Source: Asaia bogorensis
GTDB taxonomy: Bacteria > Pseudomonadota > Alphaproteobacteria > CACIAM-22H2
Reading direction: 5' to 3'
NCBI GenBank assembly: GCA_945901855.1
Contig: CAMDLT010000015.1
Location: forward strand, 1 to 64,000
DNA length: 64,000 bases
The notes under the pieces were generated by a model that was given only the letters and a program-made list of their open reading frames with translations, searched no databases and was not told where the DNA came from. The stretch's first letter is position 1. Every line of letters begins with the position of its first letter. The position numbers were made by a program, and so were the translations under genes. Below are positions 1 to 64,000 of the stretch, one piece after another.

Positions 1-573
1 GCGGCCAATCCGCGCATCCTTGAGAACATCGAAAAGCGCGCCTCGCTCGCCGACAACACGCGCGCGGTCGAGATCGCCAAGCGCCACAATCTCAAGATCA
101 AGGCGCTGATGTCGGTGGGGCACCCCGGTGAAAGCGCGCAGTCGATCCAAGATATCGAAGACTGGCTGATCAACATGCAGGTCGACGATTTTGACTGCAC
201 GGTCATCACCACATATCCCGGCACGCCCTATTACGATCTAGCCGTGCCGCACGAAAGCCAGAAGGGCGTGTGGACCTTCACGCAGAGCAAACATGGCGAC
301 CGGCTGCATTCCTACGAGGTCGATTTCATGACGACGCCCGAATACTACAAGGGCGATCCCAACGGCGGTTACCGCGCCTTCGTGTTCACCGACCATTTGT
401 CGTCGGAAGAAATCGTCGCCCAGCGCAACAAGCTCGAAACCCGCGTGCGCGACGTGCTCAACATCCCGTTCAATCCGGGCCGTGCGGCGATGCGCTTCGA
501 ACATTCGATGGGCCAGGGCCTGCCCGACTTCATCCTGCGCAACTCGCAGCCTGGGGCCGCAGCGGCCGAATAG
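1..573 (+). CDS. Radical SAM protein, C-terminal part (cut by window edge)
   Basis: Only the last 190 codons are present and the frame is open from the first base, so the start and the CxxxCxxC iron-sulfur motif lie outside the window. The visible part resembles the end of a radical SAM barrel: a ...KIKALMSVGHPGES stretch (near residues 34-48 of the visible part), then TTYPGTPYYDLA, then a charged tail. Enzymes of this kind, often with a B12-binding N-terminus, carry out methylations or rearrangements, and several sit in surface-polymer loci. The substrate cannot be read here. The stop lies 3 bases from the convergent FkbM-type gene. The radical SAM assignment is moderate because the diagnostic cysteines are not visible. 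Confidence 0.7.
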   Translation, partial: AANPRILENIEKRASLADNTRAVEIAKRHNLKIKALMSVGHPGESAQSIQDIEDWLINMQVDDFDCTVITTYPGTPYYDLAVPHESQKGVWTFTQSKHGDRLHSYEVDFMTTPEYYKGDPNGGYRAFVFTDHLSSEEIVAQRNKLETRVRDVLNIPFNPGRAAMRFEHSMGQGLPDFILRNSQPGAAAAE

Positions 574-576
574 GCT

Positions 577-1506
577 CTACAGCCGGTCGGGGACCGCCAG
601 CAGCACCTGGCCCATCGGGATTTCTTCGGTGACCGGGCGGCGCGCGCCGAACTCGACCTGATAGGTCGCGTAGCCGAGTTCCTTGAAAAAGCGCACCGCA
701 TCCATCAGGCACAAAGACTGGCGCGCCCAATAGGACGGTTCCCACAGGAAGAAGATTTTCGGGCGGTAGCGCTTGATCGTCTCGATGCCGCCCTGCAGCG
801 CGTTCCATTCTTCGCCCTGCGCCAAAAGCTTGATCACGTCGAGACGGTCGAGCGGATTTTGGGCAACGTAGTCGTCGAGCGACCATACCTTCATGTCGAT
901 CGTCGTCGTCGAACGGCCGACATTGGCTGCCTGCAGCGACGCGTTGGCGAAATTGCCGATCGTGTCGTCGTGCAAAAACAGCTGGCGCGTTTCCGTGCGG
1001 CTCGAAATCGCGGCTTGGTTCACGGTCACGTTGACAAGGCCGTTTAGATTCATATTGGCCTTGAGTCGGCCCAGCGGATGCGGGTCGGGCTCGAACACAT
1101 GCACCTGGCCCGTGGGGCCGACGCAATTGGCCATGATCATCGCATGCATGCCGATATTCGAGCCGATGTCGAATGCCACCTGGCCTGGGCGCAGCATACG
1201 GTTCAATAGCTTCGAGATTTTCGGGCGGAAGGCGCCGTAGAAATAGATGTACCATTCGAGGAACGAGTGCGTGTCGATATTGATGACCATGCCGCGGTCA
1301 TAATCGAGCACGGTTTGCAACGGGCGCGCGTTGCCGGGCGCATGCAGGGCGCGCACGAGGCGGTCCGTACCCTTGGGGTGGAACCGGCGCGTGAGCCACG
1401 CAAGGGCAGGCACCCACGATGCAGGCGTTTGGGGTATCGAGGGCGGAGGCGATTGGGACAAAGCGTGCGTCTCGTCGGCGTCTGTGTTGGCCCTACCTAG
1501 CGTCAT
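577..1506 (-). CDS. FkbM-family SAM-dependent methyltransferase
   Basis: This 309-residue protein has an N-terminal extension of about 100 residues and then a class I methyltransferase fold. The SAM-binding glycine loop is FDIGSNIGMHAM near residues 112-122, followed by HVFEPDP, the acidic end of strand beta2, as in FkbM enzymes. The family O-methylates sugars and polyketides, so methylation of a glycan or glycolipid is the natural guess. It is transcribed away from the glutamate dehydrogenase gene and converges on the radical SAM gene. The ATG at 1504-1506 is the only good start upstream of the conserved region. The first 30 residues look poorly conserved and low in complexity. Confidence 0.85.
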   Translation of the reverse strand: MTLGRANTDADETHALSQSPPPSIPQTPASWVPALAWLTRRFHPKGTDRLVRALHAPGNARPLQTVLDYDRGMVINIDTHSFLEWYIYFYGAFRPKISKLLNRMLRPGQVAFDIGSNIGMHAMIMANCVGPTGQVHVFEPDPHPLGRLKANMNLNGLVNVTVNQAAISSRTETRQLFLHDDTIGNFANASLQAANVGRSTTTIDMKVWSLDDYVAQNPLDRLDVIKLLAQGEEWNALQGGIETIKRYRPKIFFLWEPSYWARQSLCLMDAVRFFKELGYATYQVEFGARRPVTEEIPMGQVLLAVPDRL

Positions 1507-1716
1507 TTTGTCCCTCGTTCCACAATTTCCGTCCCTTGGGGAACGGTTTTTGCCCGCTTGCTATTCCGGAAAACACCCATGCCCACCAGAAAAATGGGCC
1601 AATTTTGTCCAGTTTTCAACAAAACGACCAAAGATGACACCCAAATCGACGCATTACGGCGTAAAATAGCGTCGGGTGCTGGGATCTGTGCCGTCAAAAA
1701 CATATTGGGAGCCGCC

Positions 1717-4700
1717 ATGCCTGTTCGCGACGAGACGCGCAAAACCGATATTCTTGACCGGGTCGCGACCCTCGCGCGCCAAAGGCTGAGCGGCGGGGCC
1801 GCCGATGCGGCCGAAAATTTCATCAAGCAGTTTTACGCCAATGTCGCGGCCGACGATCTGGCCGAGCGCTCGGCCGAGGATCTGTACGGCTCGGCGGTGG
1901 CGCTGTGGACGTTCGGGCGCACGCGCGGGGCGGCCAAAGCCAAAGTGCGCGTCTACAACCCGCGCCTGGGCGAGCATGGCTGGCATTCGAGCCATACGGT
2001 CGTCGAGATCGTCAACGACGACATGCCGTTCCTGGTCGATTCGATCGCAGGCGAGATCAACCGCCGCGATCTTTCGGTGCATCTGGTGATCCATCCGGTC
2101 GTGCGCGTGCAGCGCGACGATGCGGGCGGGATTTTGGCCATCGCCGAGGACGGCACGCGCGAAAGTTTCATGCATGTCGAAATCGACGCGCAAGGCGACC
2201 AAGCCCAGCTCGATACGATCCGCGACGGCATCCAGGACGTGCTCGACGACGTGCGCGCCTGCGTCGTCGATTGGCGTCCGATGCTGGCGCGCGTGCGCGA
2301 AGCGGTCGAAAGCTTTTCCCAGACGCCGCCGCCGCGCTCCGAAGCCGAAATCGCGACGACGCGCGATTTTCTGTCGTGGCTTGCAGCCGACAATTTTACG
2401 TTTTTGGGCTATCGCGAATACGAATATCACGGCGAAGGCACGGGCTTTCGCAGCGTCGTGCGCAGTGCGGCAGGCCTAGGCCTCGCGCGCAGCGACAATT
2501 TTGTGGTCTTCGACGTGCTGCGCCGCATTGCCGAATTGCCCGCGACCTTGCAGGCGTTCGTGCGCGCCCCCGATCTGCTGCGCGTCGCCAAGGCGAACCG
2601 GCGGTCGACCGTGCACCGCCAGGGCTATCTCGACGCGATCGGTCTCAAAATCTACGGTGCCGACGGCGCCGTGGTCGGCGAAAAGGTGTTTTTGGGACTG
2701 TTCACGTCGGCCGCCGCCATGCAGCGCCCGCGCGAAATCCCGTTGCTGCGCGACAAGGTTGCGGCCGTGATGGCCAAGGCCGATTTCCCGTCCGACGGCC
2801 ACAATTCCAAAGCGCTCCAGCATATCCTCGAAACCTATCCGCGCGAGGAGCTGTTCCAGAGCACGGTCGACGAACTGTACGAGACAGCACTTGGCATTCT
2901 GCGCCTGCAGGAACGCCAGCGCATCGCGCTTTTTTTGCGGCGCGATTCGTTCGACCGCTTCATGTCGGCAATGGTCTATGTGCCGCGCGACCGCTTTAAC
3001 ACCGAACTGCGCGAAACCTTCCACGCGATTCTGGCCAAAGCCTATGCCGGACGCAAATCCGCGTTCTACGTGACGCTGGCCGACGACAGCGCGCTCGTGC
3101 GCTGCCATTTCATCGTCGGGACCACGCCCGGCGCCATCCCCGACATGCGCGCCGAAGACGTCGAAGCGCAGCTTGTCGAAGCCGGGCGCGGATTTGCCGA
3201 CCGCCTCAAAGACGCGCTCGTCGCCGCCGAAGGCGAGGAGCGGGGCTTGGCCAAACTGCGCCGCTACCAGGCCGCGTTCCCGGCCGCCTATCGCGAACAT
3301 TTTACGCCCGACCATGCCGTCGCCGACATCGTCTCGGTCGATGCGGTGTTGGCGGGCGAAACCACGCTTGCGCTCAATCTCTACCGCAGCGTGGCGGCGG
3401 CCGACAGCGAGTTGCGCTTGCGGCTGTTCCATCGCAATTCGCCGGTCCCGCTGTCCGACGTTCTGCCGATGCTGGAAAGCATGGGCCTCAAAACCATGAC
3501 GGAAGAACCCTTCCGCATCCAGCCGCTGAATGCCGCTGCCGCGCGCGCGGCGGGCGACGTCTATATGCACGATCTTACGCTCGTCACGCGCGATGCAAGC
3601 GATGTCGATCTGGGCCGTGTCAAAAAGCTCTTCGAAGAAGCGTTTGCCGCCGTGTGGGCGGGCGACGTCGCGTCCGACGGGTTCAACCGGCTGGTTGTCG
3701 GCGCTGCCATGTCGGCGCGCGAAGTGACGGTGCTGCGCGCCTTGGCGGCCTATCTGCGCCAGGCCGGCATTACGTTCAGCCAGAGCTATATGGAAGACAC
3801 GCTGGCGCGGCACCCGAAGATCGCGCGCCGTCTGGTCGACTATTTCACCACCTGCCACGACCCGGCGTTTTCGGGCGACCGCGAGACGGCCGCGCGCGGC
3901 ATTGCGGTCGAAATAGCGCATCTGCTCGACGACGTCGCCAATCTCGACGAAGACCGCATCTTGCGCCGGTTCTTGAATTTGCTGCAGGCGGCGCTCCGCA
4001 CCAACTATTTCCAGCCCGGCGCCGACGGCAAGCCCAAGACGTATCTCTCGATCAAGTTCGACAGCCAGAAAATCGACGAATTGCCGCTGCCCCGGCCCTT
4101 GGTCGAAGTGTGGGTCTATTCCACGCGCGTCGAAGCCGTGCATTTGCGCGGCGGCAAAGTGGCGCGCGGCGGCATTCGCTGGTCGGATCGGCGCGAAGAT
4201 TTTCGTACCGAAATTTTGGGCCTCATCAAAGCGCAGATGGTCAAAAACGCCGTCATCGTGCCGGTGGGCTCGAAGGGCGGCTTTTTCGTGAAGCGCCCGC
4301 CCGCACCTGAAGCTGGACGCGACGCGTTCCAGGCCGAGGGGATCGCTTGCTACCAGATTCTGATGCGCGGTTTGCTCGACATCACCGACAATCTCGCCCC
4401 CCAAGGCATCGTGCCGCCCAAAAACGTCGTGCGTCGCGATGGCGACGATCCCTATCTGGTGGTCGCGGCCGACAAAGGGACCGCGACCTTCTCCGACATC
4501 GCCAACGCGATTTCGATCGAATACGGCCATTGGCTGGGCGATGCGTTTGCGTCCGGCGGGTCGGCCGGCTACGACCACAAGGGTATGGGCATTACGGCGC
4601 GCGGGGCATGGGAAGCGGTCAAACGCCATTTCCGCGAGATGGGCATCGACACGCAGACGCAGGCGCATACCTGCGTGGGCGTCGGCGACATGTCGGGCGA

Positions 4701-6564
4701 CGTGTTCGGCAACGGCCTGTTGCGCTCGCCGCACACGCGCCTCGTGGGCGCGTTCGACCATCGCCATATCTTCATTGATCCCGATCCGGACGCCGCCAGC
4801 GCTTTTGCCGAGCGCGAGCGCATGTTCAAACTGCCGCGCTCGTCCTGGGCCGACTACGACGCCAGGCTGATCTCAGAGGGCGGCGGCGTCTTCGACCGCA
4901 AGGCGAAGTCGATCAAGCCGAGCCCGCAGATCAAGGCCTTGTTCGGCATCGCGGCCGACAGCGTGACGCCGTTCGAACTGATGAAGGCGATGCTGCTGGC
5001 CAAGGTCGATCTTCTGTGGTTCGGCGGGATCGGCAACTACATCAAAGCCGCGAGCGAAAGCCATGCCGATGCGGGCGACCGCGCCAACGACGCGATTCGC
5101 ATCAACGGCGCCGATATCCGTGCGCGCGTGGTGGGCGAGGGCGCCAATTTGGGGGCGACGCAGCGCGGGCGTATCGAGTTCGCGTCCAAAGGCGGGCGCA
5201 TCAACACCGATGCCATCGACAATTCGGCGGGCGTCGACACGTCCGACCACGAGGTCAACATCAAGATTCTTGTCGGCGACGTGATGGCGCGCGGCGACAT
5301 GACGCTGAAGCAGCGCGACGCGTTGCTGGCCGAAATGACCGAGGAGCTTGGCCTTCAGGTCTTGCGCGACAATTACCTGCAGACCCAGGCCGTGAGCCTT
5401 GCCGAGCGCGAGGGCGTCTCCGGTATCGAGCGCGTGGCACGCTTGATGCGCGCCCAGGAGAAATCAGGGCGCCTCAACCGCGCGATCGAATATCTGCCCG
5501 ACGACGAGGCCCTGGCCGCGCGCGTCGCGTCGGGCAAGGGCCTGACGCGGCCCGAACTTGCGGTCATGCTCGCCTACGCGAAGATGGCGCTCTACGACGA
5601 TCTGCTGGCAAGCGATCTGCACGACGATGCGTCGTTGGCCGAAGATCTGGTCAAGTACTTCCCGCACGAGCTGCGCCGTCGCCACAAGGACGCGATTCTG
5701 CGCCATCGCCTGAAGCGCGAAATTGTCGCCACGGTCGTGACAAATTCGCTCGTGAACCGCGCGGGCATCACGTTCGCGCACGATCTGGCCGAGCGCTGCG
5801 GCGCTTCGCCAGGATATGTCGCGCGTGCTTACGTGGTCGCGTGCCAAGCCTTCGGTTTGCGCGCGATTTGGGGTGCTATCGACGCGCTCGACAACAAGGT
5901 CGATGCGAACGTGCAGCTCGACATGATCGCCGTCACGATGGCGCTGATCGATCGCGCGGCGACGTGGCTCTTGCGCAATCTGACGGTGCCGTTCGACATC
6001 GCATCGGCCTTGGCCGATTACCGAGACGGCGTTGCCGCGCTCAAAGGCGGCATCGGCGACGCGCTCGACGCGCCGCGCCGGGAAGCCCATGCCGCGCGCT
6101 GCCAGAAGCTTGTCGATGCGGGCGTGCCGCCGATGCTGGCAAAGGAAGTGGCCGACCTTGGCGATCTTGGCGCTGCCTTCGACCTCGTGCGCATCCAACG
6201 CCAGACCCAAGCGCCCGTCGCGCGGGCGGCCGCGTGCTATTTCGCGTTTGGCGCCCGGCTTGGCTTCGACTGGCTGCGCGACACGGCCGCGCGTATTCCG
6301 GCGCGCTCGAGCTGGGCTGCGCGCGCCATCGCGGCAACGGTCGACGATCTGGACGCGCTGCAGGCCGAATTGGTTGCCAGCGCTTTGGCGGCAAACGGCG
6401 AATCACCGGACCCGGCCGAGGCGTTTGTGGCGGCACATCCGATTGGAGCCGCACGCCTTGAAAGCGTGCTGGCCGAATTGCGCGCAGGCAGTGCGGCAGA
6501 CCTCGCCGCCCTCACCGTTGCGGGCCGCGAATTGCGCGCATTGGCGGCACTGGCGGGATCGTGA
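1717..6564 (+). CDS. gdhB: NAD-specific glutamate dehydrogenase, large (180 kDa class)
   Basis: It oxidatively deaminates glutamate to 2-oxoglutarate and ammonia with NAD, a catabolic cytoplasmic enzyme. With 1615 residues it has the usual length of the large bacterial class (about 1600-1650). The catalytic region is in the second half: GSKGGFFVKRPP near residue 851 carries the substrate lysine, and GVGDMSGDVFGNG near 988 belongs to the nucleotide-binding domain. The long N-terminal part is the regulatory region of this class. I chose ATG 1717 rather than a frame open from 1558, because the upstream residues look non-coding and TTGGGA sits just before 1717. The stop overlaps the next start (GTGA), suggesting translational coupling to the MFS gene. 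Confidence 0.95.
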   Translation: MPVRDETRKTDILDRVATLARQRLSGGAADAAENFIKQFYANVAADDLAERSAEDLYGSAVALWTFGRTRGAAKAKVRVYNPRLGEHGWHSSHTVVEIVNDDMPFLVDSIAGEINRRDLSVHLVIHPVVRVQRDDAGGILAIAEDGTRESFMHVEIDAQGDQAQLDTIRDGIQDVLDDVRACVVDWRPMLARVREAVESFSQTPPPRSEAEIATTRDFLSWLAADNFTFLGYREYEYHGEGTGFRSVVRSAAGLGLARSDNFVVFDVLRRIAELPATLQAFVRAPDLLRVAKANRRSTVHRQGYLDAIGLKIYGADGAVVGEKVFLGLFTSAAAMQRPREIPLLRDKVAAVMAKADFPSDGHNSKALQHILETYPREELFQSTVDELYETALGILRLQERQRIALFLRRDSFDRFMSAMVYVPRDRFNTELRETFHAILAKAYAGRKSAFYVTLADDSALVRCHFIVGTTPGAIPDMRAEDVEAQLVEAGRGFADRLKDALVAAEGEERGLAKLRRYQAAFPAAYREHFTPDHAVADIVSVDAVLAGETTLALNLYRSVAAADSELRLRLFHRNSPVPLSDVLPMLESMGLKTMTEEPFRIQPLNAAAARAAGDVYMHDLTLVTRDASDVDLGRVKKLFEEAFAAVWAGDVASDGFNRLVVGAAMSAREVTVLRALAAYLRQAGITFSQSYMEDTLARHPKIARRLVDYFTTCHDPAFSGDRETAARGIAVEIAHLLDDVANLDEDRILRRFLNLLQAALRTNYFQPGADGKPKTYLSIKFDSQKIDELPLPRPLVEVWVYSTRVEAVHLRGGKVARGGIRWSDRREDFRTEILGLIKAQMVKNAVIVPVGSKGGFFVKRPPAPEAGRDAFQAEGIACYQILMRGLLDITDNLAPQGIVPPKNVVRRDGDDPYLVVAADKGTATFSDIANAISIEYGHWLGDAFASGGSAGYDHKGMGITARGAWEAVKRHFREMGIDTQTQAHTCVGVGDMSGDVFGNGLLRSPHTRLVGAFDHRHIFIDPDPDAASAFAERERMFKLPRSSWADYDARLISEGGGVFDRKAKSIKPSPQIKALFGIAADSVTPFELMKAMLLAKVDLLWFGGIGNYIKAASESHADAGDRANDAIRINGADIRARVVGEGANLGATQRGRIEFASKGGRINTDAIDNSAGVDTSDHEVNIKILVGDVMARGDMTLKQRDALLAEMTEELGLQVLRDNYLQTQAVSLAEREGVSGIERVARLMRAQEKSGRLNRAIEYLPDDEALAARVASGKGLTRPELAVMLAYAKMALYDDLLASDLHDDASLAEDLVKYFPHELRRRHKDAILRHRLKREIVATVVTNSLVNRAGITFAHDLAERCGASPGYVARAYVVACQAFGLRAIWGAIDALDNKVDANVQLDMIAVTMALIDRAATWLLRNLTVPFDIASALADYRDGVAALKGGIGDALDAPRREAHAARCQKLVDAGVPPMLAKEVADLGDLGAAFDLVRIQRQTQAPVARAAACYFAFGARLGFDWLRDTAARIPARSSWAARAIAATVDDLDALQAELVASALAANGESPDPAEAFVAAHPIGAARLESVLAELRAGSAADLAALTVAGRELRALAALAGS

Positions 6565-7808
6565 AACGGTCGGTCGTTTTTTCCTGGTGTCTCTACGATT
6601 GGGCGTCGTCGGCATTTCCGGCCGTCATCACGACGTTTGTGTTCGCGACCTACTTCACCAAGGCAGTCGCTCCCGACCCGATTTCGGGCACCGCCATGTG
6701 GGGCCATGCGGCATCGTTGGCGGGATTGGCCATCGCACTGCTCGGCCCCGTGCTGGGGGCCGTCGCCGACCATGGCGGCCGCCAGAAACCGTATCTGGCG
6801 TTTTTCACGGGCATCGCCGCATTGGCGTGCGCCGCGATGTGGTTCGTGACGCCCGACGCATCGTCGGTTCTGCAAGCCCTTGTGCTGTTTGCGGTCGCGA
6901 CCGTGGCATTCGAACTGGCGACCATCTTCTACAACGCGCTGCTTCCCAAGGTCGCAGCGCACGAAACGCTTGGGCGCGTGTCGGGCTGGGGCTGGGGGCT
7001 TGGCTATGTCGGCGGTATCTTCTGTTTGGCCTTTGTGCTGTTCGCCTTCGTGCAAGCCCCAGAGCCGCTATTGGGTCTCGACAAAGCGACGGCCGAAAAC
7101 GTGCGCATTGTCGGCCCGTTTACGGCCCTATGGTGGCTCGTTTTTGCCTTGCCATTGCTGTTCGTGCTGCGCGAAGGCCCGTCGCAAATGAGGCCTGCGG
7201 CTGCCATTAAGCGCGGGCTTGGCGATATGAAAGGCTTGGTCGCGTTTTTGAAAGCGCACCCGACCGTCGCGTGGTTTTTGCTTGCGAACATGATCTATAC
7301 CGACGGGCTGACGACCTTGTTCGCGTTTGGCGCCATCTATGCGTCGGGCACGTTTGGCATGGCGCTCGACGAAGTGATCATGTTCGGCATCGCGCTCAAT
7401 CTTACGGCCGGGATCGGCGCATTCGGGTTCGCGTGGCTCGACGACAGATTGGGCTCGCGGCGCACGATCGCGATCGGGCTTGTGTGCCTGACCATCATCG
7501 GGGCGGGTCTGCTGGTGGTCGAAAGCAAGACCGCGTTTTGGATTTTGGGCGTGATGATCGGACCGTTTTTTGGGCCGGTGCAAGCTGCCAGCCGTTCGCT
7601 TGCGGCACGCTTGGCGCCCGAAGCGCAGCGCGCCCAAGTGTTCGGATTGTTTGCGCTGTCGGGGCGCATCACGGCCTTTCTGGGGCCTGCGATATTGGGC
7701 ACGGTCACGCTGCTGGCCGACAGTCAGCGCGTGGGCATGGCGACGATCCTGCCGTTTTTTGTGCTGGGCCTGTTCGTGCTCTGGCGCAAAGTGCCGGACA
7801 TGCGCTAG
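6561..7808 (+). CDS. MFS transporter, UMF1/Atg22-like family
   Basis: This is a 415-residue, highly hydrophobic protein with about twelve predicted membrane segments. It begins SWCLYDWASSAFPAVI, the typical N-terminus of the UMF1 (YxiO/Atg22-like) branch of the major facilitator superfamily, with the conserved DW/AxS pattern. The family is found in many bacteria with poorly defined substrates; amino acid export is suggested for the fungal relative. The GTG start overlaps the glutamate dehydrogenase stop by four bases, so the two are probably co-translated. A role connected to amino acid catabolism is possible, but this is inference from position only. Confidence 0.88.
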   Translation: MKRSVVFSWCLYDWASSAFPAVITTFVFATYFTKAVAPDPISGTAMWGHAASLAGLAIALLGPVLGAVADHGGRQKPYLAFFTGIAALACAAMWFVTPDASSVLQALVLFAVATVAFELATIFYNALLPKVAAHETLGRVSGWGWGLGYVGGIFCLAFVLFAFVQAPEPLLGLDKATAENVRIVGPFTALWWLVFALPLLFVLREGPSQMRPAAAIKRGLGDMKGLVAFLKAHPTVAWFLLANMIYTDGLTTLFAFGAIYASGTFGMALDEVIMFGIALNLTAGIGAFGFAWLDDRLGSRRTIAIGLVCLTIIGAGLLVVESKTAFWILGVMIGPFFGPVQAASRSLAARLAPEAQRAQVFGLFALSGRITAFLGPAILGTVTLLADSQRVGMATILPFFVLGLFVLWRKVPDMR

Positions 7809-7818
7809 ATCTCGCGCC

Positions 7819-8760
7819 ATGAGTCTCGTCTGCCATATCTGCAACGCCGCGCCCAAATGCACGCATGTCGTGCGCGAAATGATGTACGGCAAGCGGCAAA
7901 GCTTCGATTATTTCGAGTGCGGCGATTGCGGCGCCTTGCAGATTGCCAAAGTTCCGGCCGATCTCGCGCAGTTTTATCCGGCCGCCTACTACTCGCTTGA
8001 GGGCGCCTTGCCCAAACGGCCGAGCCTCAAGCGGCGTTTGGGAGCCGCATGGGCTTACGAGCGCAGCGGCGGGCTGCTCGGCTGGTTCTTCGATGCACGC
8101 AAGCCCAATCGCGAACTGCGCCTGCTGGGCGAACTTGGCATCTTAAAAAGCGACGCGATTCTCGATGTCGGGTGCGGCAAGGGCGCGCGTGTCGCGCGCT
8201 TGCGCCAGTTCGGTTTTGCGGCCGAAGGGATCGACGCGCATCTCGATGGCGACGTGACGTTCGAGGGCGTTTGCATCGCCAGACGTGCCACGCTCGATGC
8301 GATGGCGGGCAGCTTTCGTCTGGTGATGTTCCACCACAGTTTCGAACACCTGCCCGACCAGCATGCGGCGATGGCAGACGCGCGCCGCCTGGTCGCTGCC
8401 GACGGCTACGCGCTGATGCGTATCCCCACCTGTTCGTCGGCGGCGTTCGAGATTTACGGCGCCGATTGGGTACAACTCGACGCGCCTCGGCATCTTTATC
8501 TGCACAGCCGCGACAGTTTCACGCGGCTCGCCAAACAGCACGGTTTTAAGATCGTGCGGCTCGACGACGATTCCGACGGGTTCCAGTTCTGGGGCTCGGA
8601 GCAGTACAAGCGCGACATCGCGCTGACCGACGCGACGGCGCATTCCAAGAACCAGCCGCTGTTCTCGACAACGGAGCTTGCCGCGTTCGACGCGCGCGCG
8701 GCCAAGCTAAATGCCGAGCATCGCGGCGATCAATTCTGCGCGGTGCTGGCGCCGGTTTAG
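7819..8760 (+). CDS. Class I methyltransferase with N-terminal zinc ribbon
   Basis: This 313-residue protein starts with [10 protein letters not shown] and then ECGDCGA, a two-knuckle zinc-ribbon-like segment in the first 40 residues. A methyltransferase domain follows, with [13 protein letters not shown] near residues 115-127 and the [10 protein letters not shown] motif typical of the Methyltransf_11/23 group. This architecture is common among sugar C- or O-methyltransferases of polysaccharide loci. ATG 7819 was chosen because it places the CxxC at the extreme N-terminus; the frame is open further upstream inside the MFS gene, without conservation. Its TAG stop overlaps the stop of convergent purH (bases 8757-8760 read ttag). 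Confidence 0.85.
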
Positions 8761-10334
8761 TGCCGGAAATGCCGCATGCCGGTTGCAACCATCGCGAGGC
8801 CCTTTTCGTCGGCGGCGGCGATCACGTCGGCATCGCGCATCGAGCCGCCGGGATGGATCACGGCAGTTGCACCCGCCGCCGCTGCCGCCAACAAACCGTC
8901 GGCAAACGGGAAGAAGGCGTCCGACGCCACGACCGAGCCGATGCAGCGGCTTTGCGCTTCGCCCGCTGCCGCCGAAGCTTCGGCCGCTTTGTGGGCGGCG
9001 ATGCGCGCTGAGTCCACGCGGCTCATTTGGCCAGCCCCGATGCCGACGGTGGCGCCGTCCTTGGCGTAGACGATTGCGTTGGATTTGACGTGTTTGGCGA
9101 CGCGGAACGCAAACAGCATATCGGCCAGTTCGAGTTTCGTTGGCGCGCGTTTGGTGACGATCTTCAAATCGCGTTCTTCGATGCGGCCCGCATCGCGCGT
9201 TTGCACCAAAAGGCCGCCCGCAAGGCTCTTGGCCGTCAACCCTGCCGCCTGCGGATCGGGCATCGATCCCGTCACGAGCAGGCGCAGGTTCTTTTTGGCC
9301 GCGAGCACGCCGAGAGCCGCTTCGTCGGCGGCGGGGGCGACGATCACCTCGACAAACAGCTTTGCCAGTTCGGCGGCCGTCGCCGCGTCAAGCGCGCGGT
9401 TGAACGCGACGATGCCGCCAAACGCCGACACGGGATCGCAGGCCAGCGCCTTCAGGTACGCGGCCAGCGGATCGGCGCCGAGCGCCACGCCGCACGGATT
9501 GGCGTGCTTGACGATGACGCAGGCGGGTTCGTCGAACTCGGCCACCGCCTCGAACGCCGCGTCGGTGTCGTTGAGATTGTTGTAGGAGAGTTCCTTGCCC
9601 TGGATCTGGCGCGCGGTCGCAATGCCGGGGCGTGCACTGCCGTCGCGATAGAATGCGGCTTGCTGGTGCGGGTTTTCGCCATAGCGCAAGGCCTGCGCAC
9701 GCGTGGCGGAGAGGTTGAGCCGCTCGGGGAATGTCTGCCCGAGCGCGTCCGCAAACCAGCGCGAGATGGCGGCATCGTAAGCGCCCGTGCGCGCATAGGC
9801 GCTGGCGGCAAAGCGCTTGCGCAAATCGAGCGACGTAGAGCCGCCATTTTCATCCATTGCAGCGACAAGCTCGTTGTACTGCGCGGGCTCGACCGCCACG
9901 ACGACAAATTCATGGTTCTTGGCGGCAGAGCGGATCATGGCAGGGCCACCAATGTCGATGTTTTCGATGCAATCGTCGAACGCGGCCCCTTTGGCGACGG
10001 TCGCTTCGAACGGATAGAGATTGACCACGACAAGGTCGATGGGCGCGATTCTGTGCGCCGCCATCGCGTCGGTATGGTCCGCAAGGTCGCGCCGCGCGAG
10101 GATGCCGCCATGCACCGTGGGGTGCAGCGTTTTTACGCGTCCGTCCATCATTTCGGGAAAACCCGTATGCGTGCCGACATCGATCACGTGGAGGCCTGCG
10201 TCGCCAAGCGCCTTGGCCGTGCCGCCGGTCGACAGAATCTCCACGCCGTGCCGGGCAAGGGCGCGGCCGAATTCGATCAGGCCGGTTTTGTCGGAAACGG
10301 ATAGGAGGGCGCGGCGGATGCGGACCTGCGACAT
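8757..10334 (-). CDS. purH: Bifunctional AICAR formyltransferase / IMP cyclohydrolase
   Basis: PurH catalyses the last two steps of de novo IMP synthesis. The 525-residue length is standard. The N-terminal cyclohydrolase (MGS-like) domain begins [18 protein letters not shown]. The formyltransferase part carries [14 protein letters not shown] and, near the end, [21 protein letters not shown] at 10332-10334 gives the classic [18 protein letters not shown] start; a longer open frame upstream is not conserved. The gene lies on the minus strand just after the O-ligase-like gene with a 38-base gap. In many alphaproteobacteria purH follows rpe and a heparinase II/III gene; here those are 47 kb away on the other strand. 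Confidence 0.97.
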
Positions 10335-10372
10335 GGCGACTCCGGGAGGGGCTGGACGGAGCCGTTTCCCTA

Positions 10373-11560
10373 TCACGAAGCGGCGTCGCGCCCCAACGAA
10401 TCCCGTTGCAGGGCGGCTGCCATCGTTGCCAGCAGCCATAGCGCCGCAAACCACCAGCCCTGCCAGATGCCGTAGCTCAGCGACGCGATCGTCACGGCCG
10501 TGACCAGCGTTGCCCCCAGGATGGCGCGCCGCAGCGGCGGGCCGTTGCAACGGATTGCAAGAAAGCCGAGCAGGGCGGCCACAAGCGTCGCGCCGATCGC
10601 GCCAAGTTCGAGCCAAATTTGCAGTGTAAAATTGTGCGGATGTAGCGGAATTTTTTCGGCGGATATGTCGATCGTATCGTGGCCGCCTGGCATCTTGCGC
10701 GAAGCATGCATGCCCCAGCCGAAGACGGGCTTATCGGCAATGCGCAAGCCCACGAACTGCCAGATCGCCGCGCGATGGTAGATCGATACGGTCAGATCGC
10801 GCCGCGCGGCAAGCGTGTCGAACACGGGCAGCCGTGTCAGAAACGGTGCGGCGAGCACGCACGCCACCAGGATCGCTGCGACCGCGCGGGGCCCGACCAC
10901 GCGGAATGCCGCAGCACCGGCAAGGGCCGCGACGAGGGCGAGGGCCGCCGCCATGCTCTCGCCCGCCACAAACGCGACGATGCAGCCCGCAGCCAAGGCT
11001 GCTGCAGCAAACGGCCCGATGCGCCGCCAGGCGAGCGCGAAGGCGAGCGGCAGCAGCAGCGCCAGCACGGTTTTGGGTCGGTTGAGAAAGGCCCCCGATG
11101 CGGCGGGCGGGCCGAACAGCCGGACGAACAGCGAGTCGTCGGCTGCCATTACGCTTTCGCTCGCCATTTCGGCGAGCAAGATCGCGAGGCCGAAGCAAAA
11201 GCCGCCTAAGAGCGCCGTTTCCAGCCGTCGCGCTTGGGCGCTTTCGAGGCGCAGCGCTTTGGAGAGCGCGGCTAGACCCGCAAGGCCCGCGGCCGCCGAG
11301 CGCACAATGCCGTTGAGACCCTCAAATGGATCGGGCGCCCACAGGCACGATGCGAGCACAAGCGCCAATAGGGCTGCAAAGATCGCCAAGATCGCGCGCG
11401 GCACGCCGACCAAGCGCCGCGCTTGCGGATCGCACAGTGCGATGCCAGCCCCCGCAACCGCAAGCAGCACTGCCAAGCCGTTGGGTACGAGGACGGCAAT
11501 CGGCGCCATGGCGGCGGCGGCGGCGACCAGCAGCCTGTCCGCGGTGGCAGGCCGGTTCAT
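10373..11560 (-). CDS. O-antigen ligase / Wzy-like membrane protein
   Basis: A 395-residue, strongly hydrophobic protein with about ten to twelve membrane segments. Near residue 310 it has a periplasmic-loop motif, [17 protein letters not shown], which matches the H-x-H-N signature of the O-antigen ligase (Wzy_C/WaaL) family. Such proteins either polymerise lipid-linked repeat units or transfer a glycan to lipid A core; sequence alone does not separate the two. The start codon overlaps the stop of the upstream aminotransferase gene (ATGA at 11557-11560), so the two are one transcriptional unit on the minus strand, upstream of purH. Confidence 0.85.
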
Positions 11561-13017
11561 GCCGCTGCGGGCGCGGCAAGCCTATGTGCTGCGACCAGAC
11601 GCACGACCGTGTCGGCGACAAAATCGAGTTCGGCTTGGGTGATCGAGGTCGAGGAGGGCAGGCTGAGCCCGTTGGCCGAGATGCGCGCCGATACTGGAAA
11701 CTCGCGGTTGCCCGCGAAGCCTTTGTAGGGCGGCATGTCGTGCATACAGTAGAAGATCGGGCGCGTGTCGATGCCGGCCGCAGCGAGCTTCGCCATGAAC
11801 GCATCGCGCGAAACACCGAGCGCCGCGCAGTCGAGCACGATCGTGTAGACCCAGTAGGAATTTTCGAAACCGTCGCGAATGGTCGGGCACTCGATTTCGG
11901 CAATGCCCGCAAAGCGGCGGTTGTAGTGCGTCGACAGCCGCTTTTTGGAGTCGAGAAAGCCCGCGAGCTGCTCGAGCTGCGCGCAGCCGATCGCGGCCTG
12001 CAGATTGGTGAGGCGGTAATTGAAGCCGACTTCGTCGTGCCAGTAGCGGCGCTGCGGGTTCATGCCGTGGTCGCGCAAGCGCCGCGCGCGTGCTGCGATC
12101 GCATCGTCCTTGAAGACGACCATGCCGCCTTCGCCGGTCGTCATGAGCTTGTTGGAGAAAAAGCTGAACGTGCCGCAGTCGCCAATGGCGCCGCACGCAA
12201 TGCCGTTCCATTTGGCGCCCACCGCTTCGGCAGCGTCTTCCACGACGACCAGGCCGCGGCGCTTGGCAAGCGCCAGGATCGGCGCCATGTCCGTCGGCTG
12301 GCCGTAGAGATGGACCGGCATGATCGCCTTGGTGCGCGGCGTGATGGCGGCGGCGACCGCATCGGGATCCATGTTCCAGGTGTCGGCGGCGACATCGACC
12401 AGCACGGGCGTGGCACCCGTATAGATCACGGCATTGAGCGTGGCCGCGAAAGTGAGGTCGGGCACGATCACCTCGTCGCCCGGGCCAATGCCGTAAGCGG
12501 CGAGTGCGAGATGCAGGGCAACCGTGCCGTTCGACACGGCAAGCGCGTGCGGCACGCCAAGCAGGGCAGCGAACTCGGTTTCGAAGCGGCGCACAAAGCT
12601 GCCCTGGCTCGAAATCCAGTTCGTGGTCACGCATTCGGTGACGTATTTGAGCTCGTTGCCGCCAAGCGTGGGCTCGGCGATCGGCACGCGGCGCGCATCG
12701 GCGGGGGTTGCGAGTGCAAGCGCACGCCCTTGGCCGTCCAAAGAAAGGGCGACAGAACCTGCTTGCGCACCTTCCTGCATCGCCGTTCCGGCCGTAACGG
12801 CGCCTGCTTTGGCGCCGAGCATGGCGCTGTCGAGATGCCCAAGCACGCGCCCGCCAGCGTCGGCCACGAAGAGAATGCCAAATTTGCTGGCCCGCAGGCG
12901 GGTTGCCGCTTCGTCACGGGATGCCGTGTCGCGGATCAGAAATTCGTCGAGAACGGAGACAGTCGACACGAGCCTGGAACCTTTTTCGGGGGCAAGTGGT
13001 TTGAGCAAGATATACAT
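11557..13017 (-). CDS. CBS-domain / DegT-type sugar aminotransferase fusion
   Basis: This 486-residue protein has two parts. Residues 15 to about 115 look like a CBS pair (ILFVADAGGRVLGHLD; ALALATPADAR), usually seen on sugar nucleotidyltransferases. Residues 120 to 486 form a DegT/DnrJ/EryC1 PLP aminotransferase: IAEPTLGGNELKYV start, SNGTVALHLAL, VEDAAEAVGA, and SFFSNKLMTTGEGG with the PLP lysine. The enzyme would transfer an amino group from glutamate to a keto-sugar nucleotide, as in LegC- or perosamine-synthase-like enzymes. The CBS part is an unusual addition, perhaps for adenylate or CTP sensing (inference). The stop overlaps the start of the O-ligase-like gene. Confidence 0.87.
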   Translation of the reverse strand: MYILLKPLAPEKGSRLVSTVSVLDEFLIRDTASRDEAATRLRASKFGILFVADAGGRVLGHLDSAMLGAKAGAVTAGTAMQEGAQAGSVALSLDGQGRALALATPADARRVPIAEPTLGGNELKYVTECVTTNWISSQGSFVRRFETEFAALLGVPHALAVSNGTVALHLALAAYGIGPGDEVIVPDLTFAATLNAVIYTGATPVLVDVAADTWNMDPDAVAAAITPRTKAIMPVHLYGQPTDMAPILALAKRRGLVVVEDAAEAVGAKWNGIACGAIGDCGTFSFFSNKLMTTGEGGMVVFKDDAIAARARRLRDHGMNPQRRYWHDEVGFNYRLTNLQAAIGCAQLEQLAGFLDSKKRLSTHYNRRFAGIAEIECPTIRDGFENSYWVYTIVLDCAALGVSRDAFMAKLAAAGIDTRPIFYCMHDMPPYKGFAGNREFPVSARISANGLSLPSSTSITQAELDFVADTVVRLVAAHRLAAPAAA

Positions 13018-13214
13018 TCAGCTATGCCATAACGTCGAACAGTGCAACTTACTTCCATGTCGTTTTCGACCGACGACGTTCCGTCGCGGGCGCGCTACGT
13101 AAATGCCGATTTTCCGGAAATTCGTCCTATCATTTGACCCTTGCACTCTTTTTCGCGTACCAAGTCAGACGGAGATGCAGTGCGTGCAAGCGTTTGAAAC
13201 AAAATGCCCTGTTC

Positions 13215-13781
13215 ATGGATGACCGAGCAGCGTCCCTTTCAGATTTGTTGAACGCGACCGGCGGGTTGGTGGGTACCAGAACGCGAGTGCGCCTGTTCAC
13301 GCCCGGCGATATCGATGCGACCTATCTGGCATGGCTCAATGATCCCGATGTCGTGCGCTACAGCAATCAGCGGTTTGTAAGCCATACGGCTCAAAGTGCT
13401 GCCGCATTCCTTTCCGGCTTTACCGCCTCGGAAAATTTGTTTTTAAGCATTCGCCGCCTTACCGACGACCGCGCCGTCGGCACAATGACGGTGTACCGCG
13501 CCGTGCCGCACGGGACGGCAGATCTTGGCATTTTGATCGGCGACAAGCAGGTTTGGGGCCAGGGTTTCGGCCGCGAAGCTTGGATTCTCGTGCTCAACTG
13601 GCTGGAATTCCGGCGGGCCGTACGCAAATTCACCTGCGGCACGGCCGCGCCCAACCGTGCGATGCGTCGCTTGGCCGAATTGTCAGGTATGGAACTCGAA
13701 GCGACCAAACACCAGCACGAGATCATCGACGGCGTGCCGGTCGATCTGTTGTTTTTTGCACGCTTTGCCACAAGCTATTGA
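13215..13781 (+). CDS. GNAT acetyltransferase, RimJ/RimL type
   Basis: A 188-residue GNAT-fold protein: RVRLFTPGDIDATYLAWLNDPDV near the N-terminus is the typical start of RimJ/RimL-type sugar acetyltransferases (compare the PseH group). DLGILIGDKQVWGQGFGREA carries the acetyl-CoA loop (Q/R-x-x-G-x-G/A variant, QGFGREA). The likely role is N-acetylation of an amino sugar nucleotide. ATG 13215 was preferred over an open frame from 13134, because the extra residues are cysteine- and arginine-rich and unlike the family. The gene is transcribed divergently from the CBS-DegT gene, and its stop overlaps the convergent GT4 gene by 7 bases. Confidence 0.85.
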   Translation: MDDRAASLSDLLNATGGLVGTRTRVRLFTPGDIDATYLAWLNDPDVVRYSNQRFVSHTAQSAAAFLSGFTASENLFLSIRRLTDDRAVGTMTVYRAVPHGTADLGILIGDKQVWGQGFGREAWILVLNWLEFRRAVRKFTCGTAAPNRAMRRLAELSGMELEATKHQHEIIDGVPVDLLFFARFATSY

Positions 13782-14917
13782 GGCGACGCGCTCGTCAAGC
13801 CGATCAGATCAAGTTGCCGGGCCACCACGTTGGCTTCATCGTAGAGTTCGCGCGCTCGGGCGAGCCCGGCCGCTCCCAGCCTTCTGCGCAGAGCTGTGTC
13901 CCCAGCCAGCCGGGAAAGGGCGGCGGCCAGCGCATTTGGATCGCGCACGGGCACCAAGAGCCCGGTTTCGCCGTCGACGACCTCCTCTCGGCTGCCGCGA
14001 ATGTCAGTCGCGACGACCGGAAGGCCCGAAAGCATCGCCTCGATGATCGAGCGCGGCATGCCCTCGCGGTGCGAGGGCAGCGTGAAAATGTCGGCCGCGC
14101 GCAGCAAATCGGGCACGTCCGACCGGTAGCCGAGCTGCCGGATGCGGGCTTTCAAGATCGGATCGCTTTCGGCTGCCGCCAGGGCCGCACCGATGCCGCC
14201 GGCATGGTCGGAGGCGAGCCGTGCACCCACGATCCACAATTCGGCATCCACATTGCGCATCGCTTCGACGAGTTCGGGATAGCCTTTTTCGGCGACCAGG
14301 CGCCCGACCGTCAGGATCACGGGCCGATCCGGCGGCGTTCCGAGCGCTGCGCGGATCTCGGCGCGCGTCACCTCAAGCGGTAAGGCCGGGCGAAAACGTG
14401 CAGGGTCCGAGCCGTTGCCGATCGCATGAATGGGGCCGCGCGCCAACCCTAAGCGGCGTGCGGTTGCGGCATCTTCTTCGGCTTGCGTGAACAAGAGATC
14501 GGTCGTGCGCCCTGCGAGCCATTCGAGGCCGATATGCACGAAGCGTTTGTGCCACGGCATATGTTCGTGAAAATAGAAGCCATGCGCTGTGTAGACGATT
14601 TTGGGCACGCCTGCGCGCCACGCGGCCAAGCGCCCGGCGAGGGCCGCAACCGGTGTGTGCACATGCACGACGTCGAATTTGTCAGCACGTAAGGTCGCCA
14701 GGATCGCGCGGTAGCTGCGCCACAGCGCCAGCGGATTGGCAGAGCGGCGGATCGGCACGTCGATCACGCGAAACCCTTCGGCCTCGATCTTGGCAACGAG
14801 CTTGCCGTGCGCGCACGCCCCCGTCACCTCGTGCCCGGCGTCGCGCAACCCGCGCATCAGCGGCAGCAGGAAATGGTAGAGCGTGAAATCGACCGCACAA
14901 AGCTGCAGGATGCGCAT
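13775..14917 (-). CDS. GT4-family glycosyltransferase
   Basis: A 380-residue GT-B fold retaining glycosyltransferase. The N-terminus MRILQLCAVDFTLYHFL and the HTPVAALAGRLAA/TAHGFYFHE segments match the PglA/WcaL-like GT4 branch that acts on undecaprenyl-linked acceptors. The C-terminal half has VGRLVAEKGYPELVEAM and the nucleotide-sugar E-x7-E motif in EGMPRSIIEAMLSGLPVVAT near residue 290. It should add one sugar to the growing repeat unit on the cytoplasmic face of the membrane. It lies 13 bases downstream of the asparagine-synthase gene on the same strand, so the two are probably co-transcribed. Confidence 0.92.
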   Translation of the reverse strand: MRILQLCAVDFTLYHFLLPLMRGLRDAGHEVTGACAHGKLVAKIEAEGFRVIDVPIRRSANPLALWRSYRAILATLRADKFDVVHVHTPVAALAGRLAAWRAGVPKIVYTAHGFYFHEHMPWHKRFVHIGLEWLAGRTTDLLFTQAEEDAATARRLGLARGPIHAIGNGSDPARFRPALPLEVTRAEIRAALGTPPDRPVILTVGRLVAEKGYPELVEAMRNVDAELWIVGARLASDHAGGIGAALAAAESDPILKARIRQLGYRSDVPDLLRAADIFTLPSHREGMPRSIIEAMLSGLPVVATDIRGSREEVVDGETGLLVPVRDPNALAAALSRLAGDTALRRRLGAAGLARARELYDEANVVARQLDLIGLTSASPQ

Positions 14918-14930
14918 GGCGCTTGATGCC

Positions 14931-16865
14931 CTATCCCCAGCGTTTCTGCCAGCTTCGGAACATCAGCACGGTCCACAAAGCATAGGTGCGGTCTTCGCCC
15001 GCTTGGTGGGCCGCCCACGCCGCCGCGATGGGGGCGGGCGCCAAAACACCGTCGGCGGCGATGGCGGCGGGATCGAGGAGATCGGCCGCCCAGTCGCGCA
15101 GCGGGCCCCGCAACCAAGCGCCGATGGGAACTGCAAAGCCCATTTTTGGCCGCTCGAACAGGTCGCGCGGAACATAGCGCGCCAGAATCTCGCGCAAGAT
15201 CCATTTGCCCTCGCCGCCGCGCAGCTTCAGATGCGGCGGCAGGCGCCAGGCATGTTCGACCACGCGATGGTCGAGCAGCGGGTTGCGGCCTTCGAGCCCG
15301 ACTGCCATCGTGGCGCGATCGACTTTCGTCAGCACGTCGTCGGGCAGATAGGTAAGCGTGTCGAGCAATTGCATGCGCGCGGCGAAATCCGGCATATCGG
15401 CGGCCATCGTCTTGTCCCAGATCGGGCCGTCGGGCTCGATTGCCCCTGGCACCAATACGCGCGGATCTGGCCACTGGCTCACGAGCCCGCGATAGATCGC
15501 CGACGGATCGTCCGCCGTGAGCAGGGCTGCGAGCTTCGCGGCTTTCTCGGCCGGGCGAACGGGTCGTTTGGAGGCTGGCAGCAGCGCGCTCAGCAGCCGA
15601 TAGCCGGTTTCGCCGGGCATGGTAAGCGCGCGCGCGATGCCGCGCCGAAGCCAGCGCGGCAGCATGCGCGTGTCGCTTTCCAAGCGGTCGGCCCAGACAT
15701 GGCGGTTGTAGCCGGCAAAACTCTCGTCGCCGCCGTCGCCCGAGAGCGCCACTGTCACATGTCGGCGCGTCATCTCCGCCACGAGATATGTCGGGATCTG
15801 CGAGGCGTCGGCAAACGGTTCGTCGTAGAACTCGGCCAATTTCGGGATCACGTCGCGGGCTTGTGCGGCCGAAACGTAAAGCTCGGTATGCGCGCAGCCC
15901 AGATGCGCTGCAACCGCCTTGGCATGTTTTGCTTCATCGTAGCCCACTTCGTCGAAACCGATCGTGAAGGTCCGTATCGGCGTGCCGCTTTGCGCCTGCA
16001 TCAGTGCCACGACCAGCGAAGAGTCGATGCCGCCCGACAGAAAAGCGCCAAGCGGCACGTCGGCGATCATGCGCCGCTTTACCGCGTCGCGCAGCAACAG
16101 ATCGAGATTTTCGATCGCGGTTTCGTCGTCGATTTGGGTCGACCAATGCGCACGGCCGGCCATGGCCACGTCCCGCGCCGACCAGTAGGTCGTGAGGCGC
16201 AGTTCATGGCCTTCGTGCCATTCGAGCAAAGTGCCGGGCAGCAGTTTTTTGGCTTCGCGATAGATCGTAGCCGGGCCCGGCACGTCGGCGTGGCGGAAAT
16301 AGGCCAAGAGCGCACCACGATCGAGGCTCGGCGCAAAATCCGGCACCGCGCGCAGCGCCTTGAGCTCGGAGCCGAAGATCAGTCGCGTGCCGTCGCAGGC
16401 ATAGTAGACAGGCTTCACGCCCAGCCGGTCGCGGATCAGATAGAGGCTGCGGGTCGCGCGATCCCACAGGCCGATCGCGAACATGCCGATCAGTTTTTCG
16501 ACGGTCGCGCGAACGCCCCAACGCGAAAAACCCTCGAGCATAACCTCGGTGTCGGATGTGCCGCGAAAATTGTGGCCTGTTGCCGCGATTTCGGCGCGAA
16601 GCTCGGAGAAATTGAAGATCTCGCCATTGAAGGTCGCAACATAGCGCCCGTCGGCCGAGTGCATGGGTTGGAAGCCGGTCGGCGACAAATCGACGACCGC
16701 CAGACGGCGATGGCCAAGGGCAATGCCCGCTTCCGCATCCGTCCAAACGTCGCCGCCGTCCGGGCCGCGATGCTGGAGCGTGTCGGCCATCGCGCGCACG
16801 CACGCTGCTAAGGGTGCTGTGCCCAGCTGCTTGCGACGATCCAGAAACCCGACAATCCCACACAT
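14931..16865 (-). CDS. asnB: Asparagine synthase (glutamine-hydrolysing) family protein
   Basis: This 644-residue protein has the class II glutamine amidotransferase domain with the catalytic Cys directly after Met (MCGIVGFLD), RGPDGGD and the FNGEIFNF motif. It then has the ATP-pyrophosphatase synthetase domain with SGGIDSS near residue 277. In cellular metabolism the family makes asparagine. Within polysaccharide loci its members often amidate uronic acids or other glycan carboxylates, and the setting favours that, but sequence does not decide. It is the first gene of a minus-strand pair with the GT4 gene. The intergenic region upstream (16866-17105) also holds the promoter and operators for the opposite direction. 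Confidence 0.92.
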   Translation of the reverse strand: MCGIVGFLDRRKQLGTAPLAACVRAMADTLQHRGPDGGDVWTDAEAGIALGHRRLAVVDLSPTGFQPMHSADGRYVATFNGEIFNFSELRAEIAATGHNFRGTSDTEVMLEGFSRWGVRATVEKLIGMFAIGLWDRATRSLYLIRDRLGVKPVYYACDGTRLIFGSELKALRAVPDFAPSLDRGALLAYFRHADVPGPATIYREAKKLLPGTLLEWHEGHELRLTTYWSARDVAMAGRAHWSTQIDDETAIENLDLLLRDAVKRRMIADVPLGAFLSGGIDSSLVVALMQAQSGTPIRTFTIGFDEVGYDEAKHAKAVAAHLGCAHTELYVSAAQARDVIPKLAEFYDEPFADASQIPTYLVAEMTRRHVTVALSGDGGDESFAGYNRHVWADRLESDTRMLPRWLRRGIARALTMPGETGYRLLSALLPASKRPVRPAEKAAKLAALLTADDPSAIYRGLVSQWPDPRVLVPGAIEPDGPIWDKTMAADMPDFAARMQLLDTLTYLPDDVLTKVDRATMAVGLEGRNPLLDHRVVEHAWRLPPHLKLRGGEGKWILREILARYVPRDLFERPKMGFAVPIGAWLRGPLRDWAADLLDPAAIAADGVLAPAPIAAAWAAHQAGEDRTYALWTVLMFRSWQKRWG

Positions 16866-16943
16866 TGCGGTGCCTTTGGGCGGACATCGTCCGTTTTTTG
16901 AACGAAGGCGAAGGGCAGGCGCCTGCGACGTCGACCCTCTCGA

Positions 16944-17015
16944 CTAATACCCTGATTCAAAACATTGTTCAACGATTGAACACGCTTGACGTTCAGGATG
17001 TGAACGCCCTATAAC
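16944..17015 (+). repeat. 72-bp promoter repeat, copy A
   Basis: These 72 bases match 19067-19138 at 62 of 72 positions in direct orientation. The repeat carries two 15-bp inverted repeats and a sigma70-like promoter, with the same spacing in both copies. The conserved part extends weakly into the first codons downstream. Similarity is highest over the operators and the -35 element, suggesting selection on the regulatory sites rather than a very recent duplication. Confidence 0.9.
16967..17015 (+). promoter_or_regulatory. Promoter A with twin GTTCA-N5-TGAAC operators
   Basis: The first operator is GTTCAACGATTGAAC (16967-16981) and the second GTTCAGGATGTGAAC (16991-17005), centres 24 bp apart. 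A sigma70-like promoter overlaps them: -35 TTGACG at 16986-16991 and -10 TATAAC at 17010-17015, spacer 18. The second operator lies in the spacer, so a bound protein would block RNA polymerase. A degenerate third site, with the 5-bp arms GTCCG and TGAAC, lies at 16889-16903, at the same distance upstream as the intact site near copy B. The promoter should drive the capsule-type transferase gene at 17106. Confidence 0.7.
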
Positions 17016-17024
17016 GTCCCGGGC

Positions 17025-17093
17025 ATGGCAAATGAAAAGGAGCAAATCATCGACTGTCACCTTTTTCGACGCCGCATATTATTTGAACGCTGA
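17025..17093 (+). other. 22-codon leader ORF, possible remnant of a regulator N-terminus
   Basis: An ATG lies 9 bases after the -10 hexamer of promoter A, exactly as the MarR-type gene start does after promoter B. The 22-codon frame begins MANEKEQ, resembling the MTNSKDQ start of that regulator, and then diverges to a TGA immediately before the ribosome binding site (ACGGAGG) of the next gene. It may be a vestige of a duplicated regulator gene, or a translated leader that couples to the downstream gene. Whether it is expressed cannot be told from sequence. Confidence 0.4.
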
Positions 17094-17105
17094 CGGAGGC
17101 CCGCA

Positions 17106-18890
17106 TTGATTGCCCCCGATTTGCGCCACCCGGGAATTGTGTTCTGCGAGAGCCTTGCGGCCTTGCATGCCGCGCGGGCGGCGGGCTTGACCAACGATGC
17201 CGCGATACGCAGCGCCGCACCGGCCCTCGCTTTCGGCGACACCGGCGTCGAACCGCTTGAGGTTGGACCGCCGCGGCTGATGGCCTACTGGAATGATGCT
17301 TTGGCTCTCTCCGAAGCCGTTTTTCGAACAATGGAAGATGCCGGGCATAGCCACGCAGAAGCGCTGGTTGCTGCCCGCACGGCGGTCTGCCTGCATCGAA
17401 AGCTGACGAGTTTGCTAGCATTCACCGCGCAGGATTTCATCCAGCCGCGCCTGTTCATCGGGCTGCGCACCGGAGACTCAGCGTTGGACGCGCGCTTGAC
17501 CCCATCCTGGATCGGGCTTTTGGCGCAAAATCCCAGATTTTCCGAATATTCGGTCGAATCGCGGATCGGGCAGGTATCCGAGAACAAGCCCCCGTCTTTT
17601 GCTGCAAGGCTCCGGCTTTCAGGAATTGCCGATATCGGCTGCAGATTGGCTTTGCGGTATTGGCGGGACCGCAATGCGGGTACCAAGCCCGTGCTGCTGC
17701 TGTCGCACCCGACTGAACTGGCTCGCGAAATCGCGTGGGAATTGTGCCGCAAGGGCATGGCTCTGAAGGAGATCAAGGCGGCCGATCTGGCGAATGTCGC
17801 GCTTGCCGATATCGACGACGCGGTGCTTGCGCCGGTTGGCGCGTTTCTCGATCGCTGGTTTCCAAGCGAGGCCAAGTCGGCAGCCTTGGCCTTGTGGCGG
17901 CGGGATCTGTCGCAGGCTCAGGGGGCGTATTTGGCTGCGCTCGCGCAATGGCGCGTTCGCCTGCCGCAGCTATTGCCGCAGGGGAAAGGAGCGATACTCA
18001 CAGGGTTTCCCGGCGCGGCCTCGGCTTTGGCCATGGGCAGTGCCGCACAGGAAAACGACATTCCCGTGGTCGCCGTCCAGCACGGCGTCACGCGCGAGAT
18101 AGCGCAGACGCACGATGCTCTGCAATGCAACTACGAAAACGCTGCCTGCGATCTGTTTTTGACTTTCAATCCCGAAGCCAGCGAGATTTCGCAACGCTCG
18201 CCCTTTGGCCGCAGCCAAATCGCGACGATTGGCATGCCGCGCGTCTATCGCCGGATGCGTCGCAGCATTGGCCGCGAAAAACAATATCCGATCCTTTACG
18301 TATCGACGGCCCTGTTGGCTGGAAACGTGAACCATCTGTCTGGCGGGGTGTCGGATATCGAGCGCACGCGGCGCGAGATGAGTCTGATCGATGCCGTGCT
18401 GTCGCGGCTGCCGCATGGCGTGACCTACAAGCCCTATTCTTCGGGCAGCCGCTATGCCGATCCCAATCCGGTTTTGACCGAACTTGGCCGCCATCCGCGC
18501 ATCAAGCTTTACACGGCCGCCGACGATCTGCGCTACATGGCGGATCGCTATCGCATTCTGGTCACGGCACGGGCGACGAGCACGGTCAGCTGGTGCCTGA
18601 TGGCGCAAAAGCCGCTCGTTTACATAAATCATCCCGATCATGCGCCGCTGCGGCCTGATGCACGCACGGCATTCGTCCAGGCACTTTTCCTCTTCGATTG
18701 GGATGCGCATCTTTTCGAGCGTTTGCGGGATTTTCTTTCGCAACCGCTGGCCGAAATCGAGGATGCGTGGGATGCGATGGCAAAACCACGCGAAGAATTG
18801 TGCCGTCGCTTTTTGACCATTCCGGGATGGCAAGCAGGTGCACGCGGCGCGGAAGTCATCTGGCAGAAGCTGAATGCAAGAACCGGATGA
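17106..18890 (+). CDS. Capsule-type GT-B transferase, specific family not recognised
   Basis: A 594-residue protein without membrane segments. The C-terminal half (from about residue 290) looks like the GT-B fold of capsular and CDP-glycerol-type transferases: GAILTGFPGAAS, VVAVQHGVTREIAQ with the HG motif, DLFLTFNPEAS, PILYVSTALLAGN, and YMADRYRILVTARATST near residue 480. The N-terminal 250 residues are not recognised. A role in polymer assembly fits the position, but no substrate can be named. I chose a TTG start because ACGGAGG precedes it at a good distance and no ATG or GTG occurs before the conserved text. It lies between the two promoter repeats and is probably controlled by copy A. 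Confidence 0.8.
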   Translation: MIAPDLRHPGIVFCESLAALHAARAAGLTNDAAIRSAAPALAFGDTGVEPLEVGPPRLMAYWNDALALSEAVFRTMEDAGHSHAEALVAARTAVCLHRKLTSLLAFTAQDFIQPRLFIGLRTGDSALDARLTPSWIGLLAQNPRFSEYSVESRIGQVSENKPPSFAARLRLSGIADIGCRLALRYWRDRNAGTKPVLLLSHPTELAREIAWELCRKGMALKEIKAADLANVALADIDDAVLAPVGAFLDRWFPSEAKSAALALWRRDLSQAQGAYLAALAQWRVRLPQLLPQGKGAILTGFPGAASALAMGSAAQENDIPVVAVQHGVTREIAQTHDALQCNYENAACDLFLTFNPEASEISQRSPFGRSQIATIGMPRVYRRMRRSIGREKQYPILYVSTALLAGNVNHLSGGVSDIERTRREMSLIDAVLSRLPHGVTYKPYSSGSRYADPNPVLTELGRHPRIKLYTAADDLRYMADRYRILVTARATSTVSWCLMAQKPLVYINHPDHAPLRPDARTAFVQALFLFDWDAHLFERLRDFLSQPLAEIEDAWDAMAKPREELCRRFLTIPGWQAGARGAEVIWQKLNARTG

Positions 18891-19010
18891 CGCACGCGAC
18901 ACGGCGCGAAGTAGCGGCACAATGGCCTTGGTTGATATGGCTTAATCGGAAGGACGCAGCGTTAAACCGAAGCGCATTTCGTCCAGTGTCACGTGCTGGT
19001 CGCAGTAAGC

Positions 19011-19025
19011 GTTCATTTTGTGAAC
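19011..19025. promoter_or_regulatory. Upstream operator-like inverted repeat GTTCA-N5-TGAAC
   Basis: GTTCATTTTGTGAAC has perfect 5-bp arms and matches the consensus of the sites at promoters A and B. Its centre is 79 bp upstream of the first operator at promoter B, a spacing compatible with looping or cooperative binding. It lies in the 257-base non-coding gap between the capsule-type transferase and the MarR-type gene. Confidence 0.6.
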
Positions 19026-19066
19026 AAAATCTAACGCTAAGTCTTGATTGGCTCATAGAATCGAAG

Positions 19067-19138
19067 CTAATACTCTGATTTAAAATCATGTTCAACGATT
19101 GAACGCGCTTGACGTTCAAGGTGTGAACGCTCTATAAG
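19067..19138 (+). repeat. 72-bp promoter repeat, copy B
   Basis: Second copy of the repeat at 16944-17015 (62 of 72 identical, direct orientation). It stands immediately before the MarR-type regulator gene. The two copies flank the capsule-type transferase gene, so homologous recombination between them could in principle delete that gene. Confidence 0.9.
19090..19138 (+). promoter_or_regulatory. Promoter B with twin operators, start of the regulator operon
   Basis: Operators GTTCAACGATTGAAC (19090-19104) and GTTCAAGGTGTGAAC (19114-19128) have centres 24 bp apart. The promoter is -35 TTGACG at 19109-19114, an 18-base spacer, and -10 TATAAG at 19133-19138. The start codon at 19148 comes only 9 bases after the -10 and no ribosome binding site is visible, so the mRNA is expected to be leaderless or nearly so. 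The layout is that of an autoregulated repressor gene. Confidence 0.72.
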
Positions 19139-19147
19139 TGATGCCCT

Positions 19148-19813
19148 ATGACAAACTCGAAAGATCAAGATACCGACCGCCATTCCGCCGCCTTGGTTCT
19201 GGGCGTGCTTTCGGCGGTTGAGCATAACTCCAACGTTACCCAACGTACGATGTCGGGCGAGTTGGGCGTGGCGTTGGGGCTTGCCAATGCCGTCTTGAAG
19301 CGTTGCGTGCGCAAGGGGCTCATCAAGATCTCGACGGCGCCGCTGAACCGTTATGCTTATTATTTGACGCCGAGTGGATTCAGCGAAAAAGCGCGTTTGA
19401 CGGCCGAGTATCTGCGGGTGTCGTTTGATCTTTTCCGCGTCGCGCGCGCCCAGTATGCCGAAATATTCATGCGCTTTGCCGTCCGCAAGCAGACCCGGAT
19501 CGTGCTTTACGGAACGTCGGAGCTGGCTGAATCGGCGCTGCTCTCGGCGCGCGAGGTTGCGGTCGAAATCGTCGGACTGGTCGACGCGACGCTGGCCGGG
19601 CAGAGCTATGTCGGATTGCCGGTTCTGGCCAAGCTTAGCGATGTTCCGGGTCGATTCGATGCGGTGGTGCTGTGCGACATGCGCAATCCGCAACATGCCT
19701 ACGGGTGCGCTTTGGCCGAAGCGACCGCGATGGGCATCGAGAGCGAGCGCGTGGTAGGGCCGAAACTGCTGCGTTTGCGGGCGCTCGACGGCATCCGGGA
19801 GCAGGTGGCATGA
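19148..19813 (+). CDS. MarR-type EPS-associated regulator fused to Rossmann-like domain
   Basis: Residues 12-80 form a winged helix (VLGVLSAVEHNSNVTQRTMS, ANAVLKRCVRKGLIKIS, YYLTPSGFSEKARLT), matching the short MarR-type regulators found with exopolysaccharide loci. Residues 110-205 form a second domain with an alpha/beta pattern: TRIVLYGTSELAESAL, VEIVGLVDAT, LPVLAKLSDV, FDAVVLCD. This resembles the Rossmann-like N-terminal domain of PglD-type sugar acetyltransferases. A DNA-binding head with a possible metabolite-binding tail suggests sensing of a nucleotide sugar or cofactor (inference). It is the likely binder of the GTTCA-N5-TGAAC sites at its own promoter. The stop overlaps the next start (ATGA). 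Confidence 0.85.
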   Translation: MTNSKDQDTDRHSAALVLGVLSAVEHNSNVTQRTMSGELGVALGLANAVLKRCVRKGLIKISTAPLNRYAYYLTPSGFSEKARLTAEYLRVSFDLFRVARAQYAEIFMRFAVRKQTRIVLYGTSELAESALLSAREVAVEIVGLVDATLAGQSYVGLPVLAKLSDVPGRFDAVVLCDMRNPQHAYGCALAEATAMGIESERVVGPKLLRLRALDGIREQVA

Positions 19814-20313
19814 GCGGGTGGTTTGTCGTGCACACGCAACCCGCGGCCGAGCAGCGTGCTGCGGCAAATCTGGCACGCCAAGGCTACAGCGCCTACCTGC
19901 CGCTCTATCGTCGGCGTGTGAGCCACGCGCGCCGCGTGGCATTCGTTCTGCGGCCGCTGTTTCCCAGATACATCTTCGTCAATCTCGATTTGGCGCGCGA
20001 CCGCTGGCGGCCGATTCTGTCCACCTTCGGCGTCAGCGGATTGGTCCGCATCGGCGAGACGCCGCAGGCCGTGCCGGCAGGCATCGTCGAGGAACTGCGG
20101 GCGCAGGAGCAGGCGTGCCGGTTCGACGAGACGCAAGCGCCCGCGCGCCGTCTGGGCGTGGGCGCGGCGGTACGAATTCTGGCCGGTCCGTTCGCGGATC
20201 TTGTCGGCAAGTTCTATGCGCTCGCGGATGCGGAGAGGGTGATCATTTTGCTCGACCTTCTCGGTCGAGAAGTGAAAGTCCACGTGCCGGATCGCGCGGT
20301 CGCAGTGGCGTAA
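19810..20313 (+). CDS. RfaH/NusG-type transcription antiterminator
   Basis: A 167-residue NusG paralogue. The NGN domain begins WFVVHTQPAAEQRAAANL and continues GYSAYLPLYRR and LFPRYIFVNLDL, the usual RfaH/LoaP signature. A C-terminal KOW-like domain follows (VGAAVRILAGPFADLVGKF near residues 118-136). Specialised NusG paralogues travel with RNA polymerase and suppress premature termination in long polysaccharide operons after loading at an ops element. An ops-like sequence lies 65 bases after this gene. ATG 19810 overlaps the regulator stop, so both are made from one message, an arrangement that ties initiation control to elongation control. Confidence 0.92.
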   Translation: MSGWFVVHTQPAAEQRAAANLARQGYSAYLPLYRRRVSHARRVAFVLRPLFPRYIFVNLDLARDRWRPILSTFGVSGLVRIGETPQAVPAGIVEELRAQEQACRFDETQAPARRLGVGAAVRILAGPFADLVGKFYALADAERVIILLDLLGREVKVHVPDRAVAVA

Positions 20314-20377
20314 GCCCGACGTCGCCGTTGCGCGGTGTCGCGGAAATGTTCACGCAGGATGCGCCTTGCACCCCGCG

Positions 20378-20390
20378 TGCGGTAGCGTGC
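20378..20390 (+). promoter_or_regulatory. ops-like element before the long sugar operon
   Basis: TGCGGTAGCGTGC matches the enterobacterial ops core GGCGGTAGCGTG at 11 of 12 positions. It lies between the RfaH-like gene and the WbpE-type aminotransferase gene, 25 bases before the latter's start codon. In E. coli RfaH is recruited to this element through the non-template strand of a paused complex. The same GTGCGGTAGC core recurs at 60433 before a second sugar operon. Confidence 0.6.
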
Positions 20391-20415
20391 CCGATTGTTG
20401 GCACCGTGTTTTGGG

Positions 20416-21549
20416 ATGAGAGAAAAAGTGCAATTCATCGATCTGCAGACCCAGCGCGTACGCATGGGAACCGCGTTGGAAGACGCCATATTGAAAGTGG
20501 TGCGCAGCGGCCAGTACATCCTTGGCCCCGAGATCGCCGCTCTCGAAGACCAGCTTGCTGCGTTTTGCGGCGCCAAGCACGCGCTGACCGTGGCAAACGG
20601 CACCGATGCGCTGGCGCTTGGCCTGATGGCGTTCGGCGTCAAACCGAGGGACGCGATCTTGGTGCCGTCCTTTACGTTTGCGGCGACGGGCGAAGTCGTC
20701 GTGTGGCTGGGCGCCACGCCGATCTTCGTCGATTGTCTGCCGGACACGTTCAACATGGACCCCGCAAGCCTCGAAGCGGGCATCAAGACGGCCAAGCAAC
20801 TCGGTCTGAAGCCAGTCGGCGTCATACCCGTCGACCTGTTCGGCTTGCCCGCCGACTACGACGCGATCGAGCCGATCTGCAAAGCCAACAATATGTGGAT
20901 GATGGCCGATACGGCGCAGGGCTTTGGCGGCAAGTACAAGGGTTGCAAGACAGGATCGATCGGCGATATCGCATCGACCTCGTTTTTCCCGGCAAAGCCT
21001 TTGGGCTGCTACGGCGACGGCGGCGCGCTGTTTTTCGACGATGACGCGCTGCGCGAAGTGCTGGTGTCTTTGCGCGTGCACGGCCAGGGCGCCGACAAAT
21101 ACGACAATGTGCGCGTCGGAATGAACGGCCGCATGGATACGATTCAAGCGGCCGTTTTGCTCGAAAAGCTGAAGCTGTTTCCCGAAGAAATCGATGCGCG
21201 CAACAGGATTGCGCAACGCTACAGCGACGCGCTCGAGAAGCATTGCATTGTGCCGAGTGTCCCGGAAAACCTGACGAGCGTATGGGCGCAATACACAGTC
21301 CGCATCCCCGGCGGCAAGCGCGACAAAATCGCCGCAGCCTTGAAGTGCGCAGGCATCCCGACCGCCATCTACTATGTGAAGCCGATGCATCGCCAGACGG
21401 CTTACGCGCGTTTCCCGGTCGCAGGCGACGGCTTGCCGGTCAGCGACGCGTTGTCCTTCGAGGTGCTGAGCCTGCCCATGCATCCCTACCTTGCCGAAAC
21501 CGACCAGGACAAGGTCGTCGATGCGTTCGTGTCGGCGCTTCGGACATAG
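20416..21549 (+). CDS. wbpE: WbpE-type UDP-sugar 3-aminotransferase (DegT family)
   Basis: A 377-residue PLP enzyme of the DegT/DnrJ/EryC1 family. It starts VQFIDLQTQRVRMGTALEDAI and has SGQYILGPEIAALE, ANGTDALALGLMA, and SFFPAKPLGCYGDGG with the PLP lysine near residue 190. The combination matches enzymes that aminate the 3-keto group of UDP-GlcNAc-derived uronic acid (WbpE/WlbC), and the pathway partners WbpB and WbpD types follow within 3 kb. ATG 20416 gives the family start; a TTG upstream adds seven unconserved residues. It is the first gene after the ops-like element. Confidence 0.88.
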   Translation: MREKVQFIDLQTQRVRMGTALEDAILKVVRSGQYILGPEIAALEDQLAAFCGAKHALTVANGTDALALGLMAFGVKPRDAILVPSFTFAATGEVVVWLGATPIFVDCLPDTFNMDPASLEAGIKTAKQLGLKPVGVIPVDLFGLPADYDAIEPICKANNMWMMADTAQGFGGKYKGCKTGSIGDIASTSFFPAKPLGCYGDGGALFFDDDALREVLVSLRVHGQGADKYDNVRVGMNGRMDTIQAAVLLEKLKLFPEEIDARNRIAQRYSDALEKHCIVPSVPENLTSVWAQYTVRIPGGKRDKIAAALKCAGIPTAIYYVKPMHRQTAYARFPVAGDGLPVSDALSFEVLSLPMHPYLAETDQDKVVDAFVSALRT

Positions 21550-21562
21550 AAAAGTCTTTCTG

Positions 21563-21581
21563 ACGTTCCCCGCTGGAACGT
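21563..21581. repeat. 19-bp inverted repeat between aminotransferase and methyltransferase genes
   Basis: ACGTTCC and GGAACGT form perfect 7-bp arms around CCGCT. The inner 15 bases, GTTCC-N5-GGAAC, differ from the GTTCA-N5-TGAAC operator only at the symmetric fifth position. No T-run follows, so it is not a classical terminator. It could be a variant operator or an mRNA hairpin. Confidence 0.45.
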
Positions 21582-21602
21582 TAACAGAAAAAGGTTGCCG
21601 CA

Positions 21603-22646
21603 ATGCTGAATCGTTTTGGAAAATCCAATAAAGGTTATATCGCCGGAAAAAGCGCGTTCTACAGTCGCAAGCTCGACCGGATGTATATGAAACTCGAAGC
21701 CGAGATTCGGGACGTATATCTCGCCCAACCGCTGCGGCGCCGATGCGTCGTTTGCGACGGGAAGTTGACCGGTTCCCGTTTTACGATCCGCAAGGTCGGC
21801 TATTCTTTGTGCCATGGATGCGGCCATTTCAATGGTATTCACGAAGATACTGACACGTTTGTGCGCCACGTCTATAATCTCCAGTCAAGCGGAAACGACG
21901 GGGCTTATCTGGACGCTTCGATTGAAACGTTCAATGCACGGGTCAAAGAAATCTATCGGCCCAAGGTCGACTTCATGCTCGATGCGCTCGTTGCAGGCGG
22001 CGAAAATCCGCAACGCTTGCGCTATGCCGATATCGGCGCGGGGGCCGGCCACTTCGTCAAGGCGATGCGGGATGCGGGTTTGGCTAATAGCGTCGGCTAC
22101 GAAACCTCGACCGTGTTGGTCGAGAACACAAACAAACTGCTCGGCACGCGGCTACTGCAGGCCAACGACATCGAGAAAGTCGGCAAAATCGTTGCCACCA
22201 TCGATGCGGAAGTGTTGACGATGATTTTCAGTCTGGAGCATGTGCGCAATCTCAGAAAATTCGCTGCAAGATTGCGCGAAAACAAGCGCATCAAATGGTT
22301 TTTCTTTGCAGTTCCGATGTTTAATCCCAGCATCATGCTGGAGGCGCTTTTCACGCGACGGATGACGCGTAGCATCGGCTGTGGGCATACGCACCTATTT
22401 ACAAAAAGCTCGATCGAAAAATTCTGCGCCGACAATTCGTTCGCCGTCGAAGCCGCATGGTGGTTCGGCGGAAACGGGTTTGATCTCCATCGGCTGGTCT
22501 CGGCAAGTCTCGCGGCGGATCCGCAGACGCAGCCGCTCGTCGCGCAGTGGGACGACATGATGGCCAAGGTCATCGACCCGCTGCAGTTGGCTTTCGACAA
22601 AGCGCAGATGTCGTCCGAAGTCCATATGCTCGCACGAATTCGGTAA
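21603..22646 (+). CDS. Class I methyltransferase with internal zinc ribbon
   Basis: This 347-residue protein has a CVVCDGKL ... LCHGCGH four-cysteine segment near residues 42-79. A SAM-binding domain follows: YADIGAGAGHFVKAMRDAG around residues 140-158, SVGYETSTVL, then MIFSLEHVRNLRKF. This resembles the zinc-ribbon C-methyltransferase group seen in sugar loci. It interrupts the WbpE and WbpB/WbpD types, so the substrate may be an intermediate or side group of that sugar (inference). An AAAAAGG ribosome binding site lies 8 bases before the ATG. Confidence 0.8.
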   Translation: MLNRFGKSNKGYIAGKSAFYSRKLDRMYMKLEAEIRDVYLAQPLRRRCVVCDGKLTGSRFTIRKVGYSLCHGCGHFNGIHEDTDTFVRHVYNLQSSGNDGAYLDASIETFNARVKEIYRPKVDFMLDALVAGGENPQRLRYADIGAGAGHFVKAMRDAGLANSVGYETSTVLVENTNKLLGTRLLQANDIEKVGKIVATIDAEVLTMIFSLEHVRNLRKFAARLRENKRIKWFFFAVPMFNPSIMLEALFTRRMTRSIGCGHTHLFTKSSIEKFCADNSFAVEAAWWFGGNGFDLHRLVSASLAADPQTQPLVAQWDDMMAKVIDPLQLAFDKAQMSSEVHMLARIR

Positions 22647-22695
22647 TCTCCAACATTATGCCTATCCGATGCGTCGCGCTTGTTTCGAGGATTGC

Positions 22696-23745
22696 ATGAA
22701 ACAGAGAATAGTCGATCGTAGAATTCGCATCGCGATCGTGGGGTGCGGTCGCGTTTCGATCAACCATTTCGCCTCGATCGCCAAGCATAGCGAGTCGTTG
22801 GAGCTTGCGGCGGTCTGCGACACGGATGCCGCCGTCCTAGCGCACCATGCCGGAACCTACGGCGTGCCTGGCTATCTCGACATGGAGGAGATGCTGAAAA
22901 GCGAGCGGATCGACTTGGTCGCACTTTGCACGCCCAGCGGAATTCACCCCGACCAAGCGATTCTAGCGGCGCGTTGCGGCATTCACGTGGTTACGGAAAA
23001 GCCGATGGCGACGCGCTGGGCCGACGGCGTGCGCATGGTGAAAGCGTGCGACGACGCCGGCGTCGAGCTGTTCGTCGTCAAGCAAAACCGCCGGAATACG
23101 ACCTTGCGCCTGCTCAAGCAGGCCGTCGAAGAGAAGCGCTTCGGCAAGATCCATCTTGTCCAGATCAACGTGTTCTGGACGCGCCCGCAATCCTACTACG
23201 ACCAGGCCAAATGGCGCGGAACCTGGGAGTTCGACGGCGGCGCTTTCATGAACCAAGCCAGCCACTATGTCGATCTGCTCGACTGGCTAGTCGGTCCCGT
23301 CGAAAAGGTGCAGTGCATGACAAGCACGACGCGCAACATCGAGGTCGAAGATACGGGCGTTCTCAATGTGAAGTGGCAAAGCGGCGCTTTGGGCTCGATG
23401 AGCGTCACGATGCTCGCCTATCCGCAAAATCTCGAAGGCAGCATTACCATTCTAGGCGAAAAGGGAACGGCGCGGGTGGGCGGTGTGGCGGTCAACGACA
23501 TTCAGATATGGCAATTCGCCGAGCCGCGCGATTACGACCAAAACGTGCTTGATGCGAGCTACGAAACGACGTCGGTCTACGGATTCGGCCATCCGCTTTA
23601 CTACGCGAACGTCGTCGATGCGCTGCGCGGCAAGGCCAAGCCCGAAACCGACGGGCGCGAAGGTTTGCGGTCTCTTGAATTGCTGATTGCCGCCTATATG
23701 TCCGCGCGCGACGGACGTACCGTGTCGCTTCCGCTGGGGCATTGA
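22696..23745 (+). CDS. wbpB: WbpB-type Gfo/Idh/MocA sugar-nucleotide dehydrogenase
   Basis: A 349-residue NAD-dependent oxidoreductase. [20 protein letters not shown] gives the Rossmann loop, [16 protein letters not shown] holds the conserved EKP lysine, and [17 protein letters not shown] is the typical C-terminal barrel segment. In the WbpB/WlbA group the enzyme oxidises carbon 3 of UDP-GlcNAcA, with recycling of the cofactor by 2-oxoglutarate. ATG 22696 is preceded by GAGG at a good distance. The order WbpE - methyltransferase - WbpB - WbpD types gives a nearly complete route to UDP-2,3-diacetamido-glucuronic acid; the 6-dehydrogenase (WbpA) was not seen in this window. Confidence 0.9.
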
Positions 23746-23750
23746 CGCGG

Positions 23751-25405
<1,655 letters not shown>

Positions 25406-25412
25406 GCGCGCA

Positions 25413-26570
25413 ATGATCCCGTACGCACGCCAAGAGATTACCCAGGCCGACAAGGACGCGGTTCTGGCGGTTCTCGACGCCGATTTTTTGACCCAAGGCC
25501 CCAAGGTGGCCGAATTCGAGTCGGCCGTCGGCTTCTATTGCGGCGCCAAGCATGCTGTGGCAGTCAACAGTGCCACCAGCGCTTTGCATATTTCGTGCTT
25601 GGCGTTGGGTGTCGGGCCCGGCGATTTTGTCTGGACGTCGCCCAATTCTTTTCTGGCGAGTGCGAACTGCGCGCTTTACTGCGGCGCAAAGATCGATTTC
25701 GTCGACATCGAGCCGCACTCGGCGAACATGTGCGTCGTCGCCCTTTCGTGCAAACTTGCGCAGGCGGAGATCGCAGGCGTCTTGCCGAAGGTCGTGATCC
25801 CGGTCCATTTCTGCGGCGAGCCCTGCGATATGCAGGAGATCCGCAAGCTTGCGGATCGCTATGGTTTCAAAATCATCGAAGACGCGTCGCATGCGATCGG
25901 CGCCAGCCATCGCGATGCCAAAATCGGCGCCGCACGCTATGGCGACATCACGGTGTTCAGTTTCCACCCGGTCAAAATCGTGACGACGGGCGAGGGCGGC
26001 ATGGCCGTGACGGACGATCCCGCTGTCGCCGAGAGGCTCTTTTTGTTTCGCAGCCACGGCATGACGCGCGATCCGTCCCGCATGACCGAAGAGTCGCATG
26101 GTGTCTGGTACTACCAGCAAGTCGAACTTGGTTACAATTACCGCCTGACCGATATTCACGCCGCTTTGGGCGTGAGCCAGTTGCGCCGCATCGACGGCTT
26201 TGTCGAACGACGCCAGAATCTTGCGGAACGCTACGACGCGCTGTTGGCGGGTATGCCGGTGCAGGCTCTGGCGCGCAATCGCTTCGGTCGCTCGGCACTT
26301 CATCTTTATGTCGTGCAGATTCCGCAGACCGTCCTGCCCGGGAGCAAGCGGAAACTGTTCGACGACATGCGCCAGAAGGGCGTCAGCGTAAACCTGCATT
26401 ATATCCCGATCCATATGCAGCCCTACTATGCCAAGCTCGGTTTCCGGATCGGCATGTTCCCGCAGGCCGAGGCCTATTATCGGCGCGCGATGACATTGCC
26501 CCTTTATCCGGGCTTGACCGACGCGCAGCAAATTCGAGTCGTCGATGCGTTGCGGGAGTCGTTGGGGTGA
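25413..26570 (+). CDS. pseC: PseC-type 4-aminotransferase
   Basis: A 385-residue DegT-family PLP enzyme. MIPYARQEITQADKDAV, LTQGPKVAEFE, NSATSALHISC and SFHPVKIVTTGEGGM (PLP lysine near residue 190) match PseC, which aminates UDP-4-keto-6-deoxy-L-AltNAc. The sequence GYNYRLTDIHAALGVSQL is also typical. It directly follows pseB and overlaps the aldo/keto reductase gene (GTGA), so the three are translationally linked. Confidence 0.95.
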   Translation: MIPYARQEITQADKDAVLAVLDADFLTQGPKVAEFESAVGFYCGAKHAVAVNSATSALHISCLALGVGPGDFVWTSPNSFLASANCALYCGAKIDFVDIEPHSANMCVVALSCKLAQAEIAGVLPKVVIPVHFCGEPCDMQEIRKLADRYGFKIIEDASHAIGASHRDAKIGAARYGDITVFSFHPVKIVTTGEGGMAVTDDPAVAERLFLFRSHGMTRDPSRMTEESHGVWYYQQVELGYNYRLTDIHAALGVSQLRRIDGFVERRQNLAERYDALLAGMPVQALARNRFGRSALHLYVVQIPQTVLPGSKRKLFDDMRQKGVSVNLHYIPIHMQPYYAKLGFRIGMFPQAEAYYRRAMTLPLYPGLTDAQQIRVVDALRESLG

Positions 26571-27457
26571 CCCAGCTTGGAATTGGAACCGTCCAGTTCG
26601 GAATGGGCTACAGCATCGCAAGCGGCGGCACGCAGGTCGAGTTGGCGGAGATACGCGGTATCTTGGCGGCCGCCAACGAACTGGAAATCCGCTTGATCGA
26701 TACGGCTCATGCGTATGGAGACGCCGAGGCCCGCATCGGCGATTGTCGTCCGACAGGCGCGCAGTTTCGCATCGTTACGAAAACGGCGCCATTGAAGGCG
26801 CTGCGCGGCACTGTCGACGGCGCACGGTTGGCGGCTTCAAGCTTCGCGGAATCTTTGGCGCGGCTGGGGGTCGAGCGCGTTGCCGGATTGCTGGTCCACC
26901 ATGCCGACGATTTGATTGCGCCGGGCGGCGAATATCTTTGGGAAACGCTCGTCAGGTTGCGCGAAGTGGGTCAGGCCGCTTCCGTCGGCGTGTCGGTCTA
27001 CAATGCAAGGCAGATCGATGCGATTCTCGACCGCTTCGACATCGATCTGATCCAGTTGCCGATCAATGTGTTCGACCAGCGACTCGCGCGCGAAGGGTAC
27101 CTTGCGCGCATCAAGGAAAAGGGCATCGAAATTCATGCCCGTTCTGCCTTTTTGCAGGGACTGCTGCTGATGAACAGCGAGGCTGTGCCGACCTATCTCG
27201 CGCCGGTCCAACCGATCCTGGCCGAATGGCGTCGAACAATTGCCGCGTGCGGCCTTTCGCCGGTTCAAGGCGCGTTTGCCTATTTGCGTTCGGTGCAGAG
27301 TTTGGATGTCGTCGTGCTTGGGATTGCCAGCGAAACGCAGCTGCGGGAGAATGACGCGGATTGGCGCAGTGCGAATGCAATCGACGTCGATTTTGCAGCT
27401 TTTGCCATCGACGACGAGAAGATCGTCAATCCCGGACTGTGGGCGCGGGCGCATTGA
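26567..27457 (+). CDS. Aldo/keto reductase of the pseudaminic-type module
   Basis: A 296-residue aldo/keto reductase barrel. Active-site residues are visible in order: Asp and Tyr in LIDTAHAYGDAEARIG, Lys in FRIVTKTAPL, His in LLVHHADDLI. It starts at a GTG that overlaps the pseC stop; VTQLGIGTVQFGMGYS is the usual N-terminus. Relatives occur within nonulosonic acid loci of several bacteria, but their substrate is not settled. It may reduce a keto intermediate or produce a modified nonulosonate (inference). Confidence 0.88.
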   Translation: MTQLGIGTVQFGMGYSIASGGTQVELAEIRGILAAANELEIRLIDTAHAYGDAEARIGDCRPTGAQFRIVTKTAPLKALRGTVDGARLAASSFAESLARLGVERVAGLLVHHADDLIAPGGEYLWETLVRLREVGQAASVGVSVYNARQIDAILDRFDIDLIQLPINVFDQRLAREGYLARIKEKGIEIHARSAFLQGLLLMNSEAVPTYLAPVQPILAEWRRTIAACGLSPVQGAFAYLRSVQSLDVVVLGIASETQLRENDADWRSANAIDVDFAAFAIDDEKIVNPGLWARAH

Positions 27458-27847
27458 GCATTTGCCCCTTGATCAAGATTGGCCAATGGGCCGAACGAGT
27501 CTCCGCGCGATCCTGCGTAAAGTGAAAGTACTAGGGGAGTCTGACTACTCGGCTGCAGGGATGAACGAGCCAAAGCTCATCCGCATGTGCGAAGCGCGAC
27601 AGGTTTCGGAAATGAAAGATAGTCCTTATACGCTCGTCTCAACTTGCGAAACCAAATCGCAAGACATTTCTTCGACATTCCGGTCGGCCGTCGAATACTC
27701 TGTCGACAGGCTAAGGGCGAACAGACCGATGGCGGGATCCGTCCTGGGACCTGCCGCGTCCATAAGCGCCTTCTCGAAAAACGGTTGGTTGTCGAAGGAG
27801 CATAGCCAGGAAAAAATGTTCGTTCTCAGTAAACAGGACTTTAATTT
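27458..27847 (+). other. 390-base stretch with one weak open frame
   Basis: No recognised gene lies here. An open frame from ATG 27486 (121 codons) ends in a TGA that overlaps the next gene's ATG (27848-27851). This is the coupling pattern used by many neighbours, so a small unrecognised protein is possible. Its sequence shows no motif I know and no membrane segment, and no clear ribosome binding site precedes it. Base composition shifts from GC-rich to more AT-rich across this stretch, marking the left edge of the AT-richer island that follows. Confidence 0.35.
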
Positions 27848-28822
27848 ATGAAAGTCACATTGATTGACCGTAGCGAAGAGAATAGTGCTCGATTCAACGA
27901 CAGCTTTGGCAAAACTCCCTATAACTATTCTGCCGAACTTGATCAATATTATAGATTGATTAATGAAAAAAACATATTTCGAAACTATTCCTTCATTGTC
28001 GAGAATGAAAAAGAACTGGCGATCTGCTGTTTGGTAACAAGTCACGAGGTGGCGGGAAAGACGGTTTTTTCGTACTTGGGTAATTCGATGTTTTATGTCG
28101 AAAACCCTTCAAGTTACAGCCTCGCATCGGGCAGAGCTCTCTTCAAAAAACACTTCAGAGATTTGATCTTGGGTTATGCGAGCCGCCGCTTGATCTATAC
28201 ACAGCGCGATTTGGATTGCGGCATGAATGTAATGAGCCGAATGTTGCTCGACGATGGTGCAAATGTACAAATAGCTTTTGAGAACTGGCTGGACGTTCGT
28301 CCGGACATGTCGGTTCTTCGCTCGGGCCTCACCAAAAGTTTTCGTTCCTGCGTCAATTGGGGGCTCAAGAACCTAGACGTCCAAGTCCATTTTGGACCGG
28401 ACCGACTGCAGATGTTCGACGCGTTCCGGAAACTTCATTTTTCTGCGGCAGGAAGGATAACGCGGAGCGATGAAAGTTGGGCGTGGCAAAGAAATGAAAT
28501 TGCGGAAAAGAGAGCGTTTTTAGTCACTGGATCGCAGGGCGAAAGGCTGGTTACGGGCGGACTGTTTCTGTTGAAAGAGGAAACATGCGTTTACGCAGTT
28601 GCAGCATCGGATCGCGCACTGTTCGACAGGCCGGTAGGACATGCAGTTATCTGGCGCGCAATCGAATTTGCAAAAAAGATGGGATCTGTCAGCCTAAAGC
28701 TCGGCGACAATCAGTTTCCGTTCCAAAATCCTTCTGACGATAAAGCCGTTGCTATAAGTCGTTTCAAACGCTCGTTTGGCGGCATTGTAAGGCCGTTGGC
28801 TGTCATCTCGCTGGAGTGCTGA
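27848..28822 (+). CDS. FemAB/GNAT-fold protein
   Basis: A 324-residue protein that looks like a double-GNAT (FemAB-like) acyl- or aminoacyl-transferase: the C-terminal half has HFSAAGRITRSDESW, GERLVTGGLFLLKEETCVY and DRPVGHAVIWRAIEFAKKMG, a pattern seen in such proteins from polysaccharide and exosortase loci. The role may be transfer of an acyl or aminoacyl group to an amino sugar (inference). The base composition is visibly more AT-rich than the surroundings, with runs such as AATGAAAAAAACATA early in the gene. Together with the next gene it looks like a later acquisition. Confidence 0.72.
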   Translation: MKVTLIDRSEENSARFNDSFGKTPYNYSAELDQYYRLINEKNIFRNYSFIVENEKELAICCLVTSHEVAGKTVFSYLGNSMFYVENPSSYSLASGRALFKKHFRDLILGYASRRLIYTQRDLDCGMNVMSRMLLDDGANVQIAFENWLDVRPDMSVLRSGLTKSFRSCVNWGLKNLDVQVHFGPDRLQMFDAFRKLHFSAAGRITRSDESWAWQRNEIAEKRAFLVTGSQGERLVTGGLFLLKEETCVYAVAASDRALFDRPVGHAVIWRAIEFAKKMGSVSLKLGDNQFPFQNPSDDKAVAISRFKRSFGGIVRPLAVISLEC

Positions 28823-28823
28823 T

Positions 28824-29357
28824 ATGGAAAAGTGTATCCGCAGATTTGAAATGGTTCATGTTTCCGAGGCTTATCTTTCATGGTTGAACGATCCAGAAGT
28901 CGTCAAATACATGAGCACTTGGTCAACCACATACACATTTGACGAATTGGTCGAATACGCAAGAAAGACCATAGCATCAGACAAAAACCATATGTTTGCA
29001 ATCTTTGCGGGCGAAATGCATATTGGCAACGTCAAGTTAAGTGTAAACACAACCCACCATTACGCGGACGTGGGGATCATGGTGGGCTCGAAAGAGCATT
29101 GGGGGCGCGGTTATGCAAAGCGAGCAATATCAGAAGTCGTTGATCATGCGTTCAAAGAGCTAAAGCTCAAAAAGCTTACAGCGGGAATGGTCATTACAAA
29201 CAGACGCAGTCTTGGCGCATTTCTTTCGAACAACTTTCAAATCGAAGGATATCGTAGGAGTCACTGGCAGTTTGCGGCCGGCCGATCAGATTACGTTGAG
29301 CTTGGATTGCTTCGAACTGAGTGGAATGACGAACGTTCCGGCGGTATGGAGCCGTAA
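28824..29357 (+). CDS. GNAT N-acetyltransferase, PseH/RimL-like
   Basis: A 177-residue GNAT protein: YLSWLNDPEVVKYMSTWS near the N-terminus, then VGIMVGSKEHWGRGYAKRAI with the acetyl-CoA loop (GRGYAK), then ITNRRSLGAFLSNNFQIEGYRR. Members near pse genes acetylate the 4-amino group of the altrosamine intermediate (PseH). A second GNAT domain fused to PseG occurs 2.5 kb downstream, so which one performs that step is open. It starts one base after the FemAB-like stop and shares its AT-rich composition. Confidence 0.85.
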   Translation: MEKCIRRFEMVHVSEAYLSWLNDPEVVKYMSTWSTTYTFDELVEYARKTIASDKNHMFAIFAGEMHIGNVKLSVNTTHHYADVGIMVGSKEHWGRGYAKRAISEVVDHAFKELKLKKLTAGMVITNRRSLGAFLSNNFQIEGYRRSHWQFAAGRSDYVELGLLRTEWNDERSGGMEP

Positions 29358-29697
29358 CCTTCTGACCGCGCCTAGAGCCGAACCGAAACGTTCCGACCAA
29401 GTTACACGATTTGCTTGCGCGAGACGGCAGTGTCTAATGCTTCATGCGAAGGTCGCTACTCACCACAAAGATTTGGTAAAAACTTGAGCCGATCGAAGTC
29501 AGCGCGCGTTATGATTTTCGGTCCCCGCAATTCCGGGCGCGCGACCGCTGCGGCTACTCGCGCCCACGTGGGAGCTTCCGTCCCCGGAAATTCGCCGAAT
29601 GAAGGCGCAGGAGCGTCGGCGCCATCGCAGGATAAACAAGTAGCTATTGCCATTCTCTGCGAATAGCGCGACGAGACGTTACTGGGGCTTCTTGAAG
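29358..29697. other. 340-base intergenic stretch without a recognised gene
   Basis: No open frame here looks conserved. It contains a 10-bp palindrome CCCACGTGGG at 29563-29572 and returns from the AT-rich island to GC-rich composition, which may mark an insertion boundary. No convincing promoter or terminator was seen. Confidence 0.5.
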
Positions 29698-30456
29698 ATG
29701 AGTGGTGTCGCGCATAACGCAAAGGTGGTCGGCATTCTTCAGGCGCGCGTCTCGTCGACGCGCCTGCCGGGAAAGGTCATGCGGCCCCTCGCGGGCAAGC
29801 CGATGCTTGCGCAGCAGATTGCGCGCGTTCTGCGGTGCCAAAAGCTGGATGCGCTGGTTGTCGCCACGAGCGACCAGCCATCCGACGATCCGATCGCGGC
29901 GCTCTGCGCCAGTTCGGGGCTCGCCTGCTTTCGCGGGAGTTTGACGGACGTCTTGGATCGTTTCCATAGATGCGCTGCCGCCTACGACGCGCAGCACGTC
30001 GTTCGATTGACGGGCGATTGCCCTTTGGCCGATCCCGGTTTAATCGACGAGCTCGTCGCGTTCTATCTTGCGCTTCGCGTGGACTATGCATCCAACTGCC
30101 GCCCGCCGACATTGCCGGACGGTCTGGATGCCGAGATTTTCTCGTTCGACGCGCTGCAGGCGGCATGGCGCGAAGCGCGTGACCCGTTCGAGCGCGAGCA
30201 CGTGGTGCCTTTTATCGTGCGCAACCCGCAGCGCTTTCTCGCTGCCAATTTGAGCTACGCGGAAGATCTGTCGGCGCAGCGATGGACTGTCGACGAGCCG
30301 GAAGATTTTGCGTTCGTCGAAGAGGTCTTTGCCGCGTTGCATGCCGCCAAGCCGGAATTTGGCTACCGCGACGTGTTGGCGCTGCTGCAGCAGCGCCCCG
30401 AAATCGCGGCAATCAATCGTCATTTCAAACGCAACGCGGCTTCTGTAAGGAATTAA
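29698..30456 (+). CDS. SpsF-type cytidylyltransferase, candidate CMP-nonulosonate synthetase
   Basis: A 252-residue nucleotidyltransferase. VVGILQARVSSTRLPGKVM is the signature N-terminus of the SpsF/cytidylyltransferase_3 family, followed by RLTGDCPLADPGLIDELV and DGLDAEIFSFDAL. In pseudaminic and legionaminic acid loci such enzymes stand where PseF or LegF would be expected, so activation of the sugar acid with CTP is the likely role (inference). ATG 29698 gives the family start. It leads the compact set formed with the class III aminotransferase, pseG and pseI. Confidence 0.85.
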   Translation: MSGVAHNAKVVGILQARVSSTRLPGKVMRPLAGKPMLAQQIARVLRCQKLDALVVATSDQPSDDPIAALCASSGLACFRGSLTDVLDRFHRCAAAYDAQHVVRLTGDCPLADPGLIDELVAFYLALRVDYASNCRPPTLPDGLDAEIFSFDALQAAWREARDPFEREHVVPFIVRNPQRFLAANLSYAEDLSAQRWTVDEPEDFAFVEEVFAALHAAKPEFGYRDVLALLQQRPEIAAINRHFKRNAASVRN

Positions 30457-30459
30457 GCG

Positions 30460-31779
30460 GTGAAGAACACCACGATCAGTTTCGCCCTTCAAGAACGGGC
30501 AAAGCGCCGAATCCCCGGCCTGTCGCAATTGCTGTCCAAGCGTCCGGATCGTTTTTCCTACGGCGTTTGGCCCGGCTATGCCAGCCGCGCCGAAGGCGTC
30601 AAGGTTTGGGATATGGACGGCATCGAATACACGGACATGTCGATCGGCGGCATCGGTGCGACCGTTCTTGGCTATCAAGATCCGGATGTCGATGCGGCAG
30701 TCCGAACGGCGATTTCGAATGGCGTTGCATCTTCGTTGAACTGCCCCGAGGAAGTCGAACTTGCGGATCTTCTCTGCGAATTGCACCCGTGGGCGGACAT
30801 GGTTCGCTTCGGGCGCTGCGGCGGCGAAGCGATGGCTATCGCTGTGCGGATTGCGCGTGCCGCAACGGGTCGCGATAAGGTCGCGTTCTGTGGATATCAC
30901 GGTTGGCACGACTGGTATCTTGCCGCCAATCTTGGGACGGAAAATGCGCTTGGCGAGCATCTGATTGCCGGTTTGGATCCGGCCGGCGTTCCAAAGGCGC
31001 TCGCAGGCACGGCGCTGCCGTTTACCTACAACGACATTCAGGGGCTCGAGGCGATAGTCGCGGCGCACGGGCCCCAACTCGCCGCGATCGTCATGGAGCC
31101 AATTCGCAGCGAGAAGCCGGCCGAAGGCTTCCTTGCGCGCGTACGCCAGCTTGCCGATGCTTGTGGGGCTGCGCTGATTCTGGACGAGGTCTCGTCCGGC
31201 TTCAGGTTGAACTGCGGCGGCGCTCATCTCATTCTGGGCGTGAAGCCGGATATTGCCGTGTTTTCGAAGGCGATCGGCAACGGCTATCCGGTCGCTGCAA
31301 TCATCGGCCGGCAAAGCGTGATGGAAGCGGCGCAAACCAGCTTCATCAGTTCGACCAACTGGACGGACCGCGTCGGCTCGGCAGCGGCGCTGGCGACCGT
31401 GCGCAAGTTCGCCAAGGAGAATGTGCATCGCAGCCTCGTGCGTACCGGCGATGCGGTGCAGGCAGGCTGGGGCAAATTGGCGGATCGGCATGGCCTTTCG
31501 GTCCATATTGGCGGCATTTCGCCGCTGTCGCATTTTTCCTTTTCGGTATCGAATCCGCAGGTCGCAAAGGCATATTTTGTGCAGTCGATGCTCGACCAGG
31601 GATTTTTGGCGTCGACCAGTTTCTATTCGATGTTTGCGCATCAAGAGAGCCATGTTCGCGCATATCTCGAAGCCGCCGATCGAGCCTTCGCAGAAATCGT
31701 GCGCGGCATCGCCGATGGCACGCTTGCCGGAAAACTCAGGGGCGCGCCGGCGGCCGCCGGGTTCAAGCGCTTGGCTTGA
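30460..31779 (+). CDS. Class III PLP aminotransferase (glutamate-1-semialdehyde aminotransferase-like)
   Basis: A 439-residue fold-type I aminotransferase of class III. VWDMDGIEYTDMSIGGIG, FCGYHGWHDWYLA, LILDEVSSGFRL and VFSKAIGNGYPVAAI (PLP lysine) are the usual landmarks. It has GRCGGEAMA where glutamate-1-semialdehyde enzymes have NSGTEA, so it is probably a specialised sugar or sugar-acid aminotransferase rather than a heme enzyme. The GTG start has AAGGA 8 bases upstream. Standard pseudaminic acid synthesis needs only the PseC aminotransferase, so this gene suggests an extra amino group or a modified product. Confidence 0.87.
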   Translation: MKNTTISFALQERAKRRIPGLSQLLSKRPDRFSYGVWPGYASRAEGVKVWDMDGIEYTDMSIGGIGATVLGYQDPDVDAAVRTAISNGVASSLNCPEEVELADLLCELHPWADMVRFGRCGGEAMAIAVRIARAATGRDKVAFCGYHGWHDWYLAANLGTENALGEHLIAGLDPAGVPKALAGTALPFTYNDIQGLEAIVAAHGPQLAAIVMEPIRSEKPAEGFLARVRQLADACGAALILDEVSSGFRLNCGGAHLILGVKPDIAVFSKAIGNGYPVAAIIGRQSVMEAAQTSFISSTNWTDRVGSAAALATVRKFAKENVHRSLVRTGDAVQAGWGKLADRHGLSVHIGGISPLSHFSFSVSNPQVAKAYFVQSMLDQGFLASTSFYSMFAHQESHVRAYLEAADRAFAEIVRGIADGTLAGKLRGAPAAAGFKRLA

Positions 31780-31794
31780 TCGGCGCAACGGGCG

Positions 31795-33324
31795 ATGACG
31801 CGCCATCTCTCGCCCCTCGTCATCCGGGCGGACGCCCGCCAAGAGACGGGCATGGGGCATGTCATGCGCTGTCTTGCCTTGGCCGATGCTTGGTGCGATC
31901 TGTCGGGAGAGGTTCTGTTTTTCTCCAATGTCGAATCGCCGACTTTGCGGGCGCGTTTGCTGCGCTCGGGCTACGCGATTGTCGAGCCTGGGCGCACTCC
32001 ACAAGCGACGCTCAGCGAACTCCAAGCGCGTGGACTGGCCGGGTGCTGGGTTGCGATCGACGGCTATGATTTCGAATCCGAATGGCAGGCGATGCTCGGC
32101 GAAAGCGGCTTCCGCGTCCTGTGCATTGACGACGGCGCCCGTTTGAAGCAGTACGCGGCGCCCGTGATCCTGGCCTCGGACCCTGACGCATCTCTCGTCG
32201 CGTACAATGCGCCAAGCAGTTCCCTGATTCTGACAGGAACGCACTGGCGCCTCTTGCGAAAAGAGTTCGTCCGCGGATCACCGCACCGCTCCAGAGCCGA
32301 ACTCGGCGCCGCCATACTCGTCGTCTTTGGCGGATCGGATCGCCGGAACGTCGCACGCTCGGTCCTCGACGTTTTGGCGCGCTGTACGACGGCGCAAGAT
32401 CGTGTGCGGCTCGTGTTCGGTGCGCTCAATCCGCATCGTGCGAGCATCTGCGAGGCGCTTGCCACACTGCCGGGCCAAAGCGAGCTTGTCGAAAACGTGA
32501 CGGATATGGCGCAGCTCTACCGCGAGGCAGACATTGCCATCAGTGCTGCGGGAACAACGGCATGGGAGATGGCGGCATGCGGCCTTCCCGCGATCCTCGT
32601 ACCTGTCGCGGACAACCAACTGCCCGCGGCGCGCGCCCTCAGTGCAGCCAGTGCTGCCGTCCATCTGCCGATCGAAGCGTTGGCGGGGCCTCGGGGGCTG
32701 GCCGAGACATTGGCCGGTCTCCTTCAGGATCGAGACAAGCTTGCTCGAATGTCGAAGCAGGGGCCGCTTGTCTGCGACGGCGGCGGGGCGGCGCGCGTCT
32801 GCCGTGTGTTGCAGGCTTTGGACGATCCGGCGCCGTCGCCTGCGATGCAGATGCGGCGGGCAACGGCGGATGACGCTGAACAAATCTTTCGCATTGCCAA
32901 CGATACGGTCGTCCGCGCTAACGCTTTTTCGGCGGAACCGATTTCGTTGGCAGCGCACTTGAAATGGTTAGCGACGAAACTTGCGTCGCCTGATTCGGCG
33001 CTATACGTCCTCGATTTGGCGGGATTGGTCGTGGCGTTGGCGCGTTACGATCGCGACGGCGATGCGGCCTCGATCGACATTGCCGTCCATGCGGCGTTTC
33101 GCGCCAAGGGGCTCGGCGTGGAATTGACACGCAGGACGGCCGAACCAGCTTGTGCGGCTTTGGGTGTGAAGGTTGCCCGCGCCGTCGTTTTTGCGCGAAA
33201 CGTGACCTCGCAGCGCTGCTTTCTGGGCGCAGGTTGGCAGCAATTGGGCACCCGCAACATGCAGGGCATCGACTGCGTCGAGTTCGAAACTAGGTTTGAG
33301 CAGGAAAAAGAAAACGATGGCTAG
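31795..33324 (+). CDS. pseG: PseG UDP-sugar hydrolase fused to a GNAT domain
   Basis: This 509-residue fusion starts with a PseG-type GT-B fold: VIRADARQETGMGHVMRCLAL near residue 10, CIDDGARL, VFGGSDRRN, and SAAGTTAWEMAACGLPAI. PseG removes UDP from the diacetamido-altrose intermediate. From about residue 350 a GNAT domain follows (MRRATADDAEQIFRIAN, DIAVHAAFRAKGLGVEL, FARNVTSQRCFLGAGW), which would supply the PseH acetylation. Steps 3 and 4 of the pathway are thus on one chain. The stop lies 8 bases inside the next gene, suggesting coupling to pseI. Confidence 0.92.
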   Translation: MTRHLSPLVIRADARQETGMGHVMRCLALADAWCDLSGEVLFFSNVESPTLRARLLRSGYAIVEPGRTPQATLSELQARGLAGCWVAIDGYDFESEWQAMLGESGFRVLCIDDGARLKQYAAPVILASDPDASLVAYNAPSSSLILTGTHWRLLRKEFVRGSPHRSRAELGAAILVVFGGSDRRNVARSVLDVLARCTTAQDRVRLVFGALNPHRASICEALATLPGQSELVENVTDMAQLYREADIAISAAGTTAWEMAACGLPAILVPVADNQLPAARALSAASAAVHLPIEALAGPRGLAETLAGLLQDRDKLARMSKQGPLVCDGGGAARVCRVLQALDDPAPSPAMQMRRATADDAEQIFRIANDTVVRANAFSAEPISLAAHLKWLATKLASPDSALYVLDLAGLVVALARYDRDGDAASIDIAVHAAFRAKGLGVELTRRTAEPACAALGVKVARAVVFARNVTSQRCFLGAGWQQLGTRNMQGIDCVEFETRFEQEKENDG

Positions 33325-34351
33325 TCTCCAAAGCATTCAGCCGCTGCCGTTCGGCTCGAAAAAGATTGGGCCGGGCTTGCCCACGGTGATTATCGCGGAA
33401 ATCGGAATCAACCACGAAGGCGATCCGGACGCCTGCCTGCGCTTGGTCGATGCGGCGGCAAACGCCGGTGCCGACGCCGTCAAGTTTCAGACCGTTATCG
33501 CAGCAGAGAATTACGCGCCCGGCACCGAGTCGTATGATTTGTTCGCGCGCGCTGAACTCTCGCAGGAACAGACGAGGCGGGCCTTCGACCATGCGCGCGC
33601 TTCCGGTCTGGAATGTTTTTCGACGTGTTCGGATATGCCGTCCTTCGCGTTTCTGGAGGGTCTGGCACCGGCGTCTTGGAAAATCTCTTCCGGCCTTCTC
33701 ACGCACTTGCCGTTGATCCGGCAATTCTCGAAGACAGGGCGCACGTTGCTGCTATCGACCGGAATGACAGGCATGGCCGAGGCGGCGAAGGCGGTCGCCG
33801 CAGCGCGCGATGCAGGCGCTCGGCACATCGGAATCTTCCAATGCACCTCTCTCTACCCAGCACCATTCGACACGCTCAATCTTCGTGCCATGGAAACATT
33901 ATCCCGAGCTTTTGGCATTCCGGTCGGCCTTTCGGATCATTCGTTGGGCGCTCTTGCGCCCGCAGTTGCGGTCGCCTGCGGCGCGCATATGATCGAGAAG
34001 CACATTTCTCTGGATCCATCTCGACCTTTCTTCGACCACCGCGTCTCGCTTGATCCCTCCGGCTTCAAGCAGATGGTCGACAATGTCCGTGCCGCGGAAC
34101 AAATGTTGGGGTCTGCGGAAAAAGAGGTTTCGTCTATCGTCGCCGAAAGTGCACGCAAGTTTCTGAGATGCCTTGCCGCGCGCCAGGATCTTGCCGAGGG
34201 AGCAGTTCTTGCGGCCGAAGATATTGCCGTTATGCGGCTTCCTGCAGGCCACCGGGGATTGCCCCCCGATGCGTTTGGAAGCGTGTTGGGGCGTCGTTTG
34301 CGGCGCAGAGTTGCCGCGCATCACGCCATCGAAGAAGCAAACCTGTCGTGA
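33317..34351 (+). CDS. pseI: PseI-type nonulosonic acid synthase (NeuB family)
   Basis: It condenses phosphoenolpyruvate with the 6-deoxy-diacetamido-altrose to give pseudaminic acid. The 344-residue protein has IIAEIGINHEGD, GADAVKFQT, WKISSGLLTHLPLI, LSTGMTGMAEA, and GLSDHSLGALAPAVAVACGA, then a C-terminal SAF (antifreeze-like) domain from about residue 280. ATG 33317 was preferred over a start at 33296 because it matches family length; it overlaps the pseG stop by 8 bases. It is the last clear pse gene before a 264-base gap. Confidence 0.93.
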   Translation: MASLQSIQPLPFGSKKIGPGLPTVIIAEIGINHEGDPDACLRLVDAAANAGADAVKFQTVIAAENYAPGTESYDLFARAELSQEQTRRAFDHARASGLECFSTCSDMPSFAFLEGLAPASWKISSGLLTHLPLIRQFSKTGRTLLLSTGMTGMAEAAKAVAAARDAGARHIGIFQCTSLYPAPFDTLNLRAMETLSRAFGIPVGLSDHSLGALAPAVAVACGAHMIEKHISLDPSRPFFDHRVSLDPSGFKQMVDNVRAAEQMLGSAEKEVSSIVAESARKFLRCLAARQDLAEGAVLAAEDIAVMRLPAGHRGLPPDAFGSVLGRRLRRRVAAHHAIEEANLS

Positions 34352-34615
34352 CGCGCCGCCGCGTATGTCTTGCAATAACATCGGTGGGCCGCGCTTTGGT
34401 TCAGGCTACGGTCGATGCTGCGCCGAGGATCACTGCCGCTGCATGTAAGGAACGACCGCCGCAACCGCGCCGATCACGCGACCGCTCAAGTTCTTTGATC
34501 AGGCTTCCTGCATCCCTGCTTCCCTCCAATCTAGAGACAAGCAGTCGCAGGGAATCGCAACTTTTGGGATTTCCCGATCCATTCAGAAACGCAATTTCGC
34601 GATCTAGGAGACGAG

Positions 34616-35665
34616 ATGCAGACACTTCGGCTTGCCGTGACGTGCGTTGGCGGCAACATGATTGCGGACGTGATGGCGGCCCTGCGCGACGCCTCGGATT
34701 ATCGGATCTGGATACTCGGCCTTGACTTTAATGTAGCCGCACCCGGCCGCGTACTCTGCGATGCGTTCACGGCGGTCCCGAGCGCCGACATCGATCCTGA
34801 CGCTTGGCGGGCTGTAATGGCGGACGAGATCGCGCGGCATCGCCTCGATGGCGTGGTTCTGCTGTCCGATCCTGAGACGCGCGCTGCCGGTCCATTGCGA
34901 AACTTGCCCGGCGTTCGCTTTTCCTGCGCTGCAAACGATGTGGTTGCGACGGTTACGGACAAGCTCGCACTGCTGACCCGACTTAAGGCGGCAGGAATGC
35001 GCACCGGGCCGTTCTGCGCTGTGACTGCTGATAGCCTTGCAAGCCTTGCCCATGAAATGGGATATCCCGCTCGTAAACTGATCGTGAAGGCCCGCAATGG
35101 ACGCGGCAGCCGAGGTATCTATGTGATTGATCCTAATGTGACGGGTACCCAGAGCAACGGCGTTCCTGGCCGGGATTGCCTGACGGGTGATCTGTCCTCG
35201 GTCGCAGCCCTGATTGGATCCGGCAGCCATTACCTCACACCATACTATGATGGCCCCGTTTACGACGTGGATTGCATCGCCAACGCGGGAACTGTAGTTG
35301 ACACCGCAGCCCGGCTTCGCCAGTGGGCCAACCCATTCGCCCCGATGAGTATGGGGCATCGGATCGAAATGGACCCCGAAGTTCTTCGCTACGTCGCCGA
35401 TGCGGTTCGCGCGCTTGGCGTCGACGGAGCGTTTGATGCCGACGTCGTGATTACCGAAGACGGACCTGTCATTATGGATGCAAGCTGCCGCTTGTCTGGC
35501 TCCACCGGGATCACCTGGAGGGCCGGAAAAAACTTCCCAGCAGGACTCGTCCGGCACATGCTCGGACTCCCGCCCGTGCTGACACCGATCCGGGATGGCG
35601 CAGTGTTCCGAACGATGATGACTCAAGTAGAGATTGATCCATCGCGGCAGCACATCGTCTTTTAG
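34616..35665 (+). CDS. ATP-grasp protein
   Basis: A 349-residue ATP-grasp ligase-like protein: TDKLALLTRLKAAGMRTGPF is the typical start of the central domain, KLIVKARNGRGSRGIYVID binds ATP, and VIMDASCRLSGSTGIT resembles the metal-binding end. The N-terminal part is carbamoyl-phosphate-synthase-like in pattern (VTCVGGNMIADVM). The family forms amide or peptide bonds with ATP; a modification of a sugar with an amino acid is conceivable (inference). The gene stands alone, with non-coding gaps of 264 bases before it and about 350 after. Confidence 0.83.
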   Translation: MQTLRLAVTCVGGNMIADVMAALRDASDYRIWILGLDFNVAAPGRVLCDAFTAVPSADIDPDAWRAVMADEIARHRLDGVVLLSDPETRAAGPLRNLPGVRFSCAANDVVATVTDKLALLTRLKAAGMRTGPFCAVTADSLASLAHEMGYPARKLIVKARNGRGSRGIYVIDPNVTGTQSNGVPGRDCLTGDLSSVAALIGSGSHYLTPYYDGPVYDVDCIANAGTVVDTAARLRQWANPFAPMSMGHRIEMDPEVLRYVADAVRALGVDGAFDADVVITEDGPVIMDASCRLSGSTGITWRAGKNFPAGLVRHMLGLPPVLTPIRDGAVFRTMMTQVEIDPSRQHIVF

Positions 35666-36016
35666 TTCGGTGTAATTTGCGCTGCTGTAGGAAGTGTCGC
35701 TATCCGGATATAGAGCGTAGCATTGCGTTTCTAAATCGAACGGAATTCCCAGAAGCGACGGGTTCCCATTCCAGCTTGTTGCATGCACGCTTTATGGTAG
35801 ACCTCCTCCCAATCGTTCGGGCAGTTGCCCGAATTATCGCGATTACATTCGAAGTGCGAATGCCGAGTTGCAATATCGACATTCTTCCGATGCTCGTCCT
35901 GCGCGCGACTGGAAGATTGGTGCATGCGGTCTTCGCGTGAGACCCACGGTCGAGAGAATGAGAAATGAAATGAAATTGGAAACTGTTCATTTGTTTCATC
36001 CCATGGAATGCGCGCT
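35666..36016. other. 351-base intergenic stretch with an 18-bp hairpin
   Basis: No conserved gene is visible. A perfect inverted repeat, TTCGGGCA-GT-TGCCCGAA, lies at 35816-35833; it could be a transcript hairpin, but no T-run follows, so a rho-independent terminator is not supported. A promoter for the PIG-L/ABC group is probably in this stretch, but no -35/-10 pair stands out. Confidence 0.5.
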
Positions 36017-36697
36017 ATGAAGACTCTGTTCCTTGCGGCCCATCCGGACGACGAAGTGCTGGGATGCGGCGGAACGATTGCGCGTTTGGCGTCGGAAGGT
36101 GCCGACGTGACGATCGCTATTCTTGGGCAGGGCGTCATGTCGCGCCATTCAGGCGACCAAAGCAGCGCGTCGTCTGCTCTGGCCGCACTGCGCGCAAGCA
36201 GCACGCGGTCCGCCAACATCCTTGGGGCATCGGCGGTTCGGCATTTCGACCTGCCGGACAATCGATTCGATTCGGTCGATTTGCTCGACATCGTCAAATT
36301 GATCGAATTGCTGGCCGAGGAAGTCCGACCTGCTGTCGTCTATACGCAACATGGCGGCGACCTCAACGTCGATCACCGCCTTCTCTTCCAGGCGGCTATG
36401 GCGGCATTCCGGCCACTGCCAGGCACAAGCGTGACGGCTCTGTACGCCTACGAAGTGGCATCGTCCACGGAATGGTCGTTCGCGCAGTTTGCGCCGCGTT
36501 TCGAGCCCGACACGTTTGTCGACATCAGCGCCTTCCTGCCGACGAAACTTCAAGCGCTTGCCGCCTACGAGTCCGAACTGCGCGACTATCCGCATCCGCG
36601 CTCTTTGAAGGCCGTCGAGATGCAGGCGCATGATCGCGGGGCTCGGACAGGGTGCGTCGCGGCCGAGGCATTTGCCACGGTTTGGAGGCGCGTATGA
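36017..36697 (+). CDS. PIG-L family N-deacetylase
   Basis: A 226-residue LmbE/PIG-L zinc-dependent deacetylase. The metal-binding motif AHPDDEVLGCGGTIARL is at the N-terminus, DLNVDHRLLFQAAM supplies the distal His, and the family length fits. These enzymes remove acetyl groups from N-acetylated amino sugars. ATG 36017 was preferred to ATG 36008 because it puts the AHPDDE motif at the usual distance. It overlaps the ABC exporter start (ATGA), so deacetylase and exporter are translationally coupled. A second PIG-L gene lies at 44333. Confidence 0.93.
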   Translation: MKTLFLAAHPDDEVLGCGGTIARLASEGADVTIAILGQGVMSRHSGDQSSASSALAALRASSTRSANILGASAVRHFDLPDNRFDSVDLLDIVKLIELLAEEVRPAVVYTQHGGDLNVDHRLLFQAAMAAFRPLPGTSVTALYAYEVASSTEWSFAQFAPRFEPDTFVDISAFLPTKLQALAAYESELRDYPHPRSLKAVEMQAHDRGARTGCVAAEAFATVWRRV

Positions 36698-38550
36698 CGG
36701 ACGTTCAGAAGCCGAGCCAGGGAACAGGGCACTCGGCGTCTGTCCAGGTCGGCAGCGGGCCGCTGACATCGCTTCGTCTGTTTGGACTTACGAAGACACG
36801 CATCGCCTGCTTTGCGATTCTGAGCCTTCTTGCTGCCTTCTTCGAAGGTTTCGGGATGGCGATGCTTTTGCCGGTTCTGTCGTTCGTTGAAAAGGGCCAG
36901 GATATAGCGCTGCTCGCCGAAAGTTCGTCGTCGTGGCGGTTCCTGCTCGACGGATTCGCAAAAGTTGGAATTGCGGTGAGCTTGTGGAGTTTGCTCGCGG
37001 CGGCGATCGGAACGATGTTGCTGCGGGTTCTCGTTGTCTATTGTCGGCAGATATACATTGCGTGGCTTGGCTTCGAAACGCAGCACACGACGCGCAGCAA
37101 CCTGCTCGATGCCTATATTGCCATGAACGCCGGCGACTACGCGCGTCATGCAAGCGGGAGCGTGCTCAATCTGTTGGCAACGGAATCGCCGCGCGCTGCG
37201 GGCAGCTTTGCAGCGCTCTTTGCGATGTGCGCGAATTTGGCTGTCTCGCTGGGGTTGCTGGCGGTATTGTTTTGGTTGTCTGTGCCGCTGACAATGCTGG
37301 CGATCGCGTGTCTTGGTGTCGCTGGCGTCGCAGTCGGTTTTTATGTCCGCCACACGCCGGAACTCAGCCATCAGGCGACGGCAGCGAACGACCGTTATTC
37401 GCGCATGGTCGTCGAACGCCTCGCGGCATTCCGACTGATCAAATTCACGGCCACAGACGCGCGCGAGACGAAGTTGGCACGCGAAGCGTCGTCTCGAGTC
37501 CGCGATATCAATTTTTCGCTTTCGCGAATTGCGGCGAGCGTCGATCTCGTTATGGAACCGATGGTCCTCTTGTGCGGAGGACTGATTCTGTATGTGGCCG
37601 TTAGCGTCTTCGGACTAGGCTTGGCGGAGTTGGGGATCTTCGCGGTGGTGCTTCTGCGCTTGCTTCCGCTTGCAAAGGAAATCGCCAGATCTCTCCAAAC
37701 TTACAATGCCTGCGCGGGCAGTCTCGCGGCGGTCATTCAAGGTTATTCGACAGCGCAAAAACAAGGCGAGCGAACGACGGGAGAGAAAATCTTTACGACG
37801 CTGAACCACGAGATACGTTTCGAAGGCGTGACCTTCACTTTTCCGAACGGGACCGTCCCCGCGCTCGCCGACGTGTCCGTTTCGCTTCCTGCTGGACGTG
37901 TGACAGCTTTGGTCGGTCCCTCCGGTGCGGGAAAAACGACAATGGCCGATATTGTGTCGCGCCTCTTCGTTCCGCAAACCGGGCGCGTGACTTACGACGG
38001 CATCGATGGCAGCGCGTTCGATTTGGTATCCTTGCGAACTGCAATGGCGTTCGTGTCGCAGAACGCCATGATTCTCGACGATACCGTCGCAGCAAATCTG
38101 CGATTCGTCCTCCCGGATGCGACCGACGAACAGCTGTGGTCGGCGCTCAAGCTCGCGCAAGCGGACGGCTTTGTCCGAGCTATGGAATTCGGCCTTGAGA
38201 CGCGGCTGGGCGAAAAGGGGTCGCGCCTCTCCGGCGGCCAGAAACAGCGATTGTCCCTCGCGCGCGCGCTGCTCCAGGAGACGCGCATCCTCGTCCTCGA
38301 CGAGCCGACCAGCGCCCTCGATTCGGACACCGAGAACCTTGTTCAGCAAGCGCTCGAAACGCTGCGCAAGCAAGACGGCATGACGATCATCGTCATTGCC
38401 CACCGCCTTGCGACGATCCGCGACGCGGACAAAATCGTCGTCCTGAAAGACGGCGCCGTCCTCGAGCAAGGCTCTCACGACGATCTCGTGCTCTCCGAGG
38501 ACTGGTATGCGCGCATCTTCGGAATGCAGCGCGACGAGTTCGCCGCCTGA
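36694..38550 (+). CDS. ABC exporter with fused membrane and ATPase domains (MsbA/PglK-like)
   Basis: This 618-residue half-transporter works as a dimer. About six membrane segments lie in residues 35-310. The ATPase domain follows: Walker A GPSGAGKTT near residue 410, signature LSGGQKQRLSLARALL near 511, Walker B ILVLDEPTSALD near 531, and the His loop IVIAHRLAT near 567. PglK- and MsbA-like proteins flip lipid-linked oligosaccharide or lipid A; export of the polymer or its lipid-linked unit is the natural role. GGAGG lies 6 bases before the ATG. No Wzx flippase was recognised in the window, which gives this gene weight. Confidence 0.92.
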   Translation: MTDVQKPSQGTGHSASVQVGSGPLTSLRLFGLTKTRIACFAILSLLAAFFEGFGMAMLLPVLSFVEKGQDIALLAESSSSWRFLLDGFAKVGIAVSLWSLLAAAIGTMLLRVLVVYCRQIYIAWLGFETQHTTRSNLLDAYIAMNAGDYARHASGSVLNLLATESPRAAGSFAALFAMCANLAVSLGLLAVLFWLSVPLTMLAIACLGVAGVAVGFYVRHTPELSHQATAANDRYSRMVVERLAAFRLIKFTATDARETKLAREASSRVRDINFSLSRIAASVDLVMEPMVLLCGGLILYVAVSVFGLGLAELGIFAVVLLRLLPLAKEIARSLQTYNACAGSLAAVIQGYSTAQKQGERTTGEKIFTTLNHEIRFEGVTFTFPNGTVPALADVSVSLPAGRVTALVGPSGAGKTTMADIVSRLFVPQTGRVTYDGIDGSAFDLVSLRTAMAFVSQNAMILDDTVAANLRFVLPDATDEQLWSALKLAQADGFVRAMEFGLETRLGEKGSRLSGGQKQRLSLARALLQETRILVLDEPTSALDSDTENLVQQALETLRKQDGMTIIVIAHRLATIRDADKIVVLKDGAVLEQGSHDDLVLSEDWYARIFGMQRDEFAA

Positions 38551-38567
38551 AAATCTAAGGAAACATA

Positions 38568-40097
38568 ATGATGCGCCCCATTATCGTCATGCAATACACC
38601 GCGCAGTACGCCGATCTTTTGGCAGCGCTCGCGCGGAAATTCTCAGAAAAGGGATATGGCTCGGTATTGCTTCATGTCGGCGCAAGTTTCCTGCCGCCCG
38701 ATAAAACCTCGACGTTTTCGGCGAAGGCCTTCGATGTCGTCATCGATCTTGAAGAATGCCTTCGGCCCCGGCCGACCGACCAACTTGGGACTTCAGCTGA
38801 TGTTGCAGCCCGCGCAGCTGCGGCAGAAGCCGCAACCGGCATACGGCTGCTAGAAGCGATTCGCGCCGATCGGCATCTTGGATACGGCTTTGTCGTGGGC
38901 GCGCAATATGCGCGTTCGCGCTACAGCAATGCCGTCACCTACGACCAAAGCGTCGATATTGCGACCCGGGTCGCGGCCGCCATAAAAAAGACCCTCGTGG
39001 AAAACGCGGTTGTAGCGGCCATTGGGTATCCGGCTTCCATCGAGGGAAACATTCTGCTCGACTCCGCCTCGGCGATGAGGATTGCGGTTCGCACGCCGTT
39101 TCTTACGGCGGGCGGACATTTCACGTGGGCGGCGGACAAGTACTACCGTCCGATCGCGCTGGAACAACGCTATCTATCGGCACTTGGCATGCAAACGCAG
39201 ATGCCGACTTCGGTGAAAACGCCGTCGATGGCTCGATCTGCCCGTGCAACGTTGTTTATCGACAGCTTTCGCGAACGAACGACGCTGAAATATCTTCTCT
39301 CGAGATTCTATCGATTGTGCCGACGCGAGGTGGGGAACCGCATCAAACGGCGGGGCCGTGTCTATGGCGGCTATCTCTTGGGCGAGGCTTTGCTGCAAAC
39401 GTTCCGCATATGGCGCCTAAGCCGTGCTGCCTTGACCCAGAAGCCGGTCTTGGAGACGCTGGAGAGCGATCTGCCCTATGTTTTCGCGCCATTGTCGGTT
39501 GAGCCGGAATCGACCTTGATGGCCGAGTCGCCAAGTTGCGACAACCAGCTTGCGTTCCTGGATCAGCTCGCCAAATCCCTGCCTGGCGGCTGGCGACTGA
39601 TCGTCAAAGAGCATCCGGGGGCAACGGCACCGCGGCCGCATCAATTTTGGCGACAACTCGCAGCCTATCCCAACGTCATTGTTGCGCCGATGCTGGAGAG
39701 CGGCGAATCCTACATGCCGAAGGCAAAAGCTGTTGCCATCATTCGCAGCACGATGGGGATGCAAGCAGCTGTCGCGGGAGTCCCGGTGATTACACCTCAC
39801 CCGGCGTATTACGGTGCTGTGCTGCCGCATGTGTTCACGGCGCCAAGTTACCAAGACATTGAGGCGGCGCTCAAAAAGATCGCAGCGAACGACCTGCCGC
39901 CATTGGAAACGCGCGTTGCTGCCGCGAAGGCGCTGCTCTCGGTGTTGGAAGCTGGCGTCGCGGTAACGGATGCCAGTCTTCTTAAGGGCGTTGGAGACGG
40001 AAAACCGATTTCCGAAGACTTTGTGAATGCAATCGTCGGGGGCTTTTTCGCGTCGTTGGTCGGCGAACCGGCACCGACCCAATCCGTGCCGACATGA
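38568..40097 (+). CDS. Capsule polysaccharide synthesis-type transferase
   Basis: A 509-residue soluble protein. The C-terminal half has LPYVFAPLSVEPES, WRLIVKEHPGATAPR, VAIIRSTMGMQAAVAGVPVIT and ITPHPAYYG, as in the KpsC/KpsS-type and related capsule transferases (GT-B fold). The N-terminal half is not recognised. It may add the linker sugar to a lipid or elongate the polymer. A second protein of similar general type is at 17106, without close likeness. AAGGA is present upstream of the tandem ATGs at 38568 and 38571. Confidence 0.8.
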   Translation: MMRPIIVMQYTAQYADLLAALARKFSEKGYGSVLLHVGASFLPPDKTSTFSAKAFDVVIDLEECLRPRPTDQLGTSADVAARAAAAEAATGIRLLEAIRADRHLGYGFVVGAQYARSRYSNAVTYDQSVDIATRVAAAIKKTLVENAVVAAIGYPASIEGNILLDSASAMRIAVRTPFLTAGGHFTWAADKYYRPIALEQRYLSALGMQTQMPTSVKTPSMARSARATLFIDSFRERTTLKYLLSRFYRLCRREVGNRIKRRGRVYGGYLLGEALLQTFRIWRLSRAALTQKPVLETLESDLPYVFAPLSVEPESTLMAESPSCDNQLAFLDQLAKSLPGGWRLIVKEHPGATAPRPHQFWRQLAAYPNVIVAPMLESGESYMPKAKAVAIIRSTMGMQAAVAGVPVITPHPAYYGAVLPHVFTAPSYQDIEAALKKIAANDLPPLETRVAAAKALLSVLEAGVAVTDASLLKGVGDGKPISEDFVNAIVGGFFASLVGEPAPTQSVPT

Positions 40098-40128
40098 TCG
40101 ACGCCGCCGATTTCCAGGGGCGCATTGA

Positions 40129-41766
40129 ATGTCAGTGACCGACATCCAGATCGAGCCAGGCTATCGTTGGGCGGAAACCAGTCGTGACGGTTGGCGCGTG
40201 TTTTGGGTCGAGAATATCAACCCGACGCCCGACACTTTCGACGGCTTTCCGCCCGACGGGTCGATCGACATAGAGAGGCTGGCAACGGCGCTTCGTGCGC
40301 GCAAAGGGTTCTTCGGTCTGATCGCCGAGAGTGCCACACATGTTGTTGCGGCAGTGGACCGCATCCGGAGCTTTCCCGTTTTTTGCGGCGGCAGTGGCGA
40401 AACGTTCCGCATCTCGAATGCAGCGCGTCCGATACGCGATGCGCTCGGGCTCGAAAAGTCCGACCCGGTGGGGGTCGTGGAGTTCCAATTGTCGGGCTGG
40501 GTCTCGGGCGAGAAGACAGTGCTCGAAGGTCTCTCGCAGCTGCAAGCTGGAGAATATCTCGTATACGATAAGTCCAGCCACGCTGTTTTGCGCGATCGGT
40601 ACTATCTATTCTATTCGGCGCGCGACACCGAAGGGTCCGAGGATGAATTGGTCGCTCGCTTGGATGCGCTCCACGACCGCCAGTATCGTGCAATTGCCGA
40701 ACGCGCCAAGGGCCGACCGATTTGGATACCGTTGAGCGGCGGTTGGGATTCGCGCTTGATCGCGTCCAAACTCGCGCAGATCGGCTATCCGAACATCCAG
40801 ACATTTTCGTACGGCACGCCCGGCAACCATGAAACGAGACTGGCGCGCGACGTGGCGCGGGTTCTCGACCTGCCGTGGTTTGAAGTGCCGGTGACAGGGA
40901 AAGAATATCGGCAATACTACTGGTCGCCTGCCCGCAAAGCCTATTTCGACTATTCCGATGGGCTGTGCGCGCTGCCCTTCATGCAGGATTCGTCGATTGT
41001 CGCGTCGCTGCTGGCGCAGGGGCGCATGCCGCGCGACGCGATCGTGATCAACGGGCAAAGCGGCGACTTCATCACCGGCGGCCATATCCAGCCCGAACTA
41101 ATGGGCGCTGACATCGATTTGGACCGTGTGCTCGACACGCTGCTGGCCCATCATTACCGGATGTGGCTCAATCTACGAACGCCGGAGAATATGCGGGTAG
41201 CCCGCGCCCACATGGCGGCGATTCTGGCGGACCTTCGCGCGCGCGAGCCTTCGATGCCCTACGGCGCCAAAATGACCGAATGCTGGGAATGGCAGGAACG
41301 GCAGAGCAAGTTCGTCGTGAATGGCCAGCGCGCCTATGATTTCTGCGATCTCGACTGGGAGCTGCCGCTGTGGGAGCCGGAATATCTCGATTTCTGGCAA
41401 GCTGTTCCGATCGCGATGAAATTCAAGCAAAGCTTGTACAAGAAGTGCCTGCGCGAAAACGGCTATCGCGACATCTTCAACGCTGTTTCGACCGAGGTAT
41501 GGCGGTGGCCCGGCGCATCCATCGCCATCGTTCCCGTCGCGCGCCTATTTGGATTGTTGATGGGCTCCGGCGCAAAAGAACGCATCTACAAGACATTCAA
41601 ATGGATGGGCCACTATCGCTATTCCTATGCGGCGTTCGGCTATTGGAAGGCAATGCAGACGGCGAACATCGTCCGCGATCCCGACTCGTTCAATATCGAA
41701 GTCTGGAGCCGCGAGAACGGTCTGCCCGATCCGCTGTCGTACGCAGCGCAAGGAACACCCGCATGA
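40129..41766 (+). CDS. Asparagine synthase-like protein lacking the N-terminal nucleophile Cys
   Basis: A 545-residue protein. The synthetase domain has the PP-loop IPLSGGWDSRLIASKL near residue 200 and INGQSGDFITGG. The N-terminal glutaminase-like domain is present as a fold (AVDRIRSFPVFC, ISNAARPIRDALG), but the chain begins MSVTDIQ, not MC, so glutamine hydrolysis is not expected. It probably adenylates a carboxylate and uses free ammonia or another amine. Its stop overlaps the HisH-like gene (ATGA), which may supply ammonia nearby (inference). Confidence 0.85.
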   Translation: MSVTDIQIEPGYRWAETSRDGWRVFWVENINPTPDTFDGFPPDGSIDIERLATALRARKGFFGLIAESATHVVAAVDRIRSFPVFCGGSGETFRISNAARPIRDALGLEKSDPVGVVEFQLSGWVSGEKTVLEGLSQLQAGEYLVYDKSSHAVLRDRYYLFYSARDTEGSEDELVARLDALHDRQYRAIAERAKGRPIWIPLSGGWDSRLIASKLAQIGYPNIQTFSYGTPGNHETRLARDVARVLDLPWFEVPVTGKEYRQYYWSPARKAYFDYSDGLCALPFMQDSSIVASLLAQGRMPRDAIVINGQSGDFITGGHIQPELMGADIDLDRVLDTLLAHHYRMWLNLRTPENMRVARAHMAAILADLRAREPSMPYGAKMTECWEWQERQSKFVVNGQRAYDFCDLDWELPLWEPEYLDFWQAVPIAMKFKQSLYKKCLRENGYRDIFNAVSTEVWRWPGASIAIVPVARLFGLLMGSGAKERIYKTFKWMGHYRYSYAAFGYWKAMQTANIVRDPDSFNIEVWSRENGLPDPLSYAAQGTPA

Positions 41767-42377
41767 CTGTTGTTGTGGTGGATTATGGGGTGGGCAATCT
41801 TGGCTCCATTCTCAACATGCTGAAGAAGCTTGGTGCCGAGGCAAAGGTATCGCGCGCGGCGGTTGACATTGAAACGGCCGAAAGACTGATTCTACCGGGA
41901 ATCGGCGCATTTGATTCGGCGATGGGCAAGCTCACGGAATCGGGTTTGATACCGGTTCTGAAGCAGCGTGTCCTGATCCAGAAAAAGCCTCTTCTCGGCA
42001 TTTGTCTCGGCATGCAACTGCTTGCAAACGGCAGCGAGGAGGGTGCGCTGCCTGGTTTGGGCTGGATTGATGCCGACATCAAGCGCTTCCGGCCGGAGCA
42101 AATGGCGGATGCGCAGAAGATTCCGCATATGGGCTGGAACAAAGCGGCGCCGACCCCGAACGCACCATTGTTTCGCGGGATGGAGAGCGACGCGCGCTTC
42201 TATTTTGCGCATTCGTTCCATGTAAGCTGCGCGCCGTCAGCAACCTTGTGCGCAACCCATTACGGCTACGATTTTGCGTCCGGAATAGTAAGCGGAAATA
42301 TCATGGGTGTTCAGTTCCATCCCGAGAAGAGCCATCGTTTCGGGCTGAAGCTTCTCGAAAACTATCTGTCGATCTGA
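41763..42377 (+). CDS. HisH-like glutaminase of the acetamidino-sugar system
   Basis: A 204-residue class I glutamine amidotransferase. VVVDYGVGNLGSILNML starts the protein, LLGICLGMQLL carries the nucleophile Cys, and GVQFHPEKS carries the His/Glu pair. Its neighbours are a HisF-like protein and a WbpG-type amidotransferase, the same trio that makes acetamidino groups in Pseudomonas O-antigens, so it should feed ammonia there rather than to histidine synthesis. The ATG overlaps the previous stop. Confidence 0.92.
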   Translation: MTVVVVDYGVGNLGSILNMLKKLGAEAKVSRAAVDIETAERLILPGIGAFDSAMGKLTESGLIPVLKQRVLIQKKPLLGICLGMQLLANGSEEGALPGLGWIDADIKRFRPEQMADAQKIPHMGWNKAAPTPNAPLFRGMESDARFYFAHSFHVSCAPSATLCATHYGYDFASGIVSGNIMGVQFHPEKSHRFGLKLLENYLSI

Positions 42378-42378
42378 C

Positions 42379-43164
42379 ATGCGAGCGCGCGCAATCCCGG
42401 CCTTGCTGCTGGCGGACGGCGGTCTTGTCAAGACCGTCAAATTCAAGAATCCCGCCTATATTGGCGATCCGATAAATGCGGTGCGACTTTTCAACGACAT
42501 GGAAGTCGACGAACTCGTCGTTCTCGACGTCAATGCCTCGCGCGAGGGCAGAGGGCCGAACCTTTCGCTGATCGGCGATTTCGCAAGCGAGGCCTTCATG
42601 CCCTTTGGCTATGGCGGTGGCATCTCGACGATTGAGCAAATGGCGGATCTGTTCGCCTTGGGCGTCGAGAAGGTCATGCTCAATCACGCGATACTCAACG
42701 ATCGCAGCCTGCTGTCCCAAGCGGCGTCTCGATTCGGAAATCAGAGCGTCGTGGCTTGCATTGACGCAAAGCGCGATCTCTTCGGGAGGTTGCGCGTTTA
42801 CGACCATGTTCGTCGTCGCGGGACGGGAATAGACGTCGTCGAATATGCGCGCGAGCTAGCGAGAGCAGGTGCGGGCGAGATCGTGCTTTACGACGTCGAC
42901 CGCGACGGCGCGATGGAAGGCTACAATCTAGCGCTTGTTCGCAATGCATGCGCAGCACTCGATGTGCCGCTGGTCGCATTGGGGGGCGCGGGAAGTCTCG
43001 ACGATATGGCAGCGGCGGTCGCGGCGGGAGCCTCTGCGGCGGCAGCAGGCAGTCTGTTCGTGTACCAAAGCAAAAGTCGCGGCGTTTTGATCAATTACCC
43101 GTCGCGCGCGGACCTCGAAAAAAAATTTCCCGACAAGGCGCGCCAGTTTCGTTTTTCGAAGTAA
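42379..43164 (+). CDS. HisF-like barrel protein of the acetamidino-sugar system
   Basis: A 261-residue TIM barrel related to imidazole glycerol phosphate synthase subunit HisF. FGYGGGISTIEQM and VACIDAKRD are conserved, so one of the two catalytic Asp residues remains. At the other site HisF has IPCLDV; here the sequence is IPALLLADGGLVKT, so Asp11 is replaced by Leu. That replacement is usual in the sugar-locus paralogues, where the barrel serves as an ammonia channel for the partner enzyme. It starts one base after the HisH-like stop. Confidence 0.92.
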   Translation: MRARAIPALLLADGGLVKTVKFKNPAYIGDPINAVRLFNDMEVDELVVLDVNASREGRGPNLSLIGDFASEAFMPFGYGGGISTIEQMADLFALGVEKVMLNHAILNDRSLLSQAASRFGNQSVVACIDAKRDLFGRLRVYDHVRRRGTGIDVVEYARELARAGAGEIVLYDVDRDGAMEGYNLALVRNACAALDVPLVALGGAGSLDDMAAAVAAGASAAAAGSLFVYQSKSRGVLINYPSRADLEKKFPDKARQFRFSK

Positions 43165-43177
43165 GAAAGGAAAGAAC

Positions 43178-44305
43178 CTGACCACTCGCAGAATATGCGT
43201 CCGATGCGTAATGGACGAAAGCGACGTCGAAATCCGTTTCGACGCGCAAGGTGTCTGTTCGCATTGCCAGGTCGCCGCAGGGATGTTGTCTGCCGTCAGG
43301 TTCTCGCCCGAAGAATCGGAGCGTCGGCTGTCGCAGATGGCGACTGCGATAAAGGCGGCGGGCAAAGGGCGCGCCTACGATGTGGTTCTGGGATTGAGCG
43401 GCGGCGTCGACAGCTCCTATACGGCCTACATCGCCCACAAAATGGGTCTGCGTCCGTTGGCCGTGCATTTCGACAATGGCTGGAATACGGAAATTGCCGT
43501 TTCCAACATCAAAAACGTCGTCAAGACACTCGGCTTCGACCTGGAAACCTACGTCATCGATTGGCTGGAATTCAGGGATATCCAAAGAGCGTTTATCAAA
43601 GCGTCGGTCGTGGACATCGAGATGGTCACCGACCATGCAATCGTTGCGGCGACCGTTCGCATCGCGCGACGCCACAACATACGTTATATTCTGAGCGGCC
43701 AGAATCGCGCGACTGAACATTGCATGCCCAAGTCGTGGATCTGGAACAAGCAGGACCTCGCCAACCTGAAGGACATCCATTCAAAGTATGGCGAGCGGCC
43801 GCTCAAGACATTTCCGACCATGTCCACGTGGAAGTATCTGGTCTATCGGCGTTTGTTTTTCGACATTGTGCAGCCGCTCAACAATCTGAACTACCGCAAG
43901 ACGGATGCAATGGCGCTGCTGGCGCGCGAGGTCGGCTGGCGCGACTATGGCGGCAAGCATTACGAGTCCCTCTTCACGAAGTTTTACCAAGCCTACATCC
44001 TTCCCGAGAAATTCGGGATCGACAAACGAAAAGCGCATCTCTCCTCGCTAGTACGGAACGGTGAGATCGACCGCGACTCTGCCGTTTGCGATCTCGCCAA
44101 GCCGCTCTATCAGGCGAGCGATTTCGCAAACGACAAGGCCTATGTACTCAAGAAGCTGGGTTTCTCCGAGGACGAGTTCGACGCGATCATGGCGACGCCG
44201 CCGCGTTCGCACGCGCAATACAAGTCCGACCGCGCACTTGTTGCGAAGCTGATGTCGGTTTACGCCAAGATCAAGGATCTTGGACTCATGAAACAGGTTC
44301 GATAG
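43178..44305 (+). CDS. wbpG: N-acetyl sugar amidotransferase (WbpG/PseA type), CTG start
   Basis: It converts an acetamido group to an acetamidino group using ammonia from the HisH/HisF pair and ATP. The PP-loop is LGLSGGVDSSYTAYIA. Family members begin with a zinc ribbon of the form C-T-R-C-V-M-D-...-C-x-x-C. Here the reading frame gives ICVRCVMDES then GVCSHCQ, but the first cysteine pair lies upstream of the first ATG (43211). No ATG, GTG or TTG lies in the frame between the upstream stop at 43088 and 43178; a CTG at 43178 has AAGGAAAG 4-11 bases before it and gives LTTRRICVRCVMD. I therefore propose the CTG start (375 residues). Confidence 0.88.
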   Translation: MTTRRICVRCVMDESDVEIRFDAQGVCSHCQVAAGMLSAVRFSPEESERRLSQMATAIKAAGKGRAYDVVLGLSGGVDSSYTAYIAHKMGLRPLAVHFDNGWNTEIAVSNIKNVVKTLGFDLETYVIDWLEFRDIQRAFIKASVVDIEMVTDHAIVAATVRIARRHNIRYILSGQNRATEHCMPKSWIWNKQDLANLKDIHSKYGERPLKTFPTMSTWKYLVYRRLFFDIVQPLNNLNYRKTDAMALLAREVGWRDYGGKHYESLFTKFYQAYILPEKFGIDKRKAHLSSLVRNGEIDRDSAVCDLAKPLYQASDFANDKAYVLKKLGFSEDEFDAIMATPPRSHAQYKSDRALVAKLMSVYAKIKDLGLMKQVR

Positions 44306-44332
44306 CGGATTTTCCGCTCTGGAGACGCGGGC

Positions 44333-44983
44333 ATGGACGGCAACCGACCGATTGGACGCTTCGCAAACGTGCTTGTGCTGGCGCCGCATACGGACGACGG
44401 CGAACTTGGCTGTGGCGGCACGATCGCTCGCTTTGTGGAACACGGATGCAAGGTTACCTACGTCGCTTTTTCGACCGCAGAGAAATCCCTCCCCGCCGGA
44501 TTTGCACCGGGAACCTTGAAGCGCGAAGTTGCCGAAGCAACCTTGCGTCTTGGAATCGCGGCGGAGGATTTGATCGTTTTCGACTACGAGGTGCGGCGGT
44601 TGAATTTCGCGCGGCAGGAAATATTAGAAAGTTTGGTTCGCATAAAGCAGGAGCGTCAGGTCGATTTGGTCTTGATGCCGTCGCTACAGGACATCCATCA
44701 AGACCATTCGACGGTCGCAACCGAAGGACTTCGCGCCTTCAAGGACCGTACGATCTGGGGATACGAACTGATCTGGAACAATCTGAGTTTCAGCACCACA
44801 TGCTTCGTTGGGTTCGAAGAGCGGCATGTGCGCAAGAAGGTCGATGCGTTGGCTGCGTACCGTTCGCAGGCGCAAAAGGCCTACACCTCGGAGGACTTCG
44901 TATATTCGCTTGCGCGGACTCGCGGCGTTCAGATTGGCGCGAACTTTGCCGAATGCTTCGAGACAATCCGGCTAGTTGTTTGA
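44333..44983 (+). CDS. PIG-L family N-deacetylase, second copy
   Basis: A 216-residue LmbE/PIG-L deacetylase. APHTDDGELGCGGTIARF has Thr and Gly where the first copy (36017) has Pro and Glu, but it keeps the two Asp; DIHQDHSTVATEGL gives the distal metal ligands. It is only distantly like the first copy. It sits after the amidotransferase gene and 5 bases before a short GNAT-like gene, so the pair could remove one acyl group and add another (inference). Confidence 0.92.
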   Translation: MDGNRPIGRFANVLVLAPHTDDGELGCGGTIARFVEHGCKVTYVAFSTAEKSLPAGFAPGTLKREVAEATLRLGIAAEDLIVFDYEVRRLNFARQEILESLVRIKQERQVDLVLMPSLQDIHQDHSTVATEGLRAFKDRTIWGYELIWNNLSFSTTCFVGFEERHVRKKVDALAAYRSQAQKAYTSEDFVYSLARTRGVQIGANFAECFETIRLVV

Positions 44984-44988
44984 GCGCG

Positions 44989-45252
44989 ATGAAGAATAAT
45001 CGTTGGGCAGCCGTCTGCTTCGCCGGCCTGTCGTCCGAGGTATTTCGCGCACAAGTAGAAGAGTTTCTGCATATCGCCGAAGATGCTGAAGGCGAATGCT
45101 GGGCCCTCGAGCAGTTTTTGGTCGAGCTGCCAGAAAAATGGGCGTTGTCGTTTGTCGCAATTGCCGACGACGTTCCGGTTGGATATGCGATCGCCTCGAG
45201 AAAGACGATCGATATAGTCCATTGCAGTTACATGGCCAAGACACTGGGATGA
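44989..45252 (+). CDS. Short GNAT-like protein, probably truncated
   Basis: An 87-residue frame that looks like the first half of a GNAT acetyltransferase: LSSEVFRAQVEEFLHIA, then LSFVAIADDVPVGYAIA and IDIVHCSYMA. In normal members the acetyl-CoA loop (R/Q-x-x-G-x-G/A) follows that point; here the frame stops at TGA 45250-45252, and the remaining half is not seen in other frames. The stop overlaps the WbqC start (ATGA). Either the half is functional as a small protein or it is the remnant of a broken gene kept for translational coupling. Confidence 0.6.
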   Translation: MKNNRWAAVCFAGLSSEVFRAQVEEFLHIAEDAEGECWALEQFLVELPEKWALSFVAIADDVPVGYAIASRKTIDIVHCSYMAKTLG

Positions 45253-45965
45253 GTACGGCGCGCGGTACAGCAGGCCCTTTGGTTGCAATTCACCAGCCAA
45301 ATTACCTGCCTTGGCTCGGGTACTTTCACAAGATCGCTACGGCCGACATTTTCGTATTTTTGGACGACGTCCAGTATTCGAAGGGCAGCTACACGAATCG
45401 CGTCGCGATACTGGAACGACAGAAAAGCAGCTGGTTGAGCGTGCCAGTCCGCGTTTCCTTGGGGCAATCGATCAACCAGATCGAGCTTGCGAAGGACACA
45501 TGGCGCCAGAGCCACGCAGATCGGCTCTTTGGCGCCTACCGGAAAGCGCCTGCATTTGCCGAAGTCTGGGAAGAGGTTCGCCAAATGCTGATCGACGGCA
45601 GCGGAGACGATCTTGCGGCCGCAAACATCAATTTGACAAAGACGATCGCGACCCGATTGGGTCTGGGTTGTCGCTATATCCGCTCCTCTGAACTTCAGCT
45701 CAATGCAACGTCTGACGAACGTCTTGTGGAAATTCTTTCTTTGCTTGCACCGACCGGAACATATCTGTCGGGTAAGGGCGCGGCCAAGTACCAGGATCCA
45801 ATGAAATTCGAACGCGCAGGCTTAGGATTCCGGTATTCCGCATTTGCGCAGGAGCCGTATCCTCAGGATACGGCGCAGTTCGTACCAGGCCTCAGCGTTC
45901 TTGATGCCGTGTTTCATTTGGGTTGGGTTGGTGCGGCCGGAATCCTCCGCGGCCCTGTCCGATGA
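45249..45965 (+). CDS. WbqC-like family protein
   Basis: A 238-residue member of the WbqC family, named after an O-antigen locus gene. LVAIHQPNYLPWLGYFHKI is the diagnostic N-terminus; FLDDVQYSKGSYTNRV and TYLSGKGAAKYQD are also typical. The biochemical role is not established; association with glycan synthesis is consistent. Both ends overlap neighbours by ATGA, so it is tightly coupled to the small GNAT-like gene before and the GT4 gene after. Confidence 0.9.
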   Translation: MSTARGTAGPLVAIHQPNYLPWLGYFHKIATADIFVFLDDVQYSKGSYTNRVAILERQKSSWLSVPVRVSLGQSINQIELAKDTWRQSHADRLFGAYRKAPAFAEVWEEVRQMLIDGSGDDLAAANINLTKTIATRLGLGCRYIRSSELQLNATSDERLVEILSLLAPTGTYLSGKGAAKYQDPMKFERAGLGFRYSAFAQEPYPQDTAQFVPGLSVLDAVFHLGWVGAAGILRGPVR

Positions 45966-47197
45966 CGCAGCGCCCTCTTCGCGTTCTGTGTCTCGACATC
46001 GAGGGCGGCTATGGCGGTTCCTCACGAAGTCTCTTCTTTCTTTTGGCGCATCTCGACCGCAGTCGAGCGTCGCCGGAAGTGTGGTGCAAGCGGGACGGCC
46101 CGATTGCGACGATGTATGCGCGCCACGGCATCCCGGTTCGGATCGAGTCTGCGTTGCCGAAATTCAGCGCGTTGCCGCGCCTGTCGCGCAATGTTTGGCA
46201 GGCCGCAAAGTTCGCGCGGGATTTCTGGGCGTCTGCCGGAGCTCGCCGACGCTTGGTCAAAAGCATAAACGACCGTTTTGATGTCGTGCATTTCAACCAC
46301 GAGTCTCTGGTGTTTCTTGCAACTTGGGCGCGTAGCCGGACATCTGCCGCCTTTGTGATGCACAATCGAACCATGCTATGGGACAGTTGGTTTGCACGTC
46401 GCCAGGCCAGCCTGGTTCGCAGTGCAAACGATATCAATGTGTTCATTACCGATCGGGAGCGAGACAATGTTTTGCGGCTTTCGGAAGCCTATGAAAGCGG
46501 CGTCGGCGATGCCGTAGTCATCCACAATGTGGTGGATATTCCGCAGGTTCTGCCCACGCGACACGACGCATTGCCCGACGACGGTCGTTTCACGCTTGCA
46601 ACCTTGGCGAATTTCTCTTCTTTGCGCGGCACGGACCGCTTGGTCGATATTGCTTTGGCTCTGAAGAAGGCAAGCCGGGGCGACATTCGTTTCGCGGTCG
46701 CGGGGAAGGACCGGCTTTCCGGAAACCTTCCCGGTTTGCTTGGGGATATTTCGCGTCGCGGCGGCACGCTTGCCGACTATGCGAATGCGCGCGGCGTGGG
46801 CGACATGTTCGTCTTTCTTGGCCATGTTTCAGACCCCGAGCGTGTTTTGGCGGCATCGGATGTACTGATCAAGACGTCCCGCGAAAACAACCCTTGGGGG
46901 CGAGATCTTCTGGAAGCTATGGCGCTGGGGCTGCCCGTCATGGCATGCGGCGACTGCGAAACATTCGTGCAGCCGCGGAAGACCGGGTTTCTTTATCCGC
47001 ATGACGGTCGTTTCGACGCGTCGCGCGTCGCGGCCGATATTCAGGACCTCGCTGCGGATAGATCCCGTGCGCGGCAATTGGGTCTTGCAGGACAAGAGCT
47101 CGTCAAGCGCCTATGCGACGGACCTACGCAAGCCGCAAAACTGCTCGATGTCTGGGAAAAAGCACATGCTCTGCGCGCGGCGCAGCGCACTTTCTAG
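45962..47197 (+). CDS. GT4-family glycosyltransferase
   Basis: A 411-residue GT-B protein. RVLCLDIEGGYGGSSRSLF is the N-terminal glycine-rich acceptor-side loop; the donor side has TLANFSSLRGTDRLVDIAL, SDVLIKTSRENNPWGRDLLE and MALGLPVMACGDCETFV. It transfers one sugar within the repeat unit; the donor is not readable. The start overlaps the WbqC stop. It is the first of three consecutive GT4 enzymes. Confidence 0.92.
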   Translation: MTQRPLRVLCLDIEGGYGGSSRSLFFLLAHLDRSRASPEVWCKRDGPIATMYARHGIPVRIESALPKFSALPRLSRNVWQAAKFARDFWASAGARRRLVKSINDRFDVVHFNHESLVFLATWARSRTSAAFVMHNRTMLWDSWFARRQASLVRSANDINVFITDRERDNVLRLSEAYESGVGDAVVIHNVVDIPQVLPTRHDALPDDGRFTLATLANFSSLRGTDRLVDIALALKKASRGDIRFAVAGKDRLSGNLPGLLGDISRRGGTLADYANARGVGDMFVFLGHVSDPERVLAASDVLIKTSRENNPWGRDLLEAMALGLPVMACGDCETFVQPRKTGFLYPHDGRFDASRVAADIQDLAADRSRARQLGLAGQELVKRLCDGPTQAAKLLDVWEKAHALRAAQRTF

Positions 47198-47217
47198 CAA
47201 AACGAAAGCCGCGCTCG

Positions 47218-48282
47218 ATGCGAATCCTGTTTGTGCTGCCTTCCTTTAACGGGGGCGGTGCCGAGCGTGTAACGCTTCATCTTGCCAATGGCCTTGCTCA
47301 GCGGGGCAGAGACGTTCATTTGGCCGTCCTGGGAGCAAGCGGCGCATATAAGAATAATGTGTCGCCTGCATTGGTTCTGCACGATCTGCAGCGCTCGCGT
47401 CTGCGAAAAGGCCTTGGCGCGCTTCTGAAGACAATCCGTACCCTGAGGCCGGACGTCATCTTCTCGACGCTTGGGTATGTCAATCTGGCCCTGCTGGCGA
47501 TGCGGCCGCTTCTTCCGCGAGGCACTCGGCTGTGGATACGCGAAGCCAATCTCCCGTCGCTTAGTCTAAGCAGCGCGATCGCGCCACGTCTCATGCAGTT
47601 GGCTTATGCCGCCCTCTATCCTCGTGCGGACATAGTCGTCTGTTCGTCGCAGCGCATGCAGGGCGAGTTCGGAGCACGGTTTCGCGTGCCACCAGATCGC
47701 CTTCGCGTTCTAGCCAATCCGATCGATGAAGTGCAGATCCGCTCCACGGTGTCTGCGGTCGAGCGTCCGCCTGGTCCAGGCGTGCACTTCGTTGCCGCAG
47801 GACGACTGACCGCGCAGAAAGGGTTCGACAGACTGCTCCCCTTGATTGCGGACCCTGCTTTGGACGGCGCTCGCCTTACAGTGCTCGGGACCGGGCCGAT
47901 GCGCGCCGAACTAGCAGACCTGGCAGATCGTTTGGGGTTATCGGATCGCGTCGCATTCAAAGGTTTTCAGCCTAACCCTTGGGTTTTCTACGCTGGCGCG
48001 GATGCGTTTTTGCTGCCTTCGCGCTGGGAGGGGATGCCGAATGCGGCGTTGGAAGCATTGGCTTGCGGTACGCCTGTTATCGCGACGCCGGAATCGGGCG
48101 GGATTGCCGAAGTCGCTGCCGAGGCGACTGCCGGTGCTGTTTCGACGATCGAGTTCGGCCACGCCTATCTGGCTGCCATGCGTCGTACCGTTGCTGCATC
48201 TCCCATCGCATTGAGGCCGAGCCTGCTACCTCGCAAATATCTCTCCGACACCGTTCTTCGCACCTTCGAATCGTGGCTGTAA
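47218..48282 (+). CDS. GT4-family glycosyltransferase
   Basis: A 354-residue glycosyltransferase with MRILFVLPSFNGGGAERV at the start, the common GGAE motif of GT4 enzymes, then FVAAGRLTAQKGFDRLLPL and SRWEGMPNAALEALACGTPVI with the E-x7-E motif. ATG 47218 gives the standard N-terminus; an open frame runs on upstream into the previous gene without conservation. It lies 20 bases after the previous gene. Confidence 0.92.
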   Translation: MRILFVLPSFNGGGAERVTLHLANGLAQRGRDVHLAVLGASGAYKNNVSPALVLHDLQRSRLRKGLGALLKTIRTLRPDVIFSTLGYVNLALLAMRPLLPRGTRLWIREANLPSLSLSSAIAPRLMQLAYAALYPRADIVVCSSQRMQGEFGARFRVPPDRLRVLANPIDEVQIRSTVSAVERPPGPGVHFVAAGRLTAQKGFDRLLPLIADPALDGARLTVLGTGPMRAELADLADRLGLSDRVAFKGFQPNPWVFYAGADAFLLPSRWEGMPNAALEALACGTPVIATPESGGIAEVAAEATAGAVSTIEFGHAYLAAMRRTVAASPIALRPSLLPRKYLSDTVLRTFESWL

Positions 48283-48284
48283 AG

Positions 48285-49430
48285 ATGACCGAGTCTGGCA
48301 AAATGCGCGTGTTTCACGTCATCACCGATCTCGATGTCGGCGGAGCGGAGATGATGCTCGTGAAGCTCCTGCGCGAAACGGCAGGCGAAACCGAATCGAT
48401 GGTCATTTCGTTGATGCCGCGCGGAAATTTGTCGGAGTCGGTCGAGCAGCTTGGCGTTCCCTTGCGTAGCTTGCGTCTGCGCCAGGGGCGACTGCCCGGA
48501 TTAGCAACAATTCGAGCCTTGCTGCGCGAGGCCGCCGCATTCGCGCCCGACGTGATTCAAGGCTGGATGTACCACGGCAATCTTGCCGCATCGCTCACGG
48601 CTTTGTATGCGCCTGGCAAGCCTCGGCTCTTCTGGAACGTTCGCCAGACGCTTTATGATCTCAACCACGAAAAGCTGCTCACACAATGCGTGATCCGCGC
48701 GAGTATGATGTTTGTCGGGCGGGTTCAGGGTATAATCTACAACTCGATGACCAGTGCGCTGCAGCACGAGGCGCTGGGCTACCCGATTGGACGTCGCCAG
48801 ATTGTCCCTAACGGGTTCGATCTCGACGCATACCGGCCGAATGCTGAGGCCCGGCACGCGGTGCGGCAGGAGTTCGGCGTTGCCGACTCCACGCTGCTGG
48901 TCGTCAGCGTCGCCCGTTTCCATCCCATGAAGGACCATCTCGGACTTATTGCGGCAATCAAACAGACTGTCGATGCGTTCGAGAATGTCCATTATCTGTT
49001 GGTCGGCAAGAATATCACACAGAAGAACGAGACCGTTTCACGCGCTGTCCAGTCGCACGGACTCGAATCGCGCGTAACGCTTGCAGGCGAAAGGGCGGAT
49101 GTTAGCGACATCCTTGCAGCGGCCGACCTGCTTGTGTCTTCGTCCGCCTGGGGCGAAGCGTTTCCAAATGTGATCGGCGAGGCTATGGCGTCGGGCGTTC
49201 CTTGCATTGCGACCGATATCGGCGATTCGGCCCAAGTCATTGGCGGCTTCGGCCGACTCGTTCCGCCCAGCAAACCTGGCGAACTTGCCGCGGCGCTCCT
49301 CGAGATGCTCCGGCTTGAATCGAATGAACGCTTGGAACTGGGAGTTGGAGCGCGTGAACGGGTCCGCGCGCTTTATGCCATCCCGGCCGTAACCCGTCGT
49401 TACCTCGATCTTTATCGACATTCGCTATAA
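48285..49430 (+). CDS. GT4-family glycosyltransferase
   Basis: A 381-residue glycosyltransferase: VFHVITDLDVGGAEMMLVKL, VSVARFHPMKDHLGL, and SSAWGEAFPNVIGEAMASG with the donor-binding E-x7-E pattern. It starts two bases after the previous stop; an internal ATG at 48303 would also give a normal start, and neither has a strong ribosome binding site. It ends the GT4 run; a transposase relic lies directly downstream. Confidence 0.92.
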   Translation: MTESGKMRVFHVITDLDVGGAEMMLVKLLRETAGETESMVISLMPRGNLSESVEQLGVPLRSLRLRQGRLPGLATIRALLREAAAFAPDVIQGWMYHGNLAASLTALYAPGKPRLFWNVRQTLYDLNHEKLLTQCVIRASMMFVGRVQGIIYNSMTSALQHEALGYPIGRRQIVPNGFDLDAYRPNAEARHAVRQEFGVADSTLLVVSVARFHPMKDHLGLIAAIKQTVDAFENVHYLLVGKNITQKNETVSRAVQSHGLESRVTLAGERADVSDILAAADLLVSSSAWGEAFPNVIGEAMASGVPCIATDIGDSAQVIGGFGRLVPPSKPGELAAALLEMLRLESNERLELGVGARERVRALYAIPAVTRRYLDLYRHSL

Positions 49431-49544
49431 GCGGGGCGCCTTAGGCCCGGTCTACCGATCGGCGACGCCATCTCCTGCGCGTCACTTGGCAACCGTCTCG
49501 GGTTTTATCCCGTATCGCCTCGACAGTCCCCTTCGGCTCTCTTG

Positions 49545-50150
49545 ATTGTGTTGTATCGCCGTCCAAGTACGTCGAGGCCGACACCGGCCATCGCAATCAT
49601 CTGTGTCTGCTACGCAAGCTGAAGGTGACGCGGCCAGATGAGGTCTTGGCGATGGAAAGCGCCTGAATTCCAATCGCACGCGGCTTGGTTTGTCAGGCTT
49701 CTATCGACCGCGATGGAGGCGGCATTCTGCGCCGAAGTGCTTGAAGACGCGCTGACGCGCTATCCTTGAGCGAATAGCTTGAACACAGACCACGGAAGCC
49801 CGTTCACTCGTTCAGCGTTAGTCAGCGTGCTTGCCGGGAAAAGCATTTTGATCGTCGTGGACGGCAAAGGCGCATGGTGAAAGAACCCTCGACGGCTTCG
49901 CTCTCTCGATCGTCGAGTGGCTGTCGCTGACGATCAAATGCGAGGCGGTCCACCTGCCCGCCGACGACAGGGTGAGCGCCTCACTCGCGTCCTAAGCGTG
50001 GTACATCGAGTTCGACTACGCGCGGCGTCAGGACTCGAGCCTTTAGCGACACACGCCGAATCAAGCGCACTTCGACCGACAACTACCTTTCTCAGCCGCT
50101 TACCCTCAGCAGAGGCTTTACCTACAAAACTCGGAAAACGGCTCAACCAA
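49545..50150 (+). pseudogene. IS3-family transposase (OrfB) relic, frame-shifted
   Basis: Pieces of the IS3 integrase-type transposase are readable in order but in different frames and with stops. Near 49548-49580 VLYRRPSTSRP; near 49582-49633 GHRNHLCLLRKLKVTRPDEV; then LAMESA-stop-IPIARGLV; near 49705 MEAAFCAEVLEDALTRY; near 49780 NTDHGSPFTRSA; near 49857 VDGKGAW; near 49998 WYIEFDYARR and, after a stop, TPNQAHFDRQLPFSAA. This order matches the normal protein. The element is clearly inactive. No inverted terminal repeats were recognised. It marks a past insertion between the GT4 run and the methyltransferase genes. Confidence 0.85.
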
Positions 50151-50190
50151 TTCGAGCCTGCTTTGCATTAAACGAATCGAGATTGAAGTG

Positions 50191-50961
50191 ATGCGAGCAT
50201 TGCCGCCAAACACACCAGATTGGATCCAACGCCACCGTGCCGCTTGGGCCTCTAAACCGGCCTTGAAAGGTTGGTACGAGGCAGAGATCTTTTCCCGCCT
50301 TGACGTTCGCTTGGCACCCGGACGTACGCTACAACTTGGCTGCGGCCCCGGCTTCTACGGACGCGACCGTTCGGACTTTCTGAACGTCGATTTGACCGCA
50401 CATAATGGGGTTGACGTTGCGTGCGACGTTCATGCGCTTCCCTTTCCGGATGGAACATTCCAAAACGTCGTGGCGATTGACGTGCTCCACCATCTTGCGC
50501 GACCGGGAGAGGCGCTGGCGCAGATTGCGCGGGTGCTGGCACCGACCGGAAAGTGCCTGCTGGTCGAGCCGTGGGCGGATTGGCTGGGTTGGCTCGTTTA
50601 TCGGTTTCTCCATCACGAAGATTGTCGTGCAGTTGCCGATCCGTGGCGCCAAGCTTTCGCCCCGAACAAAAGCCCGATGGACGGAAACGCGTGGATTCCG
50701 CGCGCCTTGCTTTGGCGGCGTAGCAGCGAACTTGGCACGCATGTACCAGGATTTGCCGTCGCCGAGGTCGAACCTTTCGGCTCCTTCAGCTATCTTGCGA
50801 CCGGGGGATTCGGGAAACGCGGGTTGTCGGCATCTGCGGTCGAAAGCCTCGCCAAGTTCGAAACCGCGTTGCCGGAACAGATGAGACGTGCCCTAGCTTT
50901 GCGTGCGCTTTTTGTTTTGAGTCGCAGCGATTCACCAAACCGAGGAACAAGCGACGCATGA
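50191..50961 (+). CDS. Class I methyltransferase (Methyltransf_11 type)
   Basis: A 256-residue protein with TLQLGCGPGFYG near residue 46 (SAM loop), FLNVDLTAHNGVD, and PFPDGTFQNVVAIDVLHHL near residue 90, the usual class I motifs. The substrate cannot be read; position suggests glycan modification or an isoprenoid-linked intermediate. ATG 50191 is directly preceded by a GTG; either could serve. It overlaps the following fusion gene by ATGA. Confidence 0.85.
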   Translation: MRALPPNTPDWIQRHRAAWASKPALKGWYEAEIFSRLDVRLAPGRTLQLGCGPGFYGRDRSDFLNVDLTAHNGVDVACDVHALPFPDGTFQNVVAIDVLHHLARPGEALAQIARVLAPTGKCLLVEPWADWLGWLVYRFLHHEDCRAVADPWRQAFAPNKSPMDGNAWIPRALLWRRSSELGTHVPGFAVAEVEPFGSFSYLATGGFGKRGLSASAVESLAKFETALPEQMRRALALRALFVLSRSDSPNRGTSDA

Positions 50962-52385
50962 AAGAAAGTCGACGCCAAGAGGCTCTTGCATATCGAGACC
51001 GGCAAGAGGCCGGGCGCGCGCGCTGGCGCAAGCGATATCCCTATTATCACGCGCAGGATCTTGAAGCGCTTCGCTTTCTTGTTCCTGAAGGTGCGCGCGT
51101 TGTAGCGATCGGCTGCGGCGACGGAACTGTGCTCGCAGGGCTGCGGCCGCGTCGTGGCCTGGGCCTTGATCCCAGCGCGCAAACCGTCAAGCTCGCGAGC
51201 GAGCAGCATCCGGATATCGAATTCAGGGTCGTAGATTTTGAGGCGGAAGGCGCACTCGACGATTTTGGGGAAGAGTTCGACTTCGTCCTGCTTGGCGACA
51301 CGGTCGGTTGGCTGGATGATATTGAAGCGGTGTTGCTTCGCCTGCATGGGCTGTGCAATGCCGAGACCCGAATTATTTTAGCGTATCACTCGCCGCTCTG
51401 GGAGCCAATTCTTAAGGCGAGTGCCCGAGTGGGACTCAAGGCTCCCATGTCCCAAGCGAATTGGCTCGGGATGCACGACTTGGCAGCGATGCTCGACCTG
51501 GCCGATTTCGAAGTGATCCGGCGCGAATGGCGCACGCTTCTGCCGCTCAGCATGTTCGGTCTTGGCGACGTGCTCAACCGCGTTGTCGCGCCGTTGCCTG
51601 GGATTCGCGGGCTTTGCCTGCGCCACTATCTGGTTGCGCGCTCGCGCAGGCGTGTGGCACCAAAGCCGCGATCGGCGAGCGTTGTTATCCCGGCGCGCAA
51701 TGAGCGCGGCAATATCGAAGCAGCAGTTCAGCGATTGCCGATGTTCTGCGAGCATGTGGAAATCATTTTTGTTGAGGGCCATTCCAAGGATGGCACGCTC
51801 GATGAGATGTATCGAGTCAAGGCAAGCTATCCCGACCGCGACATCAAGATTTTTGTTCAAGATGGGAAGGGAAAAGGTGATGCCGTTCGCAAGGGTTTCG
51901 ACGCGGCAACCGGCGAGGTGCTGATGATTCTTGACGCCGATTTAACGGTTGCTCCGGAAGAAATGCCCCGATTCTTCCGGCAGATCGCAGATGGTAAGGG
52001 CGAGTTTGTGAATGGGTCGCGCCTCGTCTATCCGGCTGAGGATCAAGCGATGCGCACGCTGAATCTTATCGCTAATCATTGCTTCTCGATCATCTTCAGT
52101 TGGCTGCTGAACCAGCGTTTTACCGATACTTTGTGCGGAACGAAGGTTCTGCGCAAAAGTCATTATGAACGAATTTCCGCAAACCGCCTTTATTTTGGCG
52201 ATTTCGATCCCTTCGGCGACTTCGATCTGATTTTCGGCGCTGTGAAGCTCAATCTGAAGGTCGTGGAAGTTCCGATCCGCTATCTTGCCCGAACCTATGG
52301 CGAAACCCAGATTTCGCGGTTCCGTCATGGATGGCTCCTGTTGCGTATGGTGGTTTTTGCATGGCGCAAACTGAAAGCCTACTAG
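50958..52385 (+). CDS. Methyltransferase - GT2 glycosyltransferase fusion
   Basis: A 475-residue two-domain protein. Residues 40-220 form a class I methyltransferase-like domain (GARVVAIGCGDGTVLAGL, DFVLLGDTVGWLDD). Residues 235-475 form a GT2 domain of the dolichol-phosphate-mannose-synthase type: ASVVIPARNERGNIEAAV, DGKGKGDAVRKGFDAATG, MILDADLTV with the DxD-like metal site, and DTLCGTKVLRK. The GT2 part probably makes a polyprenyl-phosphate sugar, the donor expected by the membrane glycosyltransferase that follows and overlaps it by 25 bases (inference). Confidence 0.88.
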   Translation: MKESRRQEALAYRDRQEAGRARWRKRYPYYHAQDLEALRFLVPEGARVVAIGCGDGTVLAGLRPRRGLGLDPSAQTVKLASEQHPDIEFRVVDFEAEGALDDFGEEFDFVLLGDTVGWLDDIEAVLLRLHGLCNAETRIILAYHSPLWEPILKASARVGLKAPMSQANWLGMHDLAAMLDLADFEVIRREWRTLLPLSMFGLGDVLNRVVAPLPGIRGLCLRHYLVARSRRRVAPKPRSASVVIPARNERGNIEAAVQRLPMFCEHVEIIFVEGHSKDGTLDEMYRVKASYPDRDIKIFVQDGKGKGDAVRKGFDAATGEVLMILDADLTVAPEEMPRFFRQIADGKGEFVNGSRLVYPAEDQAMRTLNLIANHCFSIIFSWLLNQRFTDTLCGTKVLRKSHYERISANRLYFGDFDPFGDFDLIFGAVKLNLKVVEVPIRYLARTYGETQISRFRHGWLLLRMVVFAWRKLKAY

Positions 52386-53683
52386 ACCGACTCGCGCGCC
52401 CGACGAGTCTTTTTACACTCGCGTTTTCTGTGCGGCTTCTCTATCTATCAATCATAGGTTTAGATTCGACTGCGCTTTCCCATCCCGATTCGAGCATCTT
52501 TATTGGGATTGCGAGTAGCGCGGATTGGTGGCGCGGCACGCCCGATCGCATGCCCGTTTATCCGATTTTCTTGTATATTCACTTTGTCGTATTCGGTGCG
52601 GCCTCGCTGTGGGCCCCAATCGTTACGCAGATGGCAGTGGATGCACTCGCGTGTGTTGCGATCTCGCGCATTGCTGAGGCGATCTGCCCAGGCAGCGGGC
52701 GTTGGGCGGGTTTGCTTGCCGCATTCAACCCGACGCAAATCGTTCTGGCCGGCGCACTGCTTGGGGATTCTCTGTTCGTCTCTTGTCTCGTCGGGGGATT
52801 TCTGGCTTTGGCCCGGTGGTCGCGCGGCGACTCCAGTCCTGTCGCGATCGGAATCTGGCTCGGGGTTGCCTTGCTGAATCGCGCATTGATTTGGCCGTTC
52901 TTGCCGGTGATCGGGCTCGCGATAGCGGCACGCGCCTCCGGCATTGACCGCATTCGCGCCCCGATAATTGTATTGCTTATCGTGGGCCTGTTTGCGGCGC
53001 CAATCATTGTCCGCAATTGGGCGGAGACAGGATCGGCTGCTTTGACGTCGCAAGGCGGCGTTCACATGGCTTTTTGGCTTTATCCCCTCGCGCGCGAGGC
53101 TGCGGATGGTACGCCCTATGCCGTTTCGGTTGCTGCTGCACGGGAACGATTTCAAGTGCTTGGGGGCACGCGTCCCGAGATTACAGCCTTTGAGGCATCG
53201 GCCCTTTATTCGCAATTGGCGCGCGAGGGATTGCGGGAGGTCGGTTTGGTCGGTATTGCCAAATCATGGGTCGTCGGGGCATTGATTAATCTTGCTTCGC
53301 CGGCAACGCAGATGATCCCGGCCGTCATGGCGCTACCGCGAACCGGATTCTACGACACGGTTGGCGCGTCGCCCTTGGACAAAATCAAGAATTTTGTCTT
53401 CAATTCGTCGGGTGGCGACTATATCGCCTGGATCGGTCTCGGAATCGCGATCGAGTGGCCGATCCGCCTCGTCGCTCTGCTTGGATTCCTGATTGCCTGG
53501 CGCGCGCGGACGATGCGCGCTGCGGCCGTTTTTGCTTTGCTCTGGACCGGATATATTCTTGCGGTTCAGGGCCCTGTCGCTTCTGCCAAATATCGGTTGC
53601 CGATCGAGCCGGTTGCGATGGTATTCGTTGGTGTGGCGATTTCACGTTTCGAGCGGCGCAATGCGACGAAGGCGTTGGAATGA
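52361..53683 (+). CDS. Membrane glycosyltransferase of PMT/ArnT-like type
   Basis: A 440-residue protein with about ten to twelve membrane segments. The N-terminus has LTLAFSVRLLYLSI followed by HPDSSIFIGIA, the position where this family has its catalytic Asp; DRMPVYPIFLYIHFVVFG is also typical. Such GT-C enzymes use polyprenyl-phosphate sugars in the periplasm. It overlaps the end of the GT2 fusion gene by 25 bases. ATG 52361 was chosen over ATG 52331; the longer form cannot be excluded. Confidence 0.82.
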   Translation: MAQTESLLDRLARPTSLFTLAFSVRLLYLSIIGLDSTALSHPDSSIFIGIASSADWWRGTPDRMPVYPIFLYIHFVVFGAASLWAPIVTQMAVDALACVAISRIAEAICPGSGRWAGLLAAFNPTQIVLAGALLGDSLFVSCLVGGFLALARWSRGDSSPVAIGIWLGVALLNRALIWPFLPVIGLAIAARASGIDRIRAPIIVLLIVGLFAAPIIVRNWAETGSAALTSQGGVHMAFWLYPLAREAADGTPYAVSVAAARERFQVLGGTRPEITAFEASALYSQLAREGLREVGLVGIAKSWVVGALINLASPATQMIPAVMALPRTGFYDTVGASPLDKIKNFVFNSSGGDYIAWIGLGIAIEWPIRLVALLGFLIAWRARTMRAAAVFALLWTGYILAVQGPVASAKYRLPIEPVAMVFVGVAISRFERRNATKALE

Positions 53684-53793
53684 TATCTTTTCGATTTGCA
53701 CGCTCGACACACACGGCAGGACGGAAAGCGACTCGTTTGGACGCCGTTACGTACTTGTGCCAAGGTTGGGATCGTTTAGCTGGGAATGCAGGC

Positions 53794-54339
53794 GTGAAAA
53801 GAACCGATAAATTGAACCCCTCAAGAGCATCGCTTGTTGCCGCAGTTCTGGCCTGTCTTGTTGTATCGGGATGTGGGTTTGAGCCGCTCCTCGGCAGATC
53901 GCAATCGGCGTACGAAACGCAAGAGTCGTTGGCTGCGATCCGCATTCCGCCGCTGAACGACCGCTCTGGCCAGATACTGCGCAACGCCCTGCTCGATCAA
54001 TTGACCCCGCTGGGGCAGCCGGCAAAGCCGCGTTTCGTATTGTCGATCCGTCTGACGGAGCCGCGGCAAACGCTGCTGTTGCGCCGCGACGACATCATCA
54101 GCCGCAGCAGCTACTCGGCGCAAGCCGCCTTCGAATTGCGCGATACGGAAGGTCGGTTGATTTTTTCCGGAAGTTCCATTTTCACGACCGATTACGAAAT
54201 TGCCAGCTCAGAGTATGCAACGCGGATAAGTCTTCAAGATGCGCGCGACCGCGTGATGGTGCTGGTAGCGACCGACATACGCAGCCAGATAACGCAAAGG
54301 CTGAAACAGCAGATGAACAGTTCGCCGAGTGATTCCTAA
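53794..54339 (+). CDS. lptE: LPS-assembly lipoprotein LptE
   Basis: A 181-residue outer-membrane lipoprotein. SLVAAVLACLVVSGCGFEPL has a hydrophobic signal and a lipobox (V-S-G-C) near residue 24, and CGFEPLL is the common start of mature alphaproteobacterial LptE. The remainder (LLRRDDIISRSSYSAQAAF, DARDRVMVLVATDIRSQI) fits. LptE plugs the LptD barrel. I chose GTG 53794 because it gives a proper lipoprotein signal; the frame is open upstream. It converges on lptD, with a 224-base gap in which no gene or clear terminator is visible. Confidence 0.87.
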   Translation: MKRTDKLNPSRASLVAAVLACLVVSGCGFEPLLGRSQSAYETQESLAAIRIPPLNDRSGQILRNALLDQLTPLGQPAKPRFVLSIRLTEPRQTLLLRRDDIISRSSYSAQAAFELRDTEGRLIFSGSSIFTTDYEIASSEYATRISLQDARDRVMVLVATDIRSQITQRLKQQMNSSPSDS

Positions 54340-54563
54340 GGGCCCCGCATTCGGTTGCTGGTTTTGGCGGTATGGGTTGATCGATTTTTGTCGGGTTGTG
54401 TTGCGCCTAGGATTATTTCGCGAGATTTTAACCGCACAGAAGGCAAAACCGGTAACGGTCTCGGCCAGCCAGGCAGTCGCGTAGAGGGCAGCGACGCGTC
54501 GGATGGTCAAAATTGCATAGCTGCGGCAGCACGTCCGCAATGCGCCGCCGGGAGCGGGGTCCG

Positions 54564-56768
54564 TTAAAGCCCCTTCAAAGACAATTCGCCGAGATTGCGG
54601 AGCGCAATGCGGAAGAGAATCGCCGTATCTGGCGGAATTTCGGCGCGTCCGACATTCCGGCGCGCAATATCAAGTCCCCAGACGAAACAGTCGTCCTCGT
54701 AAAACAAAGTCGCGCCGGCAATAAGGACGCCGTCGTCGTTTCCCAACGCTTGGATCAATCGCCCCTGCACGCGCCAATTCTCGTCGAATGCGACCGACAG
54801 AGCGTGCCCGAGCTGGTTGATCGAGGAAACGGCTGTCGGCTGCAGCGACCGATCGATACGCGCGTGGGAAAGCGTGTACCGCAGCGCGCTTGGCCCCATC
54901 GCCACATTCGCCACAGAGCGCAGAAGCTCGCGCCGCGCATTGTCGGCCTGAAAGCGATAGGTCGCCGATAGCCATCGATGGGGAACGGCCGTCACGCGTC
55001 CCACAAAGTCCGAAAATCGCGTGTCAATGCCAGAGCTTGCCGGCGCTGCCGACTCGGGTCTGCTGCGATATTGCTGGCCCACAAATACGCCGAATCTCTG
55101 GGCATAGTTGTTTGCATACTCGCTGTTCAGTCCGTAGATCGTCCGCATGCCGCCTTCCGCACGGTCGTAACCCGAAAAGCGGTTCGAACGCAGCAAGTTC
55201 GTGTCGTCGAAGGTAAGCCCTAAACTGTCCTCATTTGGCAGGTTGTTTTGGTCACCGAGATTTGGAGCGGCATAGGCCGCCGCGACGGGCTCGATCAAAA
55301 AGCGCGCATTTCTGTTGCTACGCATCAGGGGGTAACGCCAGGACACGCCGAGTTGCGGCAGAATGCGGGATTGCACGCCGTCTTCGGTCGGCCGGTATCC
55401 ACTGCCGTTGCTGCTGCCCAAATCGGTATGGAACAGATCCGTCTGGATCGTGGCGCTGACCGTGTATATCTCGCCGGATCGCGTTGTGTATGGCAATGCC
55501 CATCCGCCGACCGCGCTGGCGCGCTGCGTATGGACGCCCGTGCGCCGGTAGATCGAGGCAGAGTTCGCGTCGAAGGTGAACCTCCCCCCCATATTTCCCG
55601 GTTCGCCTACCCAGCTATAAGCGCCGGCAGGCAAGACGACTGGCGCACGTTCGAGGCTGTCTTCCGGCCGTAGCCCTTGAAAAGCGAGCGTTTGGAACAC
55701 GGCATATCCGCGGTCGCGAAAGCCTTCGGTATATAGACGGCTCTCAAGCACGTTCTGGTCAAGAAACGCGAAGCGTTGACGCAGCCGGTAGCGGTCGATG
55801 AAGGTACGGTCTGTGGCGCGCGCGATATCGAAGCCCCAGCGCCAATCGTCGTTGATGTCGAAACGGCCTTTACCGCTCGCATAGCCGCGCGTGTCGCCGA
55901 AGCCCTCGCCCTCGCGCCGCGTTCGCAGCAGGGCACCGTCGAATTCGACTTTGCCGGCGCGTGCGTGCTCGCGATATTGGCCTGCCAGTATCGGGAGATC
56001 GTTGGACAAAAAAATCGGCGTTACGGTTGCGTCGGCCGAAGGTCCCAGGGTCCAATAGTAGGGCGTTCCAATCATCGTGCCGACTTGGCTCGACGAGCCG
56101 ATGTCGGGCAGCAAAAAGCCGGATTTGCGTTTCTCCGTGCCGTCGGGATGAGCCATGTAGGGCGTGTAGGCGACAGGCACGCCCGCCACTTCAAGCCAAG
56201 CATCGTCATAAACGACTTCTTTGGCGGCCTGATCGTGGGTGATGCGCGCCGCGCGCAGCTGCCACGTGGGTGCGCGCGTGGGATCTTTGGCGCAGGGTTC
56301 GCACGGACTGTACGTCGCCCGACGCATGACGGTCTTGCTGCCGTCCGCACGGCGCGCAGTAACTGCAGCAAAGCGCGACTGATCGGCCAACATGGCGCGC
56401 AAATTGCGCAGCGTGCCGTCGCGCATGTCGCTTGTAAGTTCGACGAAATCCGAAAAAACAACGTCGCCGCCGACGTCGACGAGCATGACATTGCCCGATG
56501 CCGTAACAACGCCCGTTCGCCGATTGTAGGTCAACGTATCGGCCTTCAGCAGACGGTCGCCTTGGAAAATTTCGACCTGACCGCGGGCGGTCACGATGCC
56601 TAGATCTTCGTCGACCTGGATCTCCGACGCGCGCAGCAGAGCGGGTGCGTCGCGTACATCGGGCGGCGTTTGGGCCTGCACCAACGGCACGCCAATTGCG
56701 AGCCCCAGCATGAGCCAAAACATCGGCGCCAGCGTATCGATAAGTGCGCGGGTCGGAAAAAATTTCAT
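54564..56768 (-). CDS. lptD: LPS-assembly outer membrane protein LptD
   Basis: A 734-residue outer-membrane barrel. An N-terminal signal (LMLGLAIGVPLVQAQ) is followed by an OstA/LptA-like beta-jellyroll (GIVTARGQVEIFQGDRLLKADTLTYN) and SPCEPCAKDPTRAPTWQLRA, where the CxxC lies in the usual place before the barrel. The barrel runs from about residue 250 to the end and contains GSKT-free repeats of short strands such as YSWVGEPG. Only one Cys is seen near the C-terminus (DDCFVW), so disulfide pairing differs from E. coli. The usual downstream surA-pdxA-ksgA genes are absent; the gene faces lptE instead. Confidence 0.95.
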   Translation of the reverse strand: MKFFPTRALIDTLAPMFWLMLGLAIGVPLVQAQTPPDVRDAPALLRASEIQVDEDLGIVTARGQVEIFQGDRLLKADTLTYNRRTGVVTASGNVMLVDVGGDVVFSDFVELTSDMRDGTLRNLRAMLADQSRFAAVTARRADGSKTVMRRATYSPCEPCAKDPTRAPTWQLRAARITHDQAAKEVVYDDAWLEVAGVPVAYTPYMAHPDGTEKRKSGFLLPDIGSSSQVGTMIGTPYYWTLGPSADATVTPIFLSNDLPILAGQYREHARAGKVEFDGALLRTRREGEGFGDTRGYASGKGRFDINDDWRWGFDIARATDRTFIDRYRLRQRFAFLDQNVLESRLYTEGFRDRGYAVFQTLAFQGLRPEDSLERAPVVLPAGAYSWVGEPGNMGGRFTFDANSASIYRRTGVHTQRASAVGGWALPYTTRSGEIYTVSATIQTDLFHTDLGSSNGSGYRPTEDGVQSRILPQLGVSWRYPLMRSNRNARFLIEPVAAAYAAPNLGDQNNLPNEDSLGLTFDDTNLLRSNRFSGYDRAEGGMRTIYGLNSEYANNYAQRFGVFVGQQYRSRPESAAPASSGIDTRFSDFVGRVTAVPHRWLSATYRFQADNARRELLRSVANVAMGPSALRYTLSHARIDRSLQPTAVSSINQLGHALSVAFDENWRVQGRLIQALGNDDGVLIAGATLFYEDDCFVWGLDIARRNVGRAEIPPDTAILFRIALRNLGELSLKGL

Positions 56769-57012
56769 TTCGTGTGTTGACTGCCGCGTCGAAAGGTAAA
56801 AAACAGTGATCTTCGAAGTGGTTACTGATAAATCGGTCGGGCATTATAGCGACGCGCTTCGCGATTGCCATGGGATAAATGCCGGTCGAAACAATGACGT
56901 CGTCGCGTAGATTGGGGTACTTTTTAAACCAACCCACCATCCCTTGCTTGCCGGGTCACCGACCTGATAAACCACAGATCGAAGCTCGGTACATTTTTGA
57001 GGAAAAAGTCGC

Positions 57013-57687
57013 GTGCAACAGCCGCTACGTTTGGCACCTTCGATCCTGTCGGCCGATTTTGCGCAGTTGGGTTCTGAAGTGCGCGCGATCGATGCGGCGG
57101 GTGCGGACTACATCCATATCGATGTGATGGACGGGCATTTCGTGCCCAATATCACCATCGGTCCGGGCGTCGTGCGCGCCTTGCGTCCACACAGCCGAAA
57201 ACCCTTCGATGTGCATCTGATGATATCGCCGGTTGATGCCTACATCCCGGCGTTTGCCGAGGCAGGGGCGGACATCATCACAATCCACCCCGAGGCGGGG
57301 CCGCACGTGCATCGCTCGCTGCAATTGATTCGTAGTCTCGGTAAGAAAGCCGGACTTGCAATCAATCCAGGCACGTCGGTCGACGCGGTGGCTCCGCTGT
57401 TGGCTGATCTCGATCTCGTTCTTGTTATGTCGGTCAATCCGGGATTCGGCGGACAAAGCTTCATCGCGCGAACGCTCGACAAGGTCGCGGATTTGCGTGC
57501 CCGCATCGATCGGCTGGTGGCAGGTACCGATCGTCGCATTGATCTCGAAGTCGATGGAGGCATCAATCTGGACACGGGACCTTTGGCGCGCAAAGCGGGT
57601 GCCGACGTGTTTGTCGTGGGCACGGCTGGTTTTGCCGGCGGACCCGACCATTACGCCGAAAATTTGCGCCGCTTGCGCGAGGTCTAG
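57013..57687 (+). CDS. rpe: Ribulose-phosphate 3-epimerase
   Basis: It interconverts ribulose 5-phosphate and xylulose 5-phosphate. The 224-residue TIM barrel has LAPSILSADFAQLG, HIDVMDGHFVPNITIG (metal and catalytic Asp), VMSVNPGFGGQSF and EVDGGIN. The GTG start has GAGGA 9 bases upstream. It is divergent from lptD across a 244-base gap and starts the rpe - heparinase II/III - galE run. Confidence 0.97.
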   Translation: MQQPLRLAPSILSADFAQLGSEVRAIDAAGADYIHIDVMDGHFVPNITIGPGVVRALRPHSRKPFDVHLMISPVDAYIPAFAEAGADIITIHPEAGPHVHRSLQLIRSLGKKAGLAINPGTSVDAVAPLLADLDLVLVMSVNPGFGGQSFIARTLDKVADLRARIDRLVAGTDRRIDLEVDGGINLDTGPLARKAGADVFVVGTAGFAGGPDHYAENLRRLREV

Positions 57688-57689
57688 GA

Positions 57690-59321
57690 ATGCCGGATCC
57701 ACAGCGTCGCTCGGGCTGGTCGGATTTCTGGAACGGCACGCCGCTCTACGCCTTGTATTTACGCGGACGCACACCTGCGCGCCTGGCACGTCTGGCGCCA
57801 AGCCCGCTGCCCGGCTTGCGCATGCGCGGCGAGGCGATCGTCGCCGGCAAGCTTGTCTGTGCGGGGCGTGCCATCGCGTCGGAGCGACCAAACTGGCACG
57901 ATGCAAGCATGTCGCAGGCAGCGCGCGAAGAACTCAATTCCTTTTCCTGGCTTGACGATCTTGCGGCGGTTGCAAGCGAAGGTGCCCAGTCGCGTGCGCG
58001 TGCGCTTGTCGAAGATTGGATCGTTGCACATCCCAAATGGTGCGCGATCGCGTGGGATGCCGAGCCTACGGGCCGCAGGCTTGCTGCCTGGCTGTCGCAT
58101 GCGCCATTTTTGTCGCGCGGCGAAGGCGACCGCCTCGGGCCGATGCTGCTCGAGTCGGCTACGCGCCAAGCGCGCCATCTGGCGCGCGCCGTCAAGCGTG
58201 CACCGGCGGGACTGCCGCGGCTGTTTGCGTTTAAAGGCTTGGTTTACGCGCATTGTTGCGGTCTGCTCGACGAGCGCGCCATCGGCGAGATCGCCGCGCG
58301 CCTCACGAACGAAGTCCAGCGCCAATTGCTGGCCGACGGGTTGCATGCTGCGCGCGGTGCGCGTGCCCAACTTGAAGCTTTGGCGATCGTTGCCGATGCG
58401 CGCCTTGCGCTGGAACAGGCGGGCGCAGTCGTGCCCGAAGGGCTTCATCGTGCAATCGAAAAACTCGCGCCGGCTTTGCGCTTCTTTCGCCACGGCGACG
58501 GCGAATTGGCGCTGTTCGAGAACTCGAATGTCGAAACGGCTGCATTGATCGACGCAGTGCTGGCGCGCGCCCAGTGGCCCGATCTGCCGCCGCCGCGCGC
58601 CACCGCCGCCGGTTTCGAGCGCGTTGCGGCCGACCGGCTGCTGCTGTTTGTCGACTCCGGCATGCCGGCCAAGCCCGGCTTCGATGCGCACGGCCATGCC
58701 GGCGCGTTGTCGTTCGAATTGTCGGTCGGCAAGGAACGGCTGGTCGGCAATTGCGGGGCGGGACCGCAGGATGATTCGGAATGGGCGCTCGCTCTTCGCG
58801 CGACCGCCGCGCATTCGACGCTGACGCTCGAAGATACAAGCTCGAGCGAGCCGTTGTCGGGCGGCCTGCGACGTCGCCTAACCAAGGTCGACGTCGTCCG
58901 CGACGAAGCCGAGGGCAATGTCTGGCTCGATCTGAGCCACGATGGCTACGTACCGGATTTCGGTTTCGTGCACAGGCGGCGCATTTTTGTCGCCAATGAC
59001 GGACTCGACATGCGGGGCGAAGACTCGTTGCTGCCTGCGCCCGGCAAAACCCCGTCGCCGTCGGCGCGTTACGCGATCCGATTCCATCTTTATCCCGACA
59101 TCCAAGTTTCAGTGATTCAAAACGGTGCGGCAGCCTTGCTGCGTATGTCGCGCGGCCAGGCATGGCGTCTGCAGATTTCGGGCGCATCGCTCGAACTTGG
59201 CGAAAGCGTATCCTTCGCGGTGCGCGGCAGCGCCAGGCGCGCCGAACAGCTTGTGGTGGCGGGAACGGCCGGCGCGCAGGGTATGGCGATCAAGTGGGCC
59301 TTCAAGCGCATCCAGGGTTAG
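57690..59321 (+). CDS. Heparinase II/III family protein
   Basis: A 543-residue protein. The N-terminal alpha-helical toroid is followed by the beta-sandwich lyase domain: FDAHGHAGALSFELSVG near residue 330, GNCGAGPQDD, and STLTLEDTSSSE. This is the alphaproteobacterial heparinase II/III-like group commonly encoded between rpe and purH. The substrate is unknown; a role in turnover of uronic-acid-containing glycans is plausible but unproven. It starts 2 bases after rpe. Confidence 0.9.
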   Translation: MPDPQRRSGWSDFWNGTPLYALYLRGRTPARLARLAPSPLPGLRMRGEAIVAGKLVCAGRAIASERPNWHDASMSQAAREELNSFSWLDDLAAVASEGAQSRARALVEDWIVAHPKWCAIAWDAEPTGRRLAAWLSHAPFLSRGEGDRLGPMLLESATRQARHLARAVKRAPAGLPRLFAFKGLVYAHCCGLLDERAIGEIAARLTNEVQRQLLADGLHAARGARAQLEALAIVADARLALEQAGAVVPEGLHRAIEKLAPALRFFRHGDGELALFENSNVETAALIDAVLARAQWPDLPPPRATAAGFERVAADRLLLFVDSGMPAKPGFDAHGHAGALSFELSVGKERLVGNCGAGPQDDSEWALALRATAAHSTLTLEDTSSSEPLSGGLRRRLTKVDVVRDEAEGNVWLDLSHDGYVPDFGFVHRRRIFVANDGLDMRGEDSLLPAPGKTPSPSARYAIRFHLYPDIQVSVIQNGAAALLRMSRGQAWRLQISGASLELGESVSFAVRGSARRAEQLVVAGTAGAQGMAIKWAFKRIQG

Positions 59322-59331
59322 GCAAGCGAAA

Positions 59332-60336
59332 ATGGCGAACATATTGGTGACCGGCGGCGCCGGATTTGTCGGATCGCATGTGTGCCGAGCGCTGGCGCGT
59401 GCGGGACATATGCCGGTCGCGTTCGACAATTTGAGCGCCGGGCACCGCGATTTCGTGCGCTGGGGACCTTTGGTTGAAGGCGAAGTCGGCGACGCAGCTG
59501 CGCTCGATTCGGCGATATCGGCCCACAGAGTATCGGCCTGCGTGCATTTGGCGGGGTCGATCGAGGTCGGCATTTCGGTGCGCGAGCCGGTGCGGTTCTG
59601 GCGCAACAATGTGGCGGCGACGTTGACATTGCTCGATCGCTTGCGCGCTGCAGAGGTCAAGGCGTTTGTTTTTTCGTCGACGGCGGCTGTTTACGGAATG
59701 CCCGAAACCGTGCCGATGGCCGAAACGCATCCCAAGCGCCCGACCAATCCGTACGGCGAAACCAAGCTTGCGGTCGAGCAAATCTTGGCGGCGGAAGCGC
59801 GGGCAACCGGACTGTCTTGGATTGCGTTCCGCTACTTCAACGCCGCCGGTGCGGCTTGGGCAGACGGAATTGGCGAAGATCATTCGCCCGAAAGCCATTT
59901 GATTCCGCTCGCCTGCCAGGCGGCAATGGGCACGCGCCCGCCGTTGACGATTTTCGGCGACGATTATCCGACGCCCGACGGCACGGCGGTGCGCGACTAT
60001 GTTCATGTCGAAGATTTGGGCACCGCCCATGTGCGGGGCATTGAGCGCGCCTTGGCCGGACCAATGTCAGCCGCCTATAACTTAGGGACAGGTTTTGGCT
60101 ATTCGGTCAAACAGGTGGTCGATACTGTGGCGCGCGTCGCCGAAGTCGCCGTTCCGCACATCAAGGGCGCGCGACGCGACGGCGACAGTCCGGCGCTTGT
60201 CGCCGATCCGGCGGCGGCGATGCGCGAGTTGGGCTGGCAGCCGACCTGCTCGACGCTCGAGAATATTGTCGCTGACGCGTGGGCCTGGCACCGCCACCGC
60301 CACAGCCCGCAGGCCAAGATAAGCTCGACAGAATAG
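59332..60336 (+). CDS. galE: UDP-glucose 4-epimerase
   Basis: A 334-residue extended SDR enzyme: ILVTGGAGFVGSHVCRAL (NAD loop), FSSTAAVYG (catalytic Ser/Thr), NPYGETKLAVEQ (Tyr and Lys), RYFNAAGA, and GDSPALVADPAAAMRELGW. These features fit GalE, which supplies UDP-galactose or UDP-GalNAc for glycan synthesis. It follows the heparinase gene by 10 bases and ends just before an operator-like repeat. Confidence 0.92.
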   Translation: MANILVTGGAGFVGSHVCRALARAGHMPVAFDNLSAGHRDFVRWGPLVEGEVGDAAALDSAISAHRVSACVHLAGSIEVGISVREPVRFWRNNVAATLTLLDRLRAAEVKAFVFSSTAAVYGMPETVPMAETHPKRPTNPYGETKLAVEQILAAEARATGLSWIAFRYFNAAGAAWADGIGEDHSPESHLIPLACQAAMGTRPPLTIFGDDYPTPDGTAVRDYVHVEDLGTAHVRGIERALAGPMSAAYNLGTGFGYSVKQVVDTVARVAEVAVPHIKGARRDGDSPALVADPAAAMRELGWQPTCSTLENIVADAWAWHRHRHSPQAKISSTE

Positions 60337-60338
60337 GC

Positions 60339-60353
60339 GTTCACGCCGTGAAC
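60339..60353. promoter_or_regulatory. Operator-like inverted repeat before the second sugar operon
   Basis: GTTCACGCCGTGAAC has perfect 6-bp arms (GTTCAC/GTGAAC) and fits the GTTCA-N5-TGAAC consensus of the sites near 17 and 19 kb. A -35-like TTGACT follows at 60361-60366, 7 bases later; a weak -10-like TTAAAC lies at 60383. As at promoters A and B, the inverted repeat stands just upstream of the -35. Confidence 0.6.
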
Positions 60354-60432
60354 ATTATGCTTGACTTGGCTATTTCCGAAGGTTAAACCGTTGAAAGATT
60401 GGGCGGTCCCGGGTGAGCAAGCGCCACCTCGT

Positions 60433-60445
60433 GTGCGGTAGCTTT
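60433..60445 (+). promoter_or_regulatory. ops-like element in the leader of the second sugar operon
   Basis: GTGCGGTAGCTTT shares the core GTGCGGTAGC with the element at 20377 and matches the enterobacterial ops core at 9 of 12 positions. It would lie in the 5' leader, about 130 bases before the formyltransferase start and downstream of the operator-like repeat. Confidence 0.5.
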
Positions 60446-60572
60446 TTGCCTTCGGCCTGTGCGAAGCGACGCGTATCCGAGTCTTGTGTTCTGCTGGGCA
60501 AGCTCGCTCAGTGCGACATAGATCAGGCGCCAAAAATGTTGAAGTTCCTCGATCGCGTTGTTTGAATTGCCG

Positions 60573-61286
60573 ATGCGGCTTTGCGTCCTCACAACTGACA
60601 CGCTCCATCACGCTTACTTTGTTCGTGCTCTCGCAGAGCGCGGGCACGAAATGCTTGTCTTGTCCGAAACCCGCCGTACGACGGGGATCTACGAAACGGC
60701 CGCAGATTTCGAGTTGCAGCGTGATCAATACGAGCGCGACAGGTGGTTTGGAGGGCGCGCCACTGGTGTTGCACAGTTTGCGCAAACACAAACGATCCCT
60801 GATGTGAACGACAGCGAAAGTATTGGCCTGATTCTTTCGTTTCGCGCCGATCTGGTCGTGAGTTTCGGCACAGGGATCTTGCGGTCAGGGATCATCTCGG
60901 CCTTGACCGCGCGTCTGTTGAATCTCCATGGCGGCGATCCCGAATCCTATCGCGGCCTCGATACGCATCTTTGGGCGATCTGGCACCGCGATTTTGGCGC
61001 TTTGACCACCTGCATCCATCGTGTGGATGCGATTTTGGACAACGGCGATATTGTTGCAACCCTTCCGGTTCCGATCGAACCCCTGATGCCGCTCGCGGCA
61101 CTGCGCAGTGCCAATACGGGCATTTGCGTCGAGCTTGTCGATTTGGCGGTTCGACAGATGGAGGAGCGTGGCAGCGTCTACGCCCGGCCGCAGCGGAAAA
61201 AAGGACGCTATTACGGTGCGATGCCTTCGGCGCTCAAGGCGCAGTGCCAAGGCCGATTTGCTCGCTACACGAGTGGCCTTGCATGA
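60573..61286 (+). CDS. Formyltransferase-family protein
   Basis: A 237-residue protein of the methionyl-tRNA/amino-sugar formyltransferase family. The catalytic Asn and His are in LLNLHGGDPESYRG, and the Asp in ILDNGDIVATLP. Enzymes of this size in sugar loci N-formylate amino sugars on nucleotide diphosphates with 10-formyl-tetrahydrofolate. ATG 60573 gives the typical beta-strand start (RLCVLTTD). It overlaps the polysaccharide deacetylase start (ATGA). Confidence 0.88.
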   Translation: MRLCVLTTDTLHHAYFVRALAERGHEMLVLSETRRTTGIYETAADFELQRDQYERDRWFGGRATGVAQFAQTQTIPDVNDSESIGLILSFRADLVVSFGTGILRSGIISALTARLLNLHGGDPESYRGLDTHLWAIWHRDFGALTTCIHRVDAILDNGDIVATLPVPIEPLMPLAALRSANTGICVELVDLAVRQMEERGSVYARPQRKKGRYYGAMPSALKAQCQGRFARYTSGLA

Positions 61287-62191
61287 CCTACCAGGAAAAT
61301 CTTTCCGAAGACGACTACATCATTTTTCTGCTTCATGGCGTCGTCGAGCGCCGTGAACACGAAGTTCGAAACTACAACCGCAAGCATATCGAGGAGAGCT
61401 ACTTCGTCGATTTTCTCGACCGACTTCTCGGTGCCGGCGGGAACCCCGTATCGATGGATGCCGTGCTGGACAGCCATCGGTCTCAGCGTCCCCTTCCGCC
61501 GCGCAGCTTTGCGATCACCTTCGACGACGGGTTCTTGAACAATCTGACCCTCGCGGCGCCCATTCTGGAACGCTACGGAATTCCAGCCACATTCTATGTG
61601 ACGAGCGACTTCATCCAATCGAATCGAATGTCGTGGATCGATCGTGTCGAATGGGCAGTCGAAGCGGCCGATCAAGGCGAAGTCATCTTGCCGTGGCGCC
61701 AAGATCGAGCGTTCTTCAAGCGCGCTTCGGAGAAAATTGCCTTCCTCGACGAGGTCCGGAAATTCGCCAAATCAGCCGAGGGCCTCGATCTCGACGCCTT
61801 GGCTTCGAGCATTCAAAAGCAGCTAGGCTTCGACGTGACCTGGTCGAACGGCGGCGCGTTGGACCAGAAGATGAACTGGGCGCAGGTCAAGGAGCTCAAT
61901 AGCCGCGCGCTGTTTACTGTTGGTGGCCATTCGCACTCGCATGGGATTCTGTCTTTTCTCTCGGCGGCTGCGCTTGCCGACGAACTCGACACGTCGTTGC
62001 GCATGCTCTGGGAGCTGGCAGGAATTGAGCCGCGACACTATTCGTATCCCGAGGGGTTGGCCCATTGCTACAGCGCTGGCGTGATCGAACAGCTGAAAAA
62101 ACGCGGCGTCGAAATCTGCCCGACGGCAATATTCGGAAAAAATAATGCGCAGACGGATCCGTTCGAGCTGCGGCGAATAATGGTGACGTGA
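61283..62191 (+). CDS. Polysaccharide deacetylase (NodB/CE4 family)
   Basis: A 302-residue CE4 protein. AITFDDGFLNNLTLAAPIL carries the metal-binding Asp pair, FTVGGHSHSHGILSF the two His, and EPRHYSYPEGL the Arg/Pro region. There is no signal peptide, so it probably acts in the cytoplasm on a sugar intermediate or lipid-linked glycan. It is coupled to the formyltransferase gene, which suggests a deacetylate-then-formylate sequence (inference). Confidence 0.9.
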   Translation: MTYQENLSEDDYIIFLLHGVVERREHEVRNYNRKHIEESYFVDFLDRLLGAGGNPVSMDAVLDSHRSQRPLPPRSFAITFDDGFLNNLTLAAPILERYGIPATFYVTSDFIQSNRMSWIDRVEWAVEAADQGEVILPWRQDRAFFKRASEKIAFLDEVRKFAKSAEGLDLDALASSIQKQLGFDVTWSNGGALDQKMNWAQVKELNSRALFTVGGHSHSHGILSFLSAAALADELDTSLRMLWELAGIEPRHYSYPEGLAHCYSAGVIEQLKKRGVEICPTAIFGKNNAQTDPFELRRIMVT

Positions 62192-62243
62192 TCGGCGCCC
62201 AAATTCGCGCACGGCTTTCGACGAATCGAGGAATCATCCCGTC

Positions 62244-63251
62244 ATGAAACTGTTTGGACGCGACCTAGACAAAGAAATCGCAATCGTCGCCGAAATCGGC
62301 GTCAACCACGAGGGTGACCTGCAGACGGCCCTTCGTCTTCTGCGGTTGGCGGCGAAGTCGGGTGCCGATGCCGTGAAGTTTCAAACCTTCACGCCGGATC
62401 GTTACGCGTCGGCGTCGGATCCGGCGCGTCTCAAGCGAGTGACCGGTTTCAGCTTGGATCGCGACGCGCATCTCCTGTTGGCGCGCGAGGCCGGACAATT
62501 GGGCGTCGAGATGTTTTCGACGGCGCTAAGCGACGATGTCGTTCCGTTTCTGGCCGAGACATTTCCGGCAATAAAAATCGCGAGCGGTGATCTCGATTTC
62601 GAACCCGTTATCCGGGCGGCTGCACGTACCGGTCGGCAGATGATTCTGTCGACGGGGCTGGGCACGGAAGACGAAGTTTTGCGTGCGGTCGGTTGGGTGC
62701 GCGACGAGGTCGGCGAGACTGCATTGCGCGACCGGCTGATTCTGATGCAATGCGTGTCCGCATATCCGGCACCGATCGAGGAAGCCAGCGTGCTCGGCAT
62801 GCCGTTTCTTGCGCAACTGACGGGTCTGCGCGTCGGCTATTCCAACCATGTGATCGGTCCCGAGGCGTGTTATGCCGCCGCCGCGCTGGGCGCTTGCATG
62901 ATCGAGGTGCACTTTACCGACGCGAAGACCGGACGCGAGTTTCGGGACCACGCATTGTCGTTTGAGCCCGCCGATCTCGAAGACCTGATCGAAAAGGTTC
63001 GCCGCATTCGCGCGAGCCTCGGAACGCGGGACAAAAAACGCATGCCGAGCGAGTTGCCGAATCTGCGTGCGGTCCGCAAGGGCGTTGTCGCGGCGCGGGA
63101 TCTTGCCGCGGGCATCGTGCTGAAAGCCGAAGACCTGATGTATGCGCGCCCGCAAACCGAGTTTGCCGCTGACGAAATCGGCAAGCTGATCGGCCGCACG
63201 CTCGGCGTGCCCCTCGCGCGCGGCGAGCTTGTGCCGCGCAAAGCCGTCTAG
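62244..63251 (+). CDS. NeuB-family nonulosonic acid synthase, second copy
   Basis: A 335-residue NeuB-type enzyme: IVAEIGVNHEGDLQTALRL, GADAVKFQTF, IKIASGDLDF, LSTGLGTEDEVL and GYSNHVIGPEAC, with a C-terminal SAF domain from about residue 275. It condenses phosphoenolpyruvate with a hexosamine derivative. It differs clearly from the PseI-type copy at 33317, so it likely makes a different nonulosonic acid. AGGA is present 11 bases before the ATG. Confidence 0.92.
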   Translation: MKLFGRDLDKEIAIVAEIGVNHEGDLQTALRLLRLAAKSGADAVKFQTFTPDRYASASDPARLKRVTGFSLDRDAHLLLAREAGQLGVEMFSTALSDDVVPFLAETFPAIKIASGDLDFEPVIRAAARTGRQMILSTGLGTEDEVLRAVGWVRDEVGETALRDRLILMQCVSAYPAPIEEASVLGMPFLAQLTGLRVGYSNHVIGPEACYAAAALGACMIEVHFTDAKTGREFRDHALSFEPADLEDLIEKVRRIRASLGTRDKKRMPSELPNLRAVRKGVVAARDLAAGIVLKAEDLMYARPQTEFAADEIGKLIGRTLGVPLARGELVPRKAV

Positions 63252-63266
63252 GACCAAGACAAAACA

Positions 63267-64000
63267 TGTGCGGCATTGCGGGCATCTTGGGAAATCGGCC
63301 GGCGGCGCAAGACCGCTTGACGACCGTGTTGGCCACGATGCGCCACCGCGGGCCGGACGCGAAGGGCATTTGGTCCGGTCAAATCGCCGGACGTCAGGCA
63401 AGTTTGCTGCACACGCGCCTGGCCATCGTCGATCTCGATCCGCGCGCGACCCAGCCGTTTGAGGGCTTCGACTGCGTCCTGTCGTTCAACGGCGAAATCT
63501 ACAATCATCGCGAATTGCGGACCGAACTGGCCGCGTTGGGCGACGCCTTTCGGACCAGTTCCGACACCGAAGTTGTCGTTGCGGCTTACCGCCGATGGGG
63601 GGCTGATGCCTTTGCGCGGTTCGAGGGCATGTGGGCGATCGCGCTTTACGACAAACGCGACGACGTTCTTTGGTTGGGGCGCGACGCGTTTGGCGAAAAG
63701 CCGCTTTTCTATCTCGTGCGCGACGACGAGCTGGTCTTCGGCTCCGAAGTGAATTTCGTTGCGGGCCTTGCTTGCCGCCCGCTCGCGCCGAATCTGGATC
63801 AAGTGCGCCGATATCTGGTGAACGGCTATCGCGACCTGCACAAGGCCGACGCGACTTGGTACCGGGATTTGCGCGAGGTACCTGTCGGCACTGTCATGCG
63901 CTTCTCGCGCAAAGGTTTGGAAGCGCCGACGCGCTATTGGCAACCGCGCGTCGCAAGTGTGCCCATGTCGCTTGCAGATGCCGAAAACGGCGTGCGCGAT
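63267..64000 (+). CDS. Asparagine synthase (glutamine-hydrolysing), N-terminal part (cut by window edge)
   Basis: Only the first 244 codons are present. The class II glutaminase domain is intact in its motifs: MCGIAGILG (nucleophile Cys2), RHRGPDAKG, FNGEIYNHRELR, and SSDTEVVVAAYRRWG. The ATP-binding synthetase domain is just starting at the edge. It is the third asparagine-synthase-type gene in the window and follows the second NeuB gene by 15 bases, so a role in amidating a sugar acid is plausible. Confidence 0.93.

Follow-up and report, generated by a model that had tools for sequence, protein, structure and literature searches.

Which protein reads the palindrome GTTCA-N5-TGAAC that recurs between the genes of a glycan locus of Asaia bogorensis, and what would its binding do to the promoters there? 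We addressed this in a window of 64,000 nucleotides (assembly GCA_945901855.1, contig CAMDLT010000015.1, positions 1 to 64,000), for which an original prediction had proposed that the palindrome is an operator shared by two polysaccharide operons and bound by the product of an adjacent MarR-type gene. Our sequence comparisons indicate that this adjacent, little-studied regulator very probably lands on the palindrome. The fuller model, in which the regulator encoded at 19148–19813 would use it as operator, repress its own gene and control glycan genes through the predicted binding, appears likely to us.

Six exact palindromes within one glycan gene region

All six proposed copies proved exact and intergenic (Table 1). 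When the gap between the half-sites was allowed to range from 0 to 11 bp, the same six copies were the sole matches within the window, and across the whole assembly (3,678,449 bases, 94.2% complete) they are the only exact N5 copies, compared with one exact copy of the reversed control pattern; if bases were independent, chance would supply 0.03 exact copies in a window of this size and 1.8 in the genome. The proposed genome-wide scan with at most one mismatch was positive only in that all exact copies fall in the window, the one-mismatch count itself being without excess (40 for the motif versus 45 for the reversed control); likewise, at most two mismatches gave 25 matches in the window against 19.8 ± 4.2 expected, a count reached by 14 of 100 shuffles. 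By count, therefore, only exact copies stand out, and we dropped loose motif counts (one to two mismatches) as evidence, admitting near matches only at a set position upstream, where the background amounts to 0.011 per 330 bp.

Much of the proposed layout also held: none of the seven sites, including the degenerate one, overlaps an adjacent listed gene, 24 bp separate the centres within each pair, and the distance from the upstream site to the pair is 78 and 79 bp at the two promoters. Both pairs do overlap sigma70-like promoters (TTGACG-18-TATAAC/G, read by eye), but the promoter at 60 kb is weaker, with TTGACT (60361–60366) 3′ of the operator and then a weak -10. The degenerate site at 16889 scores at chance level and was rejected as independent evidence; in alignment it is the positional equivalent of the 19011 copy and counts by position only. 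What fell away is the picture of two isolated polysaccharide operons: the sites lie instead within one large glycan gene region.

Table 1. Genes, promoters and predicted operators in the window.
Feature	Position	Strand	Details
asnB-like asparagine-synthase/amidotransferase gene	14931..16868	-	divergent neighbor of the regulator in the genus
Eroded predicted operator	16889..16903		2 mismatches; ~24 bp upstream of asnB-like start codon (minus strand)
Second predicted operator, 5′ of -35, gene 17106 promoter	16967..16981		exact
Promoter TTGACG-18-TATAAC before gene 17106	16986..17015	+	duplicate of regulator promoter block
Predicted operator in -35/-10 spacer, gene 17106 promoter	16991..17005		exact
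Gene 17106 (594-aa protein), weak LIC12162-type transferase similarity	17106..18890	+	23.1 bits, cut-off 225
Third, upstream predicted operator	19011..19025		exact
Second predicted operator, just 5′ of -35, regulator promoter	19090..19104		exact; centre 24 bp from 19114 copy
Regulator promoter TTGACG-18-TATAAG	19109..19138	+	sequence, read by eye
Predicted operator in -35/-10 spacer, regulator promoter	19114..19128		exact; position kept in relatives
Regulator gene (221 aa)	19148..19813	+	PF13412, 23.2 bits (cut-off 21.9)
Pseudaminic-acid type genes downstream of regulator	24089..34351	+	PseB, PseC, PseG over cut-off
Third location of predicted operator	60339..60353		exact; 2 bp past stop codon of preceding epimerase gene
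Formyltransferase-like, polysaccharide deacetylase and NeuB-family genes behind 60339	60558..63251	+	Pfam

The pseudaminic-acid type segment also encodes a cytidylyltransferase and a NeuB/PseI-like gene, the latter below cut-off, as is the NCBIfam match of the NeuB-family gene behind 60339. Unlike in the compared loci of the same genus, gene 17106 stands here between asnB and the regulator gene, and tblastn searches at E 1e-8 recovered no match to it in 10 loci from seven same-genus genomes. Of 163 aligned positions, the promoter blocks at 16.9 and 19.1 kb agree at 104, and within the core at 62 of 72; they are duplicates, so that the two main sets of sites are not independent evidence. The aligned counterpart of the 19090 operator is exact in two genomes (G002 and G003) and has one mismatch in a third (G007), and the equivalent of the 19011 copy in G002 and G003 sits immediately before the divergent asnB gene.

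The 60339 site could alternatively match by chance or form a hairpin behind the stop codon of the epimerase gene. We consider this unlikely, if still deserving of weight: GTTCAC-GCC-GTGAAC, read by eye, would allow a 6-bp stem and the -10 behind it is weak, but an exact copy is a rare event in a window of this length (about 0.03 expected), a T-run was not found after the palindrome, and related loci carry extra sites at other glycan promoters (e.g., six sites in 36 kb in G005). Operator function at 60 kb remains our preferred reading, and control of this promoter by the regulator is predicted less surely than that of the other targets.

The palindrome accompanies the regulator gene

The proposal that the MarR-type gene product is the binder drew support from both directions of search. 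Starting from the gene, of which 503 relative-encoding stretches occur in one genome collection, we found the motif 5′ of it in all 30 fetched relatives of a first set; in a second set, 72 of 80 loci have an exact upstream copy and the remaining eight a one-mismatch copy, compared with eight further exact copies in 1.19 Mb of flanking DNA. The two sets have some genomes in common, and a number of the genomes behind the 80 loci are almost identical; alignment A1 leaves out 4 of the 30 relatives, and 78 of the 80 loci yield a protein of accepted length, of which 65 plus the window entered A3 and 60 plus the window A4. The same motif is thus found before many of the regulator's relatives in Proteobacteria.

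In the other direction, the bare exact motif occurs at least once in 115 of 143 relatives, yet the gene in just 44; it is therefore not diagnostic, and we rejected it as a marker of the regulator in favor of the composite of TTGAC with the motif. A gene-blind search for this composite in 385 genomes of the class returned 45 sites versus one for the reversed control and led to the regulator gene at 26 of the 30 loci that were fetched, the gene match beginning 39–158 bp past TTGAC on the same strand. By hand tally, 15 of the 27 genomes that have the gene contain the exact composite promoter (12 do not), versus 0 of the 97 that lack it (Fisher test, 2e-12). Composite promoters without an adjoining regulator gene precede genes for Polysacc_synt_2 (two cases), RmlD, a nucleotidyltransferase and an ABC exporter.

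These counts also bear on whether another, more global regulator of the LexA type owns the motif, the regulator gene being one target among others. The alphaproteobacterial LexA box is a direct repeat, GTTC-N7-GTTC; its half-site letters and N7 spacing resemble those of our motif, and numerous genomes that lack the gene do contain bare exact copies. However, the motif is an inverted repeat (GTTC-N7-GAAC), none of the 97 genomes lacking the gene has a composite promoter, all exact sites of the assembly are confined to the window, and a change in operator spacing accompanies a subfamily of the winged-helix domain, which together make a global owner highly improbable and favor the adjacent regulator.

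A near-fixed promoter geometry fits auto-repression

TTGAC directly adjoins an operator in 73 of the 80 relatives, and among promoters of the form TTGAC-GTTC-N7-GAAC a TA follows exactly 4 bp on in 63 of 70. One copy thus fills the -35/-10 spacer with a geometry that fits an auto-repressor of surface-glycan genes: a dimer bound there would block RNA polymerase, and the 18-bp spacing, which is near optimal, suits such occlusion. The near-invariant copy among relatives is the spacer one; paired copies are mostly 22–24 bp apart. The regulator might nonetheless bind these sites as an activator, either from the site 5′ of -35 or by MerR-like re-shaping of the spacer. A copy 5′ of -35 is indeed present in 25 of 80 relatives (13 with upstream and spacer copies, 12 with a downstream copy as well) and at 60339; against this, it is the spacer copy that is near-invariant, the second copy lies solely downstream in 42 of 80, and MerR promoters have a -35/-10 spacing of 19–20 bp, as opposed to about 18 bp here. 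Activation accordingly strikes us as rather improbable.

From what the computation shows, namely where the sites lie, how well they are conserved, how the promoters are built and which gene they accompany, we infer a repression model in which GTTCA-N5-TGAAC would be bound by one dimer per palindrome, as the palindromic operator suggests, with paired copies occupied jointly and perhaps cooperatively. The regulator would repress its own promoter and the duplicate of that promoter in front of gene 17106. The divergent asnB-like gene is a probable further target, the 60.3-kb promoter a less certain one. Binding or release of a nucleotide-type ligand (NAD(H), CoA or a nucleotide sugar) by the C-terminal Rossmann domain would probably lift repression, and the surface-glycan genes would then follow precursor or energy supply. 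The rigid promoter with its operator in the spacer makes the model readily testable.

A winged-helix regulator with a Rossmann domain

The AlphaFold2 model of the regulator comprises a winged helix (~17–75), a long helix (75–112) and a Rossmann domain (~113–212), with a mean pLDDT of 84 overall (residues 62–74 below 50) and 94 for the C-terminal domain alone. This layout suggests that the protein may sense a nucleotide. When the family profile was searched against the sequences of solved structures, no match came under E 0.035, and the full-length fold search yielded no match at or below 0.001, so we modelled the C-terminal domain by itself. Of its Foldseek matches a single one, at 2.2e-4, reached 0.001 or lower; the structural neighbors are of NAD-, CoA- and Rex-type, with scores modest enough that the identity of the ligand is a guess.

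Like Rex redox repressors, the regulator combines an N-terminal winged helix with a C-terminal Rossmann domain in ~220 aa, and Rex chains 3ikt_B, 1xcb_D and 3wg9_C are among the 50 listed Foldseek matches; succinyl-CoA synthetase and oxidoreductase domains rank above 3ikt_B (E 7.4e-3), and no Rex DNA-binding model is among the five reported Pfam matches up to E 10. The Rex box, TTGTGAA-N6-TTCACAA, also differs from GTTCA-N5-TGAAC. With canonical MarR auto-repressors the locus shares a predicted palindromic operator over the regulator's own promoter and a gene beside its putative targets, but MarR_2 (PF12802) scores 18.5 bits, below its cut-off of 27, whereas the generic winged-helix model PF13412 scores above its own, and the Rossmann domain is additional.

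The closest named family is TIGR04176 (MarR_EPS), whose short members have the winged-helix domain in common with the regulator. The latter scores 61.5 bits (curated cut-off 88), is about twice as long, has a Rossmann domain, and sits, as the family definition describes, in a polysaccharide locus; similarly, a sugar-nucleotide or NusG-type gene adjoins eight of nine short members examined. Short or partial members have the same exact operator upstream in 15 of 18 loci, with none found in three short alphaproteobacterial relatives (L119, L123, L126) and L128, which begins at a contig end and thus has no upstream DNA, excluded from the counts. In contrast to the spacer position in the window, these short members have one exact upstream copy, sometimes 3′ of the likely -10 (by eye).

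Another set of relatives is fused to ATP sulfurylase and APS kinase, and all 11 fetched have the same half-sites with a 4-bp spacer; N4-spaced copies occur in 16 of 21 genomes (G516 and relatives), some far from the fusion gene, so that this operator is supported by position only. The enzyme-fused variant is a candidate for an enzyme regulating its own gene. We tentatively suggest, as a possibility short of an even expectation, that a single DNA-reading module, with GTTCA/TGAAC as its only half-site code, is paired across Proteobacteria with different sensors (none in short TIGR04176 members, a nucleotide-binding Rossmann domain in the window's regulator, or the PAPS-making enzyme itself), forming a family of direct metabolite-to-promoter gauges for surface-glycan building and sulfation, including an enzyme that would repress its own gene.

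Relation to described systems

In open-licence PMC literature, mostly at title and abstract level, we recognized no description of the operator or regulator family, nor of the fusion of a winged helix with ATP sulfurylase and APS kinase; one paper, PMC545781, is in its accessible part unrelated. For a family that NCBI names only via its EPS association, the predicted operator offers a route to target lists, and regulons become proposable from sequence in uncultured alphaproteobacteria. According to the accessible part of its description, the PEP-CTERM system likewise has a conserved cis element tied to proteobacterial EPS-associated genes, but this is a sigma-54 promoter motif, different from the window operator and linked to PrsK and the response regulator PrsR (Haft 2006, PMC1569441); in that part of the paper, 'MarR' begins a word only as an author's name. 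One member of the regulator family is described, in the accessible part of PMC10599003, as up-regulated under salt in Acidithiobacillus caldus.

Co-occurrence of the putative operator and the regulator gene

Relatives of the MarR-type regulator, a winged-helix and Rossmann protein related to TIGR04176 (MarR_EPS), occur in 44 of 143 related genomes, and all 30 loci fetched in a first set carry at least one exact copy of GTTCA-N5-TGAAC upstream of the regulator gene. From a second collection of 503 stretches encoding relatives we kept the best 80, of which 72 have an exact copy between -300 and +30 of the match start and the remaining eight have two or three one-mismatch copies apiece; at up to one mismatch all 80 are positive, the background rate being 0.011 per 330 bp, although these counts overstate the independent cases, since the 80 include near-identical loci (e.g., L049, L051, and L054) and several genomes are common to both sets. 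The flanks of the second set (1,189,822 bases) hold just eight further exact copies (reversed-pattern control: 0), one within the regulator match of locus L078 and the other seven with TTGAC 0–21 bases ahead on one strand. The bare exact motif is present in at least one copy in 115 of the 143 relatives, and a lone copy is therefore no proof by itself.

A scan of 385 genomes of the class, blind to gene content, for the composite of TTGAC joined directly to the operator (TTGACGTTCA-N5-TGAAC) yielded 45 sites in 38 genomes versus one for the reversed control. In 26 of 30 fetched composite loci the regulator gene follows on the same strand, its match beginning 39–158 bp past TTGAC; the remainder comprise the window's 17106 promoter and sites upstream of Polysacc_synt_2 (L157/L186), RmlD (L162/L187), and ABC exporter (L159/L188) genes. 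Six of the 15 composite sites without a locus were also fetched: translations place the regulator behind two (L180, L183), Polysacc_synt_2 (L182) and nucleotidyltransferase (L184) genes lie behind one each, L181 is cut by a contig end, and L185 lacks a 90-aa ORF within 400 bp. By hand tally over the 124 genomes covered by both the gene search and the composite search, 15 of 27 genomes with the gene have the composite versus 0 of 97 without (Fisher 2.2e-12), the exact form being missing from 12 of the 27. Taken in both directions, these sequence comparisons favor the MarR-type protein as the probable binder well beyond the evidence of the original prediction. One related glycan locus (genome G005, C6 296168-332737; L141-L143) has six exact operators across ~36 kb, near the starts of regulator, radical-SAM, PseG/acetyltransferase-like, Polysacc_synt_2, and sub-cut-off PhyH-match genes.

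Putative operators and promoter blocks in the window

A pattern scan recovered all six exact copies where they had been placed, and none of the seven sites overlaps the neighboring genes listed; the degenerate seventh exists at its position but has two mismatches. The same half-sites at any other spacing (k 0 to 11) are absent from the window. Genome-wide (82 contigs, 3.68 Mb, 94.2% complete), the window's six are the sole exact copies (reversed pattern: 1); at up to one mismatch, 40 matches versus 45 for the control are no excess, so that weight rests on exact copies or fixed positions only.

Coordinates of operators, genes, and promoter blocks in the window
Feature	Start	End	Strand	Remarks
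asnB-like gene	14931	16868	-	
Duplicated block, first copy	16866	17030		
Operator	16889			Degenerate
Operator	16967			Exact
Operator	16991			Exact
Gene 17106	17106	18890	+	594 aa
Duplicated block, second copy	18985	19147		
Operator	19011			Exact
Operator	19090	19104		Exact; then 4 bases, then TTGAC
Operator	19114	19128		Exact; abutted by TTGAC; then 4 bases, then TATAAG
Regulator gene	19148	19813	+	221 aa; ATG at 19148
LptD gene	54564	56768	-	
Operator	60339			Exact

As first proposed, the operator pairs overlap promoters: TTGAC and -10 elements interleave with them at 19.1 kb and, in identical order, at 16.9–17.0 kb. This geometry recurs among the 80 loci, with the operator (up to one mismatch) immediately after TTGAC in 73 and that contact missing in seven, and with a second copy downstream in 42, upstream in 13, on both sides in 12, and on neither in six. 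TA lies exactly four bases past the operator in 63 of 70 TTGAC-GTTC-N7-GAAC promoters, and the spacing of successive copies peaks at 22–24 bp, about two helical turns. The regulator would sit on the -35/-10 spacer, with auto-repression as the best mechanism. Within window 19133-19150, the predicted -10 ends 9 bp ahead of the regulator ATG, and the mRNA may therefore have little or no leader; by eye, the arrangement is similar in G002 and G003 and not in G001, G005, and G006.

The two blocks, on either side of gene 17106, are identical at 104 of 163 aligned positions (62 of 72 between CTAATAC and the -10), and both can be aligned with the promoters that precede the regulator in G002, G003, and G007. 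An asnB-like gene is divergent from the regulator in 10 same-genus loci from seven genomes (L034/L148, L035/L147, and L036/L149 being genomes fetched twice), and gene 17106 has no tblastn match in these loci; neither gene was found in the more distant L042, L055, and L067. The simplest history is that gene 17106 was inserted between asnB and the regulator with the promoter block doubled, whereby the eroded site 16889, with the start codon of asnB ~24 bp away, would be the former asnB-side operator. Neighboring glycan promoters would have been joined to the regulator through such duplication (17106), and the 60.3-kb promoter, the least certain part, through a separate operator.

The region encodes PseB, PseC, and PseG of pseudaminic type and AglZ/HisF2 and WbuX of acetamidino-sugar type, all over their cut-offs (NCBIfam for the former), and numerous glycosyltransferases; the 19.1-kb promoter is a candidate driver for the genes between 19 and 54 kb. 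The LptD gene lies in opposite orientation within the region.

Regulator structure, family members, and enzyme fusions

The window protein is predicted to run from a winged helix through a long helix to a Rossmann domain, the last also modeled alone (pLDDT 94, pTM 0.87). The sole structural match to this C-terminal domain at 0.001 or below is 2g6t, an uncharacterized Clostridium protein (E 2.2e-4). Next in rank come diaminopimelate dehydrogenase, succinyl-CoA synthetase, Gfo/Idh oxidoreductases (among them WlbA with NADH and UDP-GlcNAcA), the CoA-binding protein 2duw, and Rex repressors. Conserved residues among 66 sequences (G122 in 66, E128 in 65, D146 in 50, D177 in 51) would fit a putative nucleotide pocket.

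Across 398 genomes of the phylum, TIGR04176 matched at E 0.001 or better in 79 and over the cut-off in 25. Among the best 30 places, whose loci were read, the exact operator lies upstream of 15 of the 18 short or partial members having upstream DNA (one, L121, with an in-frame stop) and was not found upstream of the short alphaproteobacterial members L119, L123, and L126. Visual inspection shows N4-spaced palindromes ahead of L119 and L123 (e.g., GCTCACAATTGAGC in L123). Neighbors, read for nine of the 12 short members with an ORF, are GDP-mannose-dehydratase-type enzymes (four), UDP-glucose dehydrogenase, a ManC-type enzyme, a nucleotidyltransferase, and a NusG paralogue (one each), the ninth being an off-theme SAM hydroxide adenosyltransferase.

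In 11 loci of one family (L129-L139; 11 of the 14 such frames listed), all 11 frames, of 690–705 aa, join the winged helix to ATP sulfurylase and APS kinase, with TIGR04176 over the cut-off in seven. GTTCA-N4-TGAAC lies 55–77 bp upstream of the match start in all 11; this N4 form has no copies in the 1.22 Mb of regulator loci L031-L110 but occurs in 16 of 21 genomes of G516 and relatives, many copies lying elsewhere in the genome. Judged from this arrangement, the fusion may be a PAPS-making enzyme that regulates its own gene. When the winged helices are aligned, S/A-L-G and then N can be seen by eye in the presumed recognition helix of most sequences in every group; L123, L126, and L127 deviate.
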